From positions 870,001-934,000 of the forward strand of contig NC_088296.1 of assembly GCF_032854445.1 (NCBI RefSeq): 64,000 bases of DNA, in the 5' to 3' direction. Numbering within the stretch: position 1 is the stretch's first letter; every line of letters starts with the position of its first letter. The stretch comes from Liolophura sinensis. Lineage: Eukaryota; Mollusca; Polyplacophora; Chitonida; Chitonidae. The notes beneath the pieces are model-generated. The model ran no database searches. It saw nothing but the letters and a program-made list of their open reading frames with translations, and was not told the origin of the DNA. Shown here in pieces: positions 1 to 64,000 of this stretch. The translations under genes were made by a program, and so were the position numbers.

Positions 1-1572
1 CATCGAAGACACAAACACAAAATGGAGAAGGCACACAGTTGTGTGTGTGCAAAACACACGATACACTGTGTTAAGGAAACAAACCGATATGAGAAGTAAT
101 ACAGCAGGGTGCGCCAAGAAAATGAACAGTATTCAGAGAGAAACGAAAGTGAGAAGAGTTTACAAAAAGTAAAAATGGTATGAGGTGTACGATAGGGTGT
201 GAACAAAACACAGACTGATATCAGGTTTACAGTAGAGTGTGGGCAAAAGACACAGGGTAATGCAAGGTGTACAGTGGGGTGTACACAGAACACAGGCACT
301 AATGTGAGGCATGCATTGGGGTGTGCACAAAACATAAACTTATGTCTAGCATCCATTGAGGTGCCCACAGCAGATACAAACTAAGGTCAGACATGTATTA
401 GGGTGTTCACAAAAGATACAAACTAAGGTCAAGCATGTATTAGGGTGTTCACAAAAGATACAAACTAATGTGAGGCATGTATTAGGGTGTTCACAAAAGA
501 TACAAACTAAAGTCAGGCATGTATTAGGGTGTTCACAAAAGATACAAACTAATGTGAGGCATGGAAAAGGGTGTGCACAAAAGATACAAACTAATGTGAG
601 GTGTGCAGTGGGGTGTACACAGAACACAGGCACTAATGTGAGGCATGCATTGGGGTGTTCACAAAAGATACAAACTAAGGTCAGGCATGTATTAGGGTGT
701 TCACAAAAGATACAAACTAAGGTCAGGCATGTATTAGGGTGTTCACAAAAGATACAAACTAAGGTCAGGCATGTATTAGGGTGTTCACGAAAGATACAAA
801 TCAAGGTCAGGCATGTATTAGGGTGTTCACAAAAGGTACAAACTAATGTGAGGCATGGAAAAGGGTGTGCACAAAAGATACAAACTAATGTGAGGCATGC
901 AAAAGGGTGTGCACAAAAGATACAAACTAATGTGAGGTATGCAGTAGGGTGTGCACAAAACACACGGGCTAGTGTGAGGTATACAGTAGAGTTTGCACAG
1001 AAGAGACAGGCTGATGTGAGGTATCCAGTTGGGTGCACCCAGAAGACACAGGCTCATGTGAGGTATAAAGCATGGTGTGCGCAGAAGACACAGACTAATG
1101 TGAGGTATGCAGTAGTACTGCTGTACTGCCCAGAAGACACAGACCAATGTGAGGTATACAGTAGTGTGTGCCCAGGAGACCCAAACTAATGTGAGGTATA
1201 CAGTAGTGCGTGCCCAGAAGACAGAAACTCATGTGAGGTATACAGTAGTGTGTGCCCAGAAGACACAAACTCATGTGAGGTATACAGTAGGATGTGCACA
1301 GAAGACACAGACTAATGTGGGGTATACAGTAGGGTGTGCACGAAAGACACAAAGTAATGTGAGGTATCCAATTGGGTGCGCACAAAAGACACAGGCTTAT
1401 GTGAGGTCGACAGTAGGGTGTGCCCAGAAGACACACACTAAATTGAGGTATATAGTAGAGTGTGCACAAAAGACACAAAGTAATGTGAGGTATACAGTAG
1501 GGTCTGCCCAGAAGGCACAAACTAATGTAAGGTAAACAGTAGGGTGTGTACAGAGGATACCAAACTAATGTG
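1..1572. repeat. 42-bp minisatellite array
   Basis: About 37 head-to-tail units with a 42-bp period. The core is AGGGTGTTCACAAAAGATAC followed by AAACTAAGGTCAGGCATGTATT. Units are near-identical between about 390 and 960 and diverge toward both ends, where AGAAGACACAGACTAATGTG variants dominate. Because 42 is a multiple of 3, long frames stay open on both strands with a 14-residue repeat; the cysteine-rich peptides they would give have no recognisable domain. The array reaches the left window edge, so its true start is unknown. Confidence 0.93.
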
Positions 1573-2040
1573 AAACATTGGTACTTGTAAAGTGCACTTT
1601 GAGCTCAACAATCAAAAGGCATTCAGTAGGCCATCCTAAGAAATGTAAAGCCAATGGTGATACTCCGCTAAATTACTTCAATAAACACTGTTCTTTAACT
1701 ATGCAATACTACTTTTATTCCGGACTATACAAGACAAATTTCACCACGATGTCAACACGTGCTCGCTTGAGCTATCGTCTGACTCTCCTGCTTCCGGAGG
1801 TATATAACAGTCTCGCTTCACAGGAAGTAGTATGACGTAGTATAAACAAAGTGTCCGACAATGAAACTGGACAGGATTCACAATGTAAGCTATATACAGC
1901 ATGGATGGCTAAAAATAAATTTTAAAAAATGTAGTGTATACAGCAGTTTGGTTTTATCAAAAAAAAAGGGAAGTACATTGTAGAATTATTTATCAGCAGC
2001 TGTACAGTTAAAAGAGGACAGAGGGTAGTGACTCTCAGTG
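1573..2040. other. Spacer, no gene seen
   Basis: Non-repetitive sequence between two arrays. One 85-codon frame at 1578-1835 shows no domain, splice-site support or codon pattern that I recognise. An A-rich run lies near 1960. Confidence 0.5.
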
Positions 2041-2910
2041 CCTACCTGATATTTACCCTTTGTATAAAAATCAACAGAAGTAAGTAAGGGGTAAAGTTAG
2101 AACAGGACAGATAGTAGTGTACCCCTCGTCCCACGCTGTGTACTGTATGTGTACAAATTAGAAGGTGTAATGTTAGATCAGAACCGGTGTGTGTATTCTT
2201 TAGTGCTTGGGTGATATTTACCTCAGGTATACAAATCAACAGGAGCACTGTTAGAGCAGGACAGATAGTAGTGTACCCCTCGTTGTCCCACGCTGTGTAC
2301 CGTATGTGTACAAATTAGAAGGTGTAATGTTAGATCAGGACCGGTTTGTAAGTATTATTTAGTGCCTGGGTGATATTTACTTCAGGTATACAAATCAGCA
2401 GAAGCACTGTTAGAGCAGGACAGATAGTAGTGTATCCCTCGTTGTCCCACGCTGTGTACTTTATGTGTACAAATTAGAAGGTGTAATGTTAGATCAGGAC
2501 CGGTTTGTGTGTATTCTTTAGTGCCTGGGTGATATTTACCTCAGGTATACAAATCAGCAGGAGCACTGTTAGAGCAGGACAGATAGTAGTGTACCCCTCG
2601 TTGTCCCACGCTGTGTACTGTATGTGTACAAATTAGCAGGTGTAATGTTAGATCAGGACCGGTTTGTGTGTATTCTTTAGTGCCTGGGTGATATTTACCT
2701 CAGGTATACAAATCAGCAGGAGCACTGTTAGAGCAGGACAGATAGTAGTGTACCCCTCGTTGTCCCACGCTGTGTACTGTATGTGTACAAATTAGAAGGT
2801 GTAATGTTAGATCAGGACCGGTGTGTGTGTATTCTTTAGTGCCTGGGTGATATTAACCCCAGGTATACAAATCAGCAGGAGCACTGTTAGAGCAGGACAG
2901 ATAGTAGTTT
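2041..2910. repeat. 159-bp tandem array (dimer of ~80 bp)
   Basis: About 5.5 units. The marker TTAGAGCAGGACAGATAGTA recurs at 2251, 2410, 2569, 2728 and 2887, always 159 bp apart. Each unit holds two related halves: one with TATACAAATCAGCAGGAGCA then TTAGAGCAGGA, the other with GTGTACAAATTAGAAGGTG then TTAGATCAGGA. The 159-bp repeat is therefore a dimer of an older ~80-bp unit, the same family as the array that follows. Confidence 0.92.
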
Positions 2911-4600
2911 ATCCTTTGGTGTCTGGGTGATATTTACCTCGTGTCTGAAATCAAGAAGTGCCATGTTAGAACAGAACACATGGCAAGGTACCACTCAGTG
3001 TCTGAGTAATACTGACCTGGTGTACAAATCAGCAGGTGTATACTGTTAGATCAGTACAAATGAAAGTGTACCCGCCAGAGTCTGGGTGATATTTACCTCA
3101 TGTAGAAATCAACAAGTTTACTGCCAGAGCAGGACAGATGGCAATGTACTCCTCAGTGTCTGGGTGATAATTATCCCATGTGTACAAATCAACAGGTGTA
3201 TTCTGTTAGAGCAGGACAGATAACATATTATACCCCTGAATGTCTGAGTAATATTTACCCCATGTGTACAAATCAACAGGTGTATTCTGTTAGAGCAGGA
3301 CAGATAACATATTATACCCCTGAATGTCTGAGGGATATTTACCTCATGTGTACAAATCAACAGGTGTATTCTGTTAGAGCAGGACAGATAACATATTATA
3401 CCCCTGAATGTCTGAGTAATATTTACCCCATGTGTACAAATCAACAGGTGTATTCTGTTAGAGCAGGACAGATAACATATTATACCCCTGAATGTCTGAG
3501 GGATATTTACCTCATGTGTACAAATCAACAGGTGTATTCTGTTAGAGCAGGACAGATAACATATTATACCCCTGAATGTCTGAGGGATATTTACCCCATG
3601 TGTACAAATCAACAGGTGTATTCTGTTAGAGCAGAACAGATAACATATTGTACCCCTGAATGTCTTGAGTAATATTTACCCCATGTGTACAAATCAACAG
3701 GTGTATTCTGTTAGAGCAGGACAGATAACATATTATACCCCTGAATGTCTGAGGGATATTTACCTCATGTGTACAAATCAACAGGTGTATTCTGTTAGAG
3801 CAGGACAGATAACATATTATACCCCTGAATGTCTGAGTAATATTTACCCCATGTGTACAAATCAACAGGTGTATTCTGTTAGAGCAGGACAGATAACATA
3901 TTATACCCCTGAATGTCTGAGTGATATTTACCTCATGTGTACAAATCAACAGGTGTATTCTGTTAGAGCAGGACAGATAACATATTATACCCCTGAATGT
4001 CTGAGGGATATTTACCCCATGTGTACAAATCAACAGGTGTATTCTGTTAGAGCAGGACAGATAACATATTATACCCCTGAATGTCTGAGTGATATTTACC
4101 TCATGTGTACAAATCAACAGGTGTACTGTTAGGACAGAACAGATAACATATTGTACCACTGAGTGTCTGAGTGATAATTACCTCGTGTACAAATCAGCAG
4201 GTGTAGTGTTAGGACAGAACAGATAAAATATTGTACCACTGAGTGTCTGAGTGATATTTACTTCATGTGTACAAATCAGTAGGTGTAGTGTTAGGACAGA
4301 ACAGATAACATATTGTACCACTGAGTGTCTGAGTGATATTTACCTCGTGTGTACAAATCAACAGGTGTAGTGTTAGGACAGAACAGATAACATATTGTAC
4401 CACTGAGTGTCTGAGTGATAATTACCTCATGTGTACAAATCAACAGGTGTAGTGTTAGGACAGAACAGATAACATATTGTACCACTGAGTGTCTGAGTGA
4501 TAATTACCTCATGTGTACAAATCAGCAGGTGTACTGTTAAGACAGAACAGATAACATATTGTAGACTATCCTTTAGTGTCCAGACCTGTGATATTTAACA
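2911..4600. repeat. 80-84-bp tandem array
   Basis: About 20 units. Between 3170 and 4130 the period is exactly 84 bp with a few alternating variants (GAGTAATATTTACCCCATG versus GAGGGATATTTACCTCATG). From 4130 to 4600 the units are about 80-81 bp and carry GTTAGGACAGAACAGATAAC. It is the same family as the 159-bp array to its left. The 28-codon open frames on both strands follow from the 84-bp period. Confidence 0.92.
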
Positions 4601-5445
4601 TATAACTGACAACAGAATATATGACAACTCTCTGGAGTATTAATGAAAGAAGCACCCAAGTGAAAACTCATCATTATTTGCTAGATTCAAATATAGTCAA
4701 ACACTTATTTCAAAGTGAAAAGAAATCTTAACTGTTTCATTATTGATAATAAAGGGTAGAGATTCCAGGTATACGCACCTATACATTAGTAATTGTTTAT
4801 CTACATGTTTTCCCTCACTTAATATAAGTTTGTTTTGTAATACTTAAATATATTAACTCTCTTTTAAGAAATTTATTAAAGAAAATTGAATCCAAAAGGT
4901 CTCTACTACCAATAATTCTGATGGAATAAATAGTCTTTGGGGTATTGTGGCAAAGAAAGTCACTTGGTAGTTATGTGCGGCGAGTTATCTCCCTTACTAG
5001 ACGGACAGCTTCGGTAGCATGATACTCCACGAATGACAACAGGCCCACTACAGCTTCATAGAGAATTGTGTGTTCAAATATGTTATAACTGACAACTAAA
5101 ATCAAGTGTTGGATAGAGGAAGGTATTGTTCTTGTTGTAGGTGATAAGTTTCAAACAAATTAGAGTGCTAAAAGTCTGCATTTTAACCCAGTACTTAGCC
5201 TAATCCGTACCTGTCATTTAGTGATGGATCCAGTTCTTGTCAAAGCTCAACTTTTTTACACTGGCTGAAAATGACAGAGATCTGTGTATAAATTACATTC
5301 GTGTCAGAAATATGTGTCATTGTATTTCAAGAGATTGTGTTGAGCTAGTAAAACCACGGTATGTGTACAGGTATTTACACCTCAGTTTTACAGCGTGTGT
5401 TTATGGTTTGCTGTTGTTTATGCTGCTTCTGTTGTGTTTTTGCAG
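4601..5445. other. Upstream flank or intron of the SPRY gene
   Basis: AT-rich sequence with no coding exon I can support. It ends in a good 3' splice site at 5431-5445 (T-rich tract then TTTTTGCAG), so at least its right part should be intron of the SPRY gene. Confidence 0.5.
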
Positions 5446-6020
5446 AGCCGACGCTGAGATTCAAAGAGACAGACGACAGTGAGCTGAGAATCACTGACTG
5501 CGGCTGTGTGGTAAAGGGTGAGGACTTGTCCTGGATGTGGGAGTGGAGGAGAGCTGTGACAGGCGGGCGTTACCAGACGGGCAGGTACTACTGGGAGGTA
5601 CACATCACCTATTCACATGACTGTTACTGTGGTGTAGGAGTGACACAGGAGAGCTGTGATGTGAGGGGGAGGACAGACCCTGGCCGTAACACCTGGTACA
5701 TTGAGATGGAGTACCGTGGTGATGAGGTCTGGTGTTATAGTCACAGTGGTGGTGAGGTCAAACCTGGCTATCGACAGTACAGATCTTACACACGACCTCA
5801 TCACCTGGGTGTGTACCTGGACTGTGATGACCAAACACTGACAGTCCTGGACTGTGACAACAACCAGGTAATGTGCACTGACAGTGATGTTATCGTCACA
5901 GAGCCTCTCGTGCCATGGGTTGGGTTTTGTGTCTGGTCTGGATCTGTGTCTGCTCGTCTGGTAACGGGTGACTCTGTGACTCTGCCTCAAGTTCTCTGTG
6001 ATATGATAAGCACTTCCTGA
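5446..6020 (+). CDS. SPRY/B30.2 domain protein, 3' terminal coding exon
   Basis: This exon encodes about 190 residues ending at TGA 6018-6020. The 5' boundary is set by a T-rich tract and TTTTTGCAG just before 5446; the first codon is split (phase 1), so earlier exons must exist, but none was found in the window. The protein is a SPRY domain: GRYYWEVHI about 45 residues into the exon (the usual GxxYWEV strand), CGVGV, NTWYIEM, LGVYLDCDDQTLTV (the LGVYLD..xxLxV hairpin), then EPLVPWVGF near the end. SPRY domains are protein-interaction modules found at the C-terminus of TRIM ubiquitin ligases and in many other proteins. Which N-terminal architecture goes with this one cannot be told here. In-frame ATGs lie upstream at 5361 and beyond, but that stretch is hydrophobic low-complexity intron-like sequence, so I do not extend the exon. 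Domain call is firm; gene identity is open. Confidence 0.85.
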
Positions 6021-6438
6021 CCATCGGGTAATTATTCATTACATCTTTTCCATCATATTATAATTTGTTGAAATAGACTTTAATTAGTTTTTTTTTTAAA
6101 CAAACTGACCAGTTGGCACATAGATATTTTAGTCAGCGTCAACAGTGTGGCTAATTCATTATGTATAGCTTCTTCTGCAAAGTGGTGAGAGATCTGTTAC
6201 AAGCTTATAGCGTCTGTCTGACTTGTCCTGAACATCAGTGTCAGTTTTCTTCCAGACAAAATACATGTAGATAATGGCTGGGTAGTTTTATTTTTAGTAA
6301 TGGAGACTTGTAAATCAGCATAATCAGGATTGTCACTGAGCAAAAGGGACCACAGCTTATACTTGACAATACATATTGTCAACATGGTACTTGTAGTAAT
6401 TTTTGTTGTGTTATGTAACTTTAATTCCTAAGAAAAAT

Positions 6439-6444
6439 AATAAA
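6439..6444 (+). promoter_or_regulatory. Possible poly(A) signal of the SPRY gene
   Basis: AATAAA lies 419 bases after the SPRY stop codon. A second AATAAA is at 6748-6753. Either could serve; no cleavage-site evidence is visible. Confidence 0.35.
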
Positions 6445-6494
6445 TGAGAGAAATATCCCTTACCTTTTTAGGTTAGACGAGAGCATTGATTGTC

Positions 6495-6620
6495 CTTAGT
6501 AATTATGTAGTAAATCTTCAACCTGAAAAATATATGTAGGCCTACCCTTATTTTCGCGTAGTACCTTGTCATACCTCCACATCCAGCTTGCACTTTTGTC
6601 TACAACATTCTCAGCTATTT
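6495..6620 (+). repeat. Dispersed repeat, copy 1
   Basis: Diverged direct repeat of 7789-7915. Shared blocks include TTATGTAGTAAAT, TTCAACCT, AAAAATATATG, GTACC and GCATTTTGC/GCACTTTTG-like ends. It is non-coding and of unknown family. Confidence 0.5.
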
Positions 6621-7626
6621 TTTTTTTTTTTAGCTGAAGTGGCTGAAAGTGAAGTCATAACATTTTCTTACCTTGGTAACCTCTACAGAGGTGGGTAATA
6701 ACACTGGTTTTAACACTGGGGAAAGGTTTTCAGTTCTATCCAAAACAAATAAAATTCTGATGTATTTTATTTATACATGTTAGATACAAAGTAGCATATC
6801 AGAAATTTATAGTTTACCCACAACTTAAATGCCTCTGTCAGTTTTATCCTATGAGTCCTCCAACTTCAGTTGGGAGGCAAATCTTGGACCCATTTTCCTG
6901 AACTGCGCATGTGTAACCTATAAAATTTTTTGCTAGTAATATCTTTATATGAATTTTGCACCAAGACCAAAATTTTACATGGCTAATGGCAAATTTCAGG
7001 GCTGTCTATAGTAGCCCATCTGGTTTGATACTCAACATTTAAGTGTCTGGGATAGAATGTTTTGTGGAGAACGGGGTTCAAATTTCTTTCAGTTAAAAAG
7101 AAAATCTGCAGAAATAAACATTTGCCCTGTATTTTCTTAAAATGTAACACTTGTTGTCCTTAGAGGCTAAAATTTTACCATTTCTCTCCCCAGCTGCGCA
7201 AAAGTTATGAAAGAATTGCTAACCCTATCCCCACTTGTACCTGTAGAAAAGAATTAAAAACACAACAAATTTTTATTATTATTGCTGCACAGACAGCACA
7301 TTTAATTAAATTTCATCAAAGATAAGAAGCAGAGCAACTTTCAGACCTATTTTTAAACACAGCGTTAGCTTATTTAATGTTGTAAAGTCACTTTGCATAG
7401 AACGAAATTGCACTACATAATTGAGCATCGCTATACTAAGTGTCATACACGTATGTAGGTGTTTCAGAATATGTGATAAAAAACTTGCTATGTCTAAATA
7501 TATACATCCTGAAATAGTTCTGGTCAAATAAATGAAATCTTACACTCACCTGTGATAGTGAAATTTGGAAATACAAGCCTTATAAGTGTGAGCTGGAAAT
7601 TTTGTTAAAAAAACAAAGCAGTGGGC
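6621..7626. other. No gene seen
   Basis: AT-rich sequence without a supported exon. Short frames on both strands are interrupted and resemble no family. Confidence 0.5.
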
Positions 7627-7647
7627 GGGTGGGGGGGGGGGGGGGGG
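7627..7647 (+). repeat. Poly-G tract
   Basis: A run of 17 G preceded by GGGT inside a G-rich stretch starting at 7621. It could form a G-quadruplex when single stranded. Confidence 0.9.
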
Positions 7648-7788
7648 CGGAGAGTAGACAGAGTTGAGCTTTTAATGATTGGGGATAACCCATGGTAAAT
7701 ACACAAGAAGTAGTCCAGTAAAGACACTCACAACTTCAGTTATCACAAGGTGATCAGGCAAAAAAATTGGGGTTTTTTTTATTTTTTC

Positions 7789-7915
7789 CTTACTATTTAT
7801 GTAGTAAATTTGTCAAATTCAACCTCAAAAATATATGCCCCCTATTAAACTTTCATGTGGTACCATGCCATACCTGTAGGCTTACATGCATTTTGCATTT
7901 TTTTGCCTTTAACCT
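7789..7915 (+). repeat. Dispersed repeat, copy 2
   Basis: Partner of 6495-6620 in the same orientation about 1.3 kb away; similarity is clear but diverged. Confidence 0.5.
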
Positions 7916-8543
7916 GAGTGTAACATTTAGCACACTGTTTTAACTTTTATTTTGATAGAAAACAATCCCAAAGCACCTAGCGAATGATATATATATATGT
8001 ATATGTAAGAGGCTGCTGGCTGCATGATCAAAATTTAGTGCTCTGTATCCATGCTCTGTGATTGGTCAGTATTTGCACACTGGATGTGGATAGTATGAGA
8101 CAAAGCTTATAAATATTTAGTAAAGATTATTTTTGGACAAAAAACATTTGTAATTTTGTAGTCACCATCTTGTTTAAAGTAAAATGTCTGAATCTGATCT
8201 ATTATTTTTAAACTTTCAAAAAGTGGCTGAGGTTTACCTCATGTACATGATCACTTAATTATATAACAAAACTTTCAAATTTCTAAGGTGTTCCTGAAGG
8301 ACATCATTCATTTTTTTTAAGCTTTCAAGTTTCCAAGGTGTACCTTAGGCCACATTTTGTAACATGTCTAAGTGTTGATTTCTTTCAAAGTTGCTAAGGT
8401 GTATTTGAGATATATTGTCTCATATTCAAATGCTGCTCTGTGTTCTTTAGGTATATCTGAGGTATAGGAATATGGTTGATGTGTACTTGAGGTGCAGTCC
8501 ACATCAGATAATATAGATGGGGTGCACACCTCATCCATACCTC

Positions 8544-8886
8544 GGCCTTCCGGATAGCACAGTTGGTAGAGCGTTTGTATCAAGAGGGGTAGATCCAGGG
8601 TCAATCCTGGTCGGGTCACACCTAAGAACTTGTCGTGACTTCCTCGCCTGGCGTCCAGCATTATGGGGAAGTGCAACGACTGGTTTATCGTATCAGTATA
8701 ATAGCTCGGGTGGGCGGCTTACTTACCTTTGGTAAGTCGTCTCAGTGAGGCAGCATTAAATAAAAGAGCAGTGGAAATCCGTCCTGCAACAAAGAGGCAC
8801 TTTACATGCATTCTAAGGACTCCTTCGTCCTTAGTGAAAATTGCTAAGTACGACGTTAAACCCCAATCACTCACTCACTCACTCAC
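8544..8886 (+). mobile_element. tRNA-derived SINE, family A, full length
   Basis: A 343-bp element. The head carries a tRNA-like A box (GGATAGCACAGTTGGTAGAG) and B box (GGGTCAATCCTGG), which act as an internal RNA polymerase III promoter in such elements. The body contains GGCGGCTTACTTACC and GTCGTCTCAGTGAGGCAGCA, and the 3' end is TACGACGTTAAACCCCAATC followed by a (CACT)n tail. It is flanked by a 13-bp target site duplication with one mismatch (8531-8543 and 8887-8899, TCATC[C/T]ATACCTC). The insertion split a degenerate stretch rich in AGGTGTACCTGAGG words (8215-8530 and 8900-8960). Confidence 0.88.
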
Positions 8887-9149
8887 TCATCTATACCTCA
8901 GACTAAGGTGTACCTGAGGCATACACCCCATATACACCTCATTTATACCTAAGGGATATAACCTGTGCGCTTTCATTAAAGTTACCTTTTTTAGCCTAAT
9001 CCAACAGACCCTCCGATAAAGAGCCCTGCTTCAATTTTTTTATTTTTATTTTAATAGTTGTTTGTTAAGACAAAATACGAAAAAAAATCTCTATCGACCG
9101 ATCGTATTTTTTTCTGGTAAAGTAGGGTTAATCCCATGTCCAACACAGC

Positions 9150-9352
9150 ATTTTTGGTTAGCGTGCCAGCATGGCGCAGTGATCCAGGAATCTCTCACCA
9201 ATGCTATCGCTGTAAGTTCAAGACCAGCTCATGCTGGCTTCCTCTCCGGCTGTACGTGGTCATGTGTTTCTCTCAGCTCTGCCCGGTTTCCGCCCACCAT
9301 AATGCTTGCAGCTGTCATATATGTGAGTACGGCGTAAAACAAATAACTCAAA
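9150..9352 (+). mobile_element. SINE family B, internally deleted
   Basis: Head with TTGGTTAGCGTGCCAGC (A box) and GTAAGTTCAAGACCAGC (B box), then CATGCTGGCTTCCTCTCCGG, CCACCATAATGCTTGCAGC and a GAGTACGGCGTAAAAC end. The central block present in the copy at 45790-46046 is missing. Confidence 0.75.
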
Positions 9353-10079
9353 TCTCGATATCATTGTTTCCAGTATGTTGGCTTTTTTATTTTACTTTGT
9401 TTGTTAAAACTTCGCCTGATATGAGTATAGCTGTTGCACCGACTTTCTTTGGTTTTCTTTTTCAAATTATGATGTAAATAATTTTTCATTCATCAGTTTT
9501 TGTTGTACATGTATTGAGCGGTAATTAGTGTATGTATTGTTGTTAAGCCGTTTTTCTTTGTGTTTTGTTTTTCAAATTTTGTAACCAATACTGTCCACAA
9601 TTTTTCTTTTGAAAACCTGATCAGTTTTGTTGTATAATTACTGAGCGTTGATTCTCTTTTATTGCATACGTGTGTGAATAACTACAACATGAGCTGTCTC
9701 CTTCTTATATTTAATTAATTTCATCCAGATCTTTAGACCGACACGTGTTTTAAGTAAATTGACATGTATAGTATACACCCTGGCGTTATATAATTGTAAG
9801 ACACTCATAGCCAGCTTGTGATGGCTCCTATCCCTATGCGTGCGCGACAGAATGGGTAGATAGTTCCATTTTAAGTTTAACCTCAAAGACCATCATTCGT
9901 CTCCAACTTGATGTGTAGCTCATGTATCCAAGCGCTTAATATGTTGCGATGTGTAACTTAGTGAGGGTGTTTTTGGTTCAAAGCCCCCATACATGTATGA
10001 TAAAACACAACAATGTGTCCATCTAAAATCAGCTGGAAAATCACCTAAAATTTCTGAACTTTGCAACTGTGAAAGTCTG
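9353..10079. other. No gene seen
   Basis: T-rich non-coding sequence; no exon, RNA gene or array supported. Confidence 0.45.
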
Positions 10080-10360
10080 GCTTGGAGTAATTCTAGACCA
10101 GTGACGTCTAGTATATTGCAATTACATTTTTTTTTACCTAATTGTCCTTAAACCATGATGGGTGGGGGTGGGGGGGGGGGGGGGGGTAAATTGCTACTAT
10201 TTACGCATTTACATGAACAGTTAGAATAAACCCTGCCTGAGTTAAGTTGATAAGAACCCGTATTTCGCCGGTTACGTGTGACGAATCAAACTGTTGTCGC
10301 TGCTCTGACTTTACTCTCTATGCTGTACGTCTTTAATTATATTGTGTCTGATTTACTTAA
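10080..10360 (+). repeat. Dispersed element C, copy 1
   Basis: Reverse-complement match to about 20770-21040 and, for its last part, direct match to about 30360-30430. Shared blocks include GACGTCTAGTATATTGCA, AAATTGCTACTATTTACGCA, TTCATG/CGTGAACAGTTAGAATAAA and CTCTCTATGCTGTACGTCTT. No coding capacity is seen; the class of the element is unknown. Confidence 0.6.
10170..10186 (+). repeat. Poly-G tract inside element C
   Basis: A run of 17 G. The equivalent place in the inverted copy near 20950 has only a short CCCC, so the run expanded after the copies separated. Confidence 0.85.
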
Positions 10361-10689
10361 CAAGCGGCGCCATCATTAGTACTGTAGCTATGGCAACCTG
10401 AGGTCAAGATTATGAGGTCATCTATTAGAGCATTACACCATTGCATCTGCTTGCTGTCATTTTTATGTCAGTTGTATTTGCCATTTTCTGTCCTTTGTGT
10501 TCCAACTTCTGAGAAATATGCTAAATAAAAATGAATGATTGTGTATTTTTGTAATTCTCGTTTGAATGGTTGAGTTAGTGGCAGTGAAATGTAGTAATAC
10601 ACACTTAAAGTCATGAACCGTTTGTATCATATTGTTACACATTTTTTTTTTTACGTATACCATTTCCATATTCAACATATTCAAGTTAC

Positions 10690-11400
10690 CTGATGGGTAT
10701 CTTATCAGTAGTGCTGGGTTTCCTCTCTTTCCAAGTTCTCACATTACCTGATATTTATATTCTCGGGAGAGCTGGTTTTCCTCTCTTCCTAATAGCGGGA
10801 CCAGACATTACCTGATGTGTATCTTCTCTTGAGATCTTGTTTTCATCTCTCTACTACCGGGTCTTCACATTAACTGATCCGTGACTTCTCAGGTGTGGTG
10901 GATTTCGTCTCTGTCTCACACCTTGTTTGCATATTACCTGATGTGTAACTTCTCGGGAGGGCTGGCTTTCCTCTCTCTAATACCGGGTCCTCACATTACC
11001 TGATGTGTAACTTCTCATGAAATATGTTTTCCTGTCTTTTTACATGTAATACCAGGTCTTCACATGTATATCTTTCAACGGGGTTTCCGTGTTGGGTTTC
11101 CTCTCTGGCTGACACCTTGTTCACACATTACATGGTACATGTACCCATCTTCTCTGCTGTGGTGCGTTTCCTCCCTGTCTGACACCTTGTTCACACATTA
11201 CATGGTACATGTACCCATCTTCTCTGCTGTGGTGCGTTTCCTCTCTGTCTGACACCTGGTCCAGTTGTTAGGGCTACCTGATTTGTATTCCCTCAGGCGT
11301 GGACCATTCCGTTTCTTTCTGATTCCGGGCCCACATGTTACATGAGCTGTATCTTCTCGGGTGTACTTTGTTTCTTCTCTGTCTAATTCCTGGTCCTCCT
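10690..11400 (+). repeat. Degenerate ~60-bp tandem array
   Basis: About 11 diverged units of ACATTACCTGATGTGTATCT-TCTCGGG-TTTCCTCTCT-TAATACCGGGTCC character. Two neighbouring units (11108-11177 and 11179-11248 approximately) are almost identical, showing a recent duplication in an otherwise old array. Confidence 0.7.
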
Positions 11401-11529
11401 GTCTGCTCTCTTGTGTTTACGTGGTTCAAATTTTAATTTAGGTTGCGAAAGAAGTCAGAGAGGATACTCTGTGAGATAGATGTGATCTCATATAGATTGT
11501 TGGCCTCCACGATGTGGTCGTGAATGTGG

Positions 11530-11655
11530 CATGCGGATGCTCGTGGGTTTCCCTCAGGCCCTGCCCTGTTTCCTCCCACCATAATGCTGGGCGGCCGCAA
11601 TATAGGTGAAACATTCTTGAGTGCGGCGTAAAACACCAACCAAATACATAAATGT
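11530..11655 (+). mobile_element. SINE family B, 3' part
   Basis: CGGATGCTCGTGGGTTTCCC, CCTCCCACCATAATGCTGG, TGAAACATTCTTGAGTGCGG and CGTAAAACACCAACCAAATA match the 3' half of the copy at 45790-46046. The tRNA-like head is missing. Confidence 0.75.
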
Positions 11656-11842
11656 AAAGAAGGCTCGTTATTAACTCTCCACGGGCGAGGTTCTAAAAGC
11701 ACCAAGGCTGAGCTTCAACCGCTTGTGATGGGCAGGATCCAACATTTTAACTCATCATTTCCTAGTGAAGTCATAAATGATAAACCCATAGTGCATGTAC
11801 TGCCTAACTCCCTATGTGTGGGGAAGTGATATGTTTAGTTAA

Positions 11843-12410
11843 AGGAGAAAAAAATTTAAATATGAATCAAATTGAAAAGAGTCTGCTTTTCCTCACGGGT
11901 GCATGCCATAAAAAAATCTAATATGTAGCTCAAGTTGACAAATTATAAATTAAGTCAGCGCCAAATTCCGTTGTGGGTGACTCCATTTTGCCCAAGAACT
12001 AGTCCTGAAGTCTTCTGTGTTAGGAGGGGAATTGCTGTCGGAAACCGCCGAAGTGCATTTCATACATTTCCTGTAGAACTCTTCTTCCCAGAAGGTAGCG
12101 AATAGTACAGTTCATTTTCTGCTTGACGATCGGGAAACCGGAGCGTTGGACGTAGTATCCGAGTTTACACGAACAGGCCGGCAGTTTTAAAGACTCCCAT
12201 TGGCTGAGAGGCAACATACCCCCAGCATAAATTACATGATGTTAAAGATAGAGGACGCGATGGACTCGGCAATTTATGCCAGCTTTGCCGTATTCAGGCT
12301 TTACGTGTATGGCGAGGAAAAATCCTAAAATTATGCAGCAGGCACAACCAGATAGAAAAAAGTGTGCTCCTTTCAGCCTATAGTGTCATGTTTTTAGGTT
12401 TTCTTCTCCT
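11843..12410. mobile_element. TTAA-flanked MITE candidate, 568 bp
   Basis: Terminal inverted repeats: left AGGAGAAAAAAATTTAAATA, right (reverse complement) AGGAGAAGAAAACCTAAAAA, with diverged similarity continuing to about 55 bp. Both ends are flanked by TTAA (11839-11842 and 12411-12414). TTAA target duplication is typical of piggyBac-superfamily DNA transposons, but the termini do not match the usual CCC start, so the superfamily is left open. No transposase frame is present. Confidence 0.55.
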
Positions 12411-12414
12411 TTAA

Positions 12415-15298
12415 GCCGAGTCTCGTGCCTTGTGGATGATGATATGGTTTGCTGGAATGAAGCTGTGAAGTCGCATGATGAGCGCGAGGTGTTGACGTAA
12501 AAGCTACAAAAGCTACACAGTTAGAAGCCATTCATCAAGATATTAAGAGTTAAAGCATGACAAATCAAATAAATATATCGCGCCTGGCGGTATATGTATG
12601 TACATCAAAACACATCAAAATAGCTCGTAAAATCATGACATTTGAAGTTTGATCAATTCTAACATCATTAAGTATTAACAAAATTATCGTTGACATGAAA
12701 TGACGGACAACTTTATGTTCCCCAGTCGTAAAACATGCATGCAGCCGCTTGCTACCACTTGCTGGAGAGTAGTGTATTAACGCGTGCTGGCAGAGGTATT
12801 AATTAAGGAAAGCGGAAGACGAAACACATGTTTATTGAACTCATGTCATTTTTACCTAATTTAACAAAATACCACGATATACCATGATCAGATGTTAATA
12901 GATTACAATTACACACACCTTAAAACGTTATTCAAGTAGATTGGTGCATATTACGGCGAAAACCAGATTACAAATTTGACAGTCACTTTCGATTTCAGCA
13001 ACAACATGTACAGCACTCATTAATAAATGTCTCTCATACAAATTTTACAGTTTCGTGATATGAACACAACAGAAGTTTCAGTTATGTTTAAAGTCAACTC
13101 ACCTTGGAGGGGGGAATCTGACGAGATTCGAGCCTCTGACACGAGATGTCTTCCGTGTTCGAGGCTAAACGTTAGTTTTCGCTTCCAGTTGCCTACAGTG
13201 GTAATGTTCACGACAAGAACATATCAAGAAACAGACGGTGGTTCCAGTTTAGTCCTCACCAACGATCGATATAATTTTAGTAAAACAAATTAGATTCCTT
13301 AATATCGAAAACCTTTAATATTGTCATTGTGTATTCAATGTGATGACCCGTGTTCCAGGCCTTTTAACGTCATGTCTGAAACAACGTTTCTGTCAGTAAG
13401 AGCGTCTCTTTGTCTTAACTAATCGGCAAGCTTTTAGGTCTAATAAGGCGGACCTGTTTAAATTAACATCAGTACGACAATGATTAAAACTGTGTACAGG
13501 CATTTATTGTCCCTTTATGGCTTTACGGCAGTCGTTGTGTTAGGATATCCATCTGGATTTTTAGATTTGTCCAACATCTTATGAGTAGTTCTTTCCACTG
13601 CTGTTGAAATAATTTCATTCAATGTTAACGAAAAACAGTCAAACCATCTCCAGATCTGAGATTTGTAATCTGTCGTTTGAGTTCAACACAACCTTCAGTA
13701 CTTTTGTCCAAAGCAAAGACTTTAATTTTGGACGCCGGTTTTTCTCTATTTTTATCGGTGAGAATCAAGAAAGCAGGCCATAGTTTCAACAGAGCTTCAT
13801 TTATCCTCTTAGCACCAAGTGAAGATATAGGCTGAGAGCACCATTAGTGGTAGGTACATCAGAAAAAGTAGAAGAATGAGAATTGGAAGACGACATCACA
13901 AAGACATACAAGAATTCATAGCGCCGTGTTTCTCACCCACCACTGAGGGTCAAGTAGGGTGAACCCCTTCTGTGAGTAACCTGCAGAAAGAGAAATGAGA
14001 ATTCCACGCCATCCTGGAGAAGATGGTTTTATCGCTTATACTCGGACAGGCCAAATCTAAACAGTAAGAAATAACCTACTCGACAGACTGAAAAGACTGT
14101 CGTCTGTAAAGATGTCAGGGTCAAAGCGCAGTGTTGGGCGCGAGGGTCTCGAAAGACCGACCAACCATCAACTCACACGGAAGACCGGATTGTCGAAAAG
14201 TGTGGTTTGTTTCTGAACTTTGTTTGAAAGATTCTCTTTCAGAAGTATGTCTACAATTCTATTACAGTTCGACGATCACTGTTTGATCTACATTCGACAA
14301 AGACAGCAAGAAACGACTCCATATTGACATGGCCATTATCATAGAGATGACGCAGAAAGGCGAAATCTCTTGTGTCAGACGGAATGAAGCTTGCGACCAA
14401 GATTTCGTGAGATTATAGGATATGGCGCAGAACAATCCCTTGCGAGTTCGTAAGGAAATCAGTCTACTTATTCCCATGTTTAAGAAATCTGGAAGCTGGC
14501 ATGGTTTGGCACGAACACATAGACGTATAGCAGTCTGATCTAAACATTACGGTAATGAGTAAACTGTTGGTTATCAAGAAGTTAATCGCCGTGAAAACCA
14601 GATTAGAACAGAGATTGAGACGTTTTCAGCTAATCAATCTATCCATGCATTTGTAGTATGATTTAGCCTTATAACTACCAGCTTCCATATGTCATTTAAA
14701 TGTGTTAATCATCAGTTAAATGCTAATGTGCCTGAAACTTCCTTGAAACTGACACTCACTGCGGGCCGGTATGTTCCATGGGTCATAAAGAAGCAATAAT
14801 AAATCTCATCAACTATCAGAATTGTTCAATAACACGCAATGTTCAGGCAAATAAAAATATTTGGGGAATGTACAGGCTGGCGAAGTTAACTATCAAGTTT
14901 ATTGCAAGGTTTGGAAGGTAGCTGACTCTGAAAAATTGGCATTACCTTTAATGGATTGCTAAAGAGTGTATGTTGTTTGCAAAAGATACGTAAGTTGGAA
15001 AATGTTATAAAAGTACTTTATCATCATTTGAAAGGTGCTTTTATCACAGAAAATTAAAAGGCAATTATATGGGTGAACAAAACCAAGTTAATAAAAGTAA
15101 ACTTAAATATCAAAAAGGTTTAAAAAGGAATATATCTTTAGTGGTGGACACGTTTGTCAGTGATTGATACTTCGCATTTAAAGACTTTTTGTGATCAGCT
15201 TATGACACTTGAGTACAAAATTCTATTGAATGGCGGAAGCTTGTATTGGAGGAAACTGAGTAACTGAGCACGTAAAGCCCTTAGGTTGTTACAGATAT
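12415..15298. other. 2.9 kb with no gene seen
   Basis: Short frames occur on both strands (for example 13027-13293 + and 14262-14477 -), but none has a recognisable domain or splice support. No tandem array or SINE was found. Confidence 0.45.
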
Positions 15299-15589
15299 TA
15301 CACTTTAACACAAATGACTGCGTGACTTTTTCGTTTGTTACAATATTAATAAACAGTAAGACATCAAACAATAGTATTCATCTTGTATTTTTGGGGTTTC
15401 TTGTAGATGTATGTCGGATGTGTTTTGTGTTCACTATGGATTTGTTGTATATACATCTTATACATTTTGAGCTCTTTGTGGGTTTCTTATACGTCTGATT
15501 CCTTTCACGTTTCGCCCCCTCCCCCGCCCCTCCCCAGACAGGCTTAGGCCTGTGGTTTACACTGGCCATTTAGTCAGTTGCATCCAGCA
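15299..15589 (+). repeat. 291-bp duplicated segment, copy 1
   Basis: Matches 17913-18203 over its whole length with a constant offset of 2614 bp, no indels and about two substitutions (near 15484 and 15488). It includes a C-rich block (CCCCTCCCCCGCCCCTCCCC). Right after it, GGGTGAGACCTGCAGTTTGG continues a diverged local repeat absent from copy 2. Confidence 0.93.
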
Positions 15590-15687
15590 GGGTGAGACCT
15601 GCAGTTTGGACTGGCTGTTTAGCCAGTAATAATTACTTTTACTCTAATGAAGGAACAACAGGAAGCACATCATTCAGAATGCTTAGT

Positions 15688-15752
15688 TATACGTGGGGAT
15701 GAGAGCATATATGTGGGGATGAGAGCGTATACGTGGGGATGAGAGCATATGT
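15688..15752 (+). repeat. Short 23-bp tandem repeat
   Basis: Three units of TACGTGGGGATGAGAGCATA type. Confidence 0.8.
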
Positions 15753-15879
15753 AGAGCAGTAATTCGATTAAAGAATCATTGCCCCACTGAGCCATCGCCT
15801 TGCATACTGTTTTTGTATTAAATATGGCACACTGCCTTATAATTAAGTCTGATTCATGATTACCTGGATTCAGGATCAA

Positions 15880-17125
15880 TACATTCATAATGATGAATAA
15901 GATCGTCAGGAGCGATATATTCATCATGATGAATAAGATCGTCAGGAGCGATATATTCATCATGATGAATAAGATCGTCAGGAGCGATATATTCATCATG
16001 TTGAATAAGATCGCCAGGATGAATAAGATAGCCAGGAACGATATATTCATCATGATGAATAAGATCGTCAGGAGCGATATATTCATCATGTTGAATAAGA
16101 TCGCCAGGATGAATAAGATCATCAGGAGCAATATATTCGTCATGTTGAATAAGATCGTCCGGAGCGATATATTCATCATGTTGAATAAGATCGCCAGGAT
16201 GAATAAGATCGCCAGGAGCAATATCTTCATCATGTTGAATAAAATCGCCAGGAGCAATATATTCGTCATGTTGAATAAGATCATCAGGAGCGGTATATTC
16301 ACCATGTTGAATAAGATCGCCAGGATGAATAAAATCGCCAGGAGCAATATATTCGTCATGTTCAATAAAATCGTCCGGAGCGATATATTCATCATGTTGA
16401 ATAAGATCGTCAGGAGCAACATATTCACCATGTTGAATAAGATCGCCAGGAGCAATATATTCATCGTGTTGAATAAGATCGTCAGGAGCAACATATTCAT
16501 CATGTTGAATAAGATCGCCAGGATGAATAAGATCGCCAGGAGCAATATATTCGTCATGTTCAATAAAATCGTCCGGAGCGATATATTCATCACGTTGAAT
16601 AAGATCGTCAGGAGCAACATATTCACCATGTTGAATAAGATCGCCAGGAGCAATATATTCATCATGTTGAATAAAATCGTCAGGAGCAACATATTTATCA
16701 TGTTGAATAAGATCGCCAGGATGAATAAAATTGCCAGGAGCAATATATTCGTCATGTTCAATAAAATCGTCAGGAGCGATATATTCATCATGTTGAATAA
16801 GATCGTCAGGGGCAACATATTCACCATGTTGAATAAGATCGCCAGGAGCAATATATTCATCGTGTTGAATAAAATCGTCAGGAGCAACATATTCATCATG
16901 TTGAATAAGATCTCCAGGAGCAATATATTCATCATGTTGAATAACTTCGTCAGGAGCAACATATTCATCAAGTTGAATAAGATCGTCAGGAGCAACATAT
17001 TCATGATGTTGAATAAGATCGCCTGGAGCAACATATTTATCATGCCAGGAGCAATATATTCATCATGTTGAATAAGATGGCCAGGAGCGATACATTCATC
17101 ATGTTGAATAAGATCGCCATGTTAA
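15880..17125. repeat. 36-bp minisatellite array
   Basis: About 33 units of ATGTTGAATAAGATCGCCAG followed by GAGCAATATATTCATC (36 bp), with occasional 18-bp partial units (ATGAATAAGATCGCCAGG). Neighbouring copies differ at a few fixed positions (GTC/GCC, GCGA/GCAA/ACA). Since 36 is divisible by 3 and no frame carries a stop, frames of 393 codons (+) and 457 codons (-) stay open; their 12-residue repeats are not evidence of a gene. Confidence 0.95.
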
Positions 17126-17692
17126 TTATATGAAAACTAGCAGTGGAAGCTCAACTGAGACCTACTTACATCACCAGATCCTAGGATCTAGGTTAAGAAC
17201 AACTAAGAAACTAGCAAGTTACACGACTGTCATATTCATTGAATCGGTTGTTGTAGAAGAATCATTGCGTCTTGCCGTCATCACTTAAAACTGCTGAATT
17301 CTCCTTGCACTAACAACAATTTCAACAATTATGTCCCGAAAGACATGAATTACACGTATACAAAGACCAAGGGCAATAAATTTTCAGCTTCCTTCAACTA
17401 TGCTGTTGAGACATCAAATTATTAAAAAGCAAAATTTTAGTGAACTAAGGCAGCCCGATTCAGAATACATCCTTCCTCATTCTGTTACTATATTCATGAC
17501 TGGAGAAATTTCTCGATGTCCCTTTGAAAAAATAAGAAGTCTTGCGGTTTCTCCGGTCATCTGTGGAAAAACTCATGCTGTCCCTATTAAATTTACCCGT
17601 GATTTTCTAAACTTTATCAAGGTGTGGGCTTGAAATAAGTACAATAAAGGGTTCTTAATATTCAAAAAATGTAAACTATGTGTCCTTTTTCG
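17126..17692. other. No gene seen
   Basis: Unique sequence. A 77-codon frame at 17400-17633 has no recognisable similarity. Confidence 0.45.
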
Positions 17693-17762
17693 TGGTGGCT
17701 CATTTGGTTAGCGCGCTAGCGTGTAATGACACGGGAACTTTTCACCAATGTGGTCGCTGTGC
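17693..17762 (+). mobile_element. SINE family B head, truncated at an array
   Basis: GGTGGCTCATTTGGTTAGCG and CGCTAGCGTGTAATGAC then CACCAATGTGGTCGCTGT match the tRNA-like head of family B. The SINE stops exactly where the 35-bp array starts, just before the B box would be complete. Confidence 0.7.
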
Positions 17763-19860
17763 CACCAGTAAGGACACTATACTGTTTGCTGGCTGACCAC
17801 CAGTATTGACACTATACTGTTTGCTGGCTGACCCCCAGCACAGAGACTGTACTGTTTGCTGGCTGACCACCAGTAGGGATAATACACTGTTTGCTGGCTG
17901 ACCACCAGTACATACACTTTAACACAAATGACTGCGTGACTTTTTCGTTTGTTACAATATTAATAAACAGTAAGACATCAAACAATAGTATTCATCTTGT
18001 ATTTTTGGGGTTTCTTGTAGATGTATGTCGGATGTGTTTTGTGTTCACTATGGATTTGTTGTATATACATCTTATACATTTTGAGCTCTTTGTGGGTGTC
18101 TCATACGTCTGATTCCTTTCACGTTTCGCCCCCTCCCCCGCCCCTCCCCAGACAGGCTTAGGCCTGTGGTTTACACTGGCCATTTAGTCAGTTGCATCCA
18201 GCACAGAGACTGTACTGTTTGCTGGCTGACCACCAGTAGGGATAATACACTGTTTGCTGGCTGACCACCAGTACATACACTGTACTGTTTGCTGGTTGAC
18301 CACCAGTACGGACACTATACTGTTTGCTGGTTGACCACCAGTACGGACACTATACTGTTTGCTGGCTGACCACCAGTACGGACACTGTACTGTTTGCTGG
18401 CTGACCACCAGTATGGACACTGTACTGTTTGCTGGCTGACCACCAGTACGGACACTATACTGTTTGCTAGCTGACGACCAGTACGGAAACTATACAGTTT
18501 GTTGGCTGACCACCAGTACAGACACTGTACTGTTTGCTGGCTGACCACCAGTACGGACACTGTACTGTTTGCTGGCTGACCACCAGTACGGACACTGTAC
18601 TGTTTGCTGGCTGACCACCAGTACGGACACTGTGCTGTTTGCTGGCTGACCACCAGTATGGACACTATACTGTTTCCTGGCTGACCACCAGTACGAACAC
18701 TATACTGTTTGCTGGCTGACCACCAGTAGGGACACTATACTGTTTCCTGGCTGACCACCAGTACGGACACTGTACTGTTTGCTGGCTGACCACTAGTACA
18801 GACGCTGTACTGTCTGCTGGTTGACCACCAGTACGGACACTGTACTGTTTGCTGGCTGACCACCAGTAGGGACACTATACTGTTTGCTGGCTGACCACCA
18901 GTACGGACACTGTACTGTTTGCTGGCTGACCACCAGTACGAACACTATACTGTTTGCTGGCTGACCACCAGTACGGACACTGTGCTGTTTGCTGGCTGAC
19001 CACCAGTGCGGACACTGTACTGTTTTCTGGCTGACCACCAGTACGGACACTATACTGTTTGCTGGCTGACCACCAGTACGGACACTGTACTGTTTGCTGG
19101 CTGACCACCAGTACGAACACTATACTGTTTGCTGGCTGACCACCAGTACGGACACTGTGCTGTTTGCTGGCTGACCACCAGTGCGGACACTGTACTGTTT
19201 TCTGGCTGACCACCAGTACGGAAACTATACAGTTTGTTGGCTGACCACCAGTACAGACACTGTACTGTTTGCTGGCTGACCACCAGTACGGACACTGTAC
19301 TGTTTGCTGGCTGACCACCAGTACGGACACTGTACTGTTTGCTGGCTGACCACCAGTACGGACACTGTGCTGTTTGCTGGCTGACCACCAGTATGGACAC
19401 TATACTGTTTCCTGGCTGACCACCAGTACGAACACTATACTGTTTGCTGGCTGACCACCAGTAGGGACACTATACTGTTTCCTGGCTGACCACCAGTACG
19501 GACACTGTACTGTTTGCTGGCTGACCACTAGTACAGACGCTGTACTGTCTGCTGGTTGACCACCAGTACGGACACTGTACTGTTTGCTGGCTGACCACCA
19601 GTAGGGACACTATACTGTTTGCTGGCTGACCACCAGTACGGACACTGTACTGTTTGCTGGCTGACCACCAGTACGAACACTATACTGTTTGCTGGCTGAC
19701 CACCAGTACGGACACTGTGCTGTTTGCTGGCTGACCACCAGTGCGGACACTGTACTGTTTTCTGGCTGACCACCAGTACGGACACTATACTGTTTGCTGG
19801 CTGACCACCAGTACGGACACTGTACTGTTCGCTGGCTGACCACAGTATGGACACTGTACT
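17763..19860. repeat. 35-bp minisatellite with 735-bp higher-order repeat
   Basis: About 50 units of CTGACCACCAGTACGGACAC followed by TGTACTGTTTGCTGG. Variant units (GAAACTATACAGTTTGTTGG; CCAGTGCGGACACTG; GTTTTCTGG) recur 735 bp apart, e.g. 18481 and 19216, 19006 and 19741. This is a higher-order repeat of 21 units covering roughly 18481-19080 and 19216-19815. A smaller 175-bp (5-unit) duplication is seen between 19006 and 19181. The array is interrupted by the 291-bp segment at 17913. Confidence 0.95.
17913..18203 (+). repeat. 291-bp duplicated segment, copy 2, inside the array
   Basis: Near-identical copy of 15299-15589 sitting within the 35-bp array. About 85 bp of array sequence before it (from CCAGCACAGAGACTGTACTG near 17836) is repeated directly after it (from about 18199), so the insertion is flanked by a long duplication of host sequence. 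Confidence 0.9.
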
Positions 19861-20206
19861 ATCTGCCGGATACTTATTACTGTCAGCTATCGCGTCGGGT
19901 GGATCAATACAGAAAACGAGTATGACGTGATACAAGTAAAACTAACAACCGTTTTACAGATAAATGACCCAGGCCGTGGTCCCTCCCGGCTCCCTCCCTC
20001 TTCCATATCAGATGGGGACGTCGCCTTTATTCTATAGTTTCAGTATCAGAAGTGCCTGCGTTAGGTTGAAGAAAGTATTCCTGAAGGAAAAGTTTCTAAG
20101 ATGACCGGACATTTAGCAAGTCATTGAGTTACATTTGGCAAAATTTGAGTTAACAAGTTAACCAATATGGTGCGTGTGAAGAAGGCGAGATAACCGCCGC
20201 TCCCCT
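19861..20206. other. No gene seen
   Basis: Unique sequence right of the 35-bp array; nothing supported. Confidence 0.45.
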
Positions 20207-20224
20207 CCCCCCCCCCCCCCCCCC
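20207..20224 (+). repeat. Poly-C tract
   Basis: 18 consecutive C, preceded by TCCCCT. Confidence 0.9.
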
Positions 20225-20521
20225 ACCAAAACTATGTGTTCGCCAGGGTTATCATATCGAAAAAATGAACTAAATACCTTATCAAGTTAAAAAATATCAA
20301 CTAGATTTGTCCACCTTTGCGGGTAGCAATGTGCGAAATTCTAGGTCGACTATATCTTTCCGTGTGGTAAAACGTCAGTGCGAAAAGAAAATTTGATTTG
20401 ATCAAATCCTTTGTTGTGTCCAGAAATACACTTGAGAATGAAAAAGAAAGAAAATTATATACTAACTTTCACGGTTGCCTTTCTATAAATGAAATGTGTA
20501 TACGAGGCTTTTATCACCATG

Positions 20522-20572
20522 TATTTATATATATTTATTTATTTATTTATTTATTTATTTATTTTTTTATTT
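20522..20572 (+). repeat. (TTTA)n microsatellite
   Basis: ATTT/TTTA tetranucleotide run next to the SINE fragment that follows. Confidence 0.85.
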
Positions 20573-20589
20573 GATTCTGGGTCATAACT

Positions 20590-20735
20590 GGACGAGGTGG
20601 TAAGCCCGCACGTGGGAAGGTCTTCCAACAACTTGCGGATGGCCGTGGGTTTCCCCCCGGGCTCGACCCGCCACCATAATGCTGGCTGCCGTCGTGTAAG
20701 TAAAATATTTTCGACCACGGCGTTTATTTGATTGC
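20590..20735 (+). mobile_element. SINE family B, middle and 3' part
   Basis: CACGTGGGAAGGTCTTCCAA, CGGATGGCCGTGGGTTTCCC, CCACCATAATGCTGGCTGCC and ACCACGGCGTTTATTTGATT; the head is lost. Confidence 0.7.
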
Positions 20736-20769
20736 TGTTTTAATCTGCACTGAACAATATTTTACTTTA

Positions 20770-21040
20770 CGACATAATATAATTAAAGACGTAGAGTACA
20801 GAGAGTAAAACCAGAGCAACGACGACAGAGTGATAGCTAACAATGCTCACACGTAATCAGCGAAACACTGTCTCTTGTCAGTTTACCTAAGTCAAGGTTT
20901 TATTCTAACTGTTCACGTAAATGCATAAATAGTAGCAATTTACACGTCCCCAAGCACTATGGCTTACGCAGAATTAGGTAAAAAGATTGCAGTGATGTTA
21001 AATGCAATACATTAGACGTCACTGATCCGGTATTACTCAA
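20770..21040 (-). repeat. Dispersed element C, inverted copy
   Basis: Reverse-complement match to 10080-10360, roughly 75-80% similar by eye. Shared: AATTAAAGACGTAGAGTACA, GGTTTTATTCTAACTGTTCA, AATGCATAAATAGTAGCAAT, TTAGACGTCACTGAT. Confidence 0.6.
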
Positions 21041-21164
21041 TGTGCATTTATCACAGTCAGCGGAACAACCAGCAATCGGTCATGCCGGCATTTCCTCCAG
21101 CTATATTTAATTGTCTACACAAACGGATAACAGCAATAATGAGTTCATACCAAAGCGGAAATAA

Positions 21165-22140
21165 GGTCACGATAGGCTAAATAATAACTCATCACACTGA
21201 GTTATCAGGGATGCCTGTCACACTGAGTTATAAGGGATGCCTGTCACACCGACTTATCGGGGATGCCAGTCACATTGAGTTATCACGGATGTCTGTCACA
21301 TTGAGTTATCATGGATGCCTGTCGTGAGCTAATGGCAGACTAGGGAATAATAACTCATCACAATGAGTTATCACGGATGTCTGTCATATTGAGTTATCAC
21401 GGATGCCTGTTGTGCGCTACTGACAGACTAGGGAATAATAGCTCATCACACTTAGTTATCATGGATGCCTGTCACAATGAGTTATCACGGAGGTCTGTCC
21501 TGCGCTGATGACAGACTGGGGTATGATAACTTATCACAATGAGTTATCACGGATGTCTGTCACATTGAGTCATCACGGATGCATTTCGTGCGTTAATGAC
21601 AGACTGGGGTATAATATCTCATCACACTTAGTTATCACGGATGTTTGTCACATTGAGTTATCACGGATGCCTGTCTTGCGCTAATGACAGACTGAGGGAA
21701 TAATAACTCATCACAATGAGTTATCACGGATGCTTGTGGTGCGCTGATGACAGACTGAGGGATTCAGAGAGCGAGGCCACGGGGCTTATCTCTGCTGCGA
21801 TCATACACCTAATATGTACAGGTACACTGAGTAATCACAGATATCTGTCACACTGAGTTATCACGAATGCCTGTCGTGCGCTGATGACAGACTGGGGAAA
21901 AATAACTCATCACACTGGTTTATCACGGATGCCTGTCGTGCGCTGATGACAGACTGAGGGATTCAAGCGCGAGGCCAAGGGGCTTATCTCTGCTGCGATC
22001 ATACACACAAATATGTACAGGTACACTGAGTTATCGCTGATACCTGTCACACTGAGTTATCACGGATGCCTTTCGTGCGCAGATGGCAGACTAAGAGATT
22101 CAAAGCGCAGAGCCAAGGGGCTTATCTCTGCTGCGAACAA
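21165..22140. repeat. Mixed tandem array built on GAGTTATCACGGATGCCTG
   Basis: About 26-bp subunits (CACTGAGTTATCACGGATGC) are organised into longer irregular blocks of about 90-110 bp that also carry GCGCTGATGACAGACTGAGG and AATAATAACTCATCACA. At the right, blocks of about 190 bp with GGGGCTTATCTCTGCTGCGA recur near 21780, 21980 and 22115. Confidence 0.85.
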
Positions 22141-22176
22141 AGGCGTTCGTATACGCTGTGAAAAGTAATTCCTTCC

Positions 22177-22235
22177 TGAAAGAAGTCAAAGACTTCAGAC
22201 AAGTAAGAGACTTCAGACAAGTAAGAGACTTCAAC
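22177..22235 (+). repeat. Short 20-bp tandem repeat
   Basis: GACTTCAGACAAGTAAGAGA repeated with a partial third unit. Confidence 0.8.
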
Positions 22236-22554
22236 TCTCCTCTTTTTCAGTGCACTGGCCTCCTGTCATACTTGGGAAGTCGAGCATACGAATGTGAGGC
22301 TCCCGTCTCTAGCCTCGTGGGAGCGTGCCGCCCGCATTAGAAAAAAGTTTTGTTTTATCGGATCTAAATACACCAAAACAGCCATTCTATAAATGTTGAG
22401 AACTGTGTTACCGATTTTGAACGGTAAGACGTACTTTGCCAGAACTATTCGGTAAAGTTGTGGAGCGGATTCTGCTGATTGGTACCGAACATGTAGTCTG
22501 TTTGTATTTAGACAATACCGGAGTGATTAAAGATTGGTAATTACTTGGTCATTA

Positions 22555-22796
22555 CACTGAAAAAAACAATCTGTTAAATTTAACAGAAAATCTATAGTCT
22601 TAGTGATGTTAGAATGTATTCAATACCACAGTATTGTGTCGTATTTAACGTAATATCGTTAGTCTGATAGAACGGTTATTTTGAACTAATAGAATGTGTG
22701 TTATATCTACCAGAATAATCTTCTGCAATAACAATACATTCTAGCATCACTCAGACAACTGATTTTCTGATAAATTTAATACATTATTTTTGAGTG
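22555..22796. mobile_element. TA-flanked MITE, 242 bp
   Basis: The left end CACTGAAAAAAACAATCTGT and the reverse complement of the right end CACTCAAAAATAATGTATTA start terminal inverted repeats that stay recognisable for about 70 bp (TAAATTTAACAGAAAATC against TAAATTTATCAGAAAATC, then TAGTGATGTTAGAATGTATT against GAGTGATGCTAGAATGTATT). Both ends are flanked by TA (22553-22554, 22797-22798). TA duplication with this structure suggests a Tc1/mariner-type non-autonomous element. There is no transposase. Confidence 0.8.
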
Positions 22797-23344
22797 TATT
22801 ACAATACTCATCACGTCTTACACGTATACGATGACGACCAGTGCGTCACGGATGGAAACAAACCAGCTGTACGAAGTTATATTCCATGAACCTTTCCATG
22901 AGCTTGAACGCTGAATGCAATTTAGAAAGTTTGGATACCTGTCATGTGAACAATATTTCGTTTACTAGTACTTCATCTCTTCCTGTTACACACAATTTGC
23001 TCTCAAAACATATTACACCTTGTTTATTTCATTTAGAGTGGCCCATGGAAACATGGACAAATCCAAAAATAGGAAGTTTATTCAAAATGTGAGTGTGAAT
23101 TGGTATCACATCCATTGTTCTCACTTTGTGTTTTTCAGGGAATTATTATCAAGTTATCTCACCTTTTGCAGCATTTTCGAGAACAAATCAGTCCAAGTAC
23201 AAACCTTCATGTGGATATCAAAGGCCATTGTTTTAGTAGTTTTTTATCGGACGTAATGCAGTGTAATATCTAAGAGTGAAGCATCAAGTACATTCCATTA
23301 CTTGCCACAAACTAAACTGTTTTTCAAGGACTTTAAATGATGGA
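22797..23344. other. No gene seen
   Basis: Unique sequence; overlapping short frames at 22841-23256 resemble nothing known to me. Confidence 0.45.
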
Positions 23345-25115
23345 TGAGAGGATAAAAAGCATTCAGAATAAAACCATTCAGAATACATCCATCCAGAATA
23401 AAACCATTCAGGATAAAACCATTCAGGATAAACCCATTCAGAATAAAACCATTCAGAATAAACCCATTCATCCATTCAGAATAAAACCATTCAGGATAAA
23501 CCCATTCTGAATAAAACCATTCAGAATAAAACCATTCAGGATAAAACCATTCAGGATAAACCCATTCAGGATAAACCCATTCAGGATAAACCCATTCATC
23601 CATTCAGAATAAAACAATTCAGGATAAACCCATTCAGGATAAAACCATTCAGAATACAACCATCCAGAATACAACAATTCAGGATAAAACCATTCAGAAT
23701 AAAACCATTCAGGATAAAACCATTCAGAATAAAACCATTCAGGATAAAACCATTCAGGATAAACCCATTCATCCATTCAGAATAAAACCATTCAGGATAA
23801 AACCATTCAGGATAAACCCATTCATCCATTCAGAATAAAACCATTCAGGAAAAACCCATTCAGGATAAAACCATTCAGAATAAAACCATTCAGGATAAAC
23901 CCATTCATCCATTCAGAATAAAACCATTCAGGATAAACCCATTCAGGATAAAACCATTCAGAATAAAACCATTCATGATAAACCCATTCAGGATAAACCC
24001 ATTCAGATTAAAACCATTCAGGATAAACCCATTCAACCATTCAGGATAAACCCATTCAGGATAAACCCATTCAGGATAAACCCATTCAGGATAAACCCAT
24101 TCAGGATAAAACCATTCAGAATAAAACCATTCAGGATAAAACCATTCAGGATAAACCCATTCATGATAAACCCATTCAGAATAAAACCATTCAGGATAAA
24201 ACCATTCATCCATTCAGAATAAAACCATTCAGGATAAACCCATTCAGGATAAAACCATTCAGAATAAAACCATTCATGATAAACCCATTCAGGATAAACC
24301 CATTCAGATTAAAACCATTCAGGATAAACCCATTCAACCATTCAGGATAAACCCATTCAGGATAAACCCATTCAGGATAAACCCATTCAGAATAAAACCA
24401 TTCAGGATAAAACCATTCAGGATAAACCCATTCAGGATAAACCCATTCAGGATAAAATCATTCAGATTAAAATCATTCAGGATAAACCCATTCAACCATT
24501 CAGGATAAACCCATTCAGGATAAACCCATTCATGATAAACCCATTCAGAATAAAACCATTCAGGATAAACCCATTCAGGATAAACCCATTCAGGATAAAC
24601 CCATTCAGGATAAACCCATTCAGAATAAAACCATTCAGGATAAAACCATTCAGGATAAAACCATTCAGGATAAACCCATTCAGGATAAACCCATTCAGAT
24701 TAAAATCATTCAGGATAAACCCATTCAACCATTCAGGATAAACCCATTCAGGATAAACCCATTCATGATAAACCCATTCAGAATAAAACCATTCAGGATA
24801 AAACCATTCAGGATAAACCCATTCAGGATAAACCCATTCAGGATAAACCCATTCATGCATTCAGAATAAAACCATTCAGGATAAACCCATTCAGGATAAA
24901 CCCATTCAGAATAAAACCATTCAGGATAAACCCATTCAGGATAAACCCATTCATGCATTCAGAATAAAACCATTCAGGGTAAAACCATTCAGAGTAAAAC
25001 CATTCAGGATAAAACCATTCAAAATAAAACCATTCAGGATAAAACTATTCAGGATAAACCCATTCATGCATTCAGAATAAAACCATTTAGAATACAACCA
25101 GTCAGAATAAAAGCC
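23345..25115. repeat. 15-bp minisatellite array
   Basis: About 115 units of CCATTCAGGATAAAC/CCATTCAGAATAAAA. Markers such as CATTCATCCATTCAG and CATTCAACCATTCAGG show larger duplications, for instance a block at about 23907 repeated at about 24207 (300 bp, 20 units). The reverse-strand pentapeptide frames arise because 15 is a multiple of 3. Confidence 0.95.
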
Positions 25116-26254
25116 ATTCAGTGGGACAACAGCGTTTATGAGATAATGACGTCACTCATTTTAACCACTTTAAATATAGACTTAAAATTACGCAAATGTT
25201 TATTCATTCATTTAAACGGTGCCTGTTGCACTAATTTCCTCACAAAGTACGGTAACCATGGTAGCTTTGGGTGGCCTGGTCCATTAAACAATCGAAAACA
25301 AAGGATAACGTGCTAAAAATTGCTAGGCTAAAAACAAGTATTTTATTTATATATTTGAATGGACGTTTGTTATAATCAAATTAATGGATTTCTTCACTGT
25401 ATGTAAGACATTCTAACTTAATGTGAATTTTTGCTACAGATGTATTTAATAGTTTATGAAGTCCTAACGTCTTAATAACACAAATCTCCACGGTTGAGTC
25501 CACCTTTGTACTTTGAGTGACAATTTGTCTCCCCTTATAGTTGTGCTGTTGCCAGTAGGACACTCAGCAGCATCAGCACCAGGCATCGCTTTACAGCCTC
25601 ATCCGCTCCTGGGACGAAATAAACAGTCTAGGTTGGTAAACTGTTAGCAACAGCTAACTCATAAATGTCATGGAATAGAGAATGACTTTGTGCACAGATT
25701 TTAAAGTTGTCTTGTCTTTTTTCACTCGGCAGATGATTGAAGCCATATATAGAACACCATACAGAGAATTGTGGGCATTGCCTGCCTTAAATAAGTCTGG
25801 CCAAGCGGTGTATTGTTTTGCTGTGTTGTGTACTACGTTAGTGTTTTTGTTTACATCTGAGAACACAAAGCTTGGAACTGGCTTGTGCAGCTGAGAAATG
25901 ACGAAAGATCACGCTCTTTACGGACACTCACAACATACTGTAGGCCTGCCTGATGAGATTCAATCAGATATTGCTCCGTGGACACAGAACGGATTCTCCG
26001 TGACGGTGAGCGTCAGCTTGTGCTTTGTGACGCCACCGACCCGATTCCCAGAGAGATATACGGGAAACTGGCGGCAGTAAATTGAAAGTCGCGGTCGTCA
26101 GTGGTGAGGGCCAGGCGCCGGAACGTCATCTGCGTGAGACCAGTCCTCTGCAGCGAACACTGGTCCCAGTTATTTAGAGTTGTCACTGATAGGTGCGGAA
26201 TGCCCTTCAACTCACCTGGAAATCGCAAAACATTGTACATCTAGCCGAAGACAT
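25116..26254. other. Unique sequence, possible exon only
   Basis: No array or SINE. Apart from the weak reverse-strand exon candidate at 26013-26215, no coding or RNA feature is supported. Confidence 0.4.
26013..26215 (-). CDS. Possible terminal exon, unknown protein
   Basis: Read on the - strand, a possible acceptor (GCGATTTCCAG) is followed by about 67 open codons ending in TGA, with mixed, non-repetitive composition. I do not recognise a family, and no partner exon was found. Listed only because the sequence here is unique and of balanced composition; it could equally be chance. Confidence 0.2.
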
Positions 26255-26600
26255 TATAACGATCCTCAGTCACAGTGGTAATCACATAACATTTTCACAT
26301 CGTAATGACCGTTACGTCATTTTTGGTAATCACGGAACATTATGGTTAAACGCATCGTAATAGCCACTACATCATCCCTGGTAATCACAGAACATAATAA
26401 CTAAACACATTGTAATGACCGTTATGTCATCTATGGCAATCGCAGAACATTACGGTTAAATACATCGTAATGACCATTACAGTAATCACAGAACATTAAA
26501 ACTAAACACATTGTAATGACCATTACGTCATCTCTGGTAATGACGGAACATTTTACAGTTGAATACGTTGTAATAACCATCAGTCATTCTGGTAATAACA
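26255..26600. repeat. ~58-bp degenerate tandem array
   Basis: About six units of GGTAATCACAGAACATTACG followed by TTAAACACATCGTAATGACC and GTTACGTCATC. Confidence 0.8.
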
Positions 26601-26611
26601 GACATAACGTG

Positions 26612-26895
26612 TTCAAAAATATTTCACGACCTGTTGGGAGCACACATTATGGGTGGAAGAAACCGGGCTCAACGTAGTGCTGTGCTCAAAAATATTTCAC
26701 GACCTGTTGGGTGCACACATTATGGGTGGAGGAAACCGGGCTCAACGTAGTTCCGTGCTTAAAAAATATTTCACAACCTGTTGGATGCACACATTATGGT
26801 GAAGGAAACCGGGCTCAACGTAGTGCTGTGCTCAAAAATATTTCACGACCTGTTGGGTGCACAGATTTTGGGTGGAGGAAACCGGGCTCAACGTA
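26612..26895. repeat. ~72-bp tandem array derived from SINE family B
   Basis: Four units of AAAAATATTTCACGACCTGT, GGGTGCACACATTATGGGTG and GAGGAAACCGGGCTCAACG. The words AATATTTCAC, CATTATGGGTGGAGGAAACC and CGGGC are the reverse complement of the 3' half of SINE B (compare AAGAATATTTCACTTATACG and CATTATGGTGGGAGGAAAAC at 55676-55730). Confidence 0.75.
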
Positions 26896-26914
26896 AACAA
26901 CGTAACAGGAATAC

Positions 26915-27235
26915 AAACATGTGAAAAACAGTCAGGTGGGAATAGACGTGAGAGAATATACATGTAAGAAGAAATATTTGAATACACACTTGTTAAAACA
27001 GCCTTGTGGGAGCAGATATGTGAGAAGAGATGTGTGAAAATACACTTGTGAAAACAGCCTTGTGGGAGCAGACATGTGAGAAGAGATGTGTGAAAACACA
27101 GTTGTTAAAACAGCCTTGTATGAGAGAAGAGCATGCATGAGAAAAAAGATGTGTGAAAATACACTTGTGAAAACAACCTTGCAAGAGCATGCATCTGTGA
27201 AGAGATGTATGAAGCCACACTTGTAAAAGCAGCCT
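26915..27235. repeat. ~57-bp tandem array
   Basis: About five units of GTGAAAACAGCCTTGTGGGA followed by GCAGACATGTGAGAAGAGAT. Confidence 0.85.
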
Positions 27236-27514
27236 TTTTTTCAGTCCACAACAGAATCAACATTTGTTGCCCTGTAGAAAAAAACAGCACGGAGCTGCAC
27301 ACACTCATACAATCTCATCAATAACTGTACGGTTAAATTTGTTTTGAGACTTCATTGTAAATGTTGACCTTAGAGTGTCATGGTTTATTGTCTATTTATC
27401 AAACCGTTAAAAATTGCCTTTCAGGTGATAAGTTTCTATGCCATTATCCACATATGACATTTGTCAGAAAAAGTTCAAATCTGTACATGACTCATCAATG
27501 TATCTAGCCAGCAG
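27236..27514. other. Spacer, no gene seen
   Basis: Unique AT-rich sequence between two arrays. Confidence 0.5.
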
Positions 27515-29415
27515 AAGGCTTGAAATATACAGACCACATCAAGACTAGCTGCCTTCCTATTTCTGTCTTGTAATCATGTATAAGGTTGGCATGGACATGG
27601 AATATACAGACCACATCAAGACTAGTTACCTTCCTATTTCTGTCTTGTTATCATGTATAACGTTGGCATGGTCATGGAATATACAGACCACATCAAGACT
27701 AGCTGCCTCCCTATTTCTGTCTTGTTATCATGTATAACGTTGGTATGGACATGGAATATACAGACCACATCAAGACTAGCTACCTTCCTATTTCTGTCTT
27801 GTTATCATGTATAACGTTTGCATGGACATGGAATATACAGACCACAACAAGACCAGCTGCAATCCTATTTCTGTCTTGTAATCATGTATAACGTTGGCAT
27901 GGACATGGAATATACAGGCCACATCAAGACTAGCTGCATTCCTATTTCTGTCTCGTTATCATGGTCTCGTTGGAATGGATATGGAATATAAAAAACCACA
28001 TCAAGACTATCTGCATTCCTATTTGTGTCTCGTTATCATGTATAACGTTGGCATGGACATGGAATATACATGGACATGGAATATACAGGCCACATCAAGA
28101 CTAGCTGCATTCCTTTTTCTGTCTTGTTATCATGTATAACGCTGGCATGGACATGGAATATACAGGCCACATCAAGACTAGCTGCCTTCCTATTTCTGTC
28201 TTGTAATCATGTATAACGTTGGCATGGACATGGAATATACAGGCCACATCAAGACTAGCTGCATTCCTATTTCTGTCTTGTTATCATGTATAACGTTGGC
28301 ATGGACATGGAATATACAGACCACATCAAGACTAGCTGCATTCCTATTTCTGTCTTGTTATCATGTATAACGTTGGCATGGACATGGAATATACAGGCCA
28401 CATCAAAACTAGCCGCCTTCCTAGTTCTGTATTGTTATCATGTATAACGTTGGCATGGACATGGAATATACAGACCACATCAAGACTAGCTGCCTTCCTA
28501 TTTCTGTCTTCTTATCATGTATAACGTTGGCATGGACATGGAATATACAGGCCACATCAAGACTAGCTGCATTCCTATTTCTGTCTTGTTATCATGTATA
28601 AGGTTGGCATGGACATGGAAAATACAGGCCACATCAAGACTAGCTGCCTTCCTATTTCTGTCTTGTTATCATGTATAACGTTGGCATGGACATGGAATAT
28701 ACAGACCACATCAAGACTAGCTACCTTCCTATTTCTGTCTTGTTATCATGTATAACGTTGGTATGGACATGGAATATACAGGCCACATCAAGACTAGCTG
28801 CCTTCCTATTTCTGTCTTGTTATCATGTATAACGTTGACATGGACATGGAATATACAGGCCACATCAAGACTAGCTGCCTTCTTATTTCTGTCTTGTTAT
28901 CATGTATAAGGTTTGGATGGACATGGAATATACAGGCCACATCAAGACTATCTGCCTTCCTATTTCTGTCTTGTATTCATGTATAACGTTTGCATGGACA
29001 TGGAATATACAGACCACATCAAGACTAGCTGCCTTCCTTTTTCTGTCTTGTTATCATGTATAACGTTGGCATGGACATGGAATATACAGACCACATCAAG
29101 ACTAGCTGCCTTCCCATTTCTGTCTTGTAATCATGTATAACGTTTGCATGGGCACGGAATATACAGAACATATCAAGACTAGCTGCCTTCCTATTTCTGT
29201 CTTGTAATCATGTATAACGTTTGCATGGACATGGAATATACAGAACATATCAAGACTAGCTGCCTCCCTATTTCTGTCTTGTTATCATGTATAACGTTGG
29301 CATGGACATGGAATATACAGACCACATCAAGACTAGCTACCTTCCTATTTCTGTCTTGTAATCATGTATAACGTTTGCATGGACATGGAATATACAGAAC
29401 ATATCAAGACTAGCT
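27515..29415. repeat. 77-bp minisatellite array
   Basis: About 25 units; GGCATGGACATGGAATATAC recurs 77 bp apart (27589, 27666, 27743 and so on). Conserved blocks are CACATCAAGACTAGCTGCCT and TATTTCTGTCTTGTTATCAT. One unit near 28060-28080 has a short extra duplication of the ACATGGAATATACATGG segment. Confidence 0.95.
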
Positions 29416-29956
29416 GTTTGAATAATACTAACATTTCATGTATGACGACAAAAATTACATATACCACATATTAACGTTAAAATGCTGCAGAATTCTTTGG
29501 TTCCTACGAGCCAAAAAGTTGCGCTCTGTTCTTGTTATGATAATGTTTATCTTTGCAATCAACCATATACGGCCTTTTTACCTATTCCATGTAAAAATGG
29601 AACAGATTTCTAAAAGTATTCTTTACTCACTAATGGGTTAAAGTCGTCCCCACTCAGATGTCAATCCTACAGCTAACACCCACACTACTCTTTAACCTGT
29701 AATTAAGCTGGTTAAAGTTTAAAGTTGCCAAGCGTATGACAGTGCCCCATTTTGCTTTCACAAAGTAGGTTAATGGGCGTATTAAAGTATGCTTTTCTTT
29801 TAACAAATGAAGTTGCTAAGTGTACCTGTATAAAGATTGCCTATCCTTGTTATCGGCGGACTTGCCATATGTATGAAAGGTGTTTGATTCTTTTCAACCA
29901 TTTTCTTATCTGGTCAAGTTGCGCTGAGTATGAATTTCCACAGATAAAGTTGTTAA
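29416..29956. other. No gene seen
   Basis: Unique sequence. A 67-codon + frame at 29438 has a hydrophobic stretch but no splice or family support. Confidence 0.4.
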
Positions 29957-30205
29957 CAGTGAGTGAGTGCTTGGGGTTTAACGTCGTACTCAACAATTTT
30001 TCAGTCATATGACAACGAAGGAATCCTTAGGGTGTATGTAATATGCCTCCTTGTTGCAGGGCAGATTGCCACCACTCTTTTATGTAGTGCTGCTTCACTG
30101 AGACGACTTACCGGAGACGACTTACCGAAGGCGAGTAAGCCGACCCGCCGAGCCATATTACTCATACGGGTCAACCAGTTGTTGCACTATCCCCTTCATG
30201 CTACA
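29957..30205 (-). mobile_element. SINE family A, 5' truncated
   Basis: On the + strand it reads GCTTGGGGTTTAACGTCGTA, TTTTCAGTCATATGACAACG, CTTCACTGAGACGACTTACC and GGGTCAACCAGTTGTTGCAC, the reverse complement of the family A body and tail. It lies just downstream of the nucleotidyltransferase gene. Confidence 0.8.
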
Positions 30206-30270
30206 GTGCAGAGCTATGTGAAAACCCAGTCACCAATAGATCAATGATCGTCTTCTGACAGCCAGTCACG

Positions 30271-30276
30271 TTTATT
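30271..30276 (-). promoter_or_regulatory. Possible poly(A) signal of the nucleotidyltransferase gene
   Basis: TTTATT on the + strand is AATAAA on the - strand, 217 bases after the stop codon. Confidence 0.45.
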
Positions 30277-30359
30277 ATGAGAAAAAGCTAATCCCACTTC
30301 AATCGCACAATTAAATGGCGGCAGAGCGCGAATAAAATCTGTCTTGGTCCCTATGTGTG

Positions 30360-30430
30360 GCCATTTATTAGCTATCACACTGTCGCCACTGCTCTGGTTT
30401 TTCTCTCTATGCTGTAAGTCTTTTATACTC
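30360..30430 (+). repeat. Dispersed element C, fragment
   Basis: GCTATCACACTGTCGCCACTG, CTCTGGTTTTTCTCTCTATG and CTGTAAGTCTTTTA match one end of the element at 10080-10360. Confidence 0.5.
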
Positions 30431-30492
30431 TATCACCTCTCATTCCACAGCTGATCGGCGGTCCTTTTGATTCTCCAACTCTCTTCCAATCA

Positions 30493-30642
30493 TCACCATC
30501 CTCGGATGGACGTTAGCCAATCAGTGACAAGTTTGTAATCCGGGCACTCGGGAAGCCGTGTTTTCCGATTGGCCAGTTTGTCTCTCAGCTTTTCATACTT
30601 GTCAGTGGCGAGTTGGAGAAGATTTTCTCTGGACATTTCTCC
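30493..30642 (-). CDS. Nucleotidyltransferase exon 13 (terminal)
   Basis: Residues 570-618 ending ...DWLTSIRGW and stop TGA at 30495-30493. Acceptor TCTCTCTACAG. Confidence 0.88.
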   Translation of the reverse strand, partial: GEMSRENLLQLATDKYEKLRDKLANRKTRLPECPDYKLVTDWLTSIRGW

Positions 30643-33600
30643 CTGTAGAGAGAAATATCACACCTTCCATGTGTACAACAAGACAGGAAGCCAGCATAAG
30701 CTCGCCTTGAACTCACAGTAATGGGAATGGTAGGTTATTGTGCTGTGCTATGCTACCACTAGGTCATGAATACAACATGAAATAAGCTCGACTTGAACTC
30801 ACAGTAATGGGAATGGTAGGGTATTGTGTTGTGCTATGCTACCACTGGGTCATGAACACAACATGAAATAAGCTCGACTTGAACTCACAGTAATGGGAAT
30901 GGTGGGTTATTGTGCTGTGCTATGCTAGCACGCTAACAACTAGGTCATGAACACAACATGAAATAAACTCGACTTGAATTCACAGTAATGGGAATGGTAG
31001 GTTATTGTGCTGTGCTATGCTACCACTAGGTCATGAACACAACATGAAATAAGCTCGACTTGAACTCACAGTAAAGGGAACGGTGGGTTATTGTGCTGTG
31101 CTATGCTAGCACGCTAACAACTAGGTCATGAACACAACGTGAAATAAGCTCGACTTGAACTCACAGTCATGGGAATGGTAGGTTATTGTGTTGTGCTATG
31201 CTACCACTAGGTCATGAACACAACATGACATAAGCTCGACTTGAACTCACAGTCATGGGAATGGTAGGTTATTGTGTTGTGCTATGCTACCACTAGGTCA
31301 TGAACACAACATGACATAAGCTCGACTTGAACTCACAGTAAAGGGAACGGTGGGTTATTGTGTTGTGCTGTGCTAGCACGCTAACAACTAGGTCATAAAC
31401 ACAACGTGAAATAAGTTCGACTTGAACTCACAGTAATGGGAATGGTGGGTTATTGTGCTGTGCTATGCTACCACTGGGTCATGAACACAACTTGAAATAA
31501 GCTCGACTTGAACTCACAGTAATGGGAATGGTAGGTTATTGTGCTGTGCTATGCTACCACTAGGTCATGAACACAACATGAAATAAGCTCGACTTGAACT
31601 CACAGTAAAGGTAACGGTGGGTTATTGTGCTGTGCTATGCTAGCACGCTAACAACTAGGTCATGAACACAACGTGAAATAAGCTCGACTTGAACTCACAG
31701 TCATGGTAATGGTAGGTTATTGTGTTGTGCTATGCTACCACTAGGTCATGAACACAACATGACATAAGCTCGACTTGAACTCACAGTCATGGGAATGGTA
31801 GGTTATTGTGTTGTGCTATGCTACCACTGGGTCATGAACACAACATAAAATAAGCTCGACTTGAACTCACAGTAATGGGAATGGTGGGTTATTGTGCTGT
31901 GCTATGCTAGCACGCTAACCACTAGGTCATGAACACAACATAAAATAAGCTCGACTTGAACTCACAGTAATGGGAACGGTGGGTTATTGTGCTGTGCTAT
32001 GCTACCACTGGGTCATGAACACAACATGAAATAAGCTCGACTTGAACTCACAGTAATGGGAATGGTGGGTTATTGTGCTGTGCTATGCTAGCATGCTAAC
32101 CACTGGGTCATTTAACACAACATGAAATAAACTCGACTTGAACTCACAGTAATGGGAATGGTGGGTTATTGTGCTGTGCTATGCTAGCACGCTAACCACT
32201 AGGTCATGAACACAACGTGAAATAAGCTCGACTTGAACTCACAGTAATGGAACGGAGGGTTATTGTGCTGTGCTATGCTAGCACGCTAACCACTAGGTCA
32301 TGAACACAACATGAAATAAACTCGACTTGAACTCACAGTAAAGGGAATGGTGGGTTATTGTGCTGTGCTATGCTAGCACGCTAACCACTAGGTCATGAAC
32401 ACAACATGAAATAAACTCGACTTGAACTCACAGTAAAGGGAATGGTGGGTTATTGTGATGTGCTATGCTAGCACGCTAACCACTAGGTCATGAACACAAC
32501 ATGTGGGTTATTTGCATGCACCCCTGCCATGCTTTAGAAATCTGACACGTGCACTCTGGAGATTATCTACTTACTGCGTTACACCTTTGAGAACATAAAT
32601 TCTATGTTGACAATTACGGAAAAGAAACGGACTGATACTCAGGCTATATTGCACCTACCTGTAACTCGTCTTTGCGAACCCGCATGATGAAGTCTCTATC
32701 CTCTTGACATCGAACAGATGGAGTTTTACCCTCTAACATCTGCTCAACGCCACCCAGCTTGTGGAATATCTGTTAACATATATATTGGATCATAACATCA
32801 AAGCATGAAAATAGTGGACTGATTAAAGCACCGCACTAGTAACTGAACAAATGGACTTTAAGATCCAAAGGTTTTTGGATTTTCTTGGCCCAGACGGAAA
32901 AAGTTCTGGCTCGCTTTTACTATCACTTTTTTGGCCGATGAGGTGGCTTGATCGAATCCAGCTCTCGCTGTTTCGTCAATGGATGTGTTATGAGATTTGG
33001 TTGGTACCAGGTAAAGGTCTGTGCTTTACTCTGGGAACTCCAGATTCCTCCGCCTAATCCGATTTTCATCCACCTAATCCGATTTTAGCCATCTCATCCG
33101 TTTTCCCTCCCCTATTCCGCCGCCTAATCCAATTTTCCTCCACTTAACCTGATTTCCGCCATCTAATCCGTTTTCCGTCATCTAATCCGGTTTCCGTCAT
33201 CTAGTCCGGTTTCCGCCATCTAACCCGGTTTCCGTCATCTAATCCGGTTTCCTCCACCTAATCCTATTTTCGCCATCTAATCCGTTTTCCCTCACCTATT
33301 CCACTTTCCTCCACCTAATCCGTTTTCCTACACCTAATCCGGTTTCCGTCATCTAATCCGGTTTCTGCCATCTAATCTGGTTTCCTCCACCTAATCCTAT
33401 TTTTGCCATCTAATCCGTTTTCCCTCACCTACTCCACTTTCCTCCGCCTAATCCGTTTTCCTCCGCCTAATCCGTTTTCCTCCGCCTAATCCGGTTTCCG
33501 TCATCTAATCCGGTTTCCTCCATCTAATCCTATTTTCGCCATCTAATCCGTTTTCCCTCACCTATTCCACTTTCCTCCACCTAATCCGTTTTCCTACACC

Positions 33601-36600
33601 TAATCCGGTTTCCGTCATCTAATCCGGTTTCCGTCATCTAATCTGGTTTCCTCCACCTAATCCTATTTTCGCCATCTAATCCGTTTCCCTCACCTACTCC
33701 ACTTTCCTCTGCCTAATCCGTTTTCCTCCGCCTAATCCGGTTTCCGTCATCTAATCCGGTTTTCGCCATCTAACTCGATTTCCGTCATCTAATACAAGTG
33801 GACAATTCTTCAATACGTCGTTAAACACCAAGGAAATAAACAAAACCTAGACCTCACCAGCTGAACAGTTAATACAGCATTGTGGATATCAAGTTACTGG
33901 TAGGAGCTTCATGTAACACCACGTACACGTTCTACCAAGGCTGTTAACTGTATATTGGCACCATAGTCAGAGAACAGTGGAGGCAGTAGAATTTTCGCTA
34001 GGTGGCTTGAATTTAGCTGTTACATGCCATCTGTGGGCATGGAACTCTTATAAGGCGAAATCACACTTTAGCTCGAGATCGAGGTCAGGTCTTGACATTT
34101 TGAAGACAATTCACGTCGAGAAGAGGATTCCGCTTTACCTAAACTGCATTCCTATCTGTGCTTGATTAGTGAGACTGTAACATCAACCAAGCTGAGCTAT
34201 ATGTAGCTGGACACTACCAACGATAATGGCGTTACCTGATAGAACAGCTTCCTGTCTCTAGAAGTTCCTGCGAACTTCTCGGCTCTGATCATGTTGAAGT
34301 TGTTTTTGATCAAACCCAGATACTGCTGTATGGCTTTCTCTGTCACGAACTGATGACGTTTTGCTGACAAAACCTATATGAAGGAAGACAAAGATAAAAC
34401 TTAATTAAAAAACACCATTAATTATTTTTTTATCTTTTCAATTGTATAACTGCGATCGGCTGTGAAGAAAACTTGACAGATTGTAATAAACCACCGCTGT
34501 TCGAGAGCCATTTATGTTCGCAATGGGTGATCGGCGATAGCAAGAACGAATTGGCAAAATGAGCTAGCAGGAACCCCCATAGTTTTAAGCATAGGGCATG
34601 TATACTGGATGTGACACTAAGAATTTTGCCTTTGTCCCAGTTCATACAAGAAACTTGATGGGATTACACACAAACGTGCTGACTTTCAAATAAAGGTTCA
34701 AAACCCTGAATGATCTAAAACTACTTGGAAAACAGGACGAAGTTTGTGGAAACAATTTTATGTTTTACGAACAAGAAACATTTAACTGAAGTTGCCAGGA
34801 AGACATGCTTAATATATCGTTATATGTTAACTGTACAAAAGTTGTATATCATTCTTATAGCAACTGGGGCCCTTACTGACTCAGATGGTTAGAGCAAAAG
34901 CTTAATCCAACCATCAGGCCATTGACAGTGAGGATACGTCTTAGGTTCTAGCTCTCGCGGTTTCGGCTGCAGTTTTATTAATATGATTGGATTTATTTGA
35001 TTGGTGTTTTAACCCGTACTCAAGAATATTTCACGTTTAAAAACAGCGGCCAAAATTATGGTAGGGGACACCGGGCAGATCCCGGTTGAAACTCATGTCC
35101 ATCTGCAGGTTTCTGGTGACCTTGTCACGTACGGCCGATGAGGAAGTCAACATGAGCTGAACTCACAGTGACTGTATCAGCAGCTGCAGCTTTCCGTCAG
35201 GCTGTTTTTCAGGTACCTGGCGAAAGCTGCTTGTTTACTCTGGTTTCAGCACCAATCAGTCAAGCAATCATACGCGTAAGTACTGACAAAGGGTCTGTTG
35301 GATTCTAATACACCCACCTACACATACACTACATGCTGAATGCTGGTTGTAACAATTGTCCTAACATGCTGAATGCTGGTTGTAACAATTGTCCTAACAT
35401 GCTGTATGCTGGTTGTAACAATTGTCCTAACATGCTAAAGTCTGGTTGTAACAATTGTCCTAACACGCTGAATGCTGGTTGTAACAATTGTCCTAACTTC
35501 TGATTGCTGGTTGTAACAATTGTCCTAACATGCTAAAGTCTGGTTGTAACAATTGTCCTAACATGCTGATTGCTGGTTGTAACAATTGTCCTAACATGCT
35601 GATTGCTAGTTGTAACAATTGTCCTAACATGCTGGTTGTAACAATTGTCCTAACACGCTGATTGCTGGTTGTAACAATTCTCCTAACACACTGAATGCTG
35701 GTTGTAACAATTGTCCTAACTTCTGATTGCTGGTTGTAACAATTGTCCTAACATGCTAAAGTCTGGTTGTAACAATTGTCCTAACATGCTGATTGCTGGT
35801 TGTAACAATTGTCCTAACATGCTGATTGCTAGTTGTAACAATTGTCCTAACATGCTGGTTGTAACAATTGTCCTAACATCTGATTGCTGGTTGTAACAAT
35901 CGTCCTAATTTCAATATCAGGAATAATTCAACTTTTAAATAAAAGAGAAACTGTAACATACCTTCCATTCTTCACTGACATAATCAACGCTGTCCACAAA
36001 GAGCAGCTACAAAAAACAAGCATCAAAAATTATTACAAGCATTCACTAACTTCTCTTGCAAAGTTGAAATGCTTACATGTAAAGTAAGGTTTGCCTTTGA
36101 AGCCATTTAACAACATGTTCAGGGCTATATGAGTTCAGACTGGTCACTCACACTGACACCATTGTACATGTGTCATGTTTAGGGCTATCACAGTAAAAGT
36201 CCACCTGACAGTCATGACAAACTTAGACTGGTCATTGACACTGACACCCATGTACATGTATCATGTTTAGGGCCATCACGGTAAAAGTCCACCTGACAGT
36301 CATGACAAACTTAGACTGGTCACTCACACTGACACCATTGTACATGTATCATGTTTAGGGCTATCACCGTAAAAGCCCATCTGACAGTCATGACAAACCT
36401 AGACTGGTCACTCACATTGACACCAATGTACACGTATCATGTTTCATGTTTAGGGCTATCACCGTAAAAGTCCATCTGACAGTCATGACAAACCTCGACT
36501 GGTCACTCACATTGACACCACTGTACACGTATCATGTTTAGTGCTATCACGGTAAAAGTCCATCTGACAGTCATGACAAACCTAGACTGGTCACTCACAT

Positions 36601-39600
36601 TGACACTATTGTACATGTATCATGTTTAGGGCTATCACCGTAAAAGTCCACCTGACAGTCATGACAAACCTAGACTGGTCACTCACATTGACACCACTGT
36701 ACATGTATCATGTTTAGGGCTATCACCGTAAAAGTCCACCTGACAGTCATGACAAACCTAGACTGGTCACTCACATTGACACCACTGTACATGTATCATG
36801 TTTAGGGCTATCACCGTAAAAGTCCACCTGACAGTCATGACAAACCTAGACTGGTCACTCACATTGACACTATTGTACATGTATCATGTTTAGGGCTATC
36901 ACCGTAAAAGTCCACCTGACAGTCACGACAAACCTAGACTGGTCACTCACATTGACACTATTGTACATGTATCATGTTTAGGGCTATCACCGTAAAAGTC
37001 CACCTGACAGTCATGACAAACCTAGACTGGTCACTCACATTGACACCACTGTACATGTATCATGTTTAGGGCTATCATCGTAAAAGTCCATCTGACAGTC
37101 ATGACAAACCTAGACTGGTCACTCACATTGACACTATTGTACATGTATCATGTTTAGTGCTATCACCGTAAAAGTCCATCTGACAGTCATGACAAACCTA
37201 GACTCGTCACTCACATTGACACCACCGGCCCGGATAGCACAGTTGGTAGAGCGTCCGCTTCGGGACCGGTAGATCTGGGATCAATCCTTGATCGAGTCAC
37301 ACCTAAGACTTTAAAAGAGGAAGTTGTAACTTCCTCGCTTGGCGTTCAGCAAGAAGGGGATAGTGCAATGACTGGTTGACCCGTATCAGTATAATGGCTT
37401 GGGCGGGGCGGCTTACTTGCCTTCGGTAAGTCGTCTCAGTGAAGCAGCACTAAATAAAAGAGCGGTGGAAATCCGTCCTGCTACAAGGAGGCACGTTACA
37501 CGTACATGCACCCTAAAGACTCCTTCGTCATCATATGACTAAAAAATTGTTGAGTACGACGTTAAACCCCAAGCACTCACTCACTCACTCACATTGACAC
37601 CATTGTACATGTATCATGTTTAGGGCTATCACCGTAAAAGTCCACCTGACAGTCATGACAAACTTACTCGTCACTCACACTGACACCATTGTACATGTAT
37701 CATGTTTCATGTTTAGGGCTATCACCGTAAAAGTCCATCTGACAGTCATGACAAACCTAGACTCGTCACTCACATTGACACCACTGTACACATATCATGT
37801 TTCATGTTTAGGGCTATCACCGTAAAAGTCCATCTGACAGTCATGACAAACCTCGACTGGTCACTCACATTGACACCACTGTACATGTATCATGTTTAGG
37901 GCTATCACCGTAAAAGTCCATCTGACAGTCATGACAAACCTAGACTCATCACTCACACTGACACCATTGTACACGTATCATGTTTAGGGCTATCATCGTA
38001 AAAGTCCACCCGACAGTCATGACAAACCTAGACTCGTCATTCACATTGACACCACTGTACACGTATCATGTTTAGGGCTATCACCGTAAAAGTCCATCTG
38101 ACAGTCATGACAAACCTAGACTCATCACTCACACTGACACCATTGTACACGTATCATGTTTAGGGCTATCATCATAAAAGTCCACACGACAGTCATGACA
38201 AACCTAGACTGGTCACTCACATTGACACCACTGTGCACGTATCATGTTTCATGTTTAGGGCTATCACCGTAAAAGTCCACCCGACAGTCATGACAAACCT
38301 AGACTCGTCACTCACATTGACACCACTGTACATGTATCATGTTTCATGTTTAGGGCTATCACCGTAAAAGTCCATCTGACAGTCATGACAAACCTAGATT
38401 CATCACTCACACTGACACCATTGTACATGTATCATGTTTAGGGCTATCATCGTAAAAGTCCACCCGACAGTCATGACAAACCTAGACTCGTCACTCACAT
38501 TGACACCAATGTACACGTATCATGTTTCATGTTTAGGGCTATCACAGTAAAAGTCCATCTGACAGTCATGACAAACCTAGACTCGTCACTCACATTGACA
38601 CCATTGTACACGTATTATGTTTAGGGCTATCATCGTAAAAGTCCATCTGACAGTCATGACAAACCTAGACTGGTCACTCACATTGACACCAATGTACACG
38701 TATCATGTTTCATGTTTAGGGCTATCACTGTAAAAGTCCATCTGACAGTCATGACAAACCTAGACTCGTCACTCACATTGACACCATTGTACACGTATTA
38801 TGTTTAGGGCTATCACCGTAAAAGTCCATCTGACAGTCATGACAAACCTAGACTCGTCACTCACATTGACACCACTGTACACGTATCATGTTTAGGGCTA
38901 TCATCGTAAAAGTCCACCTGACAGTCATGACAAACCTAGACTCGTCACTCACATTGACACCACTGTACACGTATCATGTTTAGGGCTATCACCGTAAAAG
39001 TCCACCTCACAGTCATGACAAACTTAGACTCGTCACTCACACTGACACCATTGTACACGTATCATGTTTCATGTTTAGGGCTATCACCGTAAAAGTCCAC
39101 CCGACAGTCATGACAAACCTAGACTGGTCACTCACATTGACACCATTGTACATGTATCATGTTTAGGGCTATCACCGTAAAAGCCCATCTGACAGTCATG
39201 ACAAACCTAGACTCGTCACTCACATTGACACCACTGTACACGTATCATGTTTAGGGCTATCACGGTAAAAGTCCACCTGACAGTCATGACAAACCTAGAC
39301 TTGTCACTCACACTGACACCATTGTACATGTATCATGTTTAGGGCTATCACCGTAAAAGCCCATCTGACAGTCATGACAAACCTAGACTGGTCACTCACA
39401 TTGACACCATTGTACACGTATCATGTTTAGGGCTATCACCGTAAAAGTCCATCTGACAGTCATGACAAACCTAGACTCGTCACTCACATTGACACCACTG
39501 TACACGTATCATGTTTAGGGCTATCACCGTAAAAGTCCACCTGACAGTCATGACAAACTTAGACTCGTCACTCACACTGACACCATTGTACACGTATCAT

Positions 39601-42600
39601 GTTTCATGTTTAGGGCTATCACCGTAAAAGTCCACCCGACAGTCATGACAAACCTAGACTCGTCACTCACATTGACACTATTGTACACGTATGAAGTACA
39701 AGTAGACAATCACTTAGAAAGATGAAAGCTTTCAGACCAGTGTTTGTGCCTGTTTTGAACATGTCTCGCCTCCACTGTTTGTCTGATTCACCTCCAATAT
39801 GAATCTGCATCATCTCCATTAGTTGTCTCATTCACCTCTAATATGACTGCCTCACCTCCATTGTTTGTCTGATTCACCTCCAGTATGAATCTGCCTCACC
39901 TCTTTTGTTTGTCTGATTCACCTCAAATATGAATCTGCCTCACCTCTTTTGTTTGTCTGATTCACCTCCAATATGAATTTGCCTCACCTCCACTGGACTA
40001 ACTCCAGTATGAGTATGACTCACCTCCAGTATGAGTCTGACTAACTCCAGTATGAGTATGACTCCAGTATGAGTCTGACTCACCTACAGTATGAGTTTGA
40101 CTCACCTCCAGTATGAGTCTGACTCACCTCCAGTTTGAGTCTGACTCACCTCCAGTATGAGTCTGACTAATTCCAGTATGAGTCTGACTAACTCCAGTTT
40201 GAGTCTGACTCACCTCCTGTATGAGTCTGACTCACCTCCAGTTTGAGTCTGACTCACCTCCAGTTTGAGTCTGACTCACCTCCAGTTTGAGTCTGACTCA
40301 CCTCCAGTATGAGTCTGACTCACCTCCAGTATGAGTCTGACTAACTCCAGTATGAGTCTGACTCACCTCCAGTATGAGTCTGACTAACTCCAGTATGAGT
40401 CTGACTCACCTCCAGTATGAGTCTGACTAACTCCAGTATGAGTCTGACTCACCTCCAGTATAACCACACTACATTTGAGTAACATTTCGCAGAACATCCG
40501 AGCCTCATAAACTCCGTACTCAAAAGCTTTCTCTGGGCCTCGACTTTCGTGTATTTCTGTCAGCCGTTTACAAGATGACAAAATCGTCTGAAAAAGAAAC
40601 CACTTGTCACTTACTGAATTATGTAATTAAATCAAATCAAATCAATTTAAGTGAACATTCATGTAATTATAAACATGACGTGTATATCAGCCAAAATAAC
40701 AGGTCTGTGACTTCAACAAACAAGAAATCCCCACAAATCAGGCCACAAGAGGGCTGAATCTTCATGTCAGCACAAGCCGGGTTTCAGCGTGTAAAAAATA
40801 TAACCCCAACCCAAGTACATTATGTCGACACCATGTTTACAAAACTATTAGCTTCTCACTATTGCTAAATTATCCTTAAACATATCCGAAAAGCCATCTC
40901 CATATTTTGTAAAATAAGACTGTGTTCTGCTTAATTCATGTTTCTTGTCATTTGGCCTCTTTCATATCTTAACAAGGGTATTTTTTCATTGTTTGGTTAT
41001 TAAACAGCTTTCATCATTATTTCTATCACATCTATGATGGCCTCAACTTGTGTCCTGTTGCTTCCACGTACATGTGAATTGGCAAATTGTTGGATGTGTA
41101 TGCAACTGTTGAGAAATCAGATACTCCTAGTAATTTAGAATGTAAATTTTTACCACAAAAATTAAAACTTCCCTTTGGAGAAAGTGGTATAATCCAAGTG
41201 AACATGGTGAAATATTATTCAACATGGACAATATAGGTCTTACTATTTTCTCAAAAAAGGACCCATGGTATATTTCCGGTTTTTTTTTCAAAACTCTCAA
41301 CCAATGGTTTCTTCAAGCTTGAACTTCATAATTGTAGAGCACATCCAACCGCATCATTTTCAATTTAGTCAGAAATCATGCAGCCTCAAAATGTGTCTAT
41401 AACAATATAGTGTACCTGTGTGTGTGCACGATAAATCACCACATAGTCCACGTCACTGTCAGGGGTAGACAACCCATACAGGTGGCTGCCAGCACGCGCA
41501 ATCATCAGAATCTGACTTGGGTCCAACTTACTGATATGGTCACCGATACTTTCCATCATGCTCACAAGGGAGCGCTGCTCCTCCTCAGAGACACCTGGTG
41601 GTGGAAAGGGGCAAACTTTTAACTGTAACATTGACTGTAATATGCAATATTTGGACACTTACCATTAAGTGTAGACAAGTACCCTCAGTTCTTGCTAATG
41701 CAATGATTGGGGGATTTAGGGCCTACTGTGTGGACAACACAAGCATTCAGATCTTCACACTCAAAGTTCATGCAATGTCCCACTACAAACCAGACCTGAA
41801 CAAGCTCAAGGGAAATTGGCTTATGATAAGATGACATCTATACATCAGCACTGGACAGCTGCTCCCGTTACACTCATTTGGCTGTACATGAGAAAGTAAC
41901 TCATAATCTAAGGCTATGTATTCTACGTTACCATGGTTTCCTGCACACACATGACTGACTTTGTAGCCTATAACTGAAATATTCTTGAGCTAAGCATTTC
42001 CTATAAACCCTAAGCAAAGAAATGGCCAGTTACCTGCAGCTATGGTCAGTAAGTTCATTATTCAATAAGTTAATTAGTAAGGTAGAGTAACAGCAAACAA
42101 ACAACAAACAAAACAAGTATTTATTTGACTGTTGGTTAAAGCTGTGATGTACGCAAGGTTTTGTCGCTTGTATGACAATCGTCAGCTTTATGGGAGAGTT
42201 GAGAAAAAACCACTGACCTTCAGCAGTTAACTGACAAATCTTCTGACTTTTAACCTTTCAATGACCTTTTACACAGCCCCAATTAATACAGAATAACGTG
42301 CCAATATCCACTTTATCCCTACCAGCCCCAACTCCCCCCCCCCCCCCCCACCCCTGCCTTCAACTTTCCAAAAAGAGAAAACTTACCTGGAAATGGTGTC
42401 AATGCCTGGCCTTTGACCCTGACCTTGGCCATCCATTTACCCAGAATTCCCTCCACATGCTGCTGAGGTGTGAAGTTGAATCCCTTGAGGTCAAGGCTGA
42501 GCTGATCCCTCCATGAAATCACCAGGTCAAAAATCTCTTGTTTAGAAACATCAGGATTCTGTAGCACGAATCATTCATATGTTTACTGACTGGCTGATTG

Positions 42601-45600
42601 ACCTTAAGCTTTATTACACAATCTCAAATGACAATTGTACTTGTTTGTACATATGATTTATTGACTAATGTGCTAGAATATCTTGTGCATTGGTTAAAGT
42701 CTAGTGCCAAGGGTACACATTTTCAATCTTAATGATGTAAGACTTCCAAAGACAAACTGATAAACCATGGAAATTGAACATACCAGTAACCATGGTAACA
42801 GAAGTCAACTTACCTTGTACAAAGAGCGGAGTTTGTCTACAGCTTGATGACCTTGAGGAGGTAGATTCTCTTGATTAAGTTCAAGGTCACAGGAGCATGG
42901 CCTTTGACCTTTCAGCAGGTTGTGCAGGTTGTTCAGTAAACTGTAACAGGCGTAAACTTGGAATGATATGTAGAGGATTTAGATATAGACAACCTGACAA
43001 TTAATGTGAGGCATGTGAGAAGATAAGACAATGTGAGAAATACAGAATATGTCAGATTCAGAACATCTGTGAGATGCAGAACCTCTGTAAGAATTGGAAC
43101 AGCTGTGAGATGTAGAACCTCTGTAAGAATTGGAACACCTGTGGGAGTTAGACTCTCTGTAAGAATTGGAACATCTGTGAGATGTGGAACCTCTGTAAGA
43201 ATTTGAACACCTGTGAGAGTTAAAACCTCTGTAAGAATTGCAACACCTGTGGGAGTTAGAACCTCTACAAAATTTAGAACAGCCACAGGATAGGGAAATT
43301 TTACAATTTCGAATTTCCGTGAAAGTTAAAAAAAAAAAGATTCAGAACATCTGTGATGGAAATTATGAGCACGGGCTAAGTTGTGAAAATCTATTCAAGT
43401 TCAATCTAGAAGATTTGCCAGACTGAGAAAAACTATTCAAGATTAAAACATCTGTGTGATTAATAGAAAATGTAGTATTTACAGTACATGTGCTATGGAA
43501 CATTCATAAAATATACAGCATCTGTTAAATATAGAAAATCTATGAAATTTGAAAGCATTTTAAAATTTTTAACAAAAATTTTCCTCTGTTTTCCTCTGGT
43601 GGTTTATCGTGGATGAGAATCCCTACACCAGTCATGCCCATAAACCTGGCTGTGTGATATGTTTACATGCCGATGTTCAAACCAAGCCTTGTAAAGCCAT
43701 GGGTCTATCCTCCCCCCACATCCCCCTGTGCTATCCCCCACCCTTCCCCCTCTGTTCCCCTCCTGGACAGGAATTCCTACACCAGTCATGCCCATAAACC
43801 TGGCTGTGTGATATGTGTACATCTACCATAATCTACATGTACCATAGTTCAACGTTAAACTTCAATCATATAAATGTGGTGAAAATAAACCTATAAATTG
43901 AAAGTCTAAAAATGTTGCTAATATTACTACCAGCTGACTTACCGGAATGACTCCGAGAAATCCTCTATTGTGACGGTTCCCCTCAGACCCATTTTGCCTG
44001 TCTTGCGTTTTTTGGCGATGCCCCCTATAGCCTGTCCACGGCACTGTTCCACAAATCCACGGAGACCTGGCAATAATTACAGCAGAGCTAACAGGGAAAG
44101 CTAAGTGACCAACAACGACAAGGTCACGTCCTATTCTTTCTCTTTGCTGATTTAACTTGGTTGTTCATCTGGGGGCTTAGAAAGCTTCTATAGTTCTCAA
44201 TTAATAGTTGTAAATATGGTGATTTGTAACTGAGATGCAGTATCCTACAATGGGTAATGTAACGGTATCCTACACTGGGTAATGTGACAGTATCCTACAT
44301 TAGGTAATGTAATGTTATCCTACACTGGGTAATGTAATGTTATCCTACACTGGGTAATGTGACAATATCCTACATTAGGTAATGTAATGTTATCCTACAC
44401 TGGGTAATGTGACAGTATCCTACATTAGGTAATGCAACAGTATCCTACATTGGGTAATGTGACAGTATCCTACATTAGGTAATGTAATGTTATCCTACAC
44501 TGGGTAATGTGACAGTATCCTACATTAGGTAATGTAACGGTATCCTACATTGGGTAATGTGACAGTATCCTACATTAGGTAATGTAACGGTATCCTACAT
44601 TGGGTAATGTGACAGTATCCTACAATAGGTAATGTAACGGTATCCTACATTAGGTAATGTAATGGTATCCTACATTGGGTAATGTGACAGTATCCTACAT
44701 TAGGTAATGTAACGGTATCCTACATAGGCACCAAACAGTAATGTATATAATAGCTAGAAGTTCTGAAATAGGCACTGTATAGTAATGTGTATAACAGCTA
44801 GAAGTTCTGAAATAGGCACTGTATAGTAATGTATATAACAGCTAGAAGTTCTGAAATAGACACTGTACAGTAATGTATATAATATCTAGAAGTTCTGAAA
44901 TAGGCACTGTATAGTAATGTATATAATAGCTAGAATTTCTGAAATAGGCATTGTATAGTAATGTATATAATAGCCAGAATTTCTGAAATATGCACTGTAT
45001 AGTAATGTATATAATAGCTAGAAGTTCTGAAATAGGCACTGTATAGTAATATGTATAACAGCTAGAAGTTCTGAAATATGCACTGTATAGTAATGTATAT
45101 GATAGCTAGAAGTTCTGAAATAGGCACTGTATAGTAATGTGCATAATAGCTAGAAGTTCTTAAATAGGTGCTGTAGAGTAATGTGTATAACAGCTAAAAG
45201 TTCTGAAATAGGCACTGTATAGTGATGTATATAATAGCCAGAATTTCTGAAATATGCACTGTATAGTAATGTATATAATAGCTAAAAGTTCTGAAATAGG
45301 CATTGTATAGTAATGTATATAATAGCTAGAAACTCTGAAATAGGCATTGTATAGTAATGTATATAATAGCTAGAATTTTTGAAATAGGCACTGTATAGTA
45401 ATGTGTATAACAGCTAAAAGTTCTGAAAAAGGCACTGTATAGAAATGTATATAATAGCTAGAAGTTCTGAAATAGGCACTGTGTAGTAATGTATATAATA
45501 GCTAGAAGTTCTGAAATAGGCACCAAATAGTAATGTATATAACAGCTAGAAGTTCTGAAATAGGCACTGTGTAGTAATGTATATAATAGCTAGAAGTTCT

Positions 45601-48600
45601 GAAATAGGCACATATATATAATGTATATAATAGCTAGAAGTCCTGAAATAGGCACTGTGTAGTAATGTGTATAACAGCTAAAAGTTCTGAAATAGACACT
45701 GTATAGTAATGTTTATAATAGCTAGAAGTTCTGAAATATGCACTGTATAGTAATGTATATAATAGCCAGAAGTTCTTAAATAGGCACTGGCTCAGTCGAT
45801 TAGTGCGCTAGCACAGGGTAATGACCGAGGAACCTCTCACCAATTCGGTCGCTGTGAGTTCATGTCCAGCTCATGCTGGCTTCCTCTCCGGCCGTAAGTG
45901 GGAAGGTCTGCGAGCAACCTGCGGATGGTCGTGGGTTTCCCCCGGGCTGTGTCCTGGTTTCCACCCACCATAACGCTGGCCGCCGTCGTATAAGTGAAAT
46001 ATTCTTGAATACGGCGTAAAACACCAATCAAATAAATAAGTAAATAAATAGGCACTGTATGGTACTGTGCCATTACTGTAGTTTGTGGCTGAAAGTATTT
46101 CTCAAGGACTTCAAGTATCTAAAAATGTACCTCCCCAGAAACCTTCATGAACCACTCAGCTTTAATAATGATATTCATTGATGACATTTTTGTAGTTTTT
46201 TATCAGTCCATTTAGAACATTTAACAATAAAAGATGTCCAACAAATTCAAATAAACTCTACACCAAGGCCATTAAAAACTCTCAACAAACTTCAAACTTA
46301 CTCTCAAGAGCAAGGAAAGTCTTGTTTCCTGATTGCTTACTTAGCCAAGTAGTTTGCTAACGGCTTGCTAATACTGAACTAGTGGTAATTTAGTGGCTTT
46401 CAAGTAGTGAGCTAATAGCTTGTGAGCATTTTTTCAGCTAGTGGCTTATGAGGGAACAGCTAGTGGTTAGTGAATGATGAGCTAGTGGCTTGTGAGTGAT
46501 GAGCTAGTGGAGCTAGTGGCTTGTGAGTGATGAGCTAGTGGCTTGTGAGGGAAGAGCTAGTGGCTTGTGAGTGATAAGCTAGTGGTTAGTGAGTGGTGAG
46601 CTGGTGGCTTGTGAGGGAAGAGCTTGTGGTTAGTGAGTGGTGAGCTAGTGGCTTGTGAGTGATGAGCTAGTGGTTAGTGAGTGGTGAGCTAGTGGCTTGT
46701 GCGTGATGAGCTAGTGGTTAGTGAGTGGTGAGCTAGTGGCTTGTGAGTGATGAGCTAGTGGCTAGTGACTGATGAGCTAGTGGTTAGTGAGTGGTGAGCT
46801 GGTGGCTTGTGAGTGATGAGCTAGTGGCTTGTGAGGGAAGAGCTAATGGCTTGTGAGTGATGAGCTAGTGGTTAGTGAGTGGTGAGCTAGTGGCTTGTGA
46901 GTGATGAGTTAGTGGCTTGAGAGGGAAGAGCTATGGCTTGTGACTGATGAGCTAGTGGTTAGTGAGTGGTGAGCTAGTGGCTTGTGAGTGATGAGCTAGT
47001 GGCTTGTGAGGGAATAGCTAGTGGCTTGTGAGTGATGAGCTAGTGGTTAGTGAGTGGTGAGCTAGTGGCTAGTGACTGATGAGCTAGTGGTTAGTGACTG
47101 ATGAGCTAGTTGCTTGTGAGTGATGAGCTAGTGGTTAGTGAGTGGTGAGCTTGTGGCTTGTGAGTGATGAGCTAGTGGCTAGTGACTGATGAGCTAGTGG
47201 CTTGTGAGTGATGAGCTAGTGGTTAGTGAGTGGTGAGCTGGTGGCTTGTGAGTGATGAGCTAATGGCTTGTGAGTGATGAGCTAGTGGCTAGTGACTGAT
47301 GAGCTAGTGGCTTGTGAGTGATGAGCTAGTGGTTAGTGAGTGGTGAGCTAGTGGCTTGTGAGTGATGAGCTAGTGGTTAGTGAGTGGTGAGCTAGTGGCT
47401 TGTGAGGGAAGAGCTAGTGGCTTGTGAGTGAAGAGCTTGTGGTTAGTGAGTGGTGAGCTTGTGAGTGATGAGCTAGTGGCTAGTGACTGATGAGCTAGTG
47501 GCTTGTGAGTGATGAGCTAGTGGTTAGTGAGTGGTGAGCTAGTGGCTTGTGAGGGAAGAGCTAGTGGCTTGTGAGTAATGAGACAGTGGTTAGTGAGTGG
47601 TGAGCTAGTGGCTTGTGAGTGATGAGCTTGTGGTTAGTGAGTGGTGAACTAATGGCTTGTGAGGGAAGAGATAGTGGCTTGTGAGTAATGAGACAGTGGT
47701 TAGTGAGTGGTGAGCTACATGTAGTTGGTTGTGAGGCTGACCTAGTTGCTTGTGATGGAAGAGCTAGTAGCTTGAGGGGTGAGCTATTACTTCTGAATGG
47801 TGAGCTAGAGGCTTGCAAAGTGGTGAGCTAGTAGTTGAAGAACGGTAAGCTACTTGCTTGTGAGTGGAGAGCTACATTTAGTAGCTTGCTATTGGTGATC
47901 TAGTTGTTTGCAAGTGATTTAGTCAGATGGTTGTGAGTGGTGAGCTAGTCGCTTTCTTGTGGTGAGTTATTTGTCTATCACTGAGAACATATAACCCTGT
48001 TAACAGGTCTACATTTTGTAAATCAAACTCACCCATAAGCTGTTTATGATCCAGCATCTCTCTCAGTGACTTCCAGTCCTCGTCTTCAAACAACACTGCC
48101 CCCTGGTGGCAGAACAGTGCCTCAGCAAATCTTGACTTCCCTTTCGCCAGACAGTGTACCAGATGGTAAAGTTCTATAGCGTACAGCCAACCCTGAAGAA
48201 AATGCAGAAATGTATAGGTATGTATGCCTGGGGTTTAACGTCGTACTTACCAAGTCTTCAGTCATATGACGCTGAGGAGTCATTAGGTGTGTGTACATAT
48301 ACTCTGACTAGCCCATGCAACCAAAGTGCTGCTGCCACTGAAGTATCATGTCAAAGACACCAAAAACAACACCCCACCCAGTCACATTATACTGACACCA
48401 GGCCAACCAGTCCTGTTTCCTTGCTCTAACCTCTAACTGCTGAGCACCAAATGAAGCAGCAGCAAGTAGCCCATGAAAGTCTTCTGTATAACTTGACTTG
48501 AATTTTGTCCTGTGGTTTCTCAACTTTGAGGCAAATGCGCTAAGCATTAGGCCACCAAAGCAGCCAAAGCAGATTTTTTCCCTGAAAACATGCCAGACTA

Positions 48601-51600
48601 TGTTGAATGTATGTTCTTAGATCAGCTACTCAACCTATTCAACTCATGATCTTTACTTGAAAAACTTAAAAGCCAGATCCTTGTCTCTAATTCATCGGAA
48701 ATCAGAGCATCCAGTTTAACCCAACAAAACTTTGGAATATCACTAATAACTTTCCCACCTGTGACAAGTTACAGTTGTTTGGAACGTTACCGACAAACTT
48801 TGGCGTGTCACTATTAACTTTCCCACCTGTGACAAGTTACAGTTGTTTCGAACGTTACCAACAAACTTTGGCATCTCACTATTAACTTTCCCACCTGTGA
48901 CAAGTTACAGTTGTTTGGAACGTTACCGACAAACTTTGGCGTGTCACTATTAACTTTCCCACCTGTGACAAGTTACAGTTATTTGGAACGTTACTGACAA
49001 ACTTTGGCATCTCACTATTAACTTTCCCACCTGTGACAAGTTACAGTTGTTTCGAACGTTACCGACAAACTTTGGCATCTCACTATTCCCTTTCCCACCT
49101 GTGACAAGTTACAGTTATTTGGAACGTTACCGACAAACTTTGGCGTGTCACTATTAACTTTCCCACCTGTGAAAAGTTACAGTTGTTTGGAACGTTACCG
49201 ACAAACTTTGGCGTGTCACTATTAACTTTCCCACCTTTGACAAGTTACAGTTATTTGGAACGTTACCAACAAACTTTGGCGTGTCACTATTAACTTTCCC
49301 ACCTGTGAAAAGTTACAGTTGTTTCGAACGTTACCGACAAACTTTGGCATCTCACTATTAACTTTCCTACCTGTGACAAGTTACAGTTATTTGGAACGTT
49401 ACCGACAAACTTTGGCGTGTCACTATTAACTTTCCCACCTGTGACAAGTTACAGTTATTTGGAATGTTACCGATAAACTTTGGCGTGTCACTATTAACTT
49501 TCCCACCTGTGACAAGTTACAGTTATTTGGAACGTTACCAACAAACTTTGGCGTGTCACTATTAACTTTCCCACCTGTGACAAGTTACAGTTATTTGGAA
49601 CGTTACCAACAAACTTTGGCATCTCACTATTAACTTTCCAACCTGTGACAAGTTACAGTTATTTGGAACGTTACCGACAAACCTTGGCGTGTCACTATTA
49701 ACTTTCCCACCTTTGACAAGTTACAGTTATTTGGAACGTTATCGACAAACTTTGGCATCTCACTATTAACTTTCCCACCTGTGACAAGATACAGTTGTTT
49801 CGAACGTTACCAACAAACTTTGGCATCTCACTATTAACTTTCCCACCTGGAACTGGGGTGCAGGGAACTGGGGTGCAGGACCTGGGGTGCAGGGACCTGG
49901 TGTGCAGGGAACTGGGGTGCAGGGAACAGGGGTACAGGGAACTGGGGTGCAGGACCTGGGGTGCAGGGAACTGGGGTAGAGGGAACAGGGGTAGAGGGAA
50001 ATGGGGTGCAGGCAACTGGGGTGCAGTGAAGTGGGGTACAGGGAACTGGGGTACAGTGAACTGGGGAGTAGGGAACTGGGGTGCAGTGAACTGGGGTGCA
50101 GGATCTGGGGTGCAGGGAACTGGGGTAGAGAGAACGGGGGTAGAGGGAAATGGGGTGCAGGCAACTGGGGTGCAGTGAACTGGGATACAGGGATCTGGGG
50201 TACAGTGAACTCGGGAGCAGGGAACTGGGGTACAGTGAACTGGGGTGCAGGACCTGGGGTGCAGGGAACTGGGGTAGAGGGAACGGGGGTAGAGGGAACG
50301 GGGGTAGAGGGAAATGGGGTGCAGGCAACTGGGGTGCAATGAACTGGGGTGTAGGGAACAGGGGTGCAGGGAACTGGGTTGCAGGAACTGAGGTGCAGGG
50401 AACTGGGGTGCACAGAACTGGGGTGCAGGAACTGGGGTGAGGGAACTGGGGTGCAGGGAACTGGGGTGCAGGAACTGGGGTGCAGGAACTGGGGTGCAGG
50501 GAACTGGGGTGCAGGGAACTGGGGTACAGGGAACTGGGTGCAGGGAACTGGGGTGCAGGGAACTGAGGTGCAGGGAACTGGGGTGCAGAGAACTGGGGTG
50601 CAGGGAACTGGGGTGCAGGGAACTGGGGTACAGGGAACTGGGGTGCAGAGAACTGGGGTGCAGGGAACAGGGGTGTAGGGAACTGGGGTACAGAGAACTG
50701 GGGTGCAGGGAATTGGGGTACAGAGAACTGGGGTACAGGGAACTGGGTTGCAGGGAACTGGGGAGCACAGAACTAGGGTGCAGGAACTGGGGTGCAGGGA
50801 ACTGAGGTGCAGGGAACTGGGGTGCAGGGAACTGGGGTGCAGGGAACTGGGATGTCAGTGCCCTTCACCAGTTATAATACCTTATTACAAACTTCTAATT
50901 TCAACCTCTACTTTGACTCCCTTTCATAATTTTGTTATTTATCTAATTAATGGTTGCACCAAACTTAATTTGCCATACATAAGAATTTTTCACTTATGCA
51001 TTCGTGTGAATAAATTATTATGTGAAACATAATAATTTTAAGTATTAAAAACAGAGGATGGTCTGTTGTTATAGCAACCCACCATATCAATGACATCACT
51101 CTGGTCTCTCAGATGTGTGTTGGCTGGAGACAGGAACTTGTCGTCATGGGAGACATACACGATGAAGAGGACATTGTGTCGTGCCTGTTCCCCTCGCTCT
51201 CGCTGGGAGGCCCCATACCATGGACATGTAAGCAGCACACCACACAACAGGCGCTTACACTGATCTGTCAATCAACAGGAATCAATTGAAGTCTCATTTT
51301 TATTCATCTATGTTTTATTTGATTGTTTTGTTTTAAAGGCATCTAAAACTCTTTATATATCATGGGATAAATAAATTTCTTTTAAATATCACACCCTTAT
51401 TCTACATGTAAGTCTAGCTCTCTTTATACTGCATTAATGCCATTGTCCCAGCTGAATAATATTTAACATATACAAAGGCAGGCATCTGACAAACCTCCTA
51501 ACTTACAGCCACAGTCAAAGCAGCCAGAGCTGGATTTGAGCATGTGACCTTGTTGTTCAAGGACATAATCATTGCAGAGTAAGCCGTCTGAGTCTCAGTC

Positions 51601-54600
51601 TAAGAGGGTCTGATCAGGTCACAAGACAACAGAAGGTGAATGTTTGGAAAAGATTTTCAAGTTGCTGCAGCACATAATGGCAAATCTTCCAGTCATTCAC
51701 ATTATTCAAAATGTTATTGGGGCCTCCATGGCCAAGATGGCCAGAATGCCAACATGGCGCAATGACCCAGGAGCCTCTAACCAATGCAGTGAAGGCGAGT
51801 TCAAGTCTCATGCTAGTTTTCTCTCCATCCGTATGTGGGTAGATCTGCCAAAAACTGCCATTGTATAAATGAAACATTCTTTAGTATGGTGCAAAACACA
51901 AATCAAATAAATCAATCAAATAAAGAAAAATGTTCCTAGAATGTTATTTTGCAGATGGCAGTTCTGTCCTGCAACAAACAATTGGTCAGGGTCAAAATAC
52001 TTTTGGGTGCAGGACATTTTCCTAGTTCTTTTGTTTATGTCCAGACTTTACATGATAAACAATACCTTTAAACAGCTTCTCTATAAGACTTGTGAACTTT
52101 TCCCGCACTGCTGTTGTCAATGATGCTGGGACGTGCATCAGAGTGAGTTGTTTCAACTCTAGGTGCAGGTTGTCATGGTGATTCACTGTTGTTGGTTCAA
52201 AGTCCAGGTGAGAGCCTTCCAGTCTGGACTTGATGTCCCGCAGTTTGTCCAGGGCTTCTCCACTCTCATCCCGTACTTCAGTAAAATCAAAAATTCCTCT
52301 ATATTGTCACTGGTGACATGAAATTCTGAGAAAGATTTCTCCACGATATGTCTGAAATATTCTCTATGTAATATGAAGCCATGATCATTCATTTATTACA
52401 TGACAATTTGTGTTCCTCATATGACAATGTATGATCATAGCTTACATATTACATCACACATGTAATATACATTTCCAGATATACTCGATCATTTTGATCA
52501 TATTTCAGATTTACAGACCTATACATTATTTCAAGATCTTCTTACACTTTTGATCATTTCTTTATCTAATGAATAGGCTATTCTGATGATGTCTGACATT
52601 TCTTGAGTCCGTCAAAACTTTGCTCATATCTTGCTTGTCAACTTGTCATTTTTTGGTTACATTTCAGAATTTGATAATCATTTTTATTCAAGTTGTAGTT
52701 TGCATTAACATTACAAACATAACTTCTGGCTCCAGATCTAATCATGATTTTACTCATGTGTTTCATTTACCAGATGATCATTTTTATTACGTCATATAAC
52801 AGTTCTTGATTTGATCAACATTTTTACAATATTTTACATTTACTGATCTTCATTATTAGCCCATTAGTCATATCACATATTTCTGATCTTGATAACTGAA
52901 TTTCACCTAAAGTTTGGTACGTAAAACTGCACTTTCAGAAACACTTAAAGGCCTTAACATGATATGAAAAAACATTATTCTATTTTACCTAAAACTCCGA
53001 CTTGGTCTTAGAAGGTGGATGAATCAATTAGAATCAAGCAAAATGTATCACTCAAAATATAATAAACTTCAGACGAAGTGGTCAGTACCAGTATACCTAC
53101 ACTTCTTGCACTAATCATCAGTGCATCTTTGACCATGCCTTACATCACCAAATCTGATCATCTGTTGTCCAGATCTAGTTATTAATTTGTGATCAAAGAT
53201 GGCACTTCTGGTTCTTGTTACCACTTTGGTCGTACCTTTTCTTGATCCAACGATCATTTTTACCAAAGCCTAACATTTTCAGATCTGATCATTGTTAGGC
53301 TATGTAATCCATACCTTGTTCTGTTCACATTTTATGGTTACCCTATAATGAGCATGCGCACTAATAATACTGACAGTACCATAGAGTAGCCGTGCGGATG
53401 TGAACAGTGAATGTCAGAGCACGTGCACTAAGTCATACTGACAGTACCATAGAGTAGCCGTGCGGATGTGAACAGTGAATGTCAGAGCACGTGCACTAAG
53501 TCATACTGACAGTACCATAGAGTAGCCGTGCGGATGTGAACAGTGAATGTCAGAGCACGTGCACTAAGTCATACTGACAGTACCATAGAGTAGCCGTGCG
53601 GAAGTGAACAGTGAATGTCAGAGCATGCGCACTAATAATACTGACAGTACCATAGAGTAGCCGTGCGGATGTGAACAGTGAATGTCAGAGCATGCGCACT
53701 AATAATACTGACAGTACCATAGAGTAGCCGTGCGGATGTGAACAGTGAATGTCAGGGCATGCGCACTAATAATACTGACAGTACCATAGAGTAGCCGTGC
53801 GGATGTGAACAGTGAATGTCAGGGCATGCGCACTAATAATACTGACAGTACCATAGAGTAGCCGTGCGGATGTGAACAGTGAATGTCAGGGCATGCGCAC
53901 TAAGTCATACTGACAGTACCATAGAGTAGCCGTGCGGAAGTGAACAGTGAATGTCAGAGCATGCGCACTAATAATACTGACAGTACCATAGAGTAGCCGT
54001 GCGGATGTGAACAGTGAATGTCAGAGCATGCGCACTAATAATACTGACAGTACCATAGAGTAGCCGTGCGGATGTGAACAGTGAATGTCAGAGCATGCGC
54101 ACTAATAATACTGACAGTACCATAGAGTAGCCGTGCGGATGTGAACAGTGAATGTCAGGGCATGCGCACTAATAATACTGACAGTACCATAGAGTAGCCG
54201 TGCGGATGTGAACAGTGAACGTCAGGGCATGCGCACTAAGTCACACTGACAGTACCATAGAGTAGCCGTGCGGATGTGAACAGTGAATGTCAGAGCACGT
54301 GCACTAAGTCATACTGACAGTACCATAGAGTAGCCGTGCGGATGTGAACAGTGAATGTCAGAGCATGCGCACTAATAATACTGACAGTACCATAGAGTAG
54401 CCGTGCGGATGTGAACAGTGAATGTCAGGGCATGCGCACTAATAATACTGACAGTACCATAGAGTAGCCGTGCGGATGTGAACAGTGAACGTCAGGGCAT
54501 GCGCACTAAGTCACACTGACAGTACCATAGAGTAGCCGTGCGGATGTGAACAGTGAATGTCAGAGCACGCGCACTAAGTCATACTGACAGTACCATAGAG

Positions 54601-56298
54601 TAGCCGTGCGGATGTGAACAGTGAATGTCAGAGCATGCGCACTAATAATACTGACAGTACCATAGAGTAGCCGTGCGGATGTGAACAGTGAATGTCAGGG
54701 CATGCGCACTAATAATACTGACAGTACCATAGAGTAGCCGTGCGGATGTGAACAGTGAACGTCAGGGCATGCGCACTAAGTCACACTGACAGTACCATAG
54801 AGTAGCCGTGCGGATGTGAACAGTGAATGTCAGAGCACGTGCACTAAGTCATACTGACAGTACCATAGAGTAGCCGTGCGGATGTGAACAGTGAATGTCA
54901 GAGCATGCGCACTAATAATACTGACAGTACCATAGAGTAGCCGTGCGGATGTGAACAGTGAATGTCAGGGCATGCGCACTAATAATACTGACAGTACCAT
55001 AGAGTAGCCGTGCGGATGTGAACAGTGAACGTCAGGGCATGCGCACTAAGTCACACTGACAGTACCATAGAGTAGCCGTGCGGATGTGAACAGTGAATGT
55101 CAGAGCACGTGCACTAAGTCATACTGACAGTACCATAGAGTAGCCGTGCGGATGTGAACAGTGAATGTCAGAGCACGTGCACTAAGTCATACTGACAGTA
55201 CCATAGAGTAGCCGTGCAGATGTGAACAGTGAATGTCAGAGCATGCGTACTAATAATACTGACAGTACCACAGAGTAGCTGTGCGGATGTGAACAGTGAA
55301 TGTCAGGGCATGCGCACTAATAATACTGACAGTACCATAGAGTAGCCGTGCAGATGTGAACAGTGAATGTCAGAGCATGCGCACTAATAATACTGACAGT
55401 ACCATAGAGTAGCCGTGCAGATGTGAACAGTGAATGTCAGAGCATGCGCACTAATAATACTGACAGTACCATAGAGTAGCCGTGCGGATGTGAACAGTGA
55501 ATGTCAGAGCATGCGCACTAATAATACTGACAGTACCATAGAGTAGCCGTGCGGATGTGAACAGTGAATGTCAGAGCTGGGTACAATAAATGTTGTCATC
55601 AAGTAACAGTCGGTATGTTAACAATCATCATTTTGATCATGCATACATACCTTGTTCTTCCAAACGCCGTACTCAAGAATATTTCACTTATACGACGGCG
55701 GCCAGCATTATGGTGGGAGGAAAACGGGCACAGCCCGGGGGAAACCCACGATCATCCGCAGGTTGCTGGCAGACCTTCCCACATACGGCCGGAGAGGAAG
55801 CCAGTATGAGCTGGACTTGAACTCACAGCGACCGCATTGGTGAGAGGCTTCTGGGTCATTATGCTGTGCTAGCACGCTAACCGACTGAGCCACTGACGCC
55901 CCGTTCTTCTTCCAAATGAGGTTATTGGCTCATGTGATTGTAACGTTCCTTACCATGTGATGGTAACGTTCCTTAGCTGTGATTGAGCTTACATTTTCAA
56001 ACCTGATCAACCCCTCAACTGGTCATGGGTTTCCACTGGGCTTCATCTGGTTTCCTCCCACCATAAGGCCGGCCATCGTGGTATAAGTGAAATATTCTTG
56101 AACACATCCTAAACCATCAATTAGACAAATTGATAAGTTAACCAAACCTGATCATCAGTTTGATTGAGCCTTACATTTCTTGATGTGATCGTCTTGTTGA
56201 GCGTGTCGCCGTAGTGACAGATGTAGTCTTTCTTGAGCCTGCACACTGTCCGTGGCCATGGCAACCAATGATAAATCTACAGGTTTGACTTCATCCAT
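30493..56298 (-). CDS. RlaP/COG3541-like predicted nucleotidyltransferase, 13 coding exons, 618 aa
   Basis: Thirteen exons on the - strand join with matching intron phases into one 618-codon frame: 56298-56175, 52275-52066, 51264-51083, 48192-48033, 44066-43943, 42940-42814, 42558-42387, 41594-41416, 40587-40453, 36006-35962, 34373-34236, 32769-32659, 30642-30493. All introns are GT-AG. The C-terminal half (residues about 390-618) has the polymerase-beta-type nucleotidyltransferase signature GSHLYGLSTPDSDVD (G402, S403, D414, D416), then YEARMFCEMLLK...ILELLF, which fits the YxLRKFxxLxLKGNPxxLELLF pattern I associate with COG3541/RlaP. RlaP proteins are predicted from comparative genomics to add nucleotides during RNA repair; the substrate here is unknown. 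The N-terminal half (about 112-366) aligns to the second half by eye but lacks the motif. An upstream 5' exon is implied by the acceptor at 56344. Exon structure is strong; the biochemical role is inferred. Confidence 0.85.
30683..32505. repeat. ~86-94-bp minisatellite made of SINE B heads
   Basis: About 20 units in intron 12. Each has CTCGACTTGAACTCACAGTA and TTATTGTGCTGTGCTATGCT, and about half also have AGCACGCTAACCACTAGGTC. This is the reverse complement of the tRNA-like head of SINE B (compare GGACTTGAACTCACAGCGAC and GCTAGCACGCTAACCGACTG at 55814-55890). At the left edge, GGAAGCCAGCATAAGCTCGC preserves SINE sequence outside the unit, which marks the origin. Confidence 0.9.
32659..32769 (-). 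CDS. Nucleotidyltransferase exon 12
   Basis: Residues 533-569, IFHKLGGVEQMLEGKTP then DRDFIMRVRKDELQ. Acceptor TGTTAACAG, donor TTACAG|GTAGGT. Confidence 0.88.
32770..32854. other. Intron 11 start
   Basis: Unique intron sequence between exon 12 and the SINE-like fragment. Confidence 0.5.
32855..33045 (+). mobile_element. Third repeat family (D), SINE-like
   Basis: GATGAGGTGGCTTGATCGAA and TCCAGCTCTCGCTGTTTCG (B-box-like), then CCAGGTAAAGGTCTGTGCTT, TACTCTGGGAACTCCAGATT and CCTCC. A second fragment with TTCTAGCTCTCGCGGTTTCG lies at 34868-34980. The tRNA relationship is inferred from the head only. Confidence 0.5.
33035..33795. repeat. ~19-bp minisatellite seeded at the end of repeat D
   Basis: About 40 units of TCCGCCTAATCCGTTTTCC with variants (CCGTCATCTAATCCGGTTT; CCCTCACCTATTCCACTTT). 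A longer block of about 190 bp repeats near 33260, 33380, 33530 and 33650. The first unit is the last CCTCCGCCTAATCC of family D. Confidence 0.88.
33800..33845 (+). mobile_element. SINE tail fragment
   Basis: ACAATTCTTCAATACGTCGT followed by TAAACACCAAGGAAATAAAC resembles the 3' end of mollusc-type SINEs and sits at the right edge of the 19-bp array. Confidence 0.45.
34236..34373 (-). CDS. Nucleotidyltransferase exon 11
   Basis: Residues 487-532, KAIQQYLGLIKNNFNMI and RDRKLFYQ. Acceptor CTTCATATAG, donor TATCAG|GTAACG. Confidence 0.88.
34868..34980 (+). mobile_element. Repeat D fragment
   Basis: ACTCAGATGGTTAGAGC (A-box-like) and TCTAGCTCTCGCGGTTTCGG. It lies in intron 10. Confidence 0.4.
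34983..35165 (-). mobile_element. SINE family B, diverged
   Basis: TTATTTGATTGGTGTTTTAA, CGTACTCAAGAATATTTCAC, AACATGAGCTGAACTCACAG: reverse-complement family B from tail to B box. Confidence 0.75.
35320..35912. repeat. ~33-bp minisatellite array
   Basis: About 18 units of GCTGGTTGTAACAATTGTCC followed by TAACATGCTGATT, with shorter units (ACATGCTGGTTGTAAC). A block at about 35497-35640 repeats at about 35715-35860. It ends 50 bp from exon 10. Confidence 0.93.
35962..36006 (-). CDS. Nucleotidyltransferase exon 10 (45-bp micro-exon)
   Basis: Fifteen residues, LLFVDSVDYVSEEWK (472-486), in phase 0 on both sides. Acceptor TTTTTTGTAG, donor AAG|GTATGT. It is too short for ordinary frame searches and sits between two large arrays. 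Confidence 0.85.
36120..39692. repeat. 88-bp minisatellite array
   Basis: About 36 units of GGGCTATCACCGTAAAAGTC, CACCTGACAGTCATGACAAA and CCTAGACTGGTCACTCACAT, filling most of intron 9. A 97-bp variant duplicates ATCATGTTTC. It is interrupted by SINE A at 37225. Units left of the SINE mostly read CTGGTCACTC; units right of it more often read CTCGTCACTC. Confidence 0.95.
37225..37590 (+). mobile_element. SINE family A, full length, inside the 88-bp array
   Basis: Head GGATAGCACAGTTGGTAGAG, GATCAATCCTTGATCGAGTC, body GGCTTACTTGCCTTCGGTAA, tail TACGACGTTAAACCCCAAGC and (CACT)n. The host word ACATTGACACCA is duplicated on both sides (37213-37224 and 37591-37602). Confidence 0.9.
39770..40009. 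repeat. Diverged left part of the splice-site array
   Basis: Units with TTTGTCTGATTCACCTCCAA and TATGAATCTGCCTCACCTC, longer and more diverged than the 22-bp units to the right. Confidence 0.75.
40010..40452. repeat. 22-bp minisatellite repeating the exon 9 splice donor
   Basis: About 20 units of TATGAGTCTGACTCACCTCC-AG, with TAACTCC variants. The word ACTCACCTCCAGTAT also spans the exon 9/intron boundary (40447-40461), so on the - strand most units contain the end of exon 9 and its donor, CTGGAG|GTGAGT. Confidence 0.9.
40453..40587 (-). CDS. Nucleotidyltransferase exon 9
   Basis: Residues 427-471, including FEYGVYEARMFCEMLLK. Acceptor CTTTTTCAG, donor CTGGAG|GTGAGT. The donor is the first member of a minisatellite that repeats this same splice site (see 40010-40452). 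Confidence 0.92.
40588..41415. other. Intron 8, no array
   Basis: Ordinary AT-rich intron sequence. AACCCCAACCCAAGTACATT-like words near 40803 faintly resemble the element at 48360. Confidence 0.5.
41416..41594 (-). CDS. Nucleotidyltransferase exon 8 (catalytic motif)
   Basis: Residues 367-426. It carries the catalytic signature: G402-S403, then D414-x-D416 (metal-binding aspartates) on the strand DYVVIY. Acceptor TTTCCACCACCAG, donor ACACAG|GTACAC, which is a weaker donor than the others. Confidence 0.92.
41595..42386. other. Intron 7
   Basis: No array or SINE; contains the poly-C tract at 42334. Confidence 0.5.
42334..42349 (+). repeat. Poly-C tract in intron 7
   Basis: 16 consecutive C (G on the transcribed strand), about 35 bp before exon 7's donor side. 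Confidence 0.9.
42387..42558 (-). CDS. Nucleotidyltransferase exon 7
   Basis: Residues 310-366, ending the N-terminal repeat with VEGILGKWMAKVRVKG, comparable to the C-terminal end of the protein. Acceptor TGCTACAG, donor TTTCCAG|GTAAGT. Confidence 0.88.
42814..42940 (-). CDS. Nucleotidyltransferase exon 6
   Basis: Residues 267-309, LLNNLHNLLKGQRP and onward. Acceptor CTGTTACAG, donor TACAAG|GTAAGT, phase 0 at the end. Confidence 0.87.
43010..43290. repeat. ~36-bp tandem array in intron 5
   Basis: About seven units of TCTGTAAGAATTGGAACATC and TGTGAGATGTAGAACC, beginning about 70 bp from exon 6. Confidence 0.85.
43606..43822. repeat. Short direct duplication in intron 5
   Basis: CACCAGTCATGCCCATAAAC followed by CTGGCTGTGTGATATGT occurs at about 43627 and 43780, flanking a C-rich stretch (43710-43762). 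Confidence 0.8.
43943..44066 (-). CDS. Nucleotidyltransferase exon 5
   Basis: Residues 226-266, with a basic stretch AKKRKTGKMG. Acceptor ATTGCCAG, donor TTCCG|GTAAGT (phase 2). Confidence 0.87.
44238..44725. repeat. 25-bp minisatellite array
   Basis: About 19 units of TATCCTACATTAGGTAATGT-AACGG with two alternating forms (ATTAGG/ATTGGG, AACGG/GACAG). Confidence 0.93.
44726..45778. repeat. 44-bp minisatellite array
   Basis: About 24 units of TAATGTATATAATAGCTAGA-AGTTCTGAAATAGGCACTGTATAG type, directly abutting the 25-bp array. Continues as a half unit after the SINE at 46047. Confidence 0.93.
45790..46046 (+). mobile_element. SINE family B, full length
   Basis: Head GCTCAGTCGATTAGTGCGCT (A box), GTGAGTTCATGTCCAGC (B box), middle GGGAAGGTCTGCGAGCAACC, GGTCGTGGGTTTCCCCCGGG, end TTGAATACGGCGTAAAACAC and an (AAATA)n tail. 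The host word AATAGGCACTG is duplicated at 45779-45789 and 46047-46057. Confidence 0.92.
46430..47960. repeat. 22-bp minisatellite array
   Basis: About 65 units of GAGCTAGTGGCTTGTGAGTG-AT alternating with GAGCTAGTGGTTAGTGAGTG-GT, degrading to the right. It lies in intron 4, ending about 70 bp from exon 4. Confidence 0.94.
48033..48192 (-). CDS. Nucleotidyltransferase exon 4
   Basis: Residues 173-225 including YAIELYHLVHCLAKG and RFAEALFC, matching the helix that follows the catalytic strand in RlaP-type proteins. Acceptor TTTTCTTCAG, donor ATGG|GTGAGT. Confidence 0.88.
48225..48460 (-). mobile_element. SINE-like element with family A tail
   Basis: GGGGTTTAACGTCGTACTTA and TTCAGTCATATGACGCTGAG match the family A tail in reverse. 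The rest (CACCCAGTCACATTATACTG, GGCCAACCAGTCCTG) differs from family A, so it may be a related family sharing the 3' end. Confidence 0.6.
48715..49848. repeat. 68-bp minisatellite array
   Basis: About 17 units of AACTTTCCCACCTGTGACAA, GTTACAGTTATTTGGAACGT and TACCGACAAACTTTGGCGTG, with GGCGTGTCAC/GGCATCTCAC and GTTATTTGG/GTTGTTTCG forms alternating in blocks. Confidence 0.94.
49849..50852. repeat. 15-bp G-rich minisatellite with ~148-bp higher-order repeat
   Basis: About 66 units of GGGAACTGGGGTGCA. A block with TAGAGGGAAATGGGGTGCAG and GCAACTGGGGTGCAGTGAAC recurs near 49993, 50142 and 50308. The + strand is strongly G-rich. It adjoins the 68-bp array without a gap. The - strand proline/serine pentapeptide frame (356 codons) is periodicity. 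Confidence 0.94.
51083..51264 (-). CDS. Nucleotidyltransferase exon 3
   Basis: Residues 112-172. Contains CPWYG (125-129) and RHNVLFIVYV (140-149), the places where the second half has GSHLYG and DYVVIY. Acceptor ATTGACAG, donor GATATG|GTGGGT, phases 1 and 0. Confidence 0.85.
51725..51915 (+). mobile_element. SINE family B, diverged
   Basis: GCCAACATGGCGCAATGACC, CCTCTAACCAATGCAGTGAA, GTTCAAGTCTCATGCTAG and AAACACAAATCAAATAAATC in intron 2. Confidence 0.7.
52066..52275 (-). CDS. Nucleotidyltransferase exon 2
   Basis: Residues 42-111, charged and helical (EALDKLRDIKSRLEG). Acceptor TTTTACTGAAG|TACGG, chosen because phase 1 joins exon 1; an alternative AG at 52299-52300 would break phase. Donor TTTAAAG|GTATTG. 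The longest open frame through this stretch is a different, wrong frame. Confidence 0.75.
52400..53335. repeat. Degenerate GATCAT-rich intron sequence
   Basis: Words like TTACATTTC-AGATCTGATCAT and TTGATCATTTTT recur irregularly (52495, 52720, 52770, 53150, 53280 and again 55980, 56150). This looks like a very old tandem array in intron 1. Confidence is low because no fixed period is measurable by eye. Confidence 0.4.
53340..55575. repeat. 67/68-bp minisatellite with 270-bp higher-order repeat
   Basis: About 33 units of TGACAGTACCATAGAGTAGC, CGTGCGGATGTGAACAGTGA and ATGTCAGAGC, ending in either ACGTGCACTAAGTCATAC (68 bp) or ATGCGCACTAATAATAC (67 bp). TCACACTGACAGTACC occurs at 54241, 54511, 54781 and 55051, exactly 270 bp apart, so four-unit blocks were amplified recently. 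Confidence 0.95.
55665..55903 (-). mobile_element. SINE family B, full length
   Basis: Reads in reverse: CGCCGTACTCAAGAATATTT, CATTATGGTGGGAGGAAAAC, CGCAGGTTGCTGGCAGACC, GGACTTGAACTCACAGCGAC (B box), GTGCTAGCACGCTAACCGAC (A box). This is the best reference copy for the SINE-derived arrays. Confidence 0.9.
56023..56140 (+). mobile_element. SINE family B, 3' fragment
   Basis: GGTCATGGGTTTCCACTGGG, CTCCCACCATAAGGCCGGCC, GTGAAATATTCTTGAACAC. It ends close to exon 1 of the nucleotidyltransferase gene. Confidence 0.7.
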
Positions 56299-56343
56299 AT
56301 TCTGTGATCTTGCGAAATTGATCTTGATTGATCTTGTTGAGAT
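56175..56343 (-). CDS. Nucleotidyltransferase exon 1 (first coding exon found)
   Basis: Acceptor TTGTTGCAG on the right, donor AAAT|GTAAGG on the left (phase 1). I chose the ATG at 56298-56296, giving residues 1-41. The frame is open back to the acceptor, so translation could instead start in an earlier exon not found here; bases 56299-56343 would then be coding rather than 5' UTR. Confidence 0.65.
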
Positions 56344-56757
56344 CTGCAACAACGAAAACATAAGGAGGATTTGAAATCGTAAATGCTAATGGTGTACAAT
56401 CTCACAATCTCAAAGTGCATATTTTTCACAATTAAATTGGGAACTCAAGATATCCATCACAAAAAAAAAATCATGTACATTTTGATATTGAGCTTGGAAG
56501 TTAGACACAATTAGGCCAGACTTAATATTTCCTTGCTGAGCATAATCTGATCCTATGTACATGTATACCTATCATGAAAACTTGTGTCAGTGGGTAGAAA
56601 ATTCATTTCTTCCTTTTTGATTGAAACAAAATTAAAAGAAATTGACAGGGACAATAATTTTTTCTTCAAACTCTCATCAAAGCTTAAGAGTCTGGTTATG
56701 TTCAATTAACATATTTTTGCTGATGCCCTTTAGAATACTTGAAGAGCTGCTGAAGCA

Positions 56758-57790
56758 CAGATGGTTCACAGACCACCATATCATTACTGCATGGGACAAA
56801 GATGGTTCACAGACCACCATATCATTACTGCATGGGACAAAGATGGTTCACAGGCCACCATATCATTACTGCATGGGACAAAGATGGTTCACAGACCACC
56901 ATATCATTACTGCATGGGACAAAGATGGTTCACAGACCACCATATCATTACTGCATGGGACAAAGATGGTTCACAGACCACCATATCATTACTGCATGGG
57001 ACAAAGATGGTTCACAGGCCACCATATCATTACTGCATGGGACAAAGATGGTTCACAGACCACCATATCATTACTGCATGGGACAAAGATGGTTCACAGA
57101 CCACCATATCATTACTGCATGGGACAAAGATGGTTCACAGACCACCATATCATTACTGCATGGGACAAAGATGGTTCACAGACCACCATATCATTACTGC
57201 ATGGGACAAGGATGGTTCACAGACCACCATATCATTACTGCATGGGACAAAGATGGTTCACAGACCACCATATCATTACTGCATGGGACACAGATGGTTC
57301 ACAGACCACCATATCATTACTGCATGGGACAAAGATGGTTCACAGACCACCATATCATTACTGCATGGGACAAAGATGGTTCACAGGCCACCATATCATT
57401 ACTGCATGGGACAAAGATGGTTCACAGACCACCATATCATTACTGCATGGGACAAAGATGGTTCACAGACCACCATATCATTACTGCATGGGACAAAGAT
57501 GGTTCACAGACCACCATATCATTACTGCATGGGACAAAGATGGTTCACAGACCACCATATCATTACTGCATGGGACAAGGATGGTTCACAGACCACCATA
57601 TCATTACTGCATGGGACAAAGATGGTTCACAGACCACCATATCATTACTGCATGGGACACAGATGGTTCACAGACCACCATATCATTACTGCATGGGACA
57701 AAGATGGTTCACAGACCACCATATCATTACTGCATGGGACAAAGATGGTTCACAGACCACCATATCATTACTGCATGGGACAAAGACCTC
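56758..57790. repeat. 41-bp minisatellite array
   Basis: About 25 nearly identical units of GATGGTTCACAGACCACCAT followed by ATCATTACTGCATGGGACAAA. A block of about 13 units (41 x 13 = 533 bp) with the same order of rare variants (AGGCCACC, CAAGGATGG, CACAGATGG) is repeated, e.g. GGACACAGATGG at about 57287 and 57655. All three forward frames are open because 41 is not a multiple of 3 and no stop occurs in 123 bp. Confidence 0.95.
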
Positions 57791-58159
57791 ACATTATTCT
57801 CATCCCCAGTGCCATATGACAATTATCACCAGTCTTGATGAGCGCATGTAGGTTAGCAAATAATGATATTAAAGGCTAATGCTGGAAAAATTACAAGGTG
57901 AAAGAAGGACAGCCATTGGTCTATTTTTCTGTTAGAGGCATTTGTCAATTGCTGGAATACAAGAAGCAGTTTCAATACCAGCCTCTGTCAGGCATTTATA
58001 GATTCCTCTGCTCTCACTGCCCATGAGGACTGCGAAGACTAACACTGGTTAAAGACCATTTGTCTTCCAACAATGCGGAGTGCTTATCTGAATGTCACAT
58101 CTGGTAAAGATCTTCCATCACTTGGCAAGGTTCAGTAGCCTACCCTGGCCACTACACTT
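57791..58159. other. No gene seen
   Basis: Unique sequence upstream of the nucleotidyltransferase gene's known exons. Confidence 0.45.
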
Positions 58160-58255
58160 CTTTCAATGAATAAAACCGACTGCCATTATTGTATAAGTGA
58201 AAAATTCTTCAGTCTATGGCTTTAAACAGCAATGAAATGAATACATTAATAAACA
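58160..58255 (+). mobile_element. SINE family B tail, diverged
   Basis: ACTGCCATTATTGTATAAGT and GAAAAATTCTTCAGTCTATG then AACAGCAATGAAATGAATAC. Confidence 0.5.
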
Positions 58256-58589
58256 AATTAAAAAAGACATAGTACATTAGTGTGACTTTTGTTGCCTGAC
58301 AAACAATGAGGGTGTGTTTATGGATATGTCCCTATGATGTATATTATGTCTGCGATGTGTCCATGGATGTTAGGTATGTTAGCAATATTGTCCTCGGGTC
58401 TGATACTCCAAAACCGGTACTGATGCTCCATTATTGATACTCCGTTGCTCATACGACATTACAATACTTCTTATCCCTAATGTGCAGCTCATTACTGAGA
58501 CTTTAGTGTTTAACTTCTTATGGTGTCATACAAACATCCGTCACTATAAAACATATATGGTGAATGCATTTGCATTTATTTATTAATTT

Positions 58590-58795
58590 GATTCATATTT
58601 TACAACGTACTCGATTATATTTCATTTATACAACGGCAGCTAGCATTATGGTGAGAGGAATCCAGACAGAGCATGGTGGAAACCTACGGCCATCAGCAGG
58701 TTGCTGACTGACCTTCCCAGGTAGGACTTGAGGAGAAGACAGCGTGAGCTATGCTTGAACTCACAGTGACGGCATTAGTGAGAGGCTCCTGAATG
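58590..58795 (-). mobile_element. SINE family B, diverged, nearly full length
   Basis: ACGTACTCGATTATATTTCA, AGCATTATGGTGAGAGGAAT, CAGCAGGTTGCTGACTGACC, GCTTGAACTCACAGTGACGG. Confidence 0.75.
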
Positions 58796-59596
58796 GATAG
58801 TGAAAAATTACTGATCAAATACGGACCCACTGCCTGTAATAAGTAGGCCCTATACAGATATGTACTGGCCAGATCGCAGGTACATAATATGTATATATTG
58901 AGCTTAATTCCGCCCCTTTTCTACACCTTAGGGTATACTTACACAGCTGTGAATTAAGAAGACTTTCTCTTTGAATAATCCAAACCATACAACGTCGTCG
59001 GCTCAACAGTGGTGCCTAATCACAATCCATTCCACCCCTCCGATAGATGGAAGGCATTAAAGCTGAGAATCGCTGGTGTCATGTTGTTGGGAAATCCACA
59101 GAGCCTCGTTTTCGGCCTAAGGCGGTCGTGCCTTAGGGGGAATCCCCAGCCAGATGGCATGTATTTTTTTTTTAATTATGCGACATACAAAAGATGTCAG
59201 CGCTTCTCCATCGATCACCCGCTGCACATTTATTCTTTTAGAGGACAACCAATTGCCGTTGGTAAAGATTAGCGGTAAAACGCGGTTGGGTCTTCAAAGT
59301 CCGTGGACTGGAACCGTTGCTTGGGCAGTGCTCATTCAGGATTCCGCTACTGGGTGGCGCTGTAGTCTGCGCAGGGATATATCTGAAGTTACCAAATGAA
59401 AGGAATTTTATTTATGTCTTAAAATACGATTCATCTAAATAAAAACTTCATCGTAAAAGATAACTTATTATCGACTATGGTATTTACTAAAACATACCTA
59501 AAGTTGGTTTTATTTCTGAGAACTACTTGTTTTTGCGTAGGCATATTTGGGGTGAGACGGTACTTAATGTTTGCGTAGTAGTGACGCGTGCTGCAT
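58796..59596. other. Possible shared upstream region
   Basis: No coding exon supported. It may contain the promoter and first exon of the - strand nucleotidyltransferase gene, since the + strand TATA box follows. A perfect 8-bp hairpin (CCTAAGGC/GCCTTAGG) is at 59116-59137. Confidence 0.35.
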
Positions 59597-59604
59597 TATA
59601 AAAA
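59597..59604 (+). promoter_or_regulatory. TATA box for the selenoprotein W-like gene
   Basis: TATAAAAA, 105 bases before the following BLAST-free call of an ATG at 59709; transcription would begin near 59630, leaving about 80 bases of 5' UTR. Confidence 0.5.
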
Positions 59605-59708
59605 GCAGCGTGACAACGCAAATTCTATTGAAAGTGTTCAGCCGTCTAGAGACTACCAGATCGCAAAAGCCTGCTAGGTTAGTGGGATAAGTCACACAAG
59701 AAATCATC

Positions 59709-59737
59709 ATGCCAGCTGAAGTTCATGTCGAATACTG
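59709..59737 (+). CDS. Selenoprotein W-like, first coding exon
   Basis: ATG at 59709 (A at -3) encodes MPAEVHVEY plus the first two bases TG of a tenth codon, then the donor GTAGGT. Selenoprotein W proteins start with a short beta strand of this kind followed by C-x-x-U, where U is selenocysteine encoded by UGA. The split TG|N codon would be Cys (TGT/TGC) at the expected place and the UGA would be in the next exon. I did not find exon 2 or a SECIS element before the window ends, so the call rests on nine residues, the splice position and the TATA box. SELENOW is a small thioredoxin-fold redox protein in animals. It could be another gene that begins similarly. Confidence 0.5.
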
Positions 59738-60526
59738 GTAGGTGCTGACTACACGGTGTGTACGATTGTATCACTGAACGTTGTTGTAGTAATGGTTGTT
59801 GAGTTACTTACATATTGGTATGATCACACGTCAAGTACTTGATGATCAGTTCGCACCCTGTGGTCCAACTCATCCTTGTTTAACGTGACAGTGACTCGTG
59901 CACATTAATTATTTGGCTGTCGTAAATACAAAGTTGCAGATTCTTTCAGCAAGCAGAGTCTCCACATTACATATCATTACGTTAATTTTTGGTACAATTT
60001 TGTTCGGGCATATATGACCCCTAAACCAGCGTCAGAGCGCAATTCATTTAAAAACTTGATGCAGTTGTTGTGATAGTTTTTCACTGTAAGATATTTGGCA
60101 AGGGTAGGTTTTCAAACCGAGAGAGCTTTGACAATGGTTTGAGGCTAGAGCAATCTGGGACTAGTTGGGTTGTGTGCGACACGGTGGTTACTGGTCTAGT
60201 TAGGTGATTGGCTCTGAGATACTTTGCTCCTAGTGACTCACACCAGCGACATAGAGAAAATCCGACTATGGCAGTGCTTCCGTAGCATTTCTGCTTGATG
60301 CAGATTGCAACTGTAGTGATGCCCAGGCTAAATTGGAACGTGTGGGGATCAACTTCCAGCTTTGAACTTGGTGACATTGGCAGCAGTGGTTGGTATGTTA
60401 GTCCAGTAACCTACATTGAAGCATTTGCAGCCATGCCACTTACTTACAGTAAAATGTGAACTGAAAATGCCAGTTTTGCGTTTGTGCATAGTCATTGTGG
60501 CAGAGCAACAATTTCATATCTTGATG

Positions 60527-60818
60527 GGACTGGGCCCGATAGCACATTTGGTAGAGTGTTTGCTTCGGGAGCGGTAGGTCCAGGGTCAAGCCTGGGTTGA
60601 GTCACACGTACGACTTTAAAAGAGGAAGCTGTAACTTCCTCGCTTGGCGTACTTGCCTTCGGCAAGGCGTCTCAGTGAAGCAGCACTAGATAAAAGAGCA
60701 ATGGAAATCTGTCCTGCAACAAGGAGGCACATTATATGCACTCTTACTTCCTTCGTCGTCATATGACTGAAAAACTGTAAAGTACGACGTTAAACCCCAA
60801 GTGCTCGCTCACTCACTC
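60527..60818 (+). mobile_element. SINE family A, body shortened
   Basis: CCCGATAGCACATTTGGTAG head, CCAGGGTCAAGCCTGG (B box), TCGTCATATGACTGAAAAAC and TACGACGTTAAACCCCAAGT, (CACT)n tail. It has lost about 50 bp in the middle relative to 37225-37590. Target duplication TATCTTGATG at 60517-60526 and 60819-60828. Confidence 0.88.
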
Positions 60819-60828
60819 TATCTTGATG

Positions 60829-61160
60829 ATGCATTAATTCAAGCATGCCACAAATAGGGAAATACATGTAATAAGAAATTTAAGAAAGCTACACCAAGAT
60901 TAGGTCATGTTTTTTTTTTAGTTTGACGAGTGAAATTAGCCAATTGGAACAAGTAATGTAAATCTTCTACCTTTTCTACTAAAGTGCTTTTTTCAGTGGA
61001 ATATATGCGTACAATTATTATGAAAATGACACCAAAACTGACTTGTTTGTGTCACTAATAATGCGAGATTCATTTGCTAACATTTGCTAAATTATGGGCT
61101 GTTTAGCCATATATTTGTATAGAAATCGATTGGTAAGAGAGTTTCATTTATGTCTTGATA
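60829..61160. other. No gene seen
   Basis: AT-rich unique sequence, possibly intron 1 of the selenoprotein W-like gene. Confidence 0.4.
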
Positions 61161-61164
61161 TTAA

Positions 61165-61505
61165 ACATACAACACCATTACACTTAGCACAACACTACAC
61201 TTTGCATAACATTACACTTCACACAACGTTACAGTTTGTATGATATTACACTTCACACAACGTTACAGTTTGCATATTACACTTCACAAAACATAACACT
61301 TCACACATTACAGTTTGTATGATATTACACTTCACACAAAATTACACTTTGCATGATATTACACTTCACACAACTTTACACTTCACACAACTTTACACTT
61401 CACACGACATTACACTTGCATGATATTACACTTTACACGATATTACGCTTCACACGACTTTACACTTTACATAATATTACACTGCTTACCAATACACTTC
61501 ACATT
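61165..61505. repeat. ~19-bp degenerate tandem array
   Basis: About 17 units of ACATTACACTTCACACAAC with variants (GATATTACACTT; GTTACAGTTTGCAT). Confidence 0.85.
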
Positions 61506-61914
61506 TACCCATTCATGAAGTACAATAGTTACAGCACAATTCATTATTTTTTTGAAGTGGCACATTTTGGTTGATTCATTCACGTTATGGGGCTACTTAA
61601 GAGGTGTTTATGTTCACGTTGATTAATGTGTTATCAGAAAACGTTAGAGTGTTGGCATAACATTTAAAAGTATAAATTTCTGTATGTATACGTGTGTATA
61701 TTTTGTATACCGTCTTTATACATACACTTTGTTTTATTTATTAATATTCGTGTGAATAGACCAGCCAGCGTCACCTGTCATGACTGTAGATTACACAAAA
61801 AGTTAGGCGTTGATACCAATCAGCTGCATAGCTTAAGAAAGTCTAATAGTTCTCACTTCAACGGTTAGAATAGTTGAGGTAGATTGTCTGTATACATACG
61901 TAAAAGTCGTAAAA
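61506..61914. other. No gene seen
   Basis: Unique AT-rich sequence. Confidence 0.45.
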
Positions 61915-62030
61915 TTTTGTCTGGTCGTTTCCTCGAGGCTCTTCTCGGGTTTTCTCCCACCAAAATGCTGGCTGACATCACATTTAAGGCAAATATTGAG
62001 TGCAGCTTAAAACACCAATCAAATAAATAA
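61915..62030 (+). mobile_element. SINE family B, 3' fragment
   Basis: GGTCGTTTCCTCGAGGCTCT, TTCTCCCACCAAAATGCTGG, AAAACACCAATCAAATAAAT. Confidence 0.7.
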
Positions 62031-62723
62031 ATAGTTTGTCTTCATAAAGTGCATTTTTAGAGGTAAGTTAATGTGAAGATTATTGGGGGAAAAAACAACC
62101 ATTTTAACTTATTTACAGTACAGTAAATTGCCTAATATTTCACCCTAAAAATACATTTTTTAAGGCAAATAAACATCACATAATGCTTATAAATGGTGTT
62201 GAAACTCACATATTTCCATTTGGATATAATTCTTTGTGTAGTTGTCAAACAAACCTCAAAATGCCTTTCTAAGATCAGTAGATCTCACAGAATCCGGTTA
62301 AACGTGCAACTTAGTGATGGATGAAATTTGAGCTCAGTCACAATATATAGTATCCACACAAAATATTCCTTCAGGTCAAATAATACATCTTTGCTGCCAA
62401 AACATCACACAGCTGTGTAAAACAAAACCATGGGATTCATGCACAAGTGCAAGTAGAAGTAGAGATTTGTAGAAAAAATATTTTTGTATTGTTGGAGCAA
62501 AAATACTAAATTCAGTGGTGCTAAATTCTGTCTGTGCCAGCAGAACAATTGTCCACATATTGATCAAAGCTTTCAAAGCATGCTTTGTTCTGTGATGCAT
62601 GTCTTACATTTGTTACCTACATGTGCTGCCCCATTCATGCATTATTCGTAAAGGACTGCAGTAGAGCGAAGAATTTGAAGGTTGTAACAAAGAGAAGCCA
62701 AAACTTCTTTAGTCAAGAAAGTC
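62031..62723. other. No gene seen
   Basis: Unique sequence without supported features. Confidence 0.45.
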
Positions 62724-62917
62724 TGACTTTACAGCAGCTTTTATTAGTGTCTCGGGCTTGTTGCATGTCATACCTGTTCACAGATACACAGGTACATGTT
62801 GGTTCTTGCATCGTGTAATTTATGAACATGAAGGACTTTACAGCAGCTTTTATTAGTGTCTCAGACTTGTTGAATGTCATACCTTGTTCACAGGTACATG
62901 TTGGTTCTTGCATCGAG
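62724..62917. repeat. 110-bp tandem duplication
   Basis: GACTTTACAGCAGCTTTTAT begins at 62724 and again at 62834; GGTACATGTTGGTTCTTGCA closes both copies. The first copy has an extra ACAGATAC before the shared end. Confidence 0.9.
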
Positions 62918-63334
62918 ACCAGAAATTAGGGCTTTCTACACCAAATTTTAGAGTCAAAATTACAGATACTAATTTTTGTACAGTAAGCACTAATGAATGT
63001 AAGGAATTTGTTCAAAGGTATGTAAAGTTAAATTTGGCAGGCAATATTTCCTGTAATTTGAGTTTTTGAGGGTATCTTGTAATTTGGGTATGCCAAAAGG
63101 GTATGAAAATACCTTTGTGTTTGGCCCTGTCATGGACTTGTATGATTGGGATGTCCTGTGTTACTCTCGTGTTATATGTGCTGTAGTCAGGAATTAGCTT
63201 AAAACCACCATAAGATTGTCATTTAACAAAACTTGGATGTGTTTGCAAAGCAAGAGTTATCTAGAAATACAGAATATTAGCTAAATTTAGGCTAAATAGT
63301 TATGAAAACTCAAAACCTTATCATCAGCCCATGG

Positions 63335-64000
63335 AACACGTGGGAAACATTATACAAATTGTTGAACAAGAAAAATTAGGATCACTTACCCTCGTGTTTT
63401 GTAATTGATGGGCGCAAGTCAAGAGATAAATCTGAAATAGCTAAGGGTTTCAACAAATATTTTAGCTCTTTGGCCTCAAATCTTGAGTCTACTATACCTT
63501 CAGTGGAGAAAATCTTTTCAGATCATCTTGGAAATCCTAATGACAGTAATTTCTCATTTCCATACATTTCACCAACAGACATCTTTAATGCTCTAACATC
63601 CTTGAAATCTAATGCTGCTGCTGGACTAGATGGTATCCATATGTCTAATGTGAAACTTGTTTTTGACTGTATATCGGCTCCTCTAGCCCACATTAATTAT
63701 CTGTCGTTCTCATCAGGTTCAGAAGGAACCATTCCACCCAGTACGCCGCCTGCTCATTATTTGACAAACTTATGACCGCTATGGAGAACAAGAATTATAC
63801 TGTGGCTATCTTCCTTGACTTATCAAAGGCTTGTGACACTGTGAATCATAACATTCTTCTTTCAAAACTAGATCACTATGGCTTCCGGGACCTGTCAAAG
63901 GACTGGCTGGGTAGCTACCTGTCAAACCGTACATGATGTACATCCTTCAGCAATGTATTGTCTGAATCCACAGACGTTACATGTGGTGTACCTCAACGGT
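63335..64000 (+). pseudogene. Non-LTR retrotransposon reverse transcriptase, decayed, partial
   Basis: Three stretches in related frames read as LINE reverse transcriptase: a region before the polymerase domain with an in-frame TAG near 63376; TDIFNALTSLKSNAAAGLDG at about 63573-63632; then, after a frame change with loss of the intervening segment around 63710-63725, RRNHSTQYAA, IFLDLSKACDTVNH and LLSKLDHYG. The last run is RT domain with the usual F-x-D catalytic-strand context (FLDLSKAxDT). An in-frame TGA occurs at about 63936, and the sequence continues past the window with CGVPQ near the end. Residue patterns point to a Jockey/CR1-like clade. It is non-functional as seen. Confidence 0.85.

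Follow-up and report, generated by a model that had tools for sequence, protein, structure and literature searches.

A Liolophura sinensis gene predicted to join an RlaP-type nucleotidyltransferase to a degenerate copy of its own fold

The DNA considered here (the window) is a stretch of 64,000 nucleotides from contig NC_088296.1 of Liolophura sinensis, whose genome comprises 609 Mb in 632 contigs. The sequence itself also marks the host as very probably a mollusc: PF14830, the hemocyanin domain of molluscs, has eight clustered matches in the genome, and one unit matched hemocyanins in the PDB that include KLH1 and come from molluscs. On its minus strand, from 56298 down to 30493, 13 exons can be rebuilt from their splice sites, with GT-AG boundaries throughout and consistent phases, into a frame of 618 residues that is followed by TGA. 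The single protein of 618 residues is the product of a predicted transcript, deduced from splice logic and homology. The original prediction had joined 13 exons into one protein, and the rebuilding returned identical coordinates; the residue positions that it gave were also correct (CPWYG at 125–129, RHN at 140–142, YAIELY from 176, GSHLYG at 402–407, and D414/D416). The exons are given below, where the N-half and the C-half are the N-terminal and C-terminal halves of the protein.

Exon 1, 56175..56298, minus strand: residues 1–41; start codon; N-terminal extension without a known domain; donor AAAT/gtaagg
Exon 2, 52066..52275, minus strand: residues 42–111; first helix of the N-half from residue 89; acceptor ctgaag/TACG picked by phase
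Exon 3, 51083..51264, minus strand: residues 112–172; predicted degenerate nucleotidyltransferase core (TCPWYG, RHN)
Exon 4, 48033..48192, minus strand: residues 173–225; helix YAIELYHLVHCLAKG..ALF, common to the N-half and the C-half
Exon 5, 43943..44066, minus strand: residues 226–266; helical domain of the N-half; basic stretch KKRKTGK at 244–250
Exon 6, 42814..42940, minus strand: residues 267–309; helical domain of the N-half
Exon 7, 42387..42558, minus strand: residues 310–366; end of the N-half and linker
Exon 8, 41416..41594, minus strand: residues 367–426; intact GSHLYG..D414-x-D416 core
Exon 9, 40453..40587, minus strand: residues 427–471; E449, the likely third acid; first helix of the helical domain
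Exon 10, 35962..36006, minus strand: residues 472–486
Exon 11, 34236..34373, minus strand: residues 487–532; D526-x-K528
Exon 12, 32659..32769, minus strand: residues 533–569
Exon 13, 30493..30642, minus strand: residues 570–618 and TGA; family end motif LPECPDY

The least certain junction is the start of exon 2, because the acceptor at 52275 was chosen as the phase-compatible one; the first acceptors considered, near 52300, were ruled out by a wrong phase or an in-frame stop. A further exon candidate at 48311–48616, between exons 3 and 4, was omitted, as these two exons join in phase without it and align with the C-half.

Codon usage was scored with a table trained on one hemocyanin locus only, and by this measure the exons of the N-half look coding, and as coding-like as those of the C-half. 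The N-half scored 0.179 in frame versus −0.205 and −0.250 in the other forward frames and 0.075 on the reverse strand, and the C-half scored 0.133; among 59 intron windows, one reached the value of the N-half and two that of the C-half.

The introns are rich in repeats. Minisatellite arrays (score of at least 300, summed by hand) fill 57% of the span 30493–56298, or approximately 14,690 of its 25,806 bases, with units that differ among introns. A tRNA-derived short interspersed element can be recognized by eye at 37230–37570, within the 88-base minisatellite of intron 9, and ARAGORN reported no tRNA genes in the window.

Judged by its sequence, the C-half is a clear RlaP-type nucleotidyltransferase in which GS and D414-x-D416 are intact. 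Residues 369–618 matched the Pfam family RlaP (PF10127) at E 1.2e-14 with 55.1 bits, above the curated cut-off of 23, and matched phrog_388 in PHROGs at E 4e-35; all 24 members of an alignment of phage, viral, and bacterial relatives also match PF10127. When the C-half is aligned with 16 of its relatives, the residues G402, S403, G407, D414, D416, R525, D526, K528, G570, and L599 are invariant. The features to look for in an RlaP protein are present, namely the GS and D-x-D metal-binding motif (G402, S403, D414, D416) and a helical C-terminal domain with the D-x-K and LP motifs (D526, K528, L599, P600). Within D526-x-K528, the lysine is invariant in the 24-member alignment, and both the aspartate and the lysine are invariant in the 17-member alignment. 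E449, which lies ahead of the first helix of the helical domain, aligns with a column that is D in 81% of the 16 relatives and is the likely third carboxylate. Across the 40 columns in which one residue occurs in at least 80% of the 16 relatives, the C-half retains 19 and the N-half 12.

Relatives of the C-half were found in 1457 of 50,697 phage records and in 9 of 72,556 plasmid records (E ≤ 0.01). Used as a single sequence against viral_contigs, the C-half returned no matches; alignment queries did find relatives there. A PADLOC match of the C-half to PDC-S09 was disregarded (E 0.037).

A sequence search for a solved RlaP structure found none, the best matches being an origin recognition subunit (E 0.15) and an editosome TUTase (E 0.037). 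The C-half was modeled with AlphaFold2 (mean pLDDT 85, pTM 0.81), and structural neighbors of the model were sought in the PDB with VIA and among viral proteins with BFVD. The nearest solved structure was HalB (Z 10.6, 3.9 Å over 175 residues), followed by LinB (over 96 residues) and the bacterial nucleotidyltransferase-like protein 3c18, both at Z 9.1; the title of one HalB entry names a complex with oligodeoxyadenylate. With HalB as the nearest solved structure, one might think of a nucleotide-signal enzyme of the OAS or Hailong kind with the same two-unit anatomy, where the N-terminal unit would sense nucleic acid and the C-terminal unit would make an oligonucleotide. We consider this unlikely, given that the sequence of the C-half belongs to PF10127, that neither OAS1-C nor another sensor domain occurs among the Pfam matches at E ≤ 10, and that a Z near 10 reflects a common fold and not a function.

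Another way to read the locus is that two neighboring genes have been misjoined, with exons 1–7 encoding one protein and exons 8–13 a stand-alone RlaP that starts at Met379, Met380, or Met397. Exon 8 does contain in-frame ATG codons, intron 7 contains AATAAA, and the transcript is a predicted one. However, the AATAAA of intron 7 says little, because introns 1, 2, 6, and 10 carry it as well, and the donor and acceptor of this intron (792 bases) are both of phase 1 and match each other. The halves also appear homologous (see below), which is what an internal duplication would produce, although the same holds for genes in tandem. We regard misjoining as improbable.

The N-half (residues 89–359) had no match in Pfam at E ≤ 10, and is therefore below the cut-off of PF10127, and none in NCBIfam. 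In PHROGs it matched phrog_17400 only (E 0.013), and no relatives of it were found in viral_contigs or, at E ≤ 1, in phages. The comparison with the PF10127 profile that had been proposed for each half thus divides them: the C-half passes, whereas the N-half is without a match.

Compared directly, the two halves appear to resemble each other beyond chance, modestly but repeatedly, the likeness being weak but significant. In global pairwise alignments, none of 1000 shuffles of the N-half reached the observed score at any of three gap settings (z 3.9–4.2), and in local alignments 3, 0, and 0 of 1000 did so. When the C-half was shuffled in place of the N-half, at one global setting, 1 of 1000 reached the score. 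BLASTP of the N-half against the C-half gave E 0.019 (for one comparison) with 22% identity over 156 columns, and the identity in the MAFFT alignment is 16%.

Profile-led global alignment, in which the controls were shuffles, permutations of 12-residue blocks, and decoy ORFs, was run in three ways. Against the C-half alone, the score of the N-half was reached by 0/400 shuffles, 0/400 block permutations, and 0/45 decoys; against the family without the C-half, by 0/400, 2/400, and 0/45, respectively; and against the family plus the C-half, by 1/400, 1/400, and 0/45. With hhalign, the N-half scored 28.8 (probability 16%) against a 40-sequence family profile that excluded the C-half, where the best of 200 shuffles scored 23.1. 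The two halves as single sequences scored 17.6, which is not significant and lies within the range of the shuffles (best of 200: 25.1). HMMER placed the 40-sequence profile on a single stretch of the N-half, approximately residues 159–218, with 7.2 bits, a value without a shuffle control, and a semiglobal alignment with free ends was flat (N-half 3.5, with 214 of 400 shuffles as high).

In the alignments made by programs, the blocks YAIELY..ALF, EDEDWKSL, and F..LLNNLHNLLKGQRP come in the same order in both halves, and the alignments are collinear over the whole length. The original prediction had aligned the halves by eye, and this alignment is borne out by the shared block order and by the global shuffles. 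From these comparisons, we take the N-half to be a probable homologue of the RlaP family and do not class it as a member.

The halves were modeled separately and compared via their shared structural matches. The model of the N-half (pLDDT 76, pTM 0.75) was built on an alignment to which 17 further rows had been added, 16 from RlaP relatives and one from the C-half. In both models, strands and helices follow each other in nearly the same order, the N-half having one short helix more and two fewer. Viral matches in BFVD at E ≤ 0.001 numbered 38 for the model of the C-half and 26 for that of the N-half, and 25 of these 26 are within the 38. Against solved folds, VIA gave the N-half Z 8.4 with HalB and Z 9.1 with 3c18 (values below 8 may reflect a mere common arrangement), and Foldseek against the PDB gave low TM scores, 0.28–0.47 for nucleotidyltransferase rows. 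The models suggest that the N-half shares the RlaP fold; this fold evidence carries no control with unrelated sequences and is not independent of the sequence alignment, because the model was built on RlaP relatives.

Among the BFVD matches of both half-models are baculovirus HE65 and proteins of giant viruses that bear the annotation endonuclease V or exonuclease, which suggests that these viral proteins contain RlaP-like units.

Could the likeness be due to chance, the N-half being a helical region of other origin or a nucleotidyltransferase of another kind? The missing Pfam match, the low MAFFT identity, the single-sequence hhalign score inside the shuffle range, the flat free-end test, and a model guided by RlaP rows would all agree with this. 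We nonetheless find it quite unlikely in view of the global shuffles (0/1000 at three settings, z about 4), the block permutations against the C-half (0/400), the hhalign score against the family without the C-half, which beats all 200 shuffles, and the collinearity over the whole length.

The N-half had been described as motif-dead. Where the C-half has GS, the N-half has Thr124-Cys125 (TC), and residues 130–152 contain no [DE]x[DE], so the paired acids are lost whichever alignment is used. The exact counterpart of DxD does depend on the alignment: MAFFT places it at E137/A139, and pairing the strands by eye places it at H141/V143. The loss of the acids therefore stands, but the pairing of DxD with RHN, as first proposed, is alignment-dependent. 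D-x-K is absent from the N-half too, by alignment, and Asp171 may lie at the position of the third acid. An N-half that is devoid of GS and of the paired acids would be unable to bind metal in the usual way. Its six exons nevertheless remain open, splice in phase, and use codons in a coding-like way, which argues that the protein of the N-half is still made and selected. That the N-half is a functionless, decaying relic in an otherwise single-unit enzyme, as the loss of the GS and paired-acid motifs might suggest, is very improbable, because at an identity of approximately 16% neutral decay would have destroyed the open frame, the splice sites, and the coding-like usage that its six stop-free exons retain.

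The N-half is closer to the C-half than to other relatives, which favors an internal duplication over a fusion with a distant RlaP. All 19 relatives of up to 300 residues scored above the shuffle mean against the N-half (mean z 1.6, best 3.0, six above 2), and the C-half, at z about 4, is beyond any of them. The positions of the introns mostly differ between the halves and, because they mostly do not coincide, the duplication event is, on this evidence, an old one. In one pair (after residue 309 and after residue 569, both phase 0) the positions agree to about one residue; as this is only one pair, coinciding introns were set aside as too weak a proof of duplication.

Searching the genome with each half returned its own exons only, six matches apiece, a search that a highly diverged second gene could escape, and PF10127 found exon 8 only in the 609 Mb. 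A tandem RlaP within one ORF was seen in none of 116 RlaP ORFs from 114 loci (phage, viral, and bacterial; duplicates included). GS..DxD is carried by 82 of 82 unique RlaP ORFs, in a survey that is biased in that two of the three locus-yielding scans used the D-x-D pattern beside D-x-K and one used D-x-K alone.

Two bacterial metagenome genomes (L014 and L016) each have two adjoining RlaP genes with the motif intact in both. In the RlaP gene of Pectobacterium phage DU_PP_IV (L003:968-2374), a long insert that begins with Cys follows directly after the GYD of GYDTK and looks intein-like by eye; in Pfam, this protein gave the RlaP match and a sub-threshold nucleotidyltransferase match only (E ≤ 0.01).

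Our preferred reading, to which we give a probability of roughly 0.5, is that a single-copy gene encodes an RlaP enzyme whose active unit is joined to an old copy, inactive and retained for RNA binding or scaffolding. The C-terminal unit would combine a Pol-beta fold with a helical domain, would possess the catalytic residues, and would add nucleotides to the 3′ ends of damaged or cleaved RNA ahead of ligation, as has been proposed for phage RlaP. The N-terminal unit, without catalysis of its own, would serve as a platform for RNA or would pack against the active unit, the role ascribed to the non-catalytic units of TUT4/TUT7 and OAS2/OAS3. We infer the enzyme activity, RNA as the substrate, and the role of the N-half; the part in RNA-end repair is ascribed to the C-half because RlaP is so described in a section of PMC7824862, where the prediction is that it puts back nucleotides missing from RNA ends so that these can then be ligated, and where it appears as a partner of RNA ligases in phage RNA repair. 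The net charge of residues 88–358 is +6 and that of the C-half −1; the charge of +6 and the stretch KKRKTGK would fit RNA binding by the N-half, without proving any.

An enzyme of this kind should have a ligase as its partner. A T4-type RNA ligase was sought in the same genome with PF09414 and PF09511, without a match; this negative says little, as the search ran exon by exon and PF09511 was silent in all of the control genomes too. RLIG1 would be the obvious candidate: a portion of PMC11494293 presents it as a human T4-like RNA ligase, likens it to T4 Rnl1, and postulates T4-like tRNA repair in humans. With an RlaP joined to a pseudo-enzyme twin in an animal, that postulated pathway would gain a concrete, testable molecule.

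How does the predicted protein compare with known systems? The C-half resembles RlaP (PF10127; COG3541) in family score, in the GS..DxD, D-x-K, and LPxxPD motifs, and in fold; the difference is that two units, one of them motif-dead, are found here in an intron-rich animal gene, whereas the profile occurs twice in none of the 116 fetched RlaP ORFs. HalB (Hailong) and 3c18 are among the nearest solved folds of both half-models but are bacterial proteins with 10–12% identity. In OAS2 and OAS3, only the C-terminal unit is active. These proteins share with ours the tandem arrangement of Pol-beta units, which in OAS2/OAS3 are duplicated head-to-tail according to a passage of PMC4420275, but they belong to another family, OAS1-C is not among the Pfam matches of our protein at E ≤ 10, and there is no evidence of activation by dsRNA here. 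TUT4 and TUT7, as outlined in part of PMC6232586, likewise have a non-catalytic nucleotidyltransferase-like unit adjoining the catalytic one, but their zinc fingers and PAP-associated domains are absent here (Pfam, E ≤ 10). A match of the whole protein to an MTPAP-like palm is sub-threshold (13.8 bits, cut-off 27). COG3541 is also matched by T4-type nrdC.11 proteins, as stated in a passage of PMC1524935. The literature covered, to which the founding RlaP paper does not belong, describes no animal RlaP. The new part would be the joining of an RlaP enzyme to a dead twin; the inactive-plus-active layout itself is known from other animal RNA enzymes. If confirmed, the protein would be a further, separate dead-plus-active Pol-beta tandem beside TUT4/TUT7 and OAS2/OAS3.

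A bolder version is tentative and, in our view, doubtful: that animals, or at least this mollusc, have an RNA-damage enzyme of the phage RNA-repair family RlaP whose inactive twin serves as an RNA-binding or sensing unit, so that the dead-plus-active layout of OAS and TUT proteins evolved here independently. If true, this would connect RNA repair or immunity in animals with a counter-attack pathway of the phage type.

Two further features lie elsewhere in the window. The open frame at 63380–63772 resembles a reverse-transcriptase fragment by eye, with no Pfam match at E ≤ 0.01, and an ORF at 5352–6017 on the plus strand encodes a SPRY domain (38.5 bits).
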